The notes under the pieces are model-generated. The model did no database searches and was not told the origin of the DNA. It saw nothing but the letters and a program-made list of their open reading frames with translations. A DNA stretch of 64,000 nucleotides from Owenia fusiformis (taxonomy: Eukaryota > Annelida > Polychaeta > Sabellida > Oweniidae): the NCBI GenBank assembly GCA_903813345.2, contig CAIIXF020000012.1:31812501-31876500 (forward strand). The letters are read 5' to 3'. Both the position numbers and the translations under genes were made by a program. Every line of letters begins with the position of its first letter. Position 1 is the stretch's first letter. Of this stretch, positions 1 through 64,000 are shown in pieces.

Positions 1-46
1 ATAAAAAGTAAAAATAAGAATAAATATTGATCGACTAGTTTTGTCA

Positions 47-116
47 GCTGTTAAAGACTTCCGGTTCCATCCCCTAAACACATCTTCACTTGCGGACTCT
101 ATTAAATTGCTTTTAG
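47..116 (+). other. Candidate first coding exon of the C11orf54 homologue (weak)
   Basis: This open stretch reads KDFRFHPLNTSSLADSIKL and ends at a GC-type donor (g|GCAAGT). Its end phase (1) is the phase needed by the acceptor at 2230. The FxFHxP start faintly resembles the family N-terminus (FSFHVPSLEEL). However, the spacing to the next exon is about six residues too long and no ATG is visible upstream within the window. It may equally be the tail of an unrelated upstream gene. Confidence 0.15.
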
Positions 117-409
117 GCAAGTATTGGTGCGTGACATTTGCTTTTATGTGTTTCAAGTGGACTAATAGATACATGTCAATGCCTTTTCCATGTTGCTTGC
201 AAAATGTAAGCGTTAGTTTTTCGTATTGAATGTCTTCAAATAAAGCCTAAATATTTGTTTCTGCTCTGCTAAACTGTTTCTATTGCACGTAACAGATCTG
301 GCCGAGGCTTTAGCCAGGGGTGTTCAGTATGTTGCTATGGACCCTTGAGTTTGATTCAAGCAAAGAATTTATCTAAGATAGATCACAGTTCTGCTTAGAT
401 CTTTTGTAG

Positions 410-1385
410 CAGCATCCAATGGCGTACCCAGAAATGCAACGAGACAATATTTTCCAAATTTGTTAAAAAGCGACGAGGCAAACACCTCATCATCTGCTAA
501 CCAAACCTGTCTGGGCCATTTATCTACTCCTGACATTGTAGATCTGGGCCAGACAAGGTCCAATGCTAAAAAGGGGGGATTTACTCCGGAAAAAACATGT
601 CGCTGAATCATCACTTATTATTCATTCCCTATTAGCCATCCAACCAAAACATCGGGTACCATGTAAACCCAAGTATTTATTTGAAATAAAGAGAACATAA
701 CTTACGCGTAAATGTGGTGTTTTGTTTGTTATATTGATGTTGAAATGGGCACAACATTTCGTCAATATTTCGTCAGTTCTCCGCACCGAATAAAGTCACG
801 TTATGTGACGTAATACGAGTGTGACGCGATGGTTTTTAAACTTTCATGGAATGAAAATACATTTCCCGGGAATCAATACATTCCAAATATTACGATTTGT
901 TCAGCAGATTTGTTATCAAAACGTTGATTACTTTATAAAACAGACGTGTCTGTGTTGTATTTAAACTGGAAAGAAATATGGTGGACATAAATACGATTTT
1001 TCAATTTGTTGAACTGACGGAATGTAGTACTGAACGAAATAAGCAGCCGAGACTTCTCGATATTCTACGAGATCACGAACAGATTGCAGAAGAATTTTTC
1101 TTTTTGCTGCGTTTAGACGTTTCGTTCTTATTTATTAGCCGTCATCCAGCGATGGAAACCTAATATAAATACAAAGTTTGATACAAGGAACAAACACGTA
1201 AGTGATTTTTATGATGTTTATTCATTTATCAGCACGTATTATACATTGAAAAACCAGTGTGTTTTTTCCGGAGTAAATACCCCATTTTTTGCATTGGACA
1301 TTGTCTGGCCCAGATCTACGAGGTCGGGAGTAGATAACTGGGCCAGACGGGTTTGGATACTCATCTGCCTAATCCTGGCTACTCT
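410..1385. repeat. Inverted-repeat element with arms of about 150-200 bp
   Basis: The left arm (about 410-614) and right arm (about 1246-1385) are related in opposite orientation. Read outward from the centre, both contain the same words: a CCGGAGTAAAT block, a GTCTGGCCCAGATCTAC block and a GGGCCAGACGGGTTTGG-like block. The outer ends (GGCGTACCCAG and CCTGGCTAC) resemble the 'GTAGCCAGG' ends of hAT-like elements found elsewhere here. The centre holds a 61-aa open frame at 978-1163 that I do not recognise with confidence. It is most likely a non-autonomous DNA transposon. Confidence 0.55.
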
Positions 1386-2230
1386 ACTTTATAGGATTCC
1401 AACATGGGAAAGTCATCTTATGAGAAAATTTCCATAATTCAATTTTCCAAAATCAATAAATGTTATACTGTACAATTAATTTACATCTTCATTGAAAGAG
1501 AAATATTCCTCAAAGGATGTTAAAAAAGTGATAAGGCAAGCGCCTTTTCTGCCTCATCCTGGCTATGCTAGTGACATCAGTATATGCTACAGGTGTATGG
1601 GATTGATTCACAATTTAAAGCTTGTAGGAACGCCTGTCAGAATCTAAAAATTAAGATTCAAAAAGACTTCCATACAATATACAGTGAGTGGGGGGAATTA
1701 TGATTCGTGTATGTTTCAAGTGGCAATGAAGAAGTATCCTCAAATATTCATACCCAGAGTTTTGTTTCAATTCCAGGTATACAGGACATAACTGAGGTAA
1801 AAAGATGACAGACAGACAGATGCCAGTGCAGAGAGTTTCTCTCCATGTTCCTCCCCTCAATGAGGTTGCGACAGGTTGGTCAATGAGCTGTTTATGAAAC
1901 ACATACCTGTATATCAAGAAACTCACTACATGTTTTCGATGAGCTCCAAACAGATAATGTCAAAGAGCTTGCAAAAGATTTGACAATGAGCTGGCAGTTA
2001 GTTTGTCGATGAGCTTTTAATGAGCTTGTCAATGAGTTTGCAACATGCAGTTCTATAGAATTCCTGACAAGTTCAGGAAGTTAAATGAAATGGAATAATT
2101 AAAGTAATTTATGCATCATAGCCTTGTGGCCTTGTTTATCTGCCTCAATCCTTCCTAATTGCAGAGCCATCTATGCCCAGAAAAAATGTATACAGTAATT
2201 TACAGAATACAATTTTTGCTATTGTTGCAG
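1386..2230. other. Non-coding stretch upstream of the first recognised C11orf54 exon
   Basis: No coding exon is supported here. It holds an AT-rich spacer and a degenerate cluster of 'GAGCTTG(T)CAATGAG' words at about 1930-2045, suggesting a small decayed minisatellite. The pyrimidine-rich acceptor before 2231 closes the stretch. Confidence 0.4.
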
Positions 2231-5200
2231 TTTTACAGAATGCTTATGAGAAGCACTACTCCAGTGTTAGTGTGAATGTGGTTGATTGCCCAGACCTAAC
2301 CCAGTCCCCCTTTAATCTAGCTGCTCCAGGTAAGAAAATGTCATTCTAAATTTACCCACTCTCTCTACCTACAAAACAAGTGGGGTGGGTGGGCACGAAA
2401 AAGATTAAGGGAAATATAGATTCAGGGAGCCTTACTTTATCATACTTTGTAATTTGATGTAATTTTGCAACCTGGCTTGTTTATTTTTTGTAAATGTTGT
2501 AACTTAATTGTAGAAAATTTGGGACTAACTTTTGGAAATTTACCCCAGAAAGTTTGATTTATGAAATGATAATCCTGTGTTTCTTGAAAATAAGTCTTTA
2601 AAAGACCCCTGCTATCAGAAAGAAAAATACACTGTATAGGAACTTTAGTTATACTTTCCATTTTCACTGCCCAACTTTTTAAAAATCATATCACAGGTCT
2701 ATGTGGTAAAACTGCAGTGACAGATGTGGGGGGTGTACCCAATCTTCATCCTTTAGTGGACAGATCTAAGGTACAGTACATTTATATATATTTTGCATTT
2801 ACATGATCATCCAAACTTCAATTTTGAAGTACATGAAAATAATAGCATGTGGTTTGGATCACTAATTTCTGGAAATCATTGTTGCTTAGATCTTTGACAT
2901 TTGGTAATATCCATCTTGCTCCTAAAAAACACTTTTGAAAAAATTTAGAAACCTTAACTTTCAATCAATTAAATGGCGGTCCACCTTTATTCTTTTAAAA
3001 AATGGAGGTGTTCAACATACATTGGACATTGTGTTCGGCTGGAGCTGCCTTACTCTTGATATACATCCTGTGAACTGTTAAAGGCCCCATATAAAGTTTA
3101 AACCACTTTGGTTTATATAACAGTCTAATATCCAAGGTTATCAAAATGTAATATATGAATTTGTTTTTCAGTTTACAAAGTTTTTTTCAAGCACTGATTT
3201 TGTTCGAAAAATCATGAAATTAAAACTGCATGCATGAATTGTAAATAAACATATAATTGACTGTTTTTCTAGATCTACAGTCTAGATAGGGTGGCCAGGC
3301 AAGTGGAGATTGATGATGTATTCCTGGTGGGTGCTGGGGCGGGTCCCTGGCAGACTGAGGGTGTCAACTGTGAGGTAATACAATGTTTCATCCCCAGGCC
3401 TGTAGCCGGGGGGTTTGAGGGGTTTGATCCTCCCACATGCATTTTTTCACCATTCTGAGCATTTTTTAATTGGATTTAGGCCAAAGTTGTCAAATGTACA
3501 CCCCCTGGGCCTGATAAAAAAGGGGTTCAATCACAACAGGCAAAAATATATATTCTTTCTAAGAATTTCCTGTTGCCTTGAGGATACTTTCTGTGAAAAT
3601 TGCAAAATCTCAAAAAAAGATTTCCTGACCAGCTGTTGTCAGGAAACCAAGGCCAACTCAGGGGGTAGGGGGTGAATTTGCTTTGGGGTAATTCCCTCGC
3701 AAATTCACTCTCTATCCCCTGAGTTGATTCATTGATCAGGCTGTTTTATTAAACAACAGGTATTTTCCCCCAAGTTACAATGCAAATATTAAAGAATCAG
3801 CCTGTCACAATATCTTTATTTAATCATTTTCATTTACAACAGTGTTCCATACATGTACCTCGTTGTTCATTCACCATATATGGTTACAACAGTTTTGAAC
3901 ATTGTGATAAGAGTGACCTTGTTGTATGTTTGTATAGATGGTTACCAATATAAAGACAGGGGCAGATGCAAAAAACAACACCCACATATCGAAAGTGGAC
4001 CCCAGTGATGGCTCTTGTATACTTAAGAAACCAGAGGGCACTGATTTTGCTCTGATGGCTAACTTATTCTGCTCACAAGGAAAACCAGGAAAGGTGAGTC
4101 CAAGATTTTGCCCAGTGTAGTGTAGTGTAGTGGTATACTTAAAAAACCAGAGGGCATTACTCGAATTAGAACGTATTCTGTTCATAAAGAAAACCAGAAA
4201 AGGTAAATGAAGATTTTGCTCAGTGTAGTGTAGTGTAGTTGTATACTTAAAAAAGAGGACATTGCCCCAATGAGTAACTTATTCTGCTCATAAGGAAAAC
4301 CAGAAAAGGTAAATGAAGATTTTTCTCAGAGTAGTGTATTGTAGTGAAGGATAGTGTAGTGGTATACTTAAAAAACAGAGGGCATTGCCCCAATGGGCAA
4401 CTTATTCCGTTCATAAGGTAAACCAGAAAAGGTAAATGAAGATTTTGTTCAGGGTAGTGCATTGTAGTGTAGGATAGTGTAGTGGTATACTTAAGAAACT
4501 GATTTTGCCCTGGTGGCTAAATTATTCTGTTCACAAGGAATCCAGGAAAGGTAAATCAAGATATTGCTCAGTGTAGTGTAAATGTAGTGTAGTGTAGTCA
4601 AGTGTAGTGTAGTGGTAAACTTAAAAAAACAGAGGGCATTTCCCCAATGGGCAACTTATTCAATTCATTAGGAAAACCAGAAAAGGTAAATGAAGATTTT
4701 GCTAGAGTAGTGTATTGTAGTGAAGGATAGTGTAGTGGTATACTTAAAAAACAGAGGGCATTGCCCCAATGGGCAACTTATTCCGTTCATAAGGTAAACC
4801 AGAAAAGGTAAATGAAGATTTTGTTCAGGGAAGTGCATTGTAGTGTAGGATAGTGTAGTGGTATACTTAAGAAACTGATTTTGCCCTGGTGGCTAAATTA
4901 TTCTGTTCACAAGGAATCCAGGAAAGGTAAATCAAGATATTGCTCAGTGTAGTGTACATGTAGTGTAGTGTAGTGTAGTGAAGTGTAGTGGTATACTTAG
5001 AAAAACAGAGGGCATTTCCCCAATGGGCAACTTATTCTGTTCATTAGGAAAACCAGAAAAGGTAAATGAAGATTTTGCTAGAGTAGTGTATTGTAGTGTA
5101 GGATAGTGAAGTGGTATACTTAAGAAACTGATTTTGCCCTGGTCGCTTAATTATTCTGTTCACCAGGAAAACCAGGAAAGATAAATCAAGATATTGCTCA

Positions 5201-6983
5201 ATGTAGTGTAATGTAGTGAAGTGTTGTGTAGTTGTACACCTAAAAAACAGGGCATTGCCCCAATCGGTAACTTAAATTAGGATATTGCTCACTGTAGTTT
5301 AGTGTTAATTAACATGTTTATTTCAATATATTTCAGGTCTTAGAAATCAAGGTCAGGTGTGGAACTTCCAAGGTTCGTAACTTCATGAACGTTGCAAGAC
5401 TCGGCCTCCAGGCTCAGTACGGAGACAAACCAGTGGCTCTTGGGGGAACTTTCCTGGTGGAGAAGGGGAAAGCACACATTCATATTATGGTAACTTACAT
5501 GATTGCCTTTATGGGAGTGTCAGCCTAGTAATCTACATGTACATTCTCCTATGTATACTAGAAATACATGTTATTATCCCACCCTAAGTGCTTTATATGA
5601 ATGTATAATAGCATTGTATAACTGCAATATAAAACCAACACTCATCTTATACATCTCTTTAGAACGATATACAACTGGGTAGCGTATACAACTGGATAAT
5701 AAGATTATATAATGGTCGTAGTATATCGTTATACTCGTGAGTATATAATATATTCACGTGTGACAGAAGGGAACGAGTGAATACAGAATCAACCATTATA
5801 TTACCTCATAATATACACTTGAATGCTGATCTAAATTATCCCAAAACTAGTGGACAGAGAGATTTTAGGCATGACCTAAAAGTTTTGTCCTGGAAATGTT
5901 TGAATTATATTCATGGGTTTATTATGTCATCACCAGAAGTGGTGACATATTGTTATAGTCACCAACTTTTTGTGGATGGTTTTCGGCAGTTAGTGTTTGT
6001 TGTTGGGTGGTTAGTATTCCTCGTTCAGCATCTGTAACAAATGGCAGGTGGTGACATTTTGCAAGGTGATGCAAATACAGTGTAAAACCTACTGGATTCT
6101 AAATTGCCAAATTGATGTCTTTGAGGCTGTCAGTGCATCGATTTTACATTTATTTTCAGAATGACTTTTTAACGACACCATTAGATTCAGATGAGAAAGT
6201 TGAAAAATGGCTTAATTTCTATGAGATGTCTTCTCCCCTAGTCTGTCTTGGGTATCTTATTTCACATGACCCAGTAAGTACTTGTATCGTATATGTATAC
6301 AAAGTTTATAGTAATATGAAAGTTCATCTAATCTTATCTTAACTCATGTTTGGAATGTAAGATACATGTACATGTGAGTCAAGTGAAGAAACTGTAATTT
6401 AGGTCACACCTTTGGCTTAAAGTGACATGCAAAAGTGATAGCTCATAGTCAAGTCAAATCGGTAATTAGTGTCAAGCCAAAGCAATATCTCATAGTAAAA
6501 CAAGTCAATACCTTAGTGTATAGCCAAAGCAATATCGCACAGTCAGGTCAAGTCAGTACCTTAGTTTTGAAGCTAGACGAATAATTTCTAATCAAGTCAG
6601 TACCTTAGTATCAAGCCAAAGCATTATCTTACATTCAAGTCAAACCAGTACCTTGATTCTGAAGCCAAATCAAAATATTAGAGTCAAGTCAGTTCCTTAC
6701 TGTCAAGCTAAAGCAATATGTCATCATCAAATCAGTACCTTAGTGGTATCAAGCAAAGGCAGCTCAGACTGGTGTTCTCAAGTTGGTATCATTCTTTTAA
6801 TATTTCTAGGATCTAGACCTACGTATCGAACACTTCCATTGCTTTAGTGAACATGGTGAGGGGGGTCACTACCACTGGGATACCACCCCCCAGGAGGTTG
6901 AATATAGGGCATACTTCAATGTGGCAGAGAACATATATAGGATAGATAGACCAACAGTCTCTCATCAGATTGGCAGGGATTAG
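2231..6983 (+). CDS. C11orf54: Ester hydrolase C11orf54 (PTD012/DUF1907) homologue, 5' end missing
   Basis: Seven exons chain in one frame: 2231-2329, 2697-2770, 3273-3374, 3938-4093, 5337-5489, 6160-6273, 6810-6983 (stop TAG at 6981). All introns are GT-AG and phases agree. The visible product is about 289 aa, against about 315 in human, so roughly 20-25 N-terminal residues are missing. Recognisable blocks in order are VNVVDCPDLTQSPF, LCGKTAVTDVGGVPNLHPLV, VGAGAGPW, VDPSDGSCILKK, ANLFCSQGKPGKV and the C-terminal RIEHFHCFSEHGEGGHYHWD. The His-x-His-(x9)-His spacing in this last block matches the zinc-binding triad known from the human structure. Human C11orf54 is a nuclear/cytosolic zinc protein with esterase activity on model substrates. 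The start is unresolved: the acceptor at 2230 (phase 1) needs an upstream exon. An in-frame ATG at 2173 without an intron is possible but does not resemble the family N-terminus. Intron 4 is filled with copies of the preceding exon end. An AATAAA lies at 7286. Confidence 0.9.
3390..3555. repeat. 'GTAGCCAGG'-family MITE-like copy in intron
   Basis: The sequence begins CAGGCCTGTAGCCGGGGGG and contains the shared internal block 'TTTTTCACCATTCTGAGCA ... GGCCAAAGTTGTC ... CCCCCTGG'. The same block recurs at about 7430-7560, 32787-32972, 44725-44870, 50576-50728 and partly at 53850-53960. The family ends look hAT-like. Confidence 0.55.
3655..3735. repeat. Short palindrome (hairpin) in intron
   Basis: AACTCAGGGGGTAGGGGGTG is followed about 40 bp later by its near reverse complement (CACTCTCTATCCCCTGAGTT), with GAATTTG/CAAATTC extending the stem. 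It is a strong stem-loop of unknown function, probably a fold-back remnant. Confidence 0.5.
4094..5300 (+). repeat. Tandem array of decayed copies of an exon 3' end and splice donor
   Basis: Starting directly after the exon ending at 4093, about ten copies repeat the last part of that exon (GTATACTTAAGAAACCAGAG ... AAAACCAGGAAAGG) with its donor. They are separated by runs of GTAGTGTAGT. Copies begin near 4133, 4241, 4362, 4494, 4615, 4738, 4861, 4991, 5113 and 5233. Most keep a GGTAAATGAAG or GGTAAATCAAG donor-like end. A higher-order unit is also visible: the block at about 4362-4615 recurs at about 4738-4991. Confidence 0.85.
5918..6068. repeat. 'GTCACCA' MITE copy 1, in intron
   Basis: This 150-bp element runs from TATGTCATCACCAGAAGTGG to GGCAGGTGGTGACATTTTGC. 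Reverse-orientation relatives lie at about 22229-22382 and 26641-26787. All contain the 'TTTGTTACAGACGC'-like block and end in GGTGACATA/TATGTCACC inverted ends. Confidence 0.6.
6390..6760. repeat. Degenerate intronic minisatellite (about 60-bp unit)
   Basis: Words such as GTCAAGTCAGTACCTTAGT and AAGCCAAAGCAATAT recur about six times with poor spacing in the last intron of the C11orf54 homologue. Confidence 0.6.
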
Positions 6984-7668
6984 GTGTAACATTGAAATAT
7001 AACTGTACTTCTACTTAATTTGCGGATTTGCTGTTTTGAACATGTAAAATATGAAATATTGAATTTAGCGGCTACTTAATTTGGTGGACTAACAATTTGG
7101 CGGATCCACCAAACTAAAAGGGCCACCGAATTGAATATAATTACAGTAAATATGGATTGTTTTATTATTTGCAACATAATGAGCAGGATAATTGTGTTCC
7201 ATGCATTTACCAGTCATACATGTGAGAGGTTGATTGGTTGTAATATATATTGGACAAATAATAAGACAATCTCAGGATTATACCTAATAAAGTATTATGC
7301 AAAATACTCCAAATGTGCATTATGCAAGATGAAATGAAAACTACATTTATGACAATTTGATCTCGTTCATTCAATATAGAACTCTCAATGATCTATACAA
7401 CCATTGTACAACCTGGGTCAGGGGCTTGACTCCTTGGACTAAAATTCTTTCAAAATCATGTAGCTTTTCACCATTTGGAGCACTTTCCAAATGATTTTGT
7501 GCCAAAATTGTCAAAATTAGTCCCCTTGGAATTTTTAAATCTGATTTTGGGAACATAGAAATTAGCCAACTTGTTCAACAGGGGTTTACTAAAACAATTA
7601 GAAAGTTCAGAATTTTTAAGTTCACTTTTCATGTTTTATGACATCATTGTATCCATGGTTACGAAAAA
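6984..7668. other. 3' flank of the C11orf54 homologue
   Basis: No coding exon is supported. It contains the 3' UTR with AATAAA at 7286 and a 'GTAGCCAGG'-family MITE relic at about 7430-7560 (CTTTTCACCATTTGGAGCA block). Confidence 0.5.
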
Positions 7669-7854
7669 TTACAGTAAAACCTGTGAGCAGTGAACACCCA
7701 TGCAGCCACAAAAATGTGTTAAGTCAAGGTAGGTGTTCACTACAGAGAGGCAATTTTATACTGAACTTAATGGAGTATGTGCTGAGAAGAGGTGTTCACT
7801 AGACATAGGTGTTCACTAGAGAAATGTGTTCACTAACACAGGTTTTACTGTAAT
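7669..7854. repeat. MITE-like element with terminal inverted repeats
   Basis: Ends are ATTACAGTAAAACCTGTG and CACAGGTTTTACTGTAAT, perfect inverted repeats of 18 bp. The interior is rich in GTGTTCACTA words. Diverged relatives with the same ACCTGT...ACAGGT ends and GTGTTCCACTT interior occur at 24281-24452, 40726-40906 and 48682-49192. Confidence 0.7.
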
Positions 7855-9230
7855 AAGAAAACCTTAACTCTACAAAAATTCTGTAAATGACCCAATGAAT
7901 GTTAAAATAAACGAAACAAAAAACAGCAATTACCAGTGCAATAAAAAATAGAATACGAGAAAATGTATTTTATTAAAACAAATTAATATGTGAGTTCACT
8001 ATATATGTATATATATGTACATGTCTGTATATAATTGCATTTTAATTCTGTTCTGAACTTACATTGTACATGTATGCTATAAAGAAAAAATGTAAATTTG
8101 GCTGTGATTTTCTGTGACACAGAACAGTGTTTCATTACATGAGACATTTAATGTTAATAAAACCAATCAGAAAATAAACAATTGTGTTTTTTATTGTTTT
8201 TAAAACAATATAGCAGATTGAATCTACACAAAGACCTACAAACAAGGTTTCAAAAATGTAAGAATGACATCATTTATGCAATAGGTGACATGCTTTACTA
8301 GATTCAACTAATAAATGGACTTAGTTTGAACAGGATTTAAGTTAATATACAAAATCAAAATTGACAAAAATATATTTATAACGCAATATTTTGATAACAC
8401 ATAGCTTACTCAAATTAACATTGACGTAAGTTCATTGTATTAAATACATTCTATATTCATAAAGAATATGCATAATTTGTCTTTAAAATGTTAATGATTA
8501 CAATTACAAGAAAAACATCTTATATTAGAATAAATTTAATGATAACGTGTCATCAACTTTTAGGGGCTAGTCAATTGGACGAACTACATGTATGACCCTG
8601 TTTGCGTATGACGCCATATTGTAATTTAAATAAATTAGGCATTATATAATATAGTCAGTTATATGCCACTCTGGATTTAATAATGTCAATCTAAAATATA
8701 AAACAGAGAAATCATTTCATGATGTAAATTAAAACTCAGAACTACATCGTGGTAAAACTACATGTATTTTTAATGAACGAAAATCGTCCAATAACGCTTA
8801 CATATTGACGTAGCGTGTCCGGAATGTTTTAACCTTAAGACACAAGAAAATAAGGATCATGAAATACTTGAATTGCTTTTGTCGAAGTGGCTAGCTACAT
8901 AATGATACGCTGGGTATATACAGAATTTACAGCAAGCATTTTATATACAATTGAGCAAGTATTTGTCATGATTTAATCATAAATTTTTAATTCATATTTG
9001 AATTTATTAGTTATTACATTGTCATTGTAATGTGTACACGACTTTATATTATCACTTGGTGATATTACAGAGTAAGAATAGGAAAATCTACCTTGCCCGA
9101 TATTATTTTTATACATGTAATGAAATACATACATTGTATCTATTGTTGCATAGGTTCACTTATTTTTACCATATTAGGTCAAATACAAATTTTATGTCAT
9201 TTTATTTTGAATTTGGTCGAATACTGTTTC
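7855..9230. other. AT-rich intergenic spacer
   Basis: No exon, RNA gene or organised repeat is supported here. The stretch lies between two convergent genes. Confidence 0.5.
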
Positions 9231-10037
9231 TAACCCTACTATCATACCAAACTAGTTCTCACTGCGTTCTCTAAAACGGGCTTCAACTGTGTACGAACGG
9301 GCTGGACGTACTAAGAACCGTTTGGGGTCTATTTGCAAACGTCATCGAACGTACTCGAACGGGTAGGTCCCCTAGAACTGCTCAAAATGTTCTAGTGGTT
9401 GTCACGTTCTACAATTAGAACGAGTGACAACGTACTAACGACGAGCTGGACGTACTACGAACGGAACCGTCGTACTTCAATCCTACTAGGGACGTTTTTA
9501 CAACGAGTTGAACTGTCCGAGGACGTATTGAGAACGAGGTAGAACTAATTGCCAACGGGTTTAAACTGACTTAGGACGTATTTAAGACTGCTTATGAACG
9601 AGTTAGCAAAAATATAGCTATCACAACAAACAAGTTGCCACTGCGTTCTTCAAAACTGGTTTTAAACTGTGTGCGAACGGAATGAACGTAGCTGCAACTT
9701 TCTAAGGTCTATTTACGAACTTCATGAACGTCCTCAGACGGGAACGTGATTTTAGAATTTTGAATCGATTCAAAATTCGATGGCGACCATACCGTACTGT
9801 AATCAGGTCATGATGACCTTCTAGACTAAGGGACGCGTTATACAACGTTGCACAACGACGTGGTGCGACCTGAACGAACTGCGAATTAGATGGACGTATT
9901 GAAGACTGTTTATGAACGAAGTAGCTAATTATTTTAGACATGTTTCCCGACCACAGCCAGATTGAGGCCGTTTTACGACGTTTTCGTAGGACTGGCAAGA
10001 ACGGGTAAGAACTAGTTTGGTGTGATAGGGGGGTTAG
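9231..10037. mobile_element. Non-autonomous DNA transposon with AACG-rich interior
   Basis: The left end TAACCCTACTATCATACC and the right end (read inward, CTAACCCCCCTATCACACC) are inverted repeats of about 30 bp that continue through AAACTAGTTCT. The interior is saturated with short words such as GAACG, GGACGTACT and AACGGGC in both orientations. A second copy of the left subterminal block begins at about 9619, so the body is a dimer. Any open frames look incidental, and I do not recognise a transposase. Confidence 0.65.
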
Positions 10038-10109
10038 GGCCATTAGTCACGGAATTTAATCTTTGAACACCATGCACATTCAAAAATAGCCTTCGTCAGA
10101 TTAAACCTT

Positions 10110-10320
10110 GGTTACTCAGTTCTTTTCAATTTGCTGTAATTTTGCATTGCATTGCATCTTCCGAAGAGCATTACATATTTTACATCAGTCCTCTTTACAT
10201 TAATCTTATAGTGACTTCAGACGTTTAGCTATCCCGTTCTTTTCAATCTATTTTAATTTTGCATCTTCTGAAGAGCATTACATTTAAATCAACCCTCTTG
10301 ACATTAAATTTTAGTAACTT
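10110..10320. repeat. Tandem duplication at the SEC14-like A 3' end
   Basis: A block of about 105 bp (GTTCTTTTCAAT ... TTTTGCATCTTC ... GAAGAGCATTACAT ... AGTGACTTC) occurs at about 10115-10220 and again at about 10233-10320. The second copy contains the stop codon region of the SEC14-like gene, so the first is a duplicated, non-coding copy of the coding end and 3' UTR. Confidence 0.7.
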
Positions 10321-13300
10321 CCATTTGTTTGGCAACTGCTTCCCAAGTTCCGTTTTGAACTCGTTCGTTGATCTCTTTCTGCATGACGTCATCAGTTGGA
10401 GCAATGACCTCCACGTGGTAGAAGATGGTCTTGCTCCTGGTCCAACTAAACGTGTTGTCAAACACTACTTTGTCTAAAACATACAATCACAATCAGATGA
10501 TAGCAGACATAACATAACCCAGGGTTCTTTTCGTGACCTTGACATGTCAGGGGGGAGGGTGTTGAAAGACATGTGTTATTTGGCATGTGTTATGTCATGG
10601 GCTTTCAACTAGAGTATGCAACTCTGTGTCGTATAAACACGAGACTTTCAAAATGAGCAATGTCATGCTTTCCCTTTTATGGTAATATTTAAAAAGTGCT
10701 ATGTATATGTAATTTTTTTCAATATGATTGAAGCATAAGACACATTTAATCTCATTTTAAGTAAACAAAAATTGTAACAACAAAAATTCAACATTTCATA
10801 AAGTCCTAAAAGTTTTAAATCTTTATGTTATATATGAGATTCGTACCATGCCATCTTATTCCTCGTTTTCTTGAAGTCAGTCATTGTAAACGGACATTTA
10901 TTCTGTGTACTACCATATGAATGGCAGGGATACTCATACAGGGTGACTCAGAACTTAAGATAGATCATAATTATATAGCTGTAAAATATACAGATAATTA
11001 CTTACAAGGGCCAGGAAGTTTGCACTCGACGCTACCGTCCTCTGGCACCATGTGACAATTAACTCGCTTGATCGGGACAACCGGTTTCACCTAAAAAACA
11101 CAATACTCGGAATATGTATCTCACGAATCGGAGAAAAACATCTTGAACAAACAATCAATGCGAACATGATGTACATCAATAAGTCTACTTGTTATCAACT
11201 TCTTGACCCCTGGAACATTTTTTCGATTTTAGCCAGTGTTTGCCATGTGTAATAATGTTTTAATTTTCAAAGAGAATGTTTAGTGACTGAAAAGTTATCC
11301 ACATGTTCATCAGATATGAACTGGTATCATATACGTGATACACCATTCAGTTTAATTGACTTTACAATATAAAAATGAAAACTAACCTTATTTCCTTTCT
11401 CCGGGATATAGTTGACACCAAATCCGACATCAAAATCTTCAGTAAGGAACTCCCATCTACAATTGAGTGATTTGGATTTTTAAGAAGAAATCCAAAATAA
11501 GCACACAGTACATCCATTACATTTAACATTAGAATAAGCATTGTTTTACTTGATTATTTGATTCATCTATTTAGCATACTTAGTATGTAGTAACTACAAT
11601 TTAAAAGTACTAGATACGGGGGTCATGTCAAGTTCTTCAACACTTATTGGGGAATCGGGGATTCAAAACATAAAGAGGGAATGTACCTTAAAATACTGTT
11701 AGGTTCTGTGACGAATTTTACGATTTGTAACTTTTCTCCATTTGGAACAAGTGCAGTTTCCATCGTATCAGTCATCGACAGATCTTTGAGAAAATATTTT
11801 TCTGGTACTTGGCCGCCATGGACCAACTGTAAATCAAAAACAATAGGATAATTCACAGAGGGGTGCTCCAGAGGTATTACACCATTCGTTCTAATTTGCA
11901 GTTCAAAATAATTTTGATTCGCAATATTGATATCATGGAAGATAGATGCAAATTGGAAAAATCATTACAAAAATAAAGTTTTCAAGAAGCATTCATGAAG
12001 GTAAAAACATAACGGAATCCTAAAAAGTTGGTTCTACACACTCACTCTTGTTTCACAATAACGTTCAAAGATTTAATTATATGAGTCTCAACAGAGGAAA
12101 TCCGGTCTAATCACAAAACTTTTTTCCTGTGCCCTGGTTCATATATAATAGAGATTGTTCTAAAAGTAAAGTGACATTTATCTTTCATGCTACAATGATA
12201 TTTTTGAATGATGCAGTTCACTTGAAATTGAATATATTTACCCGTGACTAAAATCTGATGCCTAAAGAGTTATGCGCTCGCACACGTACGGGTTAAAGAC
12301 TGGTAATCTACAGGGTGACAAAAAGTATGACAACTAAAGCTAAATTCGACATACCAACGTTTTGCAATCGGGATTTCCATCTGGGTCTGTGATTGTGCCT
12401 CCAAGAAAGCCGGGAAGCTGGTCGGCATCAATATATCGTTGCAACACCTCCTTGTAGTCACCTGAATATATCAATTTGATTCTCTAAAGAAAACTACATT
12501 GTTTATATTGGCATGATAGTTTTATTGCAAAATATCAAAAGGATACCGGTTTATATTTAGCGACTTTGTATAAAATACATTACGTCACTTTTCAAAGAAA
12601 GAAGCAAAAAGGTTACCCTTTGCATTCGTTTGACTTCACTTCTCAAAAGAGAGCTTCGTCTTCAAACCCTTTGCATTCGTTTGACTTCACTTCTCAAAGA
12701 GAGCTTCGTCTTCACTCTTTCAAACTAAAATAAACCTGTGAACTCACCGCGCCAATCAGTGTTCGTCGGCCAAATTTGACCGACGTTCTTTATATGGTCA
12801 TTCCTTCTGACGTCATCGTTGAGCCCAGAATTGACCAATAACATGCGCATATTTAATTAGAAGGCATTGCTGATTGGTAGACGGTCAGCGCGTAGGTCAA
12901 AAGTGATTTACCCAAACTGTCACCGGTACCCGTCGTGGGGGCGGGGCTACTAAACTGTAATATGGTCTCTACTAGGCAGAGTGTAGTTTAACTAGACTCT
13001 GCACGCAGGGCTTAACTAGACTCTGCACGCAGGGCACAAAAAGGTCGGCAAATGATCTACAAGTGATATTACGTTCTTGCACAAGTTCCTATATTTAGCA
13101 CTGACATCACATTTGCTTTTCAAAAGCAGCAAAATAATGTTAACAAATGGAAGAAATGAATTGTGGTTTCATTCGTGTGGGATGAATTGTGGTTTCATTC
13201 GTGTGGCCTCGAGCACAACCAGGTGAGAAAACGATGAAAATAACAAGAGCTTGGGGTAAACCACACTCCACACTGAATACAAATATATTAATTTATTGTT

Positions 13301-16300
13301 TGTCCTCAAATCTAAAGTATTTAGCACTTTCGGCCCTTCCCATATTATTCTGTTTCTCAAAAGTCTCATTCCCAGGATTCATTTCTAGAACTTTTTCTCT
13401 ATCGATACCCTCTCTCAAAACGGTCTGAAAAGCCTAAAATGCATGGACATAATGCCTGAACTTCTATACGTTTCTATAAGATCTACTAGAAACCGTAGAA
13501 CACAAATCACTGACAACTAAGCAATAAATAATAATATCAAGGGCATTGGCGGATCCAGGGAGGGATGCCCCCCTCCCCCTTCTGTGGGCCCAGAAACAAA
13601 TTTAGGGCCCAAAGAATTTCGTGGCCCATACATTTGTAGGGGCTCAAAAAGAGGGGGGCTGGGCTTTAGTAAAACATATCACTTACTTCCCAAAACCTGG
13701 ATTTTCTGCTTGGTGTGCTCACTCATTAACGGTCGAGCAACCTTCCATAGTAAAGGGAAGATTCGAGGTGCTAGAATAAAATTATTATTACATTTATTTG
13801 GTTAGAAACAAAAATAACAACAACAACATATGATTGAAACACACAATGATTTAACTTACGAATCAATGCAAGGGGAATGGAAGGGGATGCTAGCTTATTT
13901 GGATATTGTGGATTCATTTTCTCATGACCAATCTTATATTTATCCAAATGCTCATTTTCTATTTGACTTTTAATGCAGTTTTGCTTTTTAACCTTGGAGC
14001 ACATGTTAACATATTTCTTCATCTACAACATTATGCCATTGTTTAGAAATTAGAAAGATAGTGTTTAAATCAGTGAAACTGTAGTCTACGGTGTATACTG
14101 TATGTCGTTATAAATGTTGCATTCTTAATAACAACCATTTTTGGGACATTTCGTATGGGATCGAGAACTGAAATTTGTACACGAATAAGAACACTACACG
14201 ATAACGTACCATTTATTACAAACATCTGTTTCATCATTTCTGGATAATTGTCTTCTAACGTCTTCACTAACTGGAGATACATCTGTAAACCTACAAACAT
14301 TGAGAAATAAAATACAGAATTCCTAAGAGTGATAATTTAAAGATGCAATTTCATTGAACAGCATGCAACATATTGGACCATCAAAAAACTAGTCCAGTAA
14401 AACATATTTTCTATTCGTAATGAAGTCATTCTTATATTTTCAGAGTGGAAATATGATTTAAAAAATTAAACTTTTACAATTTAGGAACACTGTTGCCTGC
14501 AACGCATGGTATTTTAAATCTAGCCAAAATATGCCCTTCAATATCTCTTTTTAATTTTTAAAGGACGATTAATTACATTTTCAAACTGTAGTAAGTATAT
14601 GCAGAAACCTTCAGAATCCAAGTGTTGTTAGACTCAGTGAAAGGAAATGCACATTCAAAATTCTTGACCAATAATTTTCATTTCAGCTATTCTTCAAATT
14701 ATAGTTGTTTGTGAGAATCATACCTATACGTACAATACGAGAATAGACAACATTTGATGAAATGAGAAGCACAACGTTCAAGACTCTTTGGACAACCCTC
14801 GTACATTAAGATACTTTTTTAAAATATATTAAATTATTTTAAACGCACCTGGTCGCCATAGCATTCCAGTTCCGACGTTCTCCATGTCAAACAATACAGT
14901 CAATCCGTGAACATGTTTGCCAAGCTATAGGAGAACAACACAATGTAAAACTTAAGTTCATTGTAGAAGTTTATCATTTTATATTTTAAACCGCACCTTC
15001 ATTAGTAATTGAAAACAAAATATAGAAATTGTATTTGCATTGCTTTGAGAGAAAATTGCTTTGAATTCCATCGTATATTTATAACTACACACCTTTTTAG
15101 TTTGTTTTTCCCATTCTCTCACTACTAGTTCATTGTGGTATAACTTCGATTTAATCAGATCCTCTTGTTTCACTGAGTACATGATTCCCTTCATGTCTAA
15201 CTGGCCATATTTTTCAACTCTAATAGGAGAACCCTCTTTGTCATATCCAAGTAGACCTCCCGTTAGATATTTTTGTATAACCTACAAAGAAAATCATAAT
15301 TACATCCAACTGGCCACATTTCTCAACTTTAATAGGAGAACCTTCTTTGTCATATCCAAGTAGACCTCCCGTTAGATATTTTTGTATAACCTAAAGAAAA
15401 TCATAATTATATCCAATTAGCCATATTTTTCAACTTTAATAATGATACAAATATTAACAAGGTTCATATAATAATTTTTGATTGCATTATTTAGATTTTG
15501 GCCTTTGTGTTTCTACTTGTGTAAGAGGAATTGAAATATCGTGAACGTTTTGGATAAGAAAAGCTAATGTGAGCAATGGTGTGCTCTATAGAAAGACCCC
15601 GGATCATGAAACCAAGAAAAAAGTTTACCTCTGGTGGGGTGTAGTCATCCAAAAGTGTGTCGAGTTTGTATTTTTCCCGGAAATCCAGATGCTGAATAAA
15701 AAAGTAAAGCATGTATTTTTAATTCAAAATTCTTATTAAGATATTTTTGTTGTTCTAAAGAAATGGATGTTTATGGGGTGTATTTACAGGAGTATATACA
15801 CAATTTGTGTGACCTTTTTCATGTTAATTGATGTATACTGTCTCAGGATATTAAAATTAATACAGATAAAATTGGACACCGTGTATTCTTACATTGTTAT
15901 CCAGAAGTGGCTGTTTTATGGGATGTATTGCACGTAGGGGAATATACGCAACCTGCGTATCCCTTTTCATGTAAGTTCTTGTACACTATTTTAGAATTAA
16001 TAAATAAAAATAAAATTTTGACACCATTTATCTTACATTTTTATACATTATTTCTGCCTTTTCCACATCGAAATCTCTGGCTTTCAGCCACTTCATTAGT
16101 TTGAAGTCATTGTCTCGAGGGTCTAGAATATCCAACACCTGCATTTTGAACTGCAATTACATAATATTAACTTTATTTTACGTTATGTAACATTATTCAA
16201 CGTTACATTACGTTATGTTACGTTACGTAACGTTACATTACGTTATGTTACGTTACGTTACGTTTTGTTACTTTACGTTACATTATTTTACATTGAGGTA

Positions 16301-18877
16301 ATGTTAATTACGTTATTTAACATTATTTAACGTTACATTGTGTTACGTTGCGTTACGTTACGTTACGTTATGTTACATTACTTAACGTTACATTACGTTA
16401 TGTTACGTTACGTTACGTTTTGTTACTTTACGTTACATTATTTTACATTGAGGTAATGTTACGTTATACATTGTGTTAAGTTGAAATACATTATAGTAAC
16501 TATTACTCAACATATACCATAATCGGATATTTTATATCATCAAAATACGATACATTTCTTGTGTAAACGTTAGACTAAATTTAATTGACAAAGTTAACAC
16601 ATTATTTCATAATTTCAACGCAGCATTAAATTAAAGAAACTGTTACAAATTACAGATTTCATATTCCAAAGATTAAACAGTTCTTAAAAATGTGAGAACT
16701 GGAGTTCGGATATTTTTGAACACCATGTACTTTAAAAAACTAGAATTGTATATACTTTTTGTAGGGCTGCAACCTCTACAGGCGTGCCGAGGGGTACATC
16801 ACTTGATACCGCCCCGTGTGTCCGTCGGACTCTAGTAGGGGTAGTTTCATTCTTGCTGGCACCCTGGTTCAACGTATACTGAAAACAATCAATAAATCAT
16901 TGAAATAAATCAACAGTATACTGTAATCAATCAAATAATGCCGAAATCAATCAAAACAATACTGAAATCAATCAACAATATACTGGATTCAATCAACAAC
17001 ATTATAAAATCAATCAACACAATACTGAAATCAATCAATAACACAAATACAAGCTTGTTTGAATTGGTTATCCTCAAGGATCAATGGCCCATCTGTATAG
17101 TCATATCTGTGATTGGAAATAACGCATATTTTGCAAGAAATCTGGAAAATATGCTGAATATTATATTCTGTAAAATATAACATTCTGTATATATAGCAAC
17201 GGTACATACAGAATGGACTAAAAAAATTAAGAAGAGGTAAGAGTAAAGAAAAACTGATTTTCTATCAAGAAAAAAGTTGGTCGGAAAAATCTGATTGTGG
17301 AAGGAAAGTAACTCCGAGATGGCATTTGTGCATTTGCCTTGAAACCGGAGATATGTAACTAATTATTGCACTCCAGGCGAAATCATTATTAAAACCATGC
17401 ATTTATAAAGTTAGCAATCAGGGGTCAGCAAAATTAAACTTTAAAGCATTTTGGTGCACCCTGTGTAAATCTAAGGAAGTGATATTGTTGTACATATGTA
17501 ATAGATATGTACACGCTTTTTGACCTTTTTTATATCCACCACAATCAAAGGTGAGATAAGGTCGTTTTTAAAGGGCCAGATTTCGATACATAATTGTCAC
17601 TAATTCGTCCAAATTGAGTTTGATTTATCCTTACCTATTCTATTTCACACTACCATACCTAACACCTAGAAATGCATAAGATACTTTGTTTGTCTAATTG
17701 GATTGTTTAGTATATTTTTGAAAGTACCTTATCAACATCTAACTTTCAACCGATAAACCATTAATAAGGAACAGACAAATAAAAACAAATATATAATCAT
17801 TACTAATAAGCCAAATGGGTTGCTCATGAAAGCCAAATGCAAGGTATAGTAGTGTGATTTATATAAATACTTTACATCAATGTGGTATAGATTATAATGT
17901 TTCTATTGAAATATTTTATCATCGTTTGGGTCATTGAGCGGTCATTTGGGTTCAACGTGGAGTTAGCCTGTATCAGAGTTATGTTGAGTACATGTATGTA
18001 TACAAATGAAAAACGATAGAGAGTTGCGATGGAGTTTTTCAGAAATTGTCACAATATAACATTTCTATCTCATATGAGGATACCTCACATGAGGATACTC
18101 CTTTGATTTTAAGGCTATCTGAAAATGATTTTTGTATTTCTTAGATTTTCAATATCTTCTGTATGCTTGGTCAGATGAAATAAGGAAACGGGAACTTTAA
18201 CATCGGAATGTTTATTAAAAAGAAAAGACTGCTACTCCACATTCTAGTCTCTTATTCATGAGGATGTTGCCATGTTAGTTTTACTTTTCAATGGCATTTT
18301 TTCTTGTATTGAGACTACGATACCCTGACCCTATTGAATTCCCCATTTATAAATGTTTCAAATGTATTCAATAATGCTGCCTATTCAAATAGTAAAAGTA
18401 AACTTGTTATAAAAAAGTTAAACTGTTTATTTTTTTAGTTTATTTATGTCTGACTCACAGACCGCAGTCGTAATATGTTTCATACAGCTAGTTCAGTACC
18501 AATTTTGATGCCAGGATTTAAAGGCATTGTGTAAGGTATAGACCACTTTGACTTATAGTTTGAAATATCTGAGGATGAAGAACGACTTTACTTCGAAATA
18601 TGGCTGTGAAATTTCTTTACATGTGACAAAAAATATTTAAATTATACAATGTTTTCACAATGTTTTCAAACTATACACGTGACCTATAAATAACACCTTT
18701 GGCCGATTGGTCATCAAAGAATAAATTCCACAAGATGAAACATTTGAAATATACAAAATCATATCGTTGGTATACATTAATGATATGTATTAAAACAACT
18801 TTGTGATATACATTATTTAATTGAACATATTGGATTACCTTTATGCCTATGACTTTAATGTTCCCATTGTCATCCAT
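10304..18877 (-). CDS. SEC14-like lipid-transfer protein, copy A (CRAL-TRIO + GOLD)
   Basis: Thirteen minus-strand exons agree in phase (plus coordinates): 18839-18877, 16756-16878, 16037-16150, 15629-15691, 15093-15281, 14849-14924, 14210-14290, 13687-13770, 12355-12461, 11687-11826, 11387-11456, 11006-11090, 10304-10473; stop at 10304-10306. The product is about 446 aa, against about 400 for SEC14L2-type proteins; the excess is an N-terminal extension (exons 1-2). CRAL-TRIO-N lies at about residues 37-100 (LMKWLKARDFDVEKAEIM). The CRAL-TRIO lipid pocket is at about 115-280 (VIQKYLTGGLLGYDKEGSP, TVLFDMENVG, LEDNYPEMMKQMFVINAP). GOLD is at about 295-430 (RVNCHMVPEDGSVEC, then VVFDNTFSWTRSKT). 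The family binds hydrophobic ligands and moves them between membranes or regulates lipid enzymes, usually in the cytosol. Exon 1 (ATG at 18877, MDDNGNIKVIGIK) rests only on an ATG, a good donor and correct phase. A partial exon duplication lies at 15304-15390. Confidence 0.9.
12590..12730. repeat. Direct tandem duplication in SEC14-like A intron
   Basis: CCCTTTGCATTCGTTTGACT followed by TCACTTCTCAAA(A)GAGAGCTTCGTCTTC is present twice with a period of about 48 bp. Confidence 0.65.
12745..13045. promoter_or_regulatory. Promoter-like intronic patch (CCAAT, CRE, GC box)
   Basis: This patch is GC-richer than its surroundings and holds CGCGCCAATCAG, a perfect TGACGTCA palindrome, GATTGGT, and GGGGGCGGGGC. 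It ends in a 24-bp direct duplication (TTAACTAGACTCTGCACGCA, twice). The site words fit known transcription-factor consensus sequences. That they form an alternative promoter, rather than part of a transposon, is inference. Confidence 0.3.
13550..13690. repeat. Repeat remnant 'GGCGGATCCAGGGAGGG' in SEC14-like A intron
   Basis: The segment from GGCGGATCCAGGGAGGGATG to the pyrimidine tract next to the 13687 exon carries C/G-runs and 'GGGCCCAGAAACAAATTTAG' words typical of a dispersed repeat end. Family and boundaries are unclear. Confidence 0.3.
15304..15445 (-). repeat. Tandem partial copies of a SEC14-like A exon
   Basis: Immediately upstream (in gene direction) of the 15093-15281 exon lies a second copy of that exon's 5' half at 15304-15390. 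It encodes the same VIQKYLTGGLLGYDKEGSP block. It keeps an acceptor (TTCTTTAG) and ends at a plausible donor (TTGGAT|GTAATT). The 87-nt copy is in phase 0 and stop-free. A third fragment of about 40 bp follows at 15405-15445. The period is about 104 bp. Confidence 0.8.
16155..16490. repeat. TTACG/GTTACGTAAC satellite-like array
   Basis: About 330 bp consist of overlapping TTACGTTA, ACGTTACATTACG and GTTATGTTACGTTACG words. The left and right halves share a long higher-order unit that includes TTTTGTTACTTTACGTTACA. It is intronic in SEC14-like A, next to the CRAL-TRIO-N exon acceptor. Confidence 0.85.
16880..17045. repeat. AATCAATCAA-type short tandem repeat
   Basis: Repeats of AAATCAATCAA with (A)CAATACTG spacers, about 25 bp per unit. 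It directly adjoins the acceptor of the SEC14-like A exon ending at 16878, whose intron side reads AATCAATAAATCATTG. Confidence 0.7.
17046..18838. other. First intron of SEC14-like A
   Basis: I see no further exon, RNA gene or organised repeat in this stretch. It is AT-rich and of ordinary complexity. Confidence 0.4.
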
Positions 18878-21800
18878 GCCAAATTTTAACAATGCAGTTG
18901 TTGTATAATGTATCCTTAAATGTTTTCTTTAATCTAGTATTGTATTTGTTTGAATATTAAGGGAAACATTACATGATTAATTATCCTTAGTTATATTTGC
19001 CATTTCTCCAATTCGAATATGGTCAACTTGTGTATTTATCAATTTAAAAAAATTGATAGTCTAATCTATTTCACGCCTCTAGTTATTAATTGTCATGTTT
19101 CGTTACAAGACGTTATTTTTCATATTTTGTGCAATGTCATTAGTGACTTGTCCAAAAATAATCCGTGTTATTAAACTATTATGAAGGCCATGTTGATAAA
19201 ATTTGCCATTGTACATAAATCAATCTTATCCGAGGCAATAATATTAAGATTGAAAGTCAAGGATATCACAAATATTCAAAATACCTTTGCAGGTTGTGGA
19301 TACAGTCTTCTACACAGTGATTAAAAGTGGCATGTCAAATATAATCAAATAGATGCCAATTATAACACCATGGTTACGTTCCTTTACGTTTCCATGGATA
19401 CGATTTTGAACAATGGAATTCTTCACATTTCGCCAATATGATACCCTATGACATCTCATTCAGATTTCTAGTGTAACGGAAAGATGCAATGAGCATCAGA
19501 GTGCCCTCCGACCTAGGTAGGTCCTTGGAGTTATTCCCGACGATTCTAGAGTTGACCTTTTGACCTTTCAATGTCCAGATGCTTCCGTGTGGGGATTCCC
19601 CTTAATTAAACTCTCAAACTGAGCCGAATTTTGATGCCTATGTAGCCGACTGTCTATGTCGCCTGTCACATTTATCTGGACTTAAAATTGATATACTCGG
19701 CACTATTTAATGGCAATAGTATAAACTTAGAGAGTCCTTGAAGAAATGAACAAATAATGAAAACCATGAAACCTAGTGACGGACTTTGAACACAAATATA
19801 TACTTATCTATGTGGACCTGCGTTATTACGACATTGTACCATGCGTGCAAGATTCTATTGTGAAAAGTGAAAATATTTAGTCTTATCAATATTTTCTAGT
19901 AAAGGTATTTAACATGAGACATTGGTTATTAATTCACTGTTCCGTGTTTTCAAATAATTGCCCGATGTTTGCGATACGTAATTAATTACGTAAATGGCCG
20001 AAGATATGTGAATCGAAAACGTTCATTCATTAAACTTCATAATTGTGACAACAACCATTTCTCATTCGATCTTTATAGAAATTAAGTGGTCGAACACAAC
20101 CATTGATGCGATAAATGATGCCACGAAGTGCATAAAGTTGAATTTGCACATTCTTCATCAATTTGCTTATTATATATATATGTATAATATTGTTTGATTT
20201 CACTATCTTGTCACTCTCATTTCTGGATCATTCTAGAAAAACAATCCGTATCAAGTCACTGCCATATTAGCAACACCCCCTCCATCCCATTACGGGCACA
20301 TAATTCGTTGCCATGGTAACATATTTTGCCCTGTCTTTATAACAGTGCTTGGCGGAGGAATATAAATGCCATACTAGCCATCACTTTTTAATCTCAATCA
20401 TAGCTACTAAGATGTCATTTTTATAATAAAATGTTGCATACGTTAGATAACTTTAACCTCAATCTTGAACTCATTTTACAAAGCCATAAAACAATACGAA
20501 TAGAGATAAGAATGTGCTGTATACGTATATTTTTGCACTAATCTCATATTCCCTATTAATTACATTAGAGTATTCTGAATGGATTAAAATTTAACGATGG
20601 AAAACAACTATAGAACATTTGAGAAACCAAAGCTAGCCCCTCAGCCCCTAGTCGTCTCCTACCATTCCTTGTATTATGACTATTCTGTAAATATCGAAAG
20701 CATCTATATTCAAGAAATGATTACAGGTTTTGGCGTTTTATCCCCGTGCATATTCATATATGTACTGAGAGCCCATATTAAATATTTGCATGGTTATAAG
20801 CTGTTTTTCCTGCGTTATATCAAAGCACAGCCATTCTTACATTATAGCTCAAAATCTTACAGTTGACCCTGGAACAACCCAAAATTGCATTTGAGTGATG
20901 TACAGGTTTAATTTTTTGCAAGACGTAAAATGGCTTTATCGTACAGAACCCAAACAAACAAACAAACAAACAAACAAAACTGGTATGATCTCTTACCTTG
21001 TTTTTCTTTGGCATGTTTGTAAGTATTTACCCAACTGTACCTACTTTTCAATCACGTAAATAATCATTTTCTCTAATGTACACTTCAAATATCTCAATGT
21101 TTTTCCATATTTCTAGTTTCACATTTTATTCCATTCGTGTAGTATTATCAAATAACATGCCCTTATTTTATGAAATTAATTTTTAAAAACTACCGAGCCA
21201 TGAATATGTCGAGAATCCTGAGAGTTTTTGTCGAATTATTTATTTTGACTTTATTTTCCCTTTATCGTTTGATTTTTCTCTTTAAAAGAGAGCTTTATCT
21301 ACTTCCTAGACTAGGCATAAATACATATATAGTAACCTTATTCAAAAATATCCTTGTATATCGCAAAGAATGGCATGTTTAAATGGCTCGTACATAAATA
21401 GGAATAATGGAGTATAAGTTTATATCAATTATGAATCGAATGCTTATTGACTTTGGGCTGTAGTAACATTTTAAAGGTTTATTATAAATCTGGGATTTGT
21501 AAATAAGAACATATGGTTCTTAAAAGGGTTCTTAGATAATTAAAGCCCCATGGGGTTTGCGATTTGAAAGTCTAAAAGCAATATCGGCCACTTCAATGAA
21601 GTATATTTAGTGCGATATGCGATTTTTTAATCGTTTACTTTTCCAATTAGCAGTAAAACGGTGTCACATAAGCGTTTAAAAGATATAAAACGACCCACTA
21701 GAAATTCCAGCTTTTGTAAAGGCTCATAAAAAGTGAAATGGTGCCAAAAATATTGATGCCATTTGTTTTATATGGATAACTTCCTTGAATAGAGTTGTCC

Positions 21801-22228
21801 CCAAATAGCCTGGAATCAGTATGCTTATAAAATGTATTGTGAAATTATTTTATAAGCAGATTAATTGCAAAATTTGGCAGCACTTTACATCCAGACAATA
21901 TGGTCGATTCAGTTAAGGTAGTTAAACACTCTATGAACAAATCATTTGAATTTAGTTGTCTGTAAGTTAAAGCGAAATATTTTGATTTTGAACTACGTAC
22001 TGAGTCACGTTTTTGAACTGTGTAAATATCCCCATATTGAAAAATATTAACGATTTCATTAACAACTGGTAAAAGCATTCATGAAAGTTACGTGAAAGTG
22101 CTTACCATATGTATCTACCTTAATAAAATAAGTATTTTAAAATATTACGCATGACATATACAAAGAATGAACCCATAAATGAAGGTTGTTCAACACGTGA
22201 TGATCACGATTCTGTTGTAAATTCAACA
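18878..22228. other. Upstream flank of SEC14-like A, AT-rich
   Basis: No coding exon is supported. A short (CAAA)n microsatellite lies at about 20950-20980. The area at about 20220-20400 is slightly GC-richer (CCATGGTAACATATTTTGCC) and could include a 5' UTR exon or promoter of SEC14-like A, but nothing in the sequence decides this. Confidence 0.4.
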
Positions 22229-22382
22229 TGTGCATTACAAGGCATTAACACGCAAAATTTCACCACCTGCCATTTGTAACAGACGCCGAACACCGAACAC
22301 AGGCCAACCGCTGCCCGCCGAACCCCGTACACAAAAAGTTGGAGACTATGCAATACACCACTTGTCGGGGTGACATAATAAC
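22229..22382. repeat. 'GTCACCA' MITE copy 2
   Basis: It runs from AAGGCATTAACACGCAAAAT to GTCGGGGTGACATAATA, with the shared CACCACCTGCCATTTGTAAC and AGACGCC words. It is related to the copies at 5918-6068 (opposite strand) and 26641-26787. Confidence 0.6.
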
Positions 22383-24280
22383 CCCCTGTGCAAGTGGCTC
22401 ATTACATCCTTGATTCAAGTACCATGATAAGTCGCGGAGAACTACCTTATACAGTGCATATATATTCATCATATAAGCAAATCAATGGTAATCAGAGGCA
22501 CACCTTTATTAGAGTGCAAGGAGTCACTCCCCCTTTTTCTATGTACTATTATATAGACTATTTAACAAATAAAGAATATAATTAGGGAGGGGTGACTTAC
22601 TCGCCCACAGTTAAACAAGTAACTTTTGTATCATCTATTTAAAAATGGAATAGAGACAAGAAGTCATACTGTTAAACAACTGTATTCTTTAAGTCATACA
22701 TGTATGTACATGATGGATCAATATGACAAGATGTATGACTGTGTGCTTATAAACCTAAATTTTAGAGTAAAAACACGGTACTTCTGATCTCTTCTATTTT
22801 TGAACACCCCTCAATATGAACACTGTTTCTCTGTTACAATTTTTTATTCTGCGAACACCTGCTAATTTATGAATGACTTAGAATTAGACATACAAGTATT
22901 AACTATACATTCAAATACATTTTATTACCTGCAAACATGCGTGTAAACATGTTAATAAAGTGTATAATGGAACACATTCAAAATACAGTTTTGAATTCAG
23001 ATCTGTGTACAATATTCCAACCAAATGTATTGAATTTAAATTCTTATTTACATACCTGCTTGTGTTTCAACATCTTTGAATGTTTTCCCCAATTCTAAAG
23101 CCTTTCTAGCATTTTTGCAAATATCCAGTAATGTTTTAATGTTGTGTTTTACGTTTTGATTTTACTTCCTTCAATTTATTTAAGTATTGTCACACCTGAC
23201 TGGCGTTCACCTTACAGAGGCTAAAAATGTCAAGACCTATTCGTGTAAAAAAAAATTGGTTAAAATTGAACGCATTAACATCAAGGATAGTCACACAAGG
23301 TCAACCTGTCTTCTTTTAGAGAAGTATTTACCTTCTGAGCACATATTTAGGTATTTTATTTAGACGTTTTAGGCCACATCCATGTATTTTCACCATAGAT
23401 TAATTCACTCAATATTTGTGGTTTGAAACGTCTTATTTAAAGTAAGTCTATCAATTTAGAGAAAAGAGTTCCTTTTGAACTTTTTAATTTTGAAAATACC
23501 AGAACGATGAGTATTGACAAATGTAATAATGCACTTAATATTGAACAGAGCATGTTTACAACAAACAGGTTAAATGGACCTAAAAGGGATCGATCCTCTG
23601 CATCTGATTAATATGAAAGGAACAGTAAAGACTACAGAGTGAAATGTGTTTGAAGCGATCTCAGAACCCCAATTTTACTTCTACCTTAATGTTCAAACTT
23701 TATTAGAATCGAAGAAGGTTTTTTTCAATTCTTTACAAAATGACCTTAAAATTCAAGCACTGTTAGAAAAAAGACACAGATAGAATGAACAGTGCAAATC
23801 GTCTAAAGTAAAATTGTGATATTTTTCAAATTTCACTCTCAATCTATCTCGTTACATCCCATCATCTTACGCTACATGCGCTGAACTGGACCAAAAAAGT
23901 GTTAATTTCATCTGATGTTCAAGGGACTAAATTATCTTATTATTCAATGAGACAAATGGCCACAGTAATGTGTTCCAAGAAACCAAACCTTAATACATCA
24001 TATACAACTGTAACTCATCTGGTTAAATCACAAAGGATTTTTAGTAACTTTCAATAGTATCTGCGCATCTTCATTAATGAAATTGTCTACAAAAAAGGAA
24101 TTTTGGATTTTACACAATCTTTATTTTAAACATTTTAACAAGTTTATATAATACTCCTACATATAATATATTAAGTAATATTCACTGAATGGCTACAACA
24201 TAAAATGCTATTTTTGATCATAAACAATAATCTATTTTTACTATTTTATGGCAACAAGTACGTAATAACACAATACCATA
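22383..24280. other. Intergenic AT-rich sequence
   Basis: No exon is supported. A small hairpin of GGAGTCACTCCCCC and GGGAGGGGTGACTTAC lies at about 22518-22597. A decayed relative of the ACCTGT/GAACACC repeat family is at about 22770-22870. Confidence 0.4.
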
Positions 24281-24452
24281 CAGTGACACCTGTGAAGTGA
24301 AACACTTCTAAAAGTAGAACACCCCTGTTAGTGGAACACTTGCAGAGTCCCAAGACCAACTTAACGATAAATGAACCTCTACTAAGCGGAACACTTCCCA
24401 AGTGGAACACTTTTTAGAGGTACCAATGGTGTTCCACTTAGACAGGTTTACT
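24281..24452. repeat. ACCTGT/GTGTTCCACTT-family MITE-like copy
   Basis: Its ends carry CACCTGTGAAGTG and CTTAGACAGGTTTACTATA, and the interior repeats GTGGAACACTT words in both orientations. It is related to 7669-7854 and 40726-40906. It abuts the mariner-type element at 24485. Confidence 0.55.
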
Positions 24453-24484
24453 ATATATGTATTTCTATCAACATTTCTAATATA

Positions 24485-25130
24485 CAGGGTGTCCCGAAAG
24501 TATGGGGCCCCCCCTAGGCAGACATATTCCAGCGTCCTCACAGTATGTGTCATATATCATTTTAAAGCTTATCCAAAGTTACATTGATTTGCCAAGTATC
24601 ATGGTTTAACTCCCGAATGGGAAAAAGTTACAGTCATTTTAAAAGTTAGTGTTTTGTCAAAATAAAGTTCAATTTTACACCACATTACTAGTCAATGTGT
24701 CCCCCCTTGGCCATGTTAACAGCAGCAATTATTTTCAGATATGACCTTAAAAGCCCTTCAAATAGGGATGTGGGATCTTATAACCCTCTTAAAACCTGTT
24801 AAGGGACTTTAGAAGAGTTTCCTTAGAGTTTCTACCCTCACCGTTCTCTTTTTCCAACTCAATATCCCTCCGACCCGAAAATAATTGCTGCTGTTAAGAT
24901 GGCCCAGGAGGACACATTGACTAGTGATTTGGTGTAAAATTGAACTTAATTTTGACCAAACACTAAATTTTCAAATGCCTGTAATTTTTTCCCATTCAGA
25001 AGTTAAACCATGATACTTAGCAAATCAATGTAACTTTTGATAAGCTTTAAAATGATATATGACACATACTATGAGGACACTGGAATATGTCTGCCTATGG
25101 GGGGGGGGCCCATACTTTCGGGACACCCTG
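24485..25130. mobile_element. Mariner-type fold-back element with arms of about 260 bp
   Basis: The element starts CAGGGTGTCCCGAAAGTATG and ends with the exact inverse, flanked by TA on both sides (24483-24484 and 25131-25132), as expected of Tc1/mariner. Nearly the whole 646 bp folds on itself: arms of about 260 bp match at roughly 90% by eye, from the TIR to AACAGCAGCAATTATTTTC. It has no transposase. A transcript would be a long near-perfect hairpin. Confidence 0.85.
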
Positions 25131-25132
25131 TA

Positions 25133-25515
25133 TATCTAATTATTTTGATATCTAATTATTGACAATATGTCAATCTTGATATATAAATTAAACATGTTGG
25201 ATAACAATTTCAGTTGACTAAATTTTATTAAACAATAATATTGAACATTAATATAAAGGCAAGTTACTTCTTAAACAATACTGCTTCTAATGAATAAATG
25301 ACGCGTTAACATGTGACAAAATGTAACCAGTCGGTTACTTACAAAAGTGTAACAAGTGTTACAGATGCTGACACTGATCAACTTGGTCACAAAAACAGTG
25401 GCTATAATAGTATGCACCGTTTATATATGTGGTAACACTAAAATATATGTAAAAAATATAGAATAAACTAGGTAAAGAATACACTTTAAACAATTGTATT
25501 ATATTAGCTGCACAA
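25133..25515. other. Intergenic AT-rich spacer
   Basis: Nothing recognisable beyond low-complexity AT sequence. Confidence 0.4.
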
Positions 25516-25724
25516 TACTGTATTAGTGGTATTTAATCCGAGTGGTTAATTTTCGAATAGTCAAATTCCATCATTTTCCTAATTTTAATTTTCCTAATGA
25601 CAAGAAACCTCCCATTGGATAACATTATAAAGACAATATTTCCGACATTTAATTTTCCGAACCTGGCAAAAATTAGGAAATAGGCAAATTAAATGATTAG
25701 GCAATATTACCACTTATACAGTAT
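25516..25724. repeat. MITE with ATACTGTATAAGTGGT ends, copy 1
   Basis: It is nearly identical over about 195 bp to 28490-28698, including ACAAGAAACCTCCCATTGGA and GCAAAAATTAGGAAATAGGC. The termini are inverted repeats (TACTGTAT-AGTGGTA and TACCACTTATACAGTAT). No coding content. Confidence 0.8.
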
Positions 25725-26154
25725 ATAGTTGATATGTGTAACATTATTGTTACACTATTCAATATTAATGAGATATCAATTAACTCCCAAATACATGTCA
25801 GATTAGTCAGAATGTTTCATGATTACGCTGATAGAGATGAAATAAGGGGTCTCATGATAACAAAGAAGTTTCATTTCGGAAAAATGGGCTTTTAATAGGA
25901 GAAAAATGGGCCTGTAGAAGAAAAATGGGCTTTGTTTGATTTCAAACCCCTGCCCCTTCACTTGTCAATTTGTAGCCTTATCGGTAATGTTTTGAAGCAA
26001 ATGCTACAGTATGTACATATACTGTACATGTACACTTACAATTTACATTAAGAAGTAACAACACATTGGTTGGTTAAGGTGAGGTCACTTTTACAATCCA
26101 CCCATACTCAAAGCATTAAATTGGCTGCTTATGTATTATGCATATCAGATAAAG

Positions 26155-26320
26155 TTTACATATATTGTGCACATTGTACATATAATTGTACACTTGAACA
26201 TATAATTGTGCACACTGTACATATAATTGTACATCGTACACATATAATTGTACAAATGTACATATAATTGTACACATGTACATATGATTGCACACATGAT
26301 GTACATGTAGTTGTGCACAA
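26155..26320. repeat. GTACATATAATTGTAC short tandem repeat
   Basis: About eight imperfect copies of a 17-22 bp unit built around the palindromic words GTACATATAATTGTAC and ACACATGTACAT. Confidence 0.8.
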
Positions 26321-26640
26321 AAGGTTTATAATAGCGAATAGTCTCTAGAGTATTATTATATTGATAATATTGGAGAAATTACCCAAACAAAATATATGAT
26401 ATGTAACATAATAAAGGGTCCTGTTTCTTGAGTATTACTGTCAGTGTGTATAAATACTTTTAGTATCAATATAAGTACAAGGCATAAGCATGCAAAATGT
26501 TGAGTACCAATCTGGTGGTAACATAATTATATTGAAAAAATACACAAAAAATATGATATGTAACATCTGATAATGGGTCCTGTTTCTCGAGTATCTGTGC
26601 CATTGAATCACACATAAAACATATCATATGATGAAAGAAA

Positions 26641-26787
26641 ACAATTATATACAAGGCATTAACATGCAAAATGTCACCACCATTTGTTACAGACGCCATC
26701 CACTATGCCAACCACCGATCACTGACTGCTGTCACAAAAAACGGAAACCATAACAATATGTCACCACTTTTTGGCGGTGACATAAAA
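26641..26787. repeat. 'GTCACCA' MITE copy 3
   Basis: It begins CAAGGCATTAACATGCAAAA and ends GGCGGTGACATAAAAATG, with ATGTCACCACC in the left part and TATGTCACCACTTTTTGGCG in the right. See 5918-6068 and 22229-22382. Confidence 0.6.
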
Positions 26788-27400
26788 ATGTAAATGGTTT
26801 AATATACAATTTGCACATGATTCTCCCTGAATAATCTATGGCATACATTTACTCTAATTCACTATGACATCATGATGTCACCATTTCATTTCATTCATAG
26901 CTTTGTCATTTAAACATAATTTTCAATCTGATAATCTAAAACATCATATATATACACAACTTCAAAGAATTCTAGTAAAATACAGAAAACTCATGAACTT
27001 CCAAAATAATGTATTTCACTCATCAACTACATATACTCAATGGCACAATATTCTTTGTATTTAACTCAAATCATTCAATAACTTATCATCCTGTCTAAAT
27101 TGTAATCATGTATTGTATTGAATTAAATAGTGAAATACTATATACTATATATTGTATTGTATTAAATTGAGTTGTACTGTAATATATTGTATTGTATTGA
27201 ACTATATTGTGTAGTATTATACTGTATTGCATTGTATCGATTATCTAGTGTGTTGTATTAAACTAATTGTATTGTTACTGTATTGTTTTGTATTGTAAGC
27301 ATTTGATTGATTGTATAGCATCCTGTAGTATTGTGTGTCAAATTTCATTTATAAAATTGATATGATTTGTAATATATATCACAATATCAGAGGTGGTACT
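26788..27400. other. AT-rich spacer with TATTGTATTG-type simple sequence
   Basis: Irregular TATTGTATTG/TACTGTA words run through about 27105-27300; no gene is visible. Confidence 0.5.
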
Positions 27401-27404
27401 TTGA

Positions 27405-28075
27405 GTAAAGCATTTAATAATTCAAGATCATTGGTAATCCCCGGATGCTTAATCAAAATATCCAAGATGATTGGTATAGTTTAACCAAAATGCTTTGTGT
27501 TCTTTGGGTAAAAAAGTTTCTTCCTTTGGTGCTTAGTTTGAAAATCCAAGGTGCTTGGTGGTCTTTGTGTATTTGATTCAAATAATCAAAAATGATTGTT
27601 GTCCATGGGGTTATCTTGGTGTTTGGTTTAAATAATTCAAGATGCTTGGGCCTTGGGGTTATCTTGGTGTTTGGTTTAATTAATCCAAGATGCTTGGGGT
27701 TATCTTGGTGTTTGGTTTAAATAATTCAAGATGCTCGGGGTTATCTTGGTGCTTGGTTTAAATAATCCAAAATGCTTGTTGGTCTCTGTGAACTTGGTTT
27801 AAATAATCAAAAAAAAATGCTTGTTGGTCTCTGTGTACTTGGTTTAAATAATCCAAAATGCTTGTTGGTCTCTGTGTACCTTTGTCTAAATAATCCAAAA
27901 TGCTTGTTGGTCCCTGTGTACCTTTGTCTAAATAATCCAAAATGCTTGGTAGCCCTGTGTACCTTTGTCTAAATAATCCAAAATGCTTGTTGGTCCCTGT
28001 GTTACTTTGTCTAAATAATCCAAAATGCTTGTTGGGCCCTGTGTACTTGGTTTAAATAATTGAAGATGCTTGCTA
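27405..28075. repeat. Minisatellite downstream of SEC14-like B (about 45-60 bp units)
   Basis: Repeats of TTTAAATAATCCAAAATGC, TTGTTGGTCTCTGTGTAC and a GGGTTATCTTGGTGTTTGG variant. Units become more regular towards 28075, close to the stop codon of SEC14-like B at 28125. Any reading frame in it is a by-product of the repeat. Confidence 0.85.
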
Positions 28076-28124
28076 GCCTCTGAGTGTTTGTTGGTATAAT
28101 ATTGATGGTACTTTCTGAGTAAAA

Positions 28125-31100
28125 CTAAGAAACCAGAGCAGCAATATCCTCTGCTGATTGGAAGCTTAGGTCTGAGCAGTCAGATAAAGTCTCTGGAGGA
28201 ATCAACTCAAGGCTGTAGTGAACTTTCTTGCTCTTTAGATAGCTGTAGCTGTTGTCAAATCTGAACACATCTGAAATTGATCCAATACATTAGGGAGGTT
28301 AGGCTTACATTTTTAAGAGGTCTTGTGTACAAGTAGAATTATGGCCTTGTAAGGATTAGTTCTCTCTTTTGTAGTATCCTCTCACCTGATTGGATACTTA
28401 AATTTAGCTTATTGGAAAAACCAATTGTGAGAGGACAGATATCCCTAGCGTTTAAATATTACAAATTTGAGTAGAAGTTCTCTTAAATACTGTATAAGTG
28501 GTATTTAATCTGAGTGGTTAATTTTCCGAATGGTCAAATTTCATCATTTTCCTAATTTTAATTTTCCTAATGACAAGAAACCTCCCATTGGATAACATTA
28601 TAAAGACAATATTTCCGACATTTAATTTTCCGAACCTGGCAAAAATTAGGAAATAGGCAAATTAAATGATTAGGCAAAATTACCACTAATAAAGTATATT
28701 AAAACATCAAAAACATTCAATGTGTTTAACACAACTGCTCAACCATATTCTAAAACTGAAAAAGTAACCAGCATGAATATGACATTTAGGAAAACCAACT
28801 TACAAATGCCAGTCTGGGTACATTCAACATTGCCGTCCTCAGGAACCATGTGACAGTTAACACGTGTAGATGTCAGCACTGTTTGCATTTGAGACACTTT
28901 ACGCTGGTCCGGGTCTGTCTTGTAGAATACACCAAATCCTATGTCATTTCCTTCTGTTTGGAAACACCACCTACAAGACACACAGCGATAAATATCGTGC
29001 TTTTACGAGAAAAATGGCTACCGTGTTATTTACCCAGCATGCCCAAAACCTAATCAGATCTTGGTACTAGTTGCTCTTGAATTAGTAAAAAGCTGAATGG
29101 ATCAGGGGGTTTCCTGGAACTTTGATAACAAGATTCGTGTGGTGAGTATCCACATGCCCAACAATATACCGGTAGTTCACAACATTTGTTATTCAAACTC
29201 ATGTTTCCTATTTCATACTCACCAAATTAAATAAAGATGAGAATTATACAATGTGGGAATGTTCTGTCTTATTGCTTAACAATTAAACATTATGCATGCT
29301 GAAATGTAATACAATAAAACTGCATTACACATATGATGTACCACACATAAAAATGATCTAAAATTACTTAAAAAATCATTTACCTTAATATTGTTTTTGG
29401 TGCTGTGACTTTTATTTCAATACTGCAAGTTGATCCTCTTCCTATTTGCACCTTGGTCATATTCTCCATTGTAGTATTGACATTGACTTGAGAGTAGTAT
29501 GATTCTGGGACTTTGCCACCCCATAGTATCTAAGTATTTAAAATAGAAACAAAGCATAAATTTGACAAAATGTTCCAACAATATATTACAGATGCCTACA
29601 CTGAAAGCCAAATCCTGACATTGAAATGTACAGAATATATTATTGCACTTCAAATCATTCAATAACTTATAGTATTCTGATATTGGGCAAATAAATCACA
29701 TATTTACTGTTAGATAAAATCAACATTTAAATCTATTATAGAATCAGAAGTGTGTTCACTGACATCCGTGCCGAGTTTGAATGAACCTTCTTGCATATAT
29801 TTAGAATAGAGAGGTTTTAAACCATGTACAATCAGATATTTTTTTCAATAATTTTATCATATCTATGGTTCAATCCTCCTTTACCTTACTTGTAAATGAG
29901 TTAGACCAGCCTTTAAATGGGCTTAGATTACTCATTCTAAATAACATACCTCATGACTGCATCTTGGATCACCCTCAGGGCCGACCTTGGTGCCGCCCCA
30001 ACATTGCGGAATCTCCGATTTGTCAATAAGTTTCTGTAGTTCTTCCTGGTAGTTACTACCAAGAATGCGGATTCTCTTGCGGGAATTCTCACTGAGGAAT
30101 GGTTTCACTAAGTTATATATCACCGGGAATATTCTAGGAGCTGAAACATAAGATTTTTTCTCATTTATTTCACATGTTATGTTAATTTTTTTGATACATA
30201 CAGGGTGATCACTAAGTTCTGGGAATTTATCTGTCATTTCATTATTTTTCAACCAATTTACTTGAAATTTTCAATGTAAATGGGGAATGTAATTTTGGGT
30301 TGGATAAAACAGTCTCATTGTCATCTGATGTCACAATGGATAATTATTGTTACTATAGCAACATGACAAATGGCGTAGCGGGTCAAGTAAAATAAAAATG
30401 AATACAAATTTTGCCTAATCCAAAAGTATGGTTAATAAATACTTATTTGGTGGACATATTTCTGTGATTTTTTTTATATTTTCAAATACTTCTAACTTTA
30501 GTTTCTAAAGTAACATCTGTCTTGTTATATAAGAGTGTACTTTGCTTTATTTTCGTATCATTCATCAGCATCTCAAAGTCACAATCATGACTAAAAATAG
30601 CGGGGAGTTATCTTCCATTATGACTATGCTCCTTCCCATTACTCAAGCTGCCCATACTACTCTTGAAGAATTAGGTTTCACACAAGTTATTACTGAACCA
30701 TATTCACCAGACAATATTCACCAGATGAAGCACCATTAGGCTTCACTACATTTTGGGTGCTAAAGCATTATATGAGAGGTCATAAGTTTGATTCTGATAA
30801 GGAGTTGATTTCAACGGCTTGAGCAAATCTTCAAGGGATACCAAAGGGAGGACTGGAAAACACATCTTTATGGACTAAGTTTGTCAACAACGCATGTGCG
30901 TCTAGGCTAATGGAAACAATCATAAATGAAATGATCCTCTCAGCAATGAAGAATACTTCTGAATAAATGACTTCAAGAGTACTGTTCTGCCTCTAGTACC
31001 AGTAGTTTCAAGCAACCATCTAGGCAAGATGAATATGTTTTGGCAGGAAATTTTCAAATTAACATCAGTCAAAATTTGCTGACCCGCGAACCACTTTTAC

Positions 31101-34100
31101 CTTTTTTGTAATTACAATAAACAAATTGTAGAAGTGATATGTATATGAAAAATTGTCTGTCAATTTAGAATTATACAATGTACACCTGCTGACAATTTCA
31201 ACTCAAATGGTTGAGAAATCTTGAAATGGCAGACCAATTCCCAGAACTTAATGATCACCCTGTATTATACCACCCAGGTTTAAGCATAAAAATTGTAAAA
31301 AAGTACATAATATGGAAATAAATGATGTTCAAAGATATCTTAATGTTTTCAAACTACAGTATCAGTGTAGGAAGGGAGATGTTGTTTATACTGTTATTTA
31401 GAATAAATAAGGGCTATGTACTGGGAGGTTTTGGATATGGGGTTTATCCAGAGGGAGATATGCATATCTACCTGAGGGACCGTAGGGACCAAAGGAAGAT
31501 GTGCATAGCTCACAAGGGATGAACCCAATATCCGAACCGACCGTACATAACTGCTTTATCCTATACCAAGTAGAGTTTTCAGGGGCATATGGCCATTTCA
31601 ATAGTACAAGGTGTAAAAATAAACAAATCATTCATGTGCAAAGCCATTTTATTGCATTTCCACTACTTACCGGAAGCGGGAAGATATGCACCGAAGCGGG
31701 AGATATGGCGGGAGATATGGAGGTTCTGGATATGGAAACCTCAAAATCAGGATACGGGATATATCTTACCAACTTATCTCCCTATAAAACTCTACTTGGC
31801 ATACGATAAGTGTGCATATCTCAACATGATTATTATACAGTAGCTCCCATTTTCATAAATAAATATATAAAATAAAATATGAATGGAAATCAGAGGCAGA
31901 CACTATTCATATCGAGTTGCCCATAAAATTGTAGGTTAATCAGGTAACTGCCGATAGCCATTAGTTGCTTTCACGTGTACTTTTCCAAGACATTTTATAA
32001 GCTTAATGATTGCTTTTGAAAGATTTATTAGTAATATAAGGTTATTATGAGAAATTGTGATGAAGGAGTATGACTGTTTATGCATATGCAATGTCTCTTT
32101 AATTTTTTTCATCTAATAGTGATTCAAATTCAAAAATCAGAATTATATTAGTTCAATACAGGAAGACAAATTTTGATCACAATATTTTGTTGGTGCCCCA
32201 ATAAAATGGCCCTTTAAATTAAGTTTTATTTAAAAAAAGTGTTTCGTAGATATCAAAAACTTAAATAAAATGTTTCTAATAAAGTATGCAATATTATATA
32301 ATACTCAGACCCATTTTTATCAAAATCTGGCCTAAACTTAAAAATAGAATCCAGTAATAGCCTTTAGGCCTTTTTTGGCCCAGCATTTTTTCTGCCCCCC
32401 CCCCCCCCCAAAGATTTGCCAGTGATTATGATTTAGGAGAAATTATTGTTTTGCACTCAATTAGTCTCACAATTTCTAAAGGACATAGCACACAAACTTT
32501 ATCATTATATCGTCCATATACAGTTACTGTAGATTCTAAAGAACTTAATCCTGCACAATTTAAAAGATGGGGGTCAAACAGGATTAAACCTTCACCCCAA
32601 GGACAGATGTAAGATGTAAGTAACTTACCATTACATATCAAGCAGTATTTAAGAGTTTCTGGATAAAAATCTTCCAAGATAACAAACAAGGCTTGAGCAA
32701 GTTCTATACCTGGAAATATCAGTAGAGATGAAGACAAAGAAAACACTTCTGCAAAGTTAGCATATGTATTAAAGACATGAGAAAGGCAGGCCCGTAGCCA
32801 GGAGAGGGGGGTCAAGGGTTCAAGCCCCCTGGCCGGAAATTCCTTTGAAATCATGCAGTTTTTCACCATTCTGAGCACTTTTCAAGTGATTTTGGCCAAA
32901 GTTGTCGAAAGTGAACCCCCTGGATTTTTTTAAAAAGTGAACCCCCTTGGCAAATCCTGGCTACGAGCCTGAGAGGATAAGTGAAAACAACAAACAAGGC
33001 TTGTGCAGTTATCTACCTAAAAAGTGCAAATTAAATCCAGATTGAGATTCAGATTGCAGACTAGAATAAAGAAAAAGCAGAGATGAAACACATCTAAAGC
33101 ATCAGTCACATTTGCTCTATGGTGACTGTACTGCAGCTGCAGCTTCTCAAAATCGATATAGAAAATCGACATCATACTGCTAATCCCCATATTCTGTGCT
33201 TCCTATTTCTCTTGATTTTGGGAAGCTACAGCCGTCGTATGGTTGCCGTAGATCAAATGTGACTGAGACATAATGCAACCATTCTCCATAGCAGATTCAC
33301 AAGTTGGAGGTTCACTCCCTTCATCATTACATCTTACCATTAAAAAGAATAATATTCTTGGTAGTTTCGGGATAACGAGATTCAAATATCTCCAACACGC
33401 CATTGAAAATTTCTAGACCTGAAATGCATGCAAAAACAATGGGTCAAATAAGGGGGGGGGGTGGAATAATCTACCATAATTGTGCCATGGTACAATTGTG
33501 CCATTGTACTCTGACAAGGATCTTCATGTAAATATTATTCTCTCTTTCATTGAACAATTATGACTTACATCGTTACATCATCAACATCTTCTATGCTCTG
33601 ATTGGTCAGAAGCATTCATTGACTATTTCCCTAATCAAACCAAATAGATGTTTCAAAATTTTGTTCAATTTTACAATCAACAAAATGTTTGTTTCTGGTG
33701 TATTTCAGCAATGTTTGGACTTGCTATTTTACATGAAGATACAGAAATATGTAAGCAAAAATGTGATATCAAATAAAAAATGACTTGAATAAGGGTAATA
33801 CAAAATGCTAAGGCAAAACACAACCATCAACAAACACAATTACAGAACACAATTACAGAACAAAATGTGATATCAAATAAAAAAAATGACTTGAATAAGG
33901 GTAACACAAAATACTAAGGCAAAAAACACCACCATCAACAAACACAATTACAGAGCCAACATGTAAGCATTAATACCAAACTGTTGCATGCTCTAACAAT
34001 TTAACTAAAACATTTAGAAAACAAGGCCAGTAAAATGATATACAAAGATTTACATGCAAATGCTACACATATAGAGTACATGTATGCATATATTCTCAAG

Positions 34101-37100
34101 AATGCAGTAATTATGTCAAATATTATATTTACACATTTATGCTAACATTCTACCTAATAATTGTCCTTGGGAAAGTAAAAATACAAATATTTCTATCATT
34201 ATACTTAATTTCAAATTTGCTCATGTTGGTATTTAACCTGATATTGTTGAATGACATCATTTCATCACACAACAAAAAAAACAAAACATACTGACCTGGT
34301 CTCCAAAGATGTTGTATTCCAAGCTTCTCCAAATCAAACACTATTAGTAGTTTATCTATCTTTTTACCAAGCTGAAAAATAAGATTGTGGAGAAGTGACG
34401 AGAACCTGTAGTCTACAAGCAACTAATCAAGTGCTGAAATATGAGATTGCGGAGAAGGGTCTAAAGTCTACATGCAAATAATACCTTGCTGAAATATGAG
34501 ATTGCAGAGAAGGGTCTAAAGTCTATATGCAAACAATACCTTGCTGAAATATGAGATTGCAGAGAAGGTTCTAAAGTCTATATGCAAATAATACCTTGCT
34601 GAAATATGAGATTGCAGAGAAGGGTCTAAAGTCTACATGCAAACAATACCTTGCTGAAATATGAGATTGCAGAGAAGGTTCTAAAGTCTATATGCAAATA
34701 ATACCTTGCTGAAATATGAGATTGCAGAGAAGGGTCTAAAGTCTACATGCAAATAGTACCTTGCTGAAATATGAAAATATGAGATTGCAGAGAAGTGTCT
34801 AAAGTCTACTTGCAAATGATACCTTGCTGAAATATGAGATTGCAGAGAAGGGTCTAAAGTCTACATGCAAATAATACCTTGCTGAAATATGAGATTGCAG
34901 AGAAGGGTCTAAAGTCTACATGCAAATAATACCTTGCTGAAATATGAGATTGCAGAGAAGGGTCTAAAGTCTACATGCAAATAATACCTTGCTGAAATAT
35001 GAGATTGCAGAGAAGAATCTAAAGTCTACATGCAAATAATACCTTGCTGAAATATGTGATTGCAGAGAATGGTCTAAAGTCTACATGCAAATAATACCTT
35101 GCTGAAATATGAGATTGTAGACGAAGACCTAGTAAAATATGGCATTTTGAGAAATGAGGAGAGATGTCACTTTTATTGATTCAAAAAGCGATTTAGTCAA
35201 TAAGGATATTACATGTATTGACTTCAGCAGACAGTGCAGCAGACCAAAGGGCATCCCTGAGAAAGATTTCACCAGTTAATTAACTGTGCAAAAATGGATG
35301 CCCCATGTACGATTTGAACCCGAGCCCTCTAAGTTCCTAATCTAATGTTCAACTCCTGAGCTACAATAGCCTACGTTAGAGAAGATAAGGGTTGGTAAAA
35401 ATTGCTAGGCTGTAAGGAATGTTAATAGGGAGACTAAATAAGTATAATTTTGAAGAATGTGAACATATAAAATCATGGTTCCCTGACCTTTATTTGCAAT
35501 AGTGAAAGTGTAATAAGGAAAATAAGTGTTTATTAGGTCCTGTATGAACTCATGGAAAAGAAGAGGACGATAATTCCTGGGGATCATAAAATTACACATT
35601 CCCGATCCTGTTCTCAAATACATATGTTACTTTACCTCTCTAAAGAAATGCCTCTATATGTATTCAATAGAGAACAGCACCAACCTTTTGTGACTGCTCT
35701 GCCATCTTTCTGTAGCATTGTTCAACACATCTGACTTTGTATTTAATAATGTCACTCTTCTTACTGGAGTAGCAGATACCTGGAAAGTGAGAATTTTTGC
35801 ACATGCTTTTGAAATATGAAAAAATGGCCATCCTTAATATAATGCCAATCATGAGAGATCACCAATAGTGGTTGAAATGTATCAAATTGATCTTGAAATT
35901 CAACTTCAACTTGAATAGTATTTTAGAATAAAGTGGAAACTTGATGTAAACAGTTATGGTAAAAGGCAAGTGTATTCTAAGTAAGTGTACAGTTTACAGC
36001 TATTGAATGAGTGAATGAATGAGTGAGTGAATGAGTGAGTGGATCTAGTAAGCTAATCTTACCTTTTAAATCGATGCAACCATAGGGGTCCCACCATATT
36101 GGGCAGCCCTCCTTATCAGCCCCCATTACACCGCCTGTATAATATATTCTACACACCTCAGGAGGGTTGAAGTCTTCAAATATTCTGTCAACACCCAGTT
36201 CTTCTCTCCACTTCAAGTTCTGTAAGATAGAGTTTGAGAATTGCGATTTTTGAATAGTGAAATCAGTTTGAGTAAAGATGTGAGGTTAGAGTGGTGAGGT
36301 TAGTTTGAGTGAAGAGATAAATTTAAGCGGTGAGGTCAGTTTGAGTGAAGAGGTTAGTTTAAGTGGTGAGGTTAGAGTGGTGAGGTTAATTTGAGTGGTG
36401 AGGTTAATTTTTAGGGATAAAGTTAGATGGTACCAGTTAGATAGAGAAGAATAGTTTGAGTGATGAGTTAAGTTTGAGTGAATAGTCAAATTTGACAAGT
36501 GAGGTTAGTTTGAGTGAAGAGGTCAGTTTGAGGTAATGTTTGAATCAATTTTAGGATATTTGTTATAGAATTGATTAAAATATAACTTTCTTACACTTCG
36601 CAACATATCTGCTGATTTCTTCAAGTCAAAATCTCTAGCTGAAATGGAAAAAACATCATTAAAATAAACAAGCCAACGAACAAACAAACAATAAAGAAAT
36701 AAACATTTATTTTAAAATTGTTTGGTTGAATAAAAATCAACTAGGGACTTTCCTGAATTAAAACATGACAATTAACAGAGTAACATTTTGCACTATAGAA
36801 ATACATGACAGTTATTGCAATTTGGCAAATTGAAAGTGATTAAATGGGCAAATGGGCAAGAAAGTAAGTGATTCAATTAAGGCTTTCTATATATTCCAAA
36901 AGTATTACTCAGTCCAAAGAAATATTCCTTATATCCCTACCTCTGAGCCACCTGAGTAAATAATGGTCATCGTGATGGGGCTTTATGACATCACAGAGTT
37001 CTTCTTTAAACTGAAAATACAAAAGTCGCTGAATATTATAAGCAGAAATGACATATCTTAGAGAATTTGAGTTTCATTAAAGATGCAACAAAGATGATTG

Positions 37101-38792
37101 TTAGAAGTAACTATCTGAGAATATTGTCACATTTTTCAAAATAGTCCAACAGATCTGACTTTATTCTTGGAAAATCCTTCAATCTGCAACACTTTCGAGC
37201 ATAAATTTGAAAAATCAGATTTCCTCTTTCTTATTTGAATGAACTAATGCATTTATATCTTCAATAACTTCCACTGCATTTAGACATATAATTCTTTCAG
37301 GGCTCTCCCCAGGAAATATTTAGAGTGTGGTGCTAACATCTTCAGAATAACCGTTCAATCGTGATAAATCAAATTTATGTTACATGTATGTTTTATCCTT
37401 TTACATGCTATTATTGTATTTTCAGTCAAGTTTAGACTGTGGAAACAGTCAAGATTTGCCAATAGGGTATGGCGGGAGCAAAATAGAGTGTGGTGCTGCG
37501 CCACAGTCTAAAAGCCTGGCGAGAGCCCTGTCATTTCTGAGATAAGTAATATTGGCATGCATCTTTAGAAACATTCCTGTTCCTTTCAACATTTTGTACA
37601 ATGTTTATCGCTGTATACTTCTGGACAATAATCACGTTTTTATAAGTAAAATCCTGGTGTTATTAAAAAGAGTAGAAGGAAAGGAGATGAGTTGAGAATA
37701 AATTTCAAAAAATGGCAAAATCGCCTAATTAAGTAGCGCCATCTAAATGAAAGCCCATGGTAGCGAAAAATTAACCTAATCTACAGTATTAGTAACACAA
37801 ACAAAAAAAGATTGATATTGCAACAATGAATATTCAATAAAAATTTATTCTTATATCCAATGAACAACATTCAATTCAGAATATTATTCAAAGGATACAA
37901 TAACTAGAAACCGTTAATATTAATTATATTACATTCATCTGCTTGGTATTTATTACCTTCATTTGACATTAAAAATAGAAATAGTTTTTCATTGTAAAAT
38001 CAGCATTTATTCTGCTAGACAATAAGCTTTAATGATTGCTATAACAAAAATGATTTCAATTTAGTATTAATATTAGCAACGTGTACATGTATGAATGTCA
38101 TGGTGTTTTTATATTGAGTTATTTTGGTAAAGTATATTAAAAGTGGCCACTTCACCTGTTCATGTAATACATGTATATCACAAAACTATTTGTTCTTCTG
38201 TTCACAACCTTTATTTTACTAAACTTGATGTTTAAGATCCTGGCTGGATGTAACAGTTGAAAAAGGATCCATACAGGATCAGAAACGTCCTGTTTAGTTA
38301 AACAAAGGTTGTGAAAAGAAGAAAAAAATAGTTTTGTGATTTTGTGATGCGTACTGATGTTGAACTGACTTGACGGACAGCCTCGGTATTTTACGGATAA
38401 TATACAGTTGATAACAGAAATATGGCTCCAATTTCGACCACAGTCAGCATCATCTATCAAATATCTAATAACTGATTTATTGAACGATACATGTAGTGTT
38501 CACTGTGGTATCTTACTATATTTGCACATAGGCATCATTAGATTGATGTCGGGAGACAGTGTAATCGACGAAAGACATAAGCCAGGGCTTATACAAAATA
38601 CCTTTATAAAGGACTGGGAATATCAAGTTTTGCATAGCCATCAATCTAAAGATGGCTATGTGCAAATATATAGTAAGTGGTATCGACCCCAAAGTCAAAA
38701 TTCGTGGGCGATAATATGTGAAATTAATTATTTCTTACTTCTTGAAGCGTCGCTGCCTGCTTTGGGCTCAGATCACCAAGTTCTCCAGACAT
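28125..38792 (-). CDS. SEC14-like lipid-transfer protein, copy B (CRAL-TRIO + GOLD)
   Basis: Eleven minus-strand exons agree in phase: 38739-38792 (ATG at 38792), 36941-37010, 36595-36638, 36063-36219, 35685-35779, 34296-34371, 32629-32709 (or 33338-33418), 29950-30140, 29384-29529, 28804-28970, 28125-28270 (stop at 28125-28127). The product is about 408 aa, the usual length for SEC14L2-type proteins. The N-terminus MSGELGDLSPKQAATLQE is typical of the family. CRAL-TRIO-N follows (YLLRWLRARDFDLKKSADML). The CRAL-TRIO fold is at about residues 75-260 (GADKEGCPIWWDPYGCIDLK, LIVFDLEKLGIQHLWRPG, YPETLK, APRIFPVIYNLVKPFLSEN). The GOLD domain is at about 270-390 (RVNCHMVPEDGNVEC, GIYVFRFDNSYSYLKSKKV). 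It is a tandem paralogue of copy A but with different intron positions. It probably binds a hydrophobic ligand in the cytosol; the ligand cannot be read from sequence. Confidence 0.92.
28490..28698. repeat. MITE with ATACTGTATAAGTGGT ends, copy 2
   Basis: It lies in the last intron of SEC14-like B and is nearly identical to 25516-25724, so this is a recently active or recently duplicated family. Confidence 0.8.
30201..31262 (+). mobile_element. Mariner-like transposon relic in SEC14-like B intron
   Basis: TIRs CAGGGTGATCACTAAGTTCT and its inverse (AGAACTTAATGATCACCCTG) are flanked by TA at 30199 and 31263. The plus strand around 30625-30930 encodes a broken transposase C-terminus. TLEELGFTQV, then (E)PYSPD, then after a small duplication APLGF, MRGHKFDSDKEL and a premature stop correspond to the catalytic-domain tail of Tc1/mariner transposases. 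At 1062 bp it is shorter than an intact mariner and inactive. Confidence 0.75.
31320..31830. repeat. Purine-rich decayed inverted repeat in SEC14-like B intron
   Basis: GGGAGATATGCATATCT and GGGAGATATGGCGGGAG words, with AGTTCTC/GAGATA motifs in both orientations, indicate a decayed repeat. Its open frames do not resemble a known protein. Confidence 0.3.
32629..32709 (-). CDS. SEC14-like B alternative exon 7b
   Basis: This 81-nt, phase 1-1 exon encodes IELAQALFVILEDFYPET and continues to CLICN. It corresponds to the segment before the conserved APRIFP block. It has an acceptor at TTTCCAG and a GTAAGT donor. Its partner at 33338-33418 has the same length and phases, so only one should be used per transcript. 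Confidence 0.85.
32787..32972. repeat. 'GTAGCCAGG' MITE with intact ends
   Basis: Ends CAGGCCCGTAGCCAGGAG and TCCTGGCTACGAGCCTG are inverted repeats of about 17 bp. The interior carries the family words CAGTTTTTCACCATTCTGAG and GTGAACCCCCTGG. This is the best-preserved copy of the family here, inserted between the two alternative exons. Confidence 0.75.
33099..33269. repeat. Fold-back hairpin between the alternative exons
   Basis: Arms of about 60 bp, CAGTCACATTTGCTCTATGG ... AGCTTCTCAAAATCGA and the inverse of CTTGATTTTGGGAAGCTACA ... GATCAAATGTGACTGAGAC, pair across a loop of about 50 nt. Confidence 0.6.
33338..33418 (-). CDS. SEC14-like B alternative exon 7a
   Basis: This 81-nt, phase 1-1 exon encodes LEIFNGVLEIFESRYPETTK and ends NIILFN. 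It aligns residue for residue with exon 7b (shared YPET core) and has a TTTCAG acceptor and GTAAGA donor. It is stop-free with conserved splice sites, so it is likely used as the alternative to 32629-32709 rather than being a relic. Confidence 0.8.
33760..33960. repeat. Direct tandem duplication in SEC14-like B intron
   Basis: Two copies of about 110 bp share AAAATGTGATATCAAATAAA, TGACTTGAATAAGGGTAA and CATCAACAAACACAATTACA. Confidence 0.7.
34372..35125 (-). repeat. 55-bp minisatellite starting at a splice acceptor
   Basis: About 13 copies of a 55-bp unit (GCTGAAATATGAGATTGCAG, then AGAAGGGTCTAAAGTCTA, then CATGCAAATAATACCTT). The first, diverged unit starts at the acceptor of the SEC14-like B exon ending at 34371 and continues into the intron. 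Units start at 34433, 34488, 34543, 34598 and so on; one unit has an 8-bp insertion near 34770. On the gene strand every unit carries ATATTTCAG (acceptor-like) followed at once by CAAGGTATTA (donor-like). Confidence 0.9.
35277..35350 (-). pseudogene. tRNA-like sequence (tRNA pseudogene or SINE head)
   Basis: On the minus strand TAGCTCAGGAGTTGAACA resembles an A box, and GGGCTCGGGTTCAAATC at proper distance resembles a B box and T arm. The 5' GCTATTG and the 3' side do not pair as an acceptor stem. It is therefore a tRNA-derived relic or SINE head rather than a working tRNA. Confidence 0.4.
35998..36045. repeat. GAGTGAAT/GAGTGAGT microsatellite
   Basis: A run of imperfect tetranucleotide GAGT/GAAT repeats just inside the intron after the exon starting at 36063 (gene strand). 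Confidence 0.8.
36270..36535. repeat. GTGAGGTTAGTTTGAGTG degenerate minisatellite
   Basis: About a dozen imperfect units of GTGAGGTTAGTTTGAGTG and GAAGAGGTTAG lie in a SEC14-like B intron, starting about 50 bp from the exon ending at 36219. Confidence 0.8.
38177..38340. repeat. Fold-back hairpin, about 48-bp arms, in SEC14-like B intron 1
   Basis: ATCACAAAACTATTTGTTCT ... CACAACCTTTATTTTACTAAAC pairs with the inverse of GTTTAGTTAAACAAAGGTTG ... AATAGTTTTGTGAT across a loop of about 65 nt. Confidence 0.7.
38507..38684. repeat. Second fold-back hairpin near the SEC14-like B first exon
   Basis: CTATATTTGCACATAGGCAT ... TAGATTGATG pairs with the inverse of CATCAATCTAAAGATGGCTA ... TGCAAATATATAG. 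The right arm ends about 55 bp from the first exon's donor. Confidence 0.7.
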
Positions 38793-39100
38793 AATAAGTG
38801 CTTCTCTATATAACCAGATATCTAATCTTACAGAGAAAACATTGTAAATATAATATAAACATGAATAAGTTACGCCCGATCGATTTTGTTTTTTTCTGAA
38901 CACTGACAAGACATAGACTATGCCAACTTTACAAAATGAAGTTTGTGATTTTTATGTACTTTAGAAAGACTAAGATGTATAATTTATGTATAATTTTTTT
39001 CAATAAAATTTATAAGAATAAATATGCTGATTATAATATAATTTTGATCAATTATGATATAAAAATATTAAATAGTAATTTCTTGTCATGAAATGCAAAA
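38793..39100. promoter_or_regulatory. Divergent promoter region between SEC14-like B and NFATC2IP homologue
   Basis: The two start codons (38792 minus, 39101 plus) face away from each other across 308 bp, so the two 5' UTRs and promoters must share this AT-rich interval. No TATA or Inr assignment is secure. Confidence 0.5.
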
Positions 39101-42100
39101 ATGGCGGAAATACAAATACTCGAAGAAGATTCTCCCTGTTCAAAGGCTATATCTTGTCAGAATGAGGCAAATGTAAGCATGAATGCTAATCAAATGAGTC
39201 TTATTAGTCTTGGTCATAGTTTGGAATGTGAATTATTGTCTCGATTTGCATAATTTTCTCCAAATAAATGTTGTCAGTCAGTGTCAGATTTTTTCGATCT
39301 CCAACATCATGAACCAAGGGCAAAAAATGACATCACTCCCTCAAAAATGTCATCACTCTTCTCACTTTGATTATTTAATATATGAATGGAGGATCAGATT
39401 TATTTTCCAAAGACATGGGTAATTGGAAAGAGTATATAAATCGGTGTCTTGGATTTGCTTTCAGAAAAGTTCAGACTCTGATAGTGACGAGAGTATTCCC
39501 ATAGTGAAGAAACCACGAAAGACACGAAGAAGGATACACAAGGCTGCTGCCACTATAGATCTCGATGATGACACTCCCATCTATGAGAACAAAGGCAAAG
39601 AGACCTTTCATGATATTGGAATGAACCTTGGAAATGTTGACAAAGAAATAGCAGATGAGGACAAAGGTAAACTGTTGATAAAATTATTAATACAAAAATA
39701 TCAAAGAACAGAAGGGAATTAGAACTGATTTGAAATTCATCTCACTGCATTTGAGATTTAACATGGAATAGGATAAATTATATACATGTTTAGATGGTAG
39801 TTACTAGAATATATTTTCAATGGGAGGCCAACAATTGAATTTTACCACGGCCTTCCTAGTATGTTAAATATTGTTATATAAAATTATGCAAAAAAATAAA
39901 ACTTAACCTTAAAATATATTTTCAATGAAAATTTGCAAGGGTCAAGTTGCATAGTTGGCAAAATATTAATTTCAATCTCACCCTATGCTTAGTGAGCGGA
40001 CCTAATTTCAAGGGTGATGGTAAGACGAGGCATGGCGCCCAAAAACCAAAGAATATTAGTACCATAATCTTTTAAGTCGTATTATTGCAGCATTAGGTGA
40101 TGATATTGTGATATTTTATGCTGTTTTAGAAGTGAAAGATGTTAAACTATGCATACTGTTTGTTTTACATCCAATAAAACGAATAGTTAAGATGAAACAG
40201 TCGTTTAAAGATACAATTTTAATTTACCGCAAGAAATTACAACATAATATTGTCAATATGTCAATAATTCCTGATCGATGTCACATATTAAGATATATGT
40301 ACCTAGATATGTTTTATTTTTTCATATATGCGAAATAAGGCGGTCTCTAGTTATGTACATCCAATACAAAATGAATGTTTACTATTCGGCGATCAGAATT
40401 TCGATGACGAGCGATGGCGATGTAATTTGCGAAGAAAGCATCAGTGCACCTAGTTACAGGCCAGGTTTGGGCGCCATGCATCGTCTTTACCATCACCCTT
40501 GAAATTAGGTCCGCTCACTAAGCATAGGGTGAATCTGTAGAGTCAAGTTGTCACCTTGATAACTGTGCAACACTTGGATGGATTGTTGGTTATACATTGT
40601 ATAATGCAGTGCAGTTATATGAACAACTGTGTTTTGATTGGCTGTAATGGGACACACCTTGCCTAGCTATGTGTGAATTGCAGCATTATATCAATGATTT
40701 TATCTTTGAAATTATTTATATATAAAGGAGAACCTGTGTAAGTGGAACACCCTTGGGACGACTAAAAAGGTGTTCCACTTGGTAGGTTTTTTACTTACAG
40801 AGGTTCATTAACATAGAGAAGATAGGTCATGGGATTTTAAAAACATGGTTCCACTTGTGAGGTGTTCCATTTACAGAGGTGCTCCACTTGCCAGGTTCTT
40901 CTGTATATTTATATACAGTTAAACACTCTGGGATTCTTTACCAGATATTGATAGTTCTGAAGACCATTGTTTTGATACATTGCAGATACCTATGAAGAAG
41001 ATATTTACTCAAAGCCACAGAGCAGAGCAAAACCACTCAATCAGAGGAGAACATCACACAATAAAAACATCATTCCGAAACCACACTCGTCTGAGGTTAT
41101 AGCCTGTAGCAGTGACGAGGATGACTCGCAAAAACGGTACTTATTTTTCTATATTTTGAAGATTTAAGGCAGAGTCAGGAATATTGAAAAGGCTTGTTGT
41201 CATAATGTGCTGATGGTCTTGTTGACAGTTCGCCATAAGGAATCTTGACATTAAAGATACGACAAAATGTTTTTTCTTGAATAACTTCACAAATCAACAT
41301 CATACCACTGATGTTTTGGAGATATTATATTTGAGATGATATAAAATGAAAATATATAATTAGGATGTAGGTTAATTGTGTTGCTTACAATTTTGATTAT
41401 GATTTTTTTGTAGCAAATATTTGACCTTGCAGTTAATACTGCAGAAATGACAACACAACAGTAATTGTTTGAAAATACAGCCAATAAAACTTGCCCTAGT
41501 ATTTCATTATTTATTGTCACTACATCTAGTTATGCAAGCCTCACTTGGCCATACACTCTCAACTATGTAACACCTATGTACGTCAATTCATATATGTCTG
41601 TCAAAATGGCTCATAATGTCAAATTGACTGAGCCACAGATTTAAATATTAAGAAAATAAAAAAACTGCATTGATTTTGTTCTTCTTTTTTTATTTTAGTG
41701 TATCTCGACAGAAGGAGTTAAGAAACTCCCCCTCACCCCCATCACCCCCCTCACCCCCTACGTCAATTCATATATGTCTGTAAAAATGGCTCATAATGTC
41801 AAATTGACTGAGCCACAGATTTAAATATTAAGAAAATAAAAAAACTGCATTGATTTTGTTCTTCTTTTTTTATTTTAGTGTATCTCGACAGAAGGAGTTA
41901 AGAAACTCCCCCTCACCCCCATCACCCCCCTCACCCCCTACGTCAATTCATATATGTCTGTAAAAATGGCTCATAATGTCAAATTGACTGAGCCACAGAT
42001 TTAAATATTAAGAAAATAAAAAAACTGCATTGATTTTGTTCTTCTTTTTTTATTTTAGTGTATCTCGACAGAAGGAGTTAAGAAACTCCCCCTCACCCCC

Positions 42101-45100
42101 ACCACCCCCCTCACCCCCTACGTCAATTCATATATGTCTGTAAAAATGGCTCATAATGTCAAATTGACTGAGCCACAGATTTAAATATTAAGAAAATAAA
42201 AAAACTGCATTGATTTTGTTCTTCTTTTTTTATTTTAGTGTATCTCGACAGAAGGAGTTAAGAAACTCCCCCTCACCCCCATCACCCCCCTCACCCCCTA
42301 CGTCAATTCATATATGTCTGTAAAAATGGCTCATAATGTCAAATTGACTGAGCCACAGATTTAAATATTAAGAAAATAAAAAAACTGCATTGATTTTGTT
42401 CTTCTTTTTTTATTTTAGTGTATCTCGACAGAAGGAGTTAAGAGACTCCCCCTCACCCCCACCACCCCCCTCACCCCCCTCAGGCTACATGGGATTGCAG
42501 ACCAGGCAGCATATACCAAAGAAGCTGACAAAAGCAATAAGGTATGGGTACAGCATAAACAATATTTTAATTTAAAGTATGACCTGATCGATTGCAAACT
42601 TCATATTTGCACATTTGATGAGATATACCATTTGTGGCATATTGTGAAATTATTTAATTTGCAATCAATTCAGGTCATAAGCGTATTTTGGTATTTGTGT
42701 GATAATCAATTGAAACTAATCAACAGATCTCAACAGATTGGCAGAACTAAATTTTAACATTTCCAACACAGATCAGCAGTCAGTTGCTCTTATAGCTGAT
42801 AGATCACTGGTTCACAAAAATGCCATTAATGGCTCCATGCAAAATTTGAAAATATGTTTTTATCATTCATTTACAGCTCAATAATTTAACTCTTTTCTTC
42901 CAGTGCAATTGATAAAGTAACAAGTTTGAGAAACACCAATCCATCCTGTGGTCCTAATGGTGACATGAACACATCATCTGATATCATTGCAGTTGAGTCC
43001 CCCATGAAGGACCCGGATGAACGAGACTTGGATGTCAAGTTTAAAGGCAGGGAAGGAGTTGAACGTTATTCCATGAAATATGTAAGCATTAACCTGAGAG
43101 GTTGGGATATGAAATATATTTCATAGAAATATCTCATACCCTTGGTACAAAGGACCTTATATACCCTCCATTGGGGTCTCCCCATGAGAAAAAAATAATT
43201 CATCTGATTTTTCAAAATAAAAATACTGCTTTTATTATTACATTTATATGTACACTAGTATCTTTTTGACCTATATTCAGCACTGTATTGATGAATGGGC
43301 CACTCATTATAAGGGCCAATATTCAATCATAAAGTGTACAGGGGTCGAGATGCCAAACCAGGAAGTGTTTTTGTGTCTGTCAAAATCCATTTGCATCCTA
43401 CACATCCCTACATCTTATCCAAATATGTTATTAATTAATGAAACATAACAGTATAATCTTTGGATTTACAAAGTTGTATGGGATTTCATAAGTGTAAAAG
43501 TTGCTTTTGAAGCATTTTCCTATAGTCATCTTGTAGGAAAAAAATGATGAAAAAAATGTCTAATCCTTTAATTTGAAGTATGACCTGAATCGATTGCAAA
43601 CTTTATATTTGCACATCTGATGTGATATACCATTTGTGTCATATTGTGAAATTATTTAATTTGCAATCGATTCAGGTCATAGTGTATTTTAGGTATTTTT
43701 GTGAAAATCAATAGAAACCAATGGCCTCCATTGGAATCTGATGATATCCACATGTTAAGTCAATGGAGCACATCCAATGGCAAGTCAATACACCCTTGCT
43801 GAACTTAATGACCTCAACCTCAGCCCATGTGGGTCCAAACGCTTAAATATTTTCCACAGTATTATGTGACATTGTATTCTTTATGTTACACCTAAAAATG
43901 ATTCATTTTGTTCATGGGGAGATCATAATGGCGGGTGCACTAGATCCTTTTTGTTCTCAAAGCACCTCCATTTTGCAATTCTTTTGCAATACTCATTCAC
44001 TAATAATTCAATACTAATTAGGTACCAACATTTTGTGCACATTCATCCTGATTTTGTACAAACATCCATCTTCAATCATTGTGGTTAGAGTTACACAATG
44101 GGTTTAATTGCTTTGTTAAGACTAAAAAATTGTAACTGTAGCTTGAAAATTCCATGCTTTTCTTGTACTTACTTTTTTCTATGATAGTCCACAAGACCAG
44201 GAAAAAACCAAACGCCCTTATCAACATCGTTCCTGTTTAGAAATACCAACGAAGGATTTTTGAGGTAGTAATATGGGCATGGAACTCTAACAATGTACGA
44301 ATATTTGAATATATGATTGCAGAAGCAGAATTTTCAACTTGTATTCGAGTGCATATGTGAGAGAAATGGCGTCTCTCAGGATGAGGTTGTTGTCTTCCTC
44401 GGGGACAGAACGGTTCAGAGTTACGATTCTCCAAAATCTCTGAACTTAAAAATTACAGATATAATAGGTAAATGTTCAACTTATTTACAATGTATTTACA
44501 GTAACAGTGACGAGTCAATTACTATGCCTGATCAAACTCCAATGAGACCAACCAAAAGTGTTTGGATTGACGTTTGTTCATATTCATGTTTCTTGAACAT
44601 TGTTATGTAGAGTAAAATTAAAATTGGGTCAGAAAACAAACTTTCACATTGATTTTTGTTCAGGTTAGAGAGATGTTTGAATATACTGTACATACCAGAA
44701 TATACAGATCCTACAGGCCAGCTTTTGCTTAGAGGGGTTCATTTTTTTAAAAATTCCAGGGGTTCAAATTTGAAATGTTGGCCACAATCACTTGAAAAGT
44801 GTTCAGAATGGTGAAAAATGCACGATTTGAAACAATATTTGGTTAGGGGGTCAGAGGATTTGCTTGCACTCCTCTAACCCCCCCCCCATGTATGATTAGC
44901 CAATCAGAGAACAGTATTTTGCCTGTTAAAGCCATGCTTTTATCTTTTAGAATACAGAATTGCTCAACGTGGTGACCAGGACACGTCATTGAATAACAGC
45001 TTAGATCCATCTGTCATATCTCTACACCTTCAAGGCCAGAACAGAAAGCAGAAACTTACAATACCTGTTAATATGGTAAGCAAGAAATATCTGTTTTTAT

Positions 45101-45678
45101 ATACTGTTTGTCAACTTAATTTGGCGACTGATTTAATTAGGCAAAAGCAAAAATTTGACAATTTATGTCTTCGCCAATTTTTTAGAAATCCCTGGGAAAT
45201 TTTGGGCCAGTGTAATTTATGTTCGTAAAAATGGTGTATTCACTGTATTGCGGTTCAAATGTTCAGGATCTAATAAATCAGGCATTATACATATTTACGA
45301 GAGATAGTATTTAGTTATAAAGATTAATTTAAAAAGTCTATTGAACATATTTTATAGTATATACAGGTAGTTTGTTTCTTTATGTAGTTTGCATGTCTCA
45401 ACAAGTAATTGGTCTATGTATTGAGCAATGTCCTTCATAAGTTTCTCTTATAGTGAGCTTGCCTATAGTAAACACTGATATATCTTGCTGTTCAATTTTC
45501 ACTTTATTTTTTCCAGTATGAACCATTAGAGGTTATGATGCAGAAATTCTCAACCCATTTTCAAGTTCCTCTAGACACACTGACTTTTCTGAATGATGGA
45601 GAGGAGATTAATAAAACGGACACCGCAGAAAGCTTGGATTTGGAAAATGACTACTGTATAGATGTTATGGGATGTTAG
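39101..45678 (+). CDS. NFATC2IP: NFATC2-interacting protein / NIP45 homologue (Rad60-Esc2 family)
   Basis: Eight exons agree in phase: 39101-39172, 39465-39666, 40986-41136, 42419-42541, 42904-43081, 44323-44467, 44951-45075, 45517-45678. The product is about 385 aa, against about 419 in human. The N-terminal half is charged and disordered, with SUMO-interacting-motif-like strings: IQILEED near residue 4, ATIDLDDD near 56 and VIACSSDEDD near 128. The C-terminal half holds two SUMO-like domains. The first is at about 225-290 (DLDVKFKG, then VSQDEVVVFLGDRTVQSYDS). The second is at about 312-385 (ISLHLQGQNRKQKLTIPV, TFLNDGEEINKTDTAESLDL, DYCIDVMGC). The protein ends at GC and lacks the GG tail, so it is not a conjugated SUMO. 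Relatives act in the nucleus in SUMO-dependent genome maintenance, and the second domain binds UBC9; this role is inferred. Exon 4 is preceded by four extra copies of its acceptor and start. ATG 39101 sits in AAAAATGGCGG. Confidence 0.9.
39979..40531. mobile_element. Non-autonomous DNA transposon with 5-bp TSD, in NFATC2IP intron 2
   Basis: Ends CACCCTATGCTTAGTGAGCG and its inverse extend as inverted repeats for about 70 bp, through GGGTGATGGTAA and GGCGCCCAAA. The element is flanked on both sides by AATCT (39974-39978 and 40532-40536), a 5-bp target-site duplication. The interior has no recognisable transposase. The high arm identity suggests recent insertion. Confidence 0.8.
40726..40906. 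repeat. ACCTGT/GTGTTCCACTT-family MITE-like copy
   Basis: It starts GAGAACCTGTGTAAGTGGAA and ends CACTTGCCAGGTTCTTCTGT. Interior words are GGTGTTCCACTT and CTTACAGAGG. Confidence 0.6.
41581..42479 (+). repeat. Five 180-bp tandem copies of NFATC2IP exon 4 acceptor and exon start
   Basis: Units start at 41581, 41761, 41941, 42121 and 42301 and are almost identical. Each contains intron sequence, a good acceptor (TTTTTTATTTTAG, ending at 41698, 41878, 42058, 42238, 42418) and about 58 nt of exon encoding VSRQKELR, then Ser/Pro repeats. Only the fifth copy runs on into the rest of the exon (GYMGLQTRQHIPKK). In copies 1-4 the exon-like part runs into CGTCAATTCATATATGTCT|GTAAAA, giving a possible 81-nt stop-free unit. 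Confidence 0.95.
42570..42690. repeat. MITE with TATGACCTGA ends, copy 1
   Basis: This element of about 115 bp has inverted ends: GTATGACCTGATCGATTGCA and TGCAATCAATTCAGGTCATA. A close copy lies at 43562-43686 in the next intron. Confidence 0.75.
43562..43686. repeat. MITE with TATGACCTGA ends, copy 2
   Basis: Same family and orientation as 42570-42690. The interior words TTGCACATCTGATG, GATATACCATTTGTG and CATATTGTGAAATTATT are shared. Confidence 0.75.
44170..44254 (-). repeat. Inverted duplicate of an exon-like block (copy 1)
   Basis: About 84 bp are identical, in inverse orientation, to 48482-48566. Read on the minus strand the block runs from CGTTGGTATTTCTAAACAGG to an AGAAAAAA|GTAAGTA donor. 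See the partner entry. Confidence 0.8.
44720..44885. repeat. 'GTAGCCAGG'-family MITE relic
   Basis: It carries CCAGGGGTTCAAATTTG, GGCCACAATCACTTG and TCAGAATGGTGAAAAATGCA, the inverse of the family interior, and ends in a C-run. Intronic in the NFATC2IP homologue. Confidence 0.5.
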
Positions 45679-46800
45679 CTTGGTGCCAGTCAAACATTTT
45701 CAAATCAAACATTTTATCGGCGCAGCAATATAATTACAGAATCTCTAGTTTCTGAAAAAGTACGAAAAAGTACTGAATTCAACAATGTGTGCCTTTAACT
45801 GAATTTTTTATTGCTGTGGATTATTGAAATACTGAAGTCATCCTGGCAACTACCTCACCAGTACTTAACAGATAATATTTTCAGATATCAGCGACTAAAA
45901 CTGGAGTTCAAATGTACTAATATACCTCCTTCAGCCTAAAATTGCCCAAACTTTTTTTTTTGCCTTGTCTAATGTTAGATCCTGGCTATTCAAATGTGCT
46001 TGAATGAAGTTTCTCAGATAGCCATTCCTGTCCAAACCTTTCTTAAAACACTAGAAATGACTAGCGGGATAATGCTAGTACTTTATGAAACAGCTATGAA
46101 TTATATGCTTGAAGATAACTATGAAAAATTACCTATTTTTGTGGAAAATCATTAGAATTTGGGATGCAGGAAAGAAGAAGGATAATGTGTGATCTGGTGG
46201 AGAAAAATATTGGATTATATGTCATTTCAATATTAAGTTTGGTTGTCTCTTGTGACTCTCCCCCATCTTTATCTTTTTCTAAACCTTTGTAAGAAGGACA
46301 AAACGATCTTAAGGCTCAGCTATTTGATGTGATTTGATGATGTTCGATTTTTTATGAATCTTATATTGGACTTTTATGCAGTATAATGGTAACCATAGAC
46401 ATTCACATATACGCTGGACAATGAGGGCCAAGTATTTCTCTAATAAACACAATATGAATTTGAGGTACTAAAATTTGAGTACACTAATGATGAATAATTG
46501 GCTAAGCAATTGATAATTATTCCAATGCATAATATTGATTTGTAAATATTCATATGTGAAAAGCAAATATTGTTTGATTTATATGTGGTTCTTTCAGAAG
46601 AATATTGTTATTACCATATGAAAAAGATATAAATCGAATAATATCTGTTTTACACACATTTCAGCAATATGTACCTGTAGTCATGTGTAGATATACTCAC
46701 AATTCATATCATGTATTTTTGTATTAAATAATGTTGTCATTTAATAACAGTAAATTGTTGTTTTTATGTTCACTTTGGAATTTGTTGATAAAGTTTCATA
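45679..46800. other. 3' UTR and flank of the NFATC2IP homologue
   Basis: No further coding exon is visible. Candidate polyadenylation signals include AATAAA at 46442. The sequence is AT-rich and non-repetitive until the minisatellite. Confidence 0.5.
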
Positions 46801-46809
46801 TTTTTCATT

Positions 46810-47635
46810 CACATTTCAACTTTTTTGGGGTATTCACATTGAGTTATTCGCTTTTCAAATTGTTGGATGTTCACATTTCAACTTGCTTGGTATTCACATT
46901 TGAGGGATTCACATTTCAACTTGCTGGATATTCACATTTGAGGCCATTCACATTTCAACTGTTTGGTTATTCACATTTGAGAGATTCACATTTCAACTTG
47001 TTGGTATTTACATTTGAGGGATTCACATTTCAACTTGATTGGTATTCACATTTTAGCTATTCACAGTTCAACTTGTTGGGTATTCACATTTGAGGGATTC
47101 ACATTTCAACTTGTTTGGAATTAGCATTTGAGGGATTCACATTTCAACTTGTTGGGGCATTTGAGGCATTCACATTTCAACTTATTTGGTATTAACATTT
47201 GAGGAATTCACATTTCAACTTATATTGTATTCAGATTTGAGGGATTCACATTTCAACTTGTTTTGTAGTCACATTTGAGGGATTCACATTTCAACTTGTT
47301 GGGTATTCACATTTTAGGGATTCACATTTAAACTTGTTTGGTATTCACATTTGAGGATATACATCTCAACTTGTTGGGTATTAACATTTTGGTGGATTCA
47401 CATTTCAAATTGTTTGGTATTCACATTTGAGGGATAAACATTTCAACTTGTTGGGTATCCATTTTTGAGGAATTTTCAAGTTTCAACATTTCAACGTGTT
47501 TGGTATTAGCATTTGAGGGATTCACATTTCAACTTGTTGGGTATTCACATTTTAGTGATTCGCATTTCAACTTGTTGGGTATTCACATTTGAGGGATTCA
47601 CATTTCAAATTGTTGCCTATTTACATTTGATGGAT
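46810..47635. repeat. 38-bp minisatellite (TTCACATTTGAGGGATTCAC)
   Basis: About 20 imperfect units of GGTATTCACATTTGAGGGAT followed by TCACATTTCAACTTGTTG. The open reading frame across part of it simply reflects the repeat. Confidence 0.9.
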
Positions 47636-48134
47636 TAAAAAATATAACATGAAAAATAAGACCGAAGAAGCGTGTACATCGAAAGTTGCATTGTTTAATT
47701 AATGTTAGGATTAGAGAGGAATTTAAACACAATATACTCAACGATGAATGTTATAAAGTTATTAATTTTAACCCTCTTCATAGCTTGTTGGTATCTAGGT
47801 AGTAGATAAACCAAAACTAGGAAAATACTAAACATTAAGCCATGTTGTCCAGTTATCGAAGTAGCTAGAACCAGCTAGGCAAGTATGTGAGAAATGGGAG
47901 AGTTTATCAGCAATAAATACAAGCTGTAAACCTCAAGCTCTGCTTTTATCTCACCCAGCTTTTACATTCTCCAAATGCATCGTTTTTTATGTACCACTTA
48001 ACAAATCTGCAGCGTAAAGAAAACTTTTTTGGGACCATGTCAAAATCTTAAAATTCAGTTTTGTATTTTGGCGCCAGAAATTGGTTTATGGTTTTGAATT
48101 CTAGTTTTGTCGGTTATTTGAATTTATTGGGGTT

Positions 48135-48277
48135 GCCATAGGCCCGGAAACTCGTGTAATTAATGCAGAATCTAAGTTTGTCCAAAATCGGAGATGATTG
48201 TCCCCGTAAGAATCAGGCTCCAATTGGACAGACTTCGATTCTGCAATAATTATACATGTTCCTGGCCCTATGGTGGG
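48135..48277. repeat. Fold-back hairpin with arms of about 50 bp
   Basis: GCCATAGGCCCGGAAACTCG ... TGCAGAATCTAAGTTTGTCC pairs with the inverse of GGACAGACTTCGATTCTGCA ... TTCCTGGCCCTATGG. Possibly a small MITE. Confidence 0.65.
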
Positions 48278-48419
48278 GGGGGGGGTCAGTGTGTTGAGCA
48301 TTTTTTGCCCTTTATCTTTTTTTTAATTTGCGCAAGCTTAAATTACATTTTGAAGGTGTTGGAACTATCCGAGTTAGTTTTCTCCAAGTTGTGATACTTC
48401 CCCCTGATTGCACTCGGAG

Positions 48420-48548
48420 AGTGTAGTTTCCTGGCCTCAGAAGTACTGGGTATAGATTTCATTCCTCAACAAGTTGCAGCGTTGGTATTTCTAAACAGGA
48501 ACGATGTTGATAAGGGCGTTTGGTTTTTTCCTGGTCTTGTGGACTATC
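48420..48548 (+). other. Exon-like segment of unknown identity
   Basis: A stop-free frame reads VLGIDFIPQQVAALVFLNRN, DVDKGVWFFPGLVDYHRKK, and ends at a strong donor (AAAAAA|GTAAGTAG at 48549). An internal acceptor-like TTGCAG at 48481 marks the exact start of the block shared in inverse orientation with 44170-44254. I do not recognise the protein. It could be an exon of an unplaced gene, or part of a mobile element that carries a splice site. Confidence 0.35.
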
Positions 48549-48681
48549 ATAGAAAAAAGTAAGTAGATGTACAATTAAATTATGGAAATAATCAAGCTAC
48601 AATTGGTAGATTTACTTGAAATTGTAGACGATTCATAAGCCAACAATTGACCGAGTAACTTAGATTGTGTCATCACTACAA

Positions 48682-49192
48682 TTAAACCTGTAAAGCCACT
48701 TGGACCGACAAAAGTGTTATGGTTGACAGGTGTCTTTGAAGTTTTTTAACATGGAGTTCTATCGGCAGATTAGAAATGGGACCAAAACGTTCATATTGAG
48801 AGGTGTTCATGTTAGAGACGTGTTTAGATTTCCAGGTGTTACTTACCTTTAAAATGCTGTAACTGTTTAGTCTTAATGCCAATGGGACCGATGTAAAAGA
48901 AATTATGGTCCCCTGGGGATTATGGTCCCCTTTCCTTACGGCCCTTGCTGGCCATGACTGTGTGTAAATAATAAGGAAAATAATTGTAATTAGGTCACCA
49001 TATAAATCAATAGAGAGTAGGACCAAAATTTGATAGGACCACCTACCAAAAGAGTTAGGATTTGCGGGTATTCACCGATGAAGCTTTTTTAAACATTGAA
49101 GAGTCTATGGCATATTAAAAATAGGACTGAAAACTGTTCACATTGAGAGGCGTTCAGATAAGAGCATTTTGCATATACAGGTTTTACTGTAC
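48682..49192. repeat. ACCTGT...ACAGGT element, decayed, about 510 bp
   Basis: It starts AAACCTGTAAAGCCACTTGG and ends ATACAGGTTTTACTGTAC. Interior words are AGAGGTGTTCATGTTAGAG and CATTGAGAGGCGTTCA. Diverged family member of 7669-7854. Confidence 0.5.
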
Positions 49193-49419
49193 ATGATCAA
49201 GGCCAAGAAGAGAACTTGATTGCTTGATAACTTCGCAAGTTCATGTTGTTCATTATTGGGGGAGGGGGGGGGGTTGTATTAAATTAAGTTTGGGAAAGGT
49301 AATTATCTTTAATGATGATACACTACAGTAAGTCACCCTAAGGTTCCACAACCGATTGTTGCTAAAAGCACCAGTGGCCATATTTGAAGAACACAAATCA
49401 AAAACTATATGCTATATAG

Positions 49420-50160
49420 GAGGAAACCGGACAACCCAGCCCCTGGACAATTACAGCCCGTAGACAATTACACCCCTGGACAATTACACCCCTGGACAAC
49501 TCAACCCCTGTGCCACATCTCATCCCCTACAGGACAATTAAAACTTTCCATGCCATGTTAACTGAAAATGAAATGTTTACTGCATTTATAGGAAATACAT
49601 TATTTTAGAGTTGCTCATAATGAAACATAATCCTCGCTTAATTGACACAAAATTGAAGTTCCACTTGGAAATGTAAGCCGACATGTAAGAGTCGGTCGCA
49701 CTGACAATTCTTGTTTTTTGGCAAAGTTTATATTTTCAACAAAAACTGACATTTTAAGTAGTTTACTTGAAGCTAAAACAAATGGCAAATCCAATGAGTC
49801 ATAATCGATCAACTCATTTTCAGAGCTATCTTATGGGAGTTTAAAAATTAAATTAAAAGACATTCATGCTAAGCACTGTCTTAAATATGAAAATTAATAT
49901 AAAAAAACATACGATTTTGAATCTAGTATTGTGTAAAATCTCCTCAATTTAAAAAGTAAAAAATGAATATTCCCACAGATAGAATTTTTTGAAATCATTT
50001 GAAAGGCAAACTTGAATGAATATTATAAGAAAATTCTCACAAATGAAGTCTTATCCGGGAGATGAGTTGTATAGGAGTTGAGTAGTCCAGGAGATGAGTT
50101 GTCCTGGAATGGTTTATCTAGGTGTTAAATAACTAAGGGGTAAGTTGTCCGTAAAGCCTG
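49420..50160. repeat. Element with GGACAACTCAACCCCTG subterminal repeats
   Basis: The left side has several copies of CCCCTGGACAATTACA and GGACAACTCAACCCC. The right side has their inverses (GGAGATGAGTTGT, GGAGTTGAG, GGGGTAAGTTGTCC). Multiple short inverted subterminal repeats around an AT-rich core suggest a non-autonomous DNA element. Confidence 0.5.
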
Positions 50161-51780
50161 CTATAACAGTCCCGTAGACAGCGTTCGTGCCCCACCCTCA
50201 TTTAAAATGAGTCTCAAATTCAAAACGCGGCGCTAATTTTTACCAGGGTCGCAGTGTTTGCAATACCCCCCCCCCATCCTTTTTAATTTCACTCCTTTGG
50301 TAGCCTGGCTTCGTTTCGGACATGCCATCGAATCAATCAGATAACCCAAAAAAGTTTAATAAACACAATGTTTTGCAAGATATTCCCCTTAATCAAGATA
50401 AATCGCATATGGAATCGTTTTCCTGATTCATGCAAGATGATCCATCTCATGATATTTATAGTACCATAGTAATCAGGGTGTTTTAATTAACGTTAAGAAG
50501 TTCCTATATATAACAGTATCGTAAGAATTCAAAGAAGACCATCAATTTATATATAAGAATATATGAAGGTTCTAACAGGCTCGTAGCCAGGGGGAGAGGG
50601 GGGGGGGGTGTTCGAGCGAATCCCATTGCCAAAAACTATTTCAAAGTCATGCCGCTTTTTGGGCCAAAGTTCTCAAATGTGCCCCCTGGATTTTTGGGAA
50701 GTATTTCCTAATGCCAGCTACGGGCTAGGTTCTACTTACACGTTGCTGAAATAAACATTAAAGGAATTAGCTAAACAAGGTATGCAAACGAACAAATTTA
50801 CATTTAACAATGCGGATCTTCAAAAACACACGACGAAGTACGAATATCAGACGACAATAAATGAAATACCGAAACAAGGAAAAATTATTTTCTTCATCCT
50901 TTATTCCACGAACTCGAAGACTGTAATTAGTTCATCCCTATGACAAAGGACGCGCGCAAAGGCTCTCGATCAAAGTTTATTAAATCTTCTAAACTGCATG
51001 GATATAACATTAAAACTCTAATACATGCTACGACGTTCTTTCTTAACAAACAAAATGAAAATATTGGAAAGGTATCTAATTATTTATTCAGGCAAATGTT
51101 AAACTATCAACATCTCGAGGCCTAGCTAAAGCTACTAGTAGCTACTGTACTTTTGATCGGAAATAATTTGTTATTCATACTGTCTATCTTTAGGTTATTT
51201 TTTCCAACAGAACGCAACGCATACATAATCTAAGATGCTATTTGTTTATATGGACAGGATCACTCTGCTCTTCTTTGTACAAGTTACCCAGTCTTTAAAT
51301 TATAGCAAAACGCACAGATATCGTGTTGTTTAATAATTATTGAATGTTGTGCGTGAGACTGGTGATTGTATATATACGCATGATAACGATATTGCGATAT
51401 GTAGTATGTATGTTGAATCGAAGATGTTTTTGAGGGAGAAAAGGCTTACAAGTTTTGTTATCACATTTTTGGGAGAGTGTAAATGTCAATTAGAAAAGAA
51501 AAAAGTTATGTTTAATTTTGACACAATATCTTGTTCTAAATTACAAAAACAACTAGGTGTTTTTATCCGAGCAAAGCCAATATTATTCCCCCCTTCAACA
51601 CCCCCATAAGTTCCATACTCCTTGAGATCAGTTAAAACCATCTTCGGCTACAAAATCCAGAATGTCTTAGAGGCACGGATTCTTGATACCTGCTTAGGAT
51701 GATGGTTAAACCGGCCCGTATCGGAGAACCTTCAACAGTAAACTCACAACACCCCAAAACACTTCCTTTTTTGATGTTCC
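50161..51780. other. Intergenic stretch upstream of the Ly6 repeat array
   Basis: No exon is secure. A 'GTAGCCAGG' MITE lies at about 50576-50728 (CAGGCTCGTAGCCAGGGGG ... CAGCTACGGGCTAG). The missing signal-peptide exon of the Ly6-type gene may lie here or further upstream. An open frame starting ATGCTATTTGTTTATATGGA near 51236 is hydrophobic but lacks a donor in the needed phase. Confidence 0.35.
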
Positions 51781-53640
51781 ACGTGTTACAGATCCAGGTC
51801 TGTCCACGTGATCCCTGCTACACATGACACATAGAACGCAAAACCAAACATGATGCATTCATAACTAGTGTGCATTACATGTGTAAAATCTCCTATAGAT
51901 GCACCTTATTTTAAGATTGCCTATATAAGTACATGTCTAAATAAATTAATCCATTTCTGGTGTTACAGGTGCAGGTCTGTCCTGTTACACATGCGACAAA
52001 CAGAACACAACGACCAAACATTTTATATTCATAACTATGCATAACAAATGTAAAATCTCCTATAGATGCAATTATTTAACATTGCCTATATAAGTACGAG
52101 TCTAAATAAATTAATTCATTTTCTTGTGTTACAGGAGCAGGTCTGTCCTGTTACACATGCGACACACAGAACACAACGAACAAACATTTTATATTCATAA
52201 CTATGCATAACAAATGTAAAATCTCCTATAGATGCACCTTATTTAACATTGCCTAGTATATAAGTATACATGTCTAAATACATTAATTCATTTCAGGTGT
52301 TACAGGTGCGGGTCTGTCCTGTTACACATGCGACACACAGAACACAACGACCAAACATTTTACATTCATAACTATGCATAACAAATGTAAAATCTCCTAT
52401 AGATGCACCTTATTTAACATTGCCTATATAAGTACGAGTCTAAATAAATTAATTCATTTTCTGGTGTTACAGGTGCAGGTCTGTCCTGTTACACACGCGA
52501 CACACAGAACACAACGACCAAACATTTTATATTCATAACTATGCACACCAAGTGTAAAATCTCCTATAGATGCACCCTATTTAACATTGCCTATATAAGT
52601 ACGAGTCTAAATTAATTAATTCATTTTCTTGTGTTACAGGTGCAGGTCTGTCTTGTTACACATGCGACACACAGAACACAACGGCCAAACATTTTACATT
52701 CATTACTATTCATAACAAGTGTAAAATCTCCTATAGATGCACCTTATTTAACATTGCCTATATTAGTATACATGTCTAAATAAATTATTCATTTTCTGGT
52801 GTTACAGGTGCAGGTCTGTCCTATTACACATGCGACACACAGAACACAACGACAAAACATTTTACATTCATAACTATGCACAACAAATGTAAAATCTCCT
52901 ATAGATGTACCTTATTTAACATTGCCTATATAAGTACATGTCGAAATAAATTAATTCATTTTCTAGTGTTACAGGTGCAGGTCTGTCCTGTTACACATGC
53001 GACACACAGAACACAACGACCAAACATTTTACATTCATAACTATGCATAACAAATGTAAAATCTCTTATAGATGCACCTTATTTAACATTGCCTATATAA
53101 GTATACATGTCTAAATAGATTAATTCATTTTCTGGTGTTACAGGTGCGGGTCTGTCCTGTTACACATGCGACACACAGAACACAACGACCAAACATTTTA
53201 TATTCATAACTATGCATAACACATGTAAAATCTCCTATAGATGCACCTTATTTAACATTGCCTATATAAGTATACATGTCTAAATAGATTAATTCATTTT
53301 CTGGTGTTACAGGTGCGGGTCTGTCCTGTTACACATGCGACATACAGAACACAACGAACAAACATTTTATATTCATAACTATGCATAACAAATGTAAAAT
53401 CTCCTATAGATGCAACTTATTTAACATTGCCTATATAAGTATACATGTCTAGATAGATTAATTCATTTCAGGTGTTACAGGTGCGGGTCTGTCCTGTTAC
53501 ACATGCGACACACAGAACACAACGACCAAACATTTTATATTCATAACTATGCACACCAAGTGTAAAATCTCCTATAGATGCACCTTATTTAACATTGCCT
53601 ATATAAGTACGAGTCTAAATAAATTAAGTCATTTTCTGGT
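51780..53640 (+). repeat. About 12 tandem copies (168 bp) of a Ly6 exon acceptor and exon start
   Basis: Acceptor-plus-exon starts (GTGTTACAG|GTGCAGGTCT) occur near 51785 (diverged), 51963, 52130, 52297, 52465, 52632, 52800, 52967, 53138, 53304 and 53471, before the true exon at 53648. Each copy encodes AGLSCYTCDTQNTTTK, then departs from the real exon into ATTCATAACTATGCATAAC and a possible AAAT|GTAAAA donor, followed by intron. Copies are about 95% identical, so expansion is recent. Confidence 0.95.
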
Positions 53641-53647
53641 GTTACAG

Positions 53648-54320
53648 GTGCAGGTCTGTCCTGTTACACATGCGACACACAAAACACAACTACCAAACAA
53701 GGTTGCAATGACCCATTTGCAGCCAACACTACCTCTACCGAGTGTACAATTAAGGAGGACGAGAGTGCTGCGTGTATGAAGGTCGTTGCCGAGTATACAT
53801 ATGTTGGCGCTGAGCTACCATACTCAACAACTGGTGAGAACAACCTATATGAGGGGGGGGGGTACCAAACGATGAATATTGATTACAAGTGTATAACTGT
53901 CCCCCTGGCCAAAATCTTTTTCAAAATCATTCAATTTTTCACCATCTCCTCCCTTAGTCAGTTCAATTAGATTATCTTATAATGATTTTGAAATTAGGCC
54001 TATAGTGTTGTATTCTTATAGTTTACACTATACAAGATAACATTTTGGGAAGTGTCCTCCCCGATGGACCTCAATTTGAAACTCTGGAGTTCTTCATTTC
54101 AGCTGGAAAGGTTGTGTACAGGGGCTGCTTTGCAATCCACGATGACGAAAAGGAAGATTTCAAATTACGTTGCATTCACAAGACTGCAGCGTCCGGATCA
54201 TCAACGGAGTGTTATTGTAACTCGGACAATTGCAACGCTGGATCATCAATTACAGCTTCATTTATCACACTCCTTGGATTAACTATAGCATCATTGTCAT
54301 TAGTAGTTCAACGACATTAA
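53648..54320 (+). CDS. Ly6/uPAR three-finger, GPI-anchored protein (5' exon missing)
   Basis: Two exons are visible, 53648-53833 and 54022-54320 (stop TAA), joined in phase 1; about 160 aa are seen. The mature protein starts near AGLSCYTCDTQN and has ten cysteines in the three-finger order: CYTC, GC, EC, AC, RGC, RC, ECYC and the closing DNCN. The C-terminus (NAGSSITASF followed by ITLLGLTIASLSLVV) is a typical GPI-attachment signal, so the protein is expected on the cell surface. Invertebrate relatives include quiver/sleepless-like and other Ly6 proteins; the exact orthologue cannot be told. The signal-peptide exon was not found. The acceptor of the second exon could alternatively lie at 54036, which stays in frame. 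The first visible exon is the source of the array at 51780-53640. Confidence 0.8.
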
Positions 54321-54545
54321 GAATTGAAGAAACGGATGGGTTAGTCGTCTGCTCATGTCCAAGTGCATTATGGGATAGCCTACCAGCTTTACATTCAACC
54401 CCGTCATGTGTCACAGCATTATTGTTGTTATTAGTAGTTGGACGACATTAAGAATTAACACCAGGGATGGCCCAGTCGTCTGCTCATATCCAAGTGCATT
54501 ATGGGATATTAGCCTCACATTCATTCCCGTCATTTGTCATACTCC
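54285..54545. repeat. Duplicated 3' end of the Ly6-type gene
   Basis: The segment with TTAGTAGTT(C/G)(A/G)ACGACATTAA, then GTCGTCTGCTCAT(G/A)TCCA and AGTGCATTATGGGATA occurs twice, about 130 bp apart. The first copy includes the real stop codon; the second is a 3' UTR duplicate. Confidence 0.75.
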
Positions 54546-56698
54546 TAAGAACAACTTTAACATCACTGGCAAAAGTAACCTATTTTGACAACAACAATAA
54601 CATTTTTTAAATTGTGAAGTGTAAGTTTTTTTCTGGTTTTGGAGGAAATATAGTTTAATGAAATGTCAATGAAAACTGATGATGATTGCGAAAGCAGTAA
54701 AAAATATTTACCTGGCTGTTGTACCATAAGGACATCGTTACTGGAGTTCGATTGTCGCTTATAGGCTAGGCAAATGGAAGTTTAACATCCCAAAAATTGC
54801 AACAGTTTTTAAATTAGGCTTATATTGTATATTGATACCAGTTGAAAAACATATCAAAAATATAGAAAAATATATGCAGTGGACAAATATGAAATGTCAC
54901 ATTCTAGGTACCCCCCTCCAAATTTGAGTATGGGATTGTAAATATTTTTTAATTTCAAAATGAAATGCTCTTGTCAACTAAATGAGTAATATTATGATAG
55001 TTTACTGACATAAGAGCAACTAAAAATTGTTAACCAACTATTTGAGTGCAATAATTGGCATTTCTAGCCCCAAATATCTGAAAATAGGCCATCAAATAGC
55101 CCGAATTTAATATAACAATGTATTTATTTCTGTATCAATTCATGAGAATTGCATGAAAAAAATCAAGGGAGTTAATGTATACCTGAAAATTGTATTTGAT
55201 CAGTATCAGGGTCATTGGTTGAATATTGAGGGTGATAATAATATTTGAAATTTCAATATTTTACCACACCAATTTTTCGGGTGACCTTACTTTTGTTTAA
55301 TTACTTCCAAGATATGTCATATTTGAACTCAATAGCACAACTAAATTATTTGTAAAGGCTTATTTTGTCCTGAAAACAGTAATTTGATATGTTTTCAGGG
55401 AAGGATTATGTAAAAAAGTAGAAAAAACTGCAAATGCCAGGTGAAATATAGGGGAAGCCCTACTTTTAGTTGATAACTGCTAAATTATCAAATGTTTTGC
55501 CCTTACTATATTCAATTTGATACATTTTCTGTTAAAACAGAGAACGATTTGTTAGAAATTAAGTACAATCAGTGTTCTAAAAATATCCTTGAAAAGACAA
55601 AAAAATGTTAAATATCTCTGTCCCTGACATCAGGTTATTAATATGAGCCAAAAAAGGTAACCCAACCAAATTTTTGTTAATAACCCAGTCATTCAGCATG
55701 GATTTGACATCATATTTTGCACAATTACCTTGTTCAATGTTCTTTCATTCTACTAAGTGTCATTGATCTATCCTTAATAGTCACGATTTTATGGCCATTT
55801 ACAAAATGTGCTCAAAATATCGAAATGTGCCTGAATGACTGGACATCAATACCACCAGCTTTTTATCTGTGGACCTATTTTCTATACTAACAACCCTTGA
55901 AACATTAAAACAAGAGATGTTCTTAACCACACTGTGATAATGAGAATTGAAATGAAGAAGTTCAACTGTAGAATGTTGGATTTCAAGATGAAATTCAATA
56001 AAAAATGAGGAAAAGGTTTCTACGCTAATAAATTATACTGAGTTAACTAGTGTAACGCAAAGTAAATCCCTGGTCTTTATACAGGGCATGGTTTGATTAC
56101 CTTATGTTCATTATCAAAAATGCTGCCTTCATTTTGTAATCTTAACTTACATATATGTGTCTTAAAATAATGCTGATTAAATAAGCTTAATACTTTTATG
56201 TTGTAACAACAATCACTTTCAACCATGCCTATCACCAGCCTTCATTTTTTAGTCATCATTATTTTCATGATCAATAATGGAGGTACTTGCACAAATGCCT
56301 TTGCATACCTTACATGCCATAGAACAGTTATTCCATTTTCTGCAAGTACATCTCATAGAAGTTCAATCTGTCTTACACACACAATGGATGATCTCTAAGA
56401 GAGGGGAGCTGCAGGTAGGCAATAGACTAGATACGAGTACAAATATTCATTAAATATTCAAAATTCAAAATGATGTCATATTTGAAATATTCCCCATAGA
56501 CCCCATGTTACAAAATCACAAAAATTGAATTATCTTATCTTGTATTGAGGCAGTTTATTTCCCTTCCACTCCTGGATCTGAAGGTACGCTCTATAACTGT
56601 GGTATATATCCCGCAGCATCAGACGTTGGAGGAAGAACACGGGGCTGCAATAATTCAGATCTTGCTGCTCTCTTTTAATAGAATTTTTGAAGCCTAAG

Positions 56699-58495
56699 TA
56701 CGTTGTAACAAAATGTCAGAACATCGAAGGTACCAGGATGACCCAAAAAAATGCAACCCTCCATTTCTTCAATTTTTTTCTTAAATGGAGATAAATTGCT
56801 CTGAGATTCGGCACACAAGGACTTCATTCAATGTGGGATCCTCTGGCAAAGTTTTGATAATCATAGTCTTATATTTATAGAGTTATGGTTGTTTCAAAAT
56901 ATGCTCCAGATGTCGTCAATTTCGCTGAAAACAAACTTGCGATGTTCAAGGAAAACTGTTCATAGCACAGATGCATTCTTCCCCATGGGTATGGCTCAAA
57001 TTTTTGCAGCCATTGCTTATTGGAGTTCTGCAATTGCGGTAGGGTTATTTTCATACACATTATCCCTTAAATAACCCCATATATAGAAGTCGGGGGCATT
57101 GAGATCAAGACTGTGGGATGACCATGGGTTCTCCGTCCTAGGAAAGATCATCTTCTCATAGAAAGGACTAGTGAGCCAGGCTATGCTATCATTAGAAGTG
57201 TGAGAAGAAGCTCCATTCTTCTAGAACCACTGTTCTTGTCTATTGAAGCCTCTATGCCACTCTAGAACTGCCTAGAACATCCTGGGAGCGCAAACATTGC
57301 GCTGTGTGTTAACAGTAACATTGTTGGCATTATCAACCTCAAACCAAAAGGGGCTGATGATTTCATGTTTGGAAATTGGCAGCCCAAGCTGTGCATTTGA
57401 AAGAATGAAGGGGCCTTTGAAGCACTTCATCTGGAATTTGTGATCCCAGAACACATTATTTCTTGAGTTTACATGTTCAGAAAGAAGGGAATGTGATTCA
57501 TCTGAAAACCTAACATTGGAAATGGACGACATTTGGAGCATATTTTGGAACGACCATAGCTCTATCAATATAAGACTATGTTTATTGAAACTTTGCCAGA
57601 GGATCCCACATTGGATGAAGTTCTTGTGTGCAAAATTTCAGAGCGATTAACCTCCATTTAAGGAAAATTTTGAAGAAAAGGAGGGTTGCATTTTTTTGGG
57701 TCACCCTGTATTATGATTTTTCTTTTTTCCTTATTTCACACGTTGTAGGCAGAATTCCCACAACATTGTTATCACAAACATGTATCAGTATCATATGTTT
57801 AAAAAAATGTACATATTTGCGAACAAATAGTTCAGAAGACAACAGAATCGTCGATTTAATTCCTCACTTAAGTTACATAAATGGTATTTCGATATTAGTT
57901 AAGATCTGCACTTTTAACCCAAACCGAGGAATTAAAGGGGCAATAAGGACTGTAGAGAAAATAGGAAAGTTTTTTCATTTTTTCTGAGCTATCAAGGCAA
58001 TATTTGGTTAAACATCTTCTTTGACATACCTATTTTCTTAAAATGTATGGATAAATTATCAATTTCAGCATTAAGAAGTGTAAATTCAGTTCAAAGCTTC
58101 AAAAAGGGGACTTCCACTTTTATTTTTCTAAGATCCACCATGTTTCAAGAGGAATATCAGCTAAAATAATGTTTATCTAGGAGGTTTCTTTGTAGATAAT
58201 AAAAATAGATGTTAGTTTTGATGAAATATCCAAACTTAAATATATTTTGACACTTGTCCACGAACGTTGAATGACCCCTCTGCACTAATTATTGCACCTT
58301 TAAATCAAGAATTGTCTTCTAAGCTATTTTTGCGCAAACATGTACATTTTCTAAAACATGTGATACTGATACACGATTGTGAGAAAAAAACATCGTGGGG
58401 ATTCTGCGTACAACGCGTGAAAGAAAAATCGCACATTCGACGTTTAGACATTTTGTCATACCTAAACGGGCATATTCGAGAGGATCACCAGTGCT
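56699..58495. mobile_element. Older fold-back element interrupted by a mariner
   Basis: Left part 56699-56732 (GTAACAAAATGTCAGAACAT) and right part 57709-58495 together correspond to the intact element at 59200-59739. Shared words are CACACGTTGTAGGCAGAATT, ATGTATCAGTATCATATG, TCAGAAGACAACAGAATCGT and GAGGATCACCAGTG. The left terminus is lost. The break is exactly at a TA, where the mariner at 56733 sits. Confidence 0.7.
56733..57708 (-). mobile_element. Mariner/Tc1-type transposon with broken transposase
   Basis: Ends are CCAGGATGACCCAAAAAAAT and its inverse (ATTTTTTTGGGTCACCCTG), with TA at both edges. Arms are long (about 150 bp, to TAGAGTTATGG/CCATAGCTCTA). The minus strand encodes a degenerate DDE transposase. 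Recognisable pieces are VRFSDESHSLLSEHVNSRNN, ISKHEIISPFWFEVD, then NGASSHTSNDSIAW and YIWGYLRDNVYENNP. Several in-frame stops separate them, so it is dead. At 976 bp it is slightly short for the family. Confidence 0.8.
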
Positions 58496-59199
58496 TTTGG
58501 TAATTTAAAAACGACCGCTTGTCTTCTCAAGAACTCACTCTTTTTTATCTGCCTCAATGATAGCTTCTTGTCAATCCCATATATAACCAGAATGAGGTGT
58601 CACACCCCAGAAAAGCATGGATAAAGAAAATATTGTCACAGACCACTTTTCCCAAAGACAATCTTATTTCATTTATATCCAACATTTTGTTTCTTGGGTT
58701 GCTGCTTTTGGTTCAGGTTTGAAGAAAATGTTGAAGTTTGTGTTTTGTGCATGATAAATGAGAAGCACAAGGAGAACTGTATGAGTACTGTATTTGAGGT
58801 TGGAACACTTTGGATTGCAGTCTTCACAATCACAATATCTGCATCCGATTCTGAATGTGTAGCACATGTACACTCAATGTTTTCCAACCTGACAGACAGA
58901 ATTACCATCATTCCTACGCACTGAAATTCCTGAAATTATATTAATGAAAGACTCCCCAGATATCTGAGATTTAAATGTGCTCTATCAGTTTAAATTACCT
59001 TTAATAACCATAAAATCGTTTCTACAACATTATACATCCAGTTCCATAGTAATGTATTCTTAAGTAATGATTTATTTATCTGATGAATTTAAATATATGC
59101 AAATTTTGTAATTGCGGATTGTAATTGATAATTTAAACAATATTAAATTCCACAGAAACTACAATACATTATTTAGATAAGCCTAGTATAGAGCAGTTA

Positions 59200-59739
59200 C
59201 ACTGGTGATCCACTCGATTACGCTGGTTACCAAAACGATTCGTTTTGGTAACAAAATGTCGGAACATCCGGAAGGTACGATTTTTCTCGTTTCCTTATTT
59301 TACACGTTGTAGGCAGAATTCCCACGACATTTTTTAACACAAACGTGTATCAGTATCATATGTTTAAGAAAGTGTACATATTTGCGAACAAATAGTTCAG
59401 AAGACAACAGAATCATCGATTTACTTCCTCACTTAAGTTACATAAACGGTTTGGGTTAAAAGTGCAGATCTTAACTGTTTTTCGAAAAACCGTTTATGTA
59501 ACTTTAGTGAGGAAGTAAATCGACGATTCTGTTGTCCTCTGAGCTATTTTTTCGCAAACGTGTAGATTTTTTAAAACATATGATACTGATGCACGTAATT
59601 GTGAGAAAAAACGTCGTGGAAATTCTGCCTACAACGCGTGAAATAAGGAAAAAAGAAAAATCGTGCCTTCGACGTTCCGACATTTTGTTACCAAAACGAT
59701 TCGTTTTGGTAACCAACGTAATCGAGTGGATCACCAGTG
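59200..59739. mobile_element. Intact fold-back element with 5-bp TSD
   Basis: Termini CACTGGTGATCCACTCGATT are perfect inverse copies, flanked by AGTTA on both sides (59195-59199, 59740-59744). The arms continue almost to the centre (about 260 bp each). They include the palindrome AAAACGATTCGTTTT and a central AAAACGGTTT/AAACCGTTT pairing. No transposase is present. Confidence 0.85.
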
Positions 59740-59954
59740 AGTTACCAAATACCCTAATATCAGAGTGGTGATATGTAATTATTCATCAATTAAAAGTGAG
59801 GTCACCTTAACATTTCACCTGGTGCAACTAATAATTCCTATTTTCATACTAATAAGGTATAAACCTTCACAAAACCTGTATTTTAGATGATGACAAGCCT
59901 ATATAAATGATTTAGATGTCAACTCTAATACGAATGACATGCATTGTGGGAGTT

Positions 59955-60340
59955 TGTCATCAAAACTATAGTCTCCCATATGGTGGGCGGGGCAAAACTA
60001 TGAAAATGAAATATACTTTTTTTTCTTCATAAGTCTACACGTAAGAATTCTGATACTCACCAAATATTAAGTTCACATGAATATGTAACACCATGATTTT
60101 TTTCATGCTTTTCTGACAATCTGATCCTAAAATATCTAAATAGATATTCAAAACTATAGTCTCCCCTAGTGGGCGGGGCAAAACTATGAAAAAGAAATAA
60201 TTTTTTTCTTCCTAAGTATACAAGTTAGAAGTCTGATACTCACCAAATATAAAGTTCATATGAATATGTAACACCATGATTATTTATTTCATGGTTTTTT
60301 GACAAACTGATCCTAAAATATTTAAATAGATATGTGATAA
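59955..60340. repeat. Two tandem copies of a 185-bp unit
   Basis: CAAAACTATAGTCTCCC, GTGGGCGGGGCAAAACTATG, TCTGATACTCACCAAATAT, ATATGTAACACCATGATT and CTGATCCTAAAATAT occur in order twice, at about 59967 and 60151. Confidence 0.85.
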
Positions 60341-60884
60341 CATGCCTGTTTTGTGGCCTATTTTGTTATACTTTGGGGTCAAATGACCAATTACTGGTCT
60401 CAAAAATGATCAAAACGATATTTTAATTATTTGTGAATATGTGATCTATCGTAATAAAGCTTGAATACTTGACTAAAGTATTCCATTTGAGAACAAAAAA
60501 TTGTTTCCTACCAATACTCAATTTTTGGGTAGGGTTGTAGGGGGTACCTAGGAAGTGAAATTTCATATTTGTCCACTGCATACATTTTTCTATATTTTTG
60601 ATATGTTTTTCAACTGATATCAATACATAATATAAGACTAATTTAAAAACTGTTGCAATTTTTGGGATGTTCGGGCCGTTTATGAGCCCATTTGCTTGGC
60701 CTATTAATCTAGAAAACTAGCTGTACAATATGTTTCACAAAATTACCTGAACTCAGGAAACACTTTTCCAAATTACAAAAACTAAAATCTCAAATTGTGT
60801 GTCTATGTGGTAAAATGTAAAAAACTGAAGACCATTTTGTCGGCTAACATGTTTTAGATTAAAATCCTCGTATTAATGGCCAAG

Positions 60885-60958
60885 ACCTTGCAGCGAGAAG
60901 ACGGACCGGTTCGGGGCAATCTGCTTGTAGCGAGAAGACGGACCGGTTCGGGGCAATA
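60885..60958. repeat. Direct duplication of 36 bp
   Basis: AGCGAGAAGACGGACCGGTT followed by CGGGGCAAT is present twice in succession, identical. It is GC-rich against an AT-rich background. Confidence 0.85.
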
Positions 60959-61332
60959 GCTGATGAAATTCTTTGTCACAAGTTTGGCATTTTTTATAAA
61001 ATTAAACGCGCGTCATTGAAACTCACAAGATGTAAATAGCATGTCATTTACATCATACCTTGATGGGGAAAAATAGATCTTATATGTTAGAAGTACTAAA
61101 TAAAAGTTATCGTGAAAATGAGACAGTCGTTCTCGAGAGAAAAGAGCATAAATGCGCATTTAGAGAGTTTTGGTCCGTTTAAAAATCTGTAAAAAATTGG
61201 GGTACTTAAAAGCATCGGGAGGCATCATATATTTCAAACTAGACACGAGGAAGTCAATATTGAGCAAGTTATGGCTTTTTTAAATTCAAATAAAACCGTT
61301 AACCCGTACCGGTCCAGCTTTTGACCCGTACC

Positions 61333-62975
61333 CAGGGGCGTAGCCACATATACGCAGAATACGCAGCCGCGTACTATTGAGAGTCAGAAACCAAAAGTGC
61401 AAATTGAAATAAATCATTTATTTTAATCGAACAGTTGTTATGTTGTTATGTTTTAAATTGTCAAACAAGTGATTACAAGAGTTTATTTAAGCCCAGTCTG
61501 CCTTTGAACCCTATGCAAACATCTTTTTGGGGCTATTGTGAGGATGGACTGCGTGTTCCCGTCATATCCCCAGACCATATCATTCTAACGAGGGTGCACT
61601 TTTCTCCGTTGTCTGCAACTATATTGAAAACGGGTAATACACGTCGCACGAAAATGGGGACAATGCTTTAGCGTAACATTATGGCGTCAAAATACCAAAA
61701 CAAAACAATAGGGCGCAAACAGCCTTACAACGTCAAAACGACAAGCGTCACATTTTTAAAAAGTTTAATCAACCTAAAAATGAAATACTTTATCCTTATT
61801 TAATCATGATAAAATTCACAGGGTAGCAAGATCTCGAGGATAATATTTCTAGTAAAATGTTATTGAATTTTGAAACACGGTCAGGATATCCACTTATGGC
61901 GTTAGTAAAAATTGATATGTATGGAATTTGGGGTAAAAATCGTAGCGTCACATTTTTTCAAGTCTCGGAAATCAGCTCTTATTTTAATATTATTTGCAAA
62001 ATAAACAAACTTGTTTTTGTTTTGTAAATTTCGCAGTGACGATATTGTACAGCTGTACAGTTAATTTTTCTTTCAAATCAGACCTAAAGAAGGTTAAATG
62101 AAGGTAAACTTACTGCTCGTCCCCTTCCCTTCAAAACCTAATGATACAATTCAAAAGCGTTTAGACTAGGTGAGAGATGAAATATAAATATGTATTCAAT
62201 AATGATACAATTCAAAAGCGTTTAGACAAGGTGAGAGATGAAATATAAATGTATTCAATAATGATACAATTTAAAAGCTTTTAGACCGGTAGGTGAGAGA
62301 TGCAATACAAATGTATTCAATAACGATACAATAAGTGAGAGAATGGATGATCGTCAAGCATACTCTCACTCGAACATGACAACGTAGATTGATTAAGATA
62401 AAGAAGATTGATTCAAAATTCAGTATTTGTATCACTTATTGGATAGATTAACACTTAAAAGTACGTACAATTATTCTCGATTTACACCAGAGGATTTAAA
62501 TCACCAGTTACAACTCAAAGCAGTTAAAGATACTGTAAGTCTAAATTACGCAAAACAAGTAACGTTAAACGTTTCGGACCCTTTAAATAACAAGGTCCCG
62601 GGAACAAGACCATAAACAACGAGTCTAAACAACTCGTTTAGGTGTTTTTCAAATAATTATCATAGCATGGGTTGGCGACTCGGTATTGTCCTAGGGTCTG
62701 TAGATCCCGGCTGTAGAAACTTCAAAATGGAAATAGATGAATAATTACGTACGTTTTTCTACTTTTATTGTTTGTACCTGGAGTTCATGGCTTGGAAATC
62801 TACGAGAAAATCTTTTACGACAACTCAAACACTATTTTCAATACTTTAGAATAGCACCTAGAATCGCTCAGAACGCGCCAAATAAGCCCAAAAATCCCTA
62901 GTTTGGCTCGGCCTGCGGCCTCGCGGCTCGGCCTACGACCTCGCGTACTACCGCCACTAATCCTGGCTACGCCCA
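61333..62975. mobile_element. hAT-like non-autonomous element
   Basis: The left end CAGGGGCGTAGCCACATATA and right end (inward CATGGGCGTAGCCAGGATTA) are imperfect inverted repeats typical of hAT elements. Subterminal CGCAGCCGCGTACTA and GCGGCCTCGCGGCTCGGCCT words occur near the two ends. The interior contains about four copies of a 60-65 bp repeat (AATGATACAATTCAAAAGCG ... GGTGAGAGATG) at about 62135-62345. No transposase is recognised, and the 8-bp TSD could not be confirmed. Confidence 0.6.
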
Positions 62976-62999
62976 TGGTACCGGTCAATTTTCGTTAGC

Positions 63000-64000
63000 T
63001 GCGTATACCAAGGGTGGTATATAGTTATTGTTAAGTCATGATAGACACAATACATTGACTTGTTTGTTTGATTCTTCAACCGCCGCTGACATCTTTCGGA
63101 ACATAGAAAGACTAGAAGCCTCCTGAGTACCAAAGAGCCGCAAAATACCAATTAAAAAGTACTGTGAGACCTGTATATGATGTCATGATCGACTCGACTT
63201 AAAAAAGTAACCACAGGAAAGATGTATTGAAAAAACATATGTTAATTCTCACCCAGATAAGGTAACTCCACAACGAACTCACACGATAAGAAGGATTGGC
63301 GACTCAATATTACCACACAGTGCAATTCAGTATCAGACGTTAATTTGAAATATTTGCAATTTCCTAGAGCTAGTAGCAAATTCCACACAATGATACGTTC
63401 CCCCTGAATATTAACGATGTCATGATATAAAATCCATCATCATTTACTCTTAATTACCTCACATTTGCCTATAATACTAGAAACATACATTATATTTTTC
63501 TCAGGTTTTCGGAATATGTTCACATTATTCGTTTTCACATTTTCACATTTTTGAACATACCAAGACATGAAAAAGCAGGAAATTCTTCATGCACAAAACA
63601 CATTGTTCATGGAACTAAAACATCAAAATGATATTCATTTCGTCTATTTTAAATACTTATTCGAGTGACATAAATGTGTGTAAAAATCAATCGTAAAACT
63701 CGATATCACAATAATTACAAATTACTAACTTAAAGATTTATTGCCTTTTACGCAATTTTGATGAGCCTGTGTTCGGATATGCGGGTCAGCGAAAATTTTG
63801 CTGAACACATAACACAGAATTGAAAAAACAAACACAAGAAAAATAAAGATGCCATGGAGAAAGTCTCCTGAGTGCTGAAGAGCTACAAGATCCCCGGCGA
63901 GAAAATGCTTTAGACGTACATTATTATCATCATCACGATTTAAAAAGTGTAATAAAATCATATAAAAACATATGTTCATTTGCACCCAGTCAAGGTAACT
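63000..64000 (-). other. Duplicated segment at window end; possible 3' exon on minus strand
   Basis: Two related stretches share AAAACATATGTTAATTCTCA / CACCCAG-T-AAGGTAACT and CTCCTGAGT words about 720 bp apart (63105-63265 and 63855-64000). On the minus strand the right copy has an 86-aa open frame (63725-63985) with one likely membrane segment (GIFIFLVFVFSILCYVF) and a polar tail. The left copy is broken. It could be the last exon of a gene extending past the window. I do not recognise it. Confidence 0.3.

What the first reader, a model, noticed from the sequence alone, without database searches (positions are those of the whole stretch)
4017..53647. Splice-junction-seeded tandem arrays in all five genes of the window
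Five independent arrays each start on an exon-intron boundary and multiply it: exon end plus donor (C11orf54 homologue), exon start plus acceptor (SEC14-like A, NFATC2IP homologue, Ly6-type gene), and an acceptor-anchored minisatellite (SEC14-like B). Random intronic minisatellites would rarely coincide with splice sites this often, and duplicated 3' gene ends add two more cases (10110-10320, 54285-54545). A shared mechanism is possible, such as duplication seeded by R-loops or stalled replication at splice junctions, or retention because copies provide decoy or alternative splice sites. The coincidence is seen in sequence; the mechanism is inference.
Basis: partly seen in the sequence, partly recalled or inferred. 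Interest (0 to 1): 0.85.

Follow-up and report, generated by a model that had tools for sequence, protein, structure and literature searches.

The report
Splice junctions multiplied into intron repeats
In this animal genome, short stretches straddling the edge of an exon have been copied many times over into the neighbouring intron, more often than random placement predicts in the genes sampled, much like the "mirage" repeats described in a few lancelet genes.

Summary
The observation largely holds. In 4 of the 5 window genes (C11orf54-like, SEC14-like A, NFATC2IP-like, Ly6-type) a tandem array has a unit that straddles a real splice junction; the outermost copy serves the gene and the others lie in the intron. 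SEC14-like B is not a case: its array stops 43 bp before the acceptor. Arrays straddle the boundary; they do not start on it.

The window alone is weak evidence: 4 of 8 intragenic arrays against 1.41 expected (P=0.032). I sampled 28 ten-kb gene stretches of the same genome, chosen without seeing repeats. There 12 of 29 arrays span a junction against 3.66 expected (P=5.5e-5); without three exons that I found only because an array pointed to them, 9 of 29 against 3.50 (P=0.004). Placement within the host intron gives 11 of 28 against 3.72. Nine of 28 stretches hold a case.

Copies look neutral: exonic and intronic parts diverge alike, and decoy splice sites survive at background rate. Retention as decoys is not supported; R-loops and stalled replication are untested. 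Closest known: amphioxus "mirages". This appears to be the same kind, common in another genome; the cause of the bias is open.

The parts
3938..4093 (+). C11orf54-like (DUF1907) exon; its last 76 bp and donor are the founding copy of the array
   Evidence: exon model; Pfam DUF1907 E=3.5e-8; PDB 1xcr E=1.6e-20 for two joined exons
4018..5274 (+). array of exon end + donor + 47 bp intron, about 123-bp unit, 9 extra copies; next exon starts at 5337
15093..15281 (-). SEC14-like A exon whose acceptor lies in the array
   Evidence: Pfam CRAL_TRIO E=7e-5
15199..15441 (-). 109-bp unit, 2.3 copies: 26 bp intron end + 83 bp exon start
42419..42541 (+). NFATC2IP-like exon continuing from the last copy
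   Evidence: a later exon of the gene matches Rad60-SLD, E=1.9e-7
41579..42478 (+). 180-bp unit, 5.0 copies at 99%: 116 bp intron + 64 bp exon start
53648..53833 (+). Ly6-type exon continuing from the last copy
   Evidence: the next exon matches QVR u-PAR/Ly-6-like, E=9e-6, just under Pfam's cut-off; this one weakly, E=0.004
51814..53699 (+). 167-bp unit, 11.2 copies at 92%: 115 bp intron + 52 bp exon start
36263..36532 (-). SEC14-like B minisatellite: NOT junction-spanning, 43 bp from the acceptor edge of exon 36063-36219
10119..10304 (-). two-copy duplication at the 3' end of SEC14-like A
   Evidence: 10119-10200 and 10236-10304, 63 of 69 identical
54294..54531 (+). two-copy duplication over the end of the Ly6-type coding sequence
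   Evidence: 54294-54405 and 54425-54531, 91 of 106 identical

Best explanation
These are 'mirage'-type minisatellites. A short segment that straddles an exon-intron boundary is tandemly duplicated and then amplified. The outermost copy (first at a donor, last at an acceptor) stays the real splice junction, because only it joins the rest of the exon; the other copies are spliced out with the intron and drift while the array turns over. In the sampled genes the process hits boundaries about three times as often as random placement predicts, chiefly in arrays of four or more copies. SHOWN: the anatomy at donors and acceptors, the excess in a sample, equal divergence of exonic and intronic parts, decoy sites about as strong as the real one in 12 of 17 arrays. 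INFERRED: that splicing passes over the copies, that they are neutral, and that the bias comes from duplication or expansion favouring exonic DNA, tolerated only at exon edges.
For: Four window genes. Sample: 12 of 29 arrays span a junction against 3.66 expected, P=5.5e-5; 9 of 29 against 3.50, P=0.004 without hand-added exons; arrays of 4 or more copies 9 of 14 against 1.95 (7 of 14 against 1.86). Within the host intron 11 of 28 against 3.72, P=1.9e-4. Both boundary types: 9 acceptors and 7 donors in the 16 arrays, plus one acceptor in L029. Splice dinucleotides kept 116 of 123 against about 112 expected; exonic identity 0.948, intronic 0.955. Unit length a multiple of 3 in 6 of 17. Amphioxus mirages match in anatomy (passages).
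Against: A per-base coverage test shows no excess at junctions: 8 of 296 junctions against 560 of 6008 random intronic points and 69 of 993 exonic points; I hold it to count array length, not founding events. Sample 2 alone, run with fixed rules, has 3 arrays (2 spanning, P about 0.06). Arrays of fewer than four copies show little excess (3 of 15). No RNA was available, so that the inner copies are not used is inference. In L013 the reading frame stays open through the whole array, so that array could be coding.
Confidence: 0.68

Rival explanations
1. A process aimed at the splice junction itself (R-loops, stalled replication, nucleosome edges, junction-linked breaks) seeds or expands the duplications.
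For: Excess at junctions even within the host intron; excess mostly in arrays of 4 or more copies (9 of 14 against 3 of 15, Fisher P=0.025, post hoc); intron-only arrays end within 5 bp of a junction in 4 of 36 cases against 0.8 expected.
Against: Duplication ends are not at the splice site: exon share of the unit 0.31-0.86, uniform breakpoints not rejected (KS P=0.11). Exon-biased duplication with tolerance only at exon edges would look alike, and two coding-end duplications without a splice site exist in the window.
Confidence: 0.2
2. Copies are kept because they act as decoy or alternative splice sites.
For: Median decoy score within 0.5 of the real site or above in 12 of 17 arrays by a simple score.
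Against: Splice dinucleotides are kept no more than other dinucleotides (116 of 123 against about 112) and exonic parts are not more conserved than intronic parts. Young copies would keep strong sites anyway.
Confidence: 0.07
3. Chance: ordinary intronic minisatellites, noticed where they meet exons.
For: The window alone gives only P=0.032. The coverage test shows no excess. In the 20-stretch sample with array-blind exons and junction density raised 1.3-fold, P=0.089.
Against: Sample of 28 stretches: P=5.5e-5 (0.004 without hand-added exons); same-intron null P=1.9e-4.
Confidence: 0.07
4. The arrays are tandem exons or coding repeats that enlarge the protein.
For: In L013 the real frame runs open 936 bp upstream through the whole array; in L015 (36-bp unit) it runs 101 bp past the donor.
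Against: Units hold one boundary only; 6 of 17 lengths are multiples of 3, as chance gives; no frame is open through two units in 9 of 17 arrays. In L020 the real frame is closed at once.
Confidence: 0.04
5. Assembly artefact.
For: Several arrays are 97-99% identical (NFATC2IP-like, L015 59-bp, L025, L029), so copy numbers are hard to assemble.
Against: Other arrays are diverged (C11orf54-like 83-85%; L015 36-bp array 89%), and an artefact has no reason to favour splice junctions.
Confidence: 0.03

Closest known systems
'Mirages': minisatellites spanning exon-intron boundaries in amphioxus (Adh3, globins BflGb6 and BflGb9, TnC, PGBD5)
   Same: Tandem repeats spanning a 5' or 3' boundary, outer copy intact, units of tens to about 160 bp, copies with AG/GT signals, homogenised clusters (passages of PMC3087553, and PMC3902484; the original Adh paper seen only as a citation).
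   Different: Reported there from a handful of genes, with RT-PCR support for normal splicing and with length and somatic instability. Here counted in a sample against a random-placement null, in a genome whose contig number does not fit amphioxus; no RNA and no polymorphism data.
[quoted passage not shown] potato RdRp case)
   Same: Tandem duplication of a segment holding exon and intron sequence (passages of PMC4974935).
   Different: There the duplication creates a new intron or exon; here copies sit inside an existing intron and no new intron is shown.
Variable internal tandem repeats at boundaries of human genes in segmental duplications
   Same: Minisatellite expansion changing gene structure, some at exon-intron boundaries (passages of PMC2812944).
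   Different: Units average 30 bp, half lie in coding sequence, and they concern recent paralogues.
Mutually exclusive exon arrays
   Same: Tandem copies of exon sequence in a gene; one such array of 12 matches is present here in a myosin gene.
   Different: Those carry whole exons with both splice sites; the arrays here hold one boundary and part of an exon.

Membership tests
Mirage minisatellite (as described for amphioxus) | Tandem repeat unit contains an authentic exon-intron boundary | tested here: met
   4 window arrays and 12 of 29 sample arrays; one more in L029
Mirage minisatellite (as described for amphioxus) | Both 5' and 3' boundaries can be duplicated | tested here: met
   9 acceptor and 7 donor arrays, plus one acceptor
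Mirage minisatellite (as described for amphioxus) | Does not disturb normal splicing of the gene | not testable with these tools
   no RNA data; the coding exons beside the arrays are intact in the models
Mirage minisatellite (as described for amphioxus) | Length instability between alleles or tissues | not testable with these tools
   one assembly only
Intron gain by tandem duplication | A new spliced intron arises from the duplicate | not tested
   no orthologues or transcripts compared; arrays lie in introns that already exist
Mutually exclusive or tandem exons | Each copy carries a whole exon with both splice sites | tested here: not met
   in the 17 arrays the unit holds one boundary and an exon part
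Coding tandem repeat | Unit length a multiple of 3 with open frame | tested here: inconclusive
   6 of 17 lengths are multiples of 3; of the three arrays checked in the real frame (L013, L015 36-bp, L020), L013 alone is open throughout

The most novel reading that the evidence does not exclude
This genome runs a widespread amplification process biased to exon-intron boundaries, acting mainly at expansion rather than birth of the duplication. If the sampled rate (12 of 420 exon ends) held throughout, thousands of junctions would be multiplied, lengthening introns with copies of splice sites as strong as the real ones. Mirages would then be a recurrent, lineage-independent mutational outcome and a standing store of new splice sites and introns.
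Probability: 0.35. Interest if true: 0.8.

Novelty: new member of a known kind. Interest (0 to 1): 0.58.

Why it matters
In the passages I read, mirages are oddities of a few amphioxus genes with an unclear origin. In the genes sampled here 12 of 420 exon ends carry one (210 exons), in 9 of 28 stretches. That would give enough cases in one genome to test how such arrays arise and grow, how the spliceosome passes over copies of equal strength, and whether they feed intron growth or intron gain. It also warns gene prediction and repeat masking, since the arrays contain true exon ends.

Tried and rejected
Point-coverage test: a 40-base stretch centred on a junction has a nearby copy (30 of 40 or more) at 8 of 296 junctions, at 560 of 6008 random intronic points and at 69 of 993 exonic points; cross-locus background 0 of 296. 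At face value this argues against an excess. I set it aside because every array fills its intron with copies of its unit, so coverage counts array length, not founding events (the exonic figure also includes a mis-modelled L013 exon that ran through an array). Event-based nulls replaced it. This choice was made after seeing the result.

Exon models: three exons (two in L007, one in L011) were found only because an array pointed to them; counts are given with and without them. Two copies modelled as exons in L007 were removed, the start of an L013 exon was moved to the last copy (the second, array-blind pass, also found 2894-3026), and an L015 acceptor was moved by one unit. False exons in L022, L024 and L025 were removed. 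Raising junction density 1.3-fold gives P=0.0006 with and P=0.024 without the hand-added exons; the first 20 stretches alone, array-blind, give 7 of 26 against 3.12, P=0.025, and P=0.089 with the raised density.

Rows dropped before counting: units under 29 bp (with units of 20 bp or more: 12 of 50 against 4.12, P=0.0003); arrays outside the span of annotated exons, among them a coding-looking one, L024:7334-7491; one array that TRF split in L015 was merged. L003:3702-3837 and L014:5974-6064 include only 4 bp of exon, and L015:6041-6120 copies a donor without being contiguous with it; none of these three is counted. The same-intron null leaves out L025, whose array lies beyond the last annotated exon. 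The kinesin cluster at C2:23266359-23269174 was left out of the sample because its repeat showed in the match list; it was read later as L029.

GC as the cause: spanning arrays have GC 0.380 (12), others 0.325 (17), P=0.049; the latter is near the intron average 0.334, so nothing shows that duplications favour GC-rich DNA within introns.

Breakpoints: of seven arrays examined, four with near-integral copy number have 0-2 bp of overhang; three could not be read this way.

One search used window junctions off by one base for three arrays; corrected, and the 116 of 123 is my sum of both. Families PF00650 and PF00501 were searched but not sampled.

Species: eleven contigs of 31.9-62.2 Mb plus C3 of at least 34.6 Mb make up over 95% of 498.3 Mb. 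This resembles Owenia fusiformis (505.8 Mb, 12 scaffolds; PMC9977687 passage). It is inference; COX1 gave no match. Amphioxus having 19-20 chromosomes is recalled.

Paper searches listed no report of mirages outside amphioxus; three of these lists were capped (15 of 98, 12 of 39, 8 of 42), and the library lacks most subscription papers.
Full report
What was claimed. I checked the sequence, annotated the genes, then asked whether the coincidence exceeds chance in this genome.

What is in the window. TRF lists 58 rows. I modelled 36 coding exons in five genes from paralogue matches, recognised peptides and splice-site scores; gene names rest on DUF1907 and PDB 1xcr (C11orf54), CRAL_TRIO (both SEC14-like genes), Rad60-SLD (NFATC2IP-like) and a u-PAR/Ly-6-like match just under Pfam's cut-off. 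Four genes have an array whose unit holds a real splice junction: C11orf54-like (donor after 4093; 76 bp exon plus 47 bp intron), SEC14-like A (acceptor at 15281, minus strand; 26 bp intron plus 83 bp exon), NFATC2IP-like (acceptor before 42419; 116 bp intron plus 64 bp exon, 5.0 copies) and Ly6-type (acceptor before 53648; 115 bp intron plus 52 bp exon, 11.2 copies). At a donor the first copy is the real junction, at an acceptor the last. The SEC14-like B array stops 43 bp short of its acceptor. Four intragenic arrays of unit 29 bp or more, that one included, touch no exon. Against random placement of units in the gene spans, 4 of 8 compares with 1.41 expected, P=0.032, weak for a window chosen because of it.

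Sample design. I searched three gene families with many exons, SLC6 transporters (PF00209), myosin heads (PF00063) and kinesins (PF00225), and chose by hand, from match coordinates alone, 28 ten-kb stretches (11 myosin, 9 SLC6, 8 kinesin); the first 20 hold 2 to 8 listed matches each. One kinesin cluster whose repeat was visible in the list was left out. Exons came from matches between paralogues with splice-site scores and a second profile pass. The counting rules were settled while looking at the first 20 stretches; the kinesin stretches were then run with the same rules.

Result. Of 29 arrays with unit 29 bp or more inside gene spans, 12 contain a junction with at least 8 bp on each side; 3.66 are expected if one unit is placed at random, P=5.5e-5. 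Without three exons that I found only because an array led me to them it is 9 of 29 against 3.50, P=0.004. For arrays of four or more copies it is 9 of 14 against 1.95 (7 of 14 against 1.86). The kinesin stretches alone give 2 of 3 against 0.47, P=0.06. Placing each unit only within its host intron gives 11 of 28 against 3.72, P=1.9e-4. Nine of 28 stretches hold at least one case, and 12 of 420 exon ends are spanned (210 exons). The 12 arrays total 8,279 bp, exon parts and one array beyond the last annotated exon included, beside 140,050 bp of annotated intron. Examples: an SLC6 exon end 'TWEIAPLFKG' plus donor, 36 bp, 20.8 copies and, in the same gene, an acceptor plus exon start, 59 bp, about 19 copies (L015); three arrays at three junctions of one myosin gene (L007); a kinesin donor, 91 bp, 16.7 copies at 99% (L025). 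The excluded kinesin cluster proved to be an acceptor plus exon start, 159 bp, 17.9 copies at 97% (L029).

A result that points the other way. A coverage test found a copy of the junction neighbourhood at 8 of 296 junctions, but at 560 of 6008 random intronic and 69 of 993 exonic points. Since each array fills its intron with copies, coverage does not count founding events, and I rely on the event-based tests; but the raw per-base figure shows no excess, and the choice was made after seeing it.

What the copies look like. In 16 arrays (9 acceptors, 7 donors) the exon share of the unit runs from 0.31 to 0.86, and uniform breakpoints are not rejected (KS P=0.11 on rounded values), so splice sites are not the duplication ends. 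Four arrays with near-integral copy number have 0-2 bp of overhang at the breakpoint; three others could not be read this way. Exonic and intronic parts diverge alike (0.948 and 0.955), and splice dinucleotides survive in 116 of 123 copies against about 112 expected. Six of 17 unit lengths are multiples of three, near the chance third. By a simple score the median decoy is within 0.5 of the real site or above in 12 of 17 arrays; it is weaker in four, and one has no intact decoy. One exception deserves note: in L013 the real reading frame stays open for 936 bp upstream, through the whole array, so use of an upstream acceptor would add 38-residue repeats; in L015 (36-bp unit) it runs 101 bp past the donor, and in L020 it is closed at once. 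Introns with such an array have a median length of 1,264 bp, of which 241 bp is not array, against 460 bp for others (10 and 172 introns).

How it most likely works. Shown: junction-straddling tandem duplication at donors and acceptors, up to about 21 copies, with the outermost copy intact, and an excess over chance in the sample. Inferred from established knowledge of exon definition: only the outer copy lies close to the other end of its exon, so the rest leaves with the intron. Inferred: the copies are neutral. The cause of the excess is not shown. Arrays below four copies show little excess (3 of 15), which hints that expansion rather than birth is favoured at junctions; that comparison was post hoc (Fisher P=0.025). 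The two coding-end duplications in the window hint that exon edges in general, not splicing as such, may be what counts. R-loops or replication stalling remain possible and untested.

Known relatives. Amphioxus 'mirages' match in anatomy: tandem repeats spanning either boundary in Adh3, two globin genes, TnC and PGBD5, reported not to disturb splicing, of unclear origin, with length instability (passages of PMC3087553, and PMC3902484). Related ideas are intron gain by tandem duplication (PMC4974935, passages) and internal repeats at boundaries of human duplicated genes (PMC2812944, passages). Six library searches (three of the lists capped) listed no report of mirages beyond amphioxus; the library is partial. 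The genome's 12 large contigs fit Owenia fusiformis (PMC9977687 passage) better than amphioxus, but that is inference.

Verdict. I file it as a new, apparently abundant occurrence of a known kind, with an unexplained bias that a whole-genome count could settle.

Noticed in passing
G000:C9:37986009-37994334 (-), partly in L001: Twelve matches in a row to the same part of the Myosin_head profile (about 18-84): probably an array of alternative exons of a muscle myosin heavy chain gene.
   Followed up: no
L029 (G000:C2:23265901-23270400), minus strand: Kinesin acceptor plus exon start, 159-bp unit, 17.9 copies at 97%, the last copy running on into the real exon; 18 of its copies appear as separate Pfam matches.
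   Followed up: yes
L017:3966-4097 and 4375-4559; L008 gene-strand 6449-6540 and 8423-8514: Whole exons present twice in tandem in an SLC6 gene and a myosin gene, candidates for alternative exons.
   Followed up: no
L013:1969-2975: SLC6 acceptor array whose real reading frame stays open through the whole array (936 bp); alternative acceptors would add 38-residue repeats.
   Followed up: partly
window 39978-40532: Element with perfect 46-bp inverted ends (39978-40023 and 40487-40532) in an NFATC2IP-like intron; looks like a foldback or MITE-type transposon.
   Followed up: partly
window 32429-32881 and 33330-33443 (-): Two stretches of SEC14-like B both match the same SEC14-like A exon (E=3.6e-5 and 1.4e-4): an alternative exon or a second gene copy.
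   Followed up: no
window 16200-16466: About 53 degenerate copies of the pentamer ACGTT, just upstream of the first SEC14-like A exon that I modelled.
   Followed up: no
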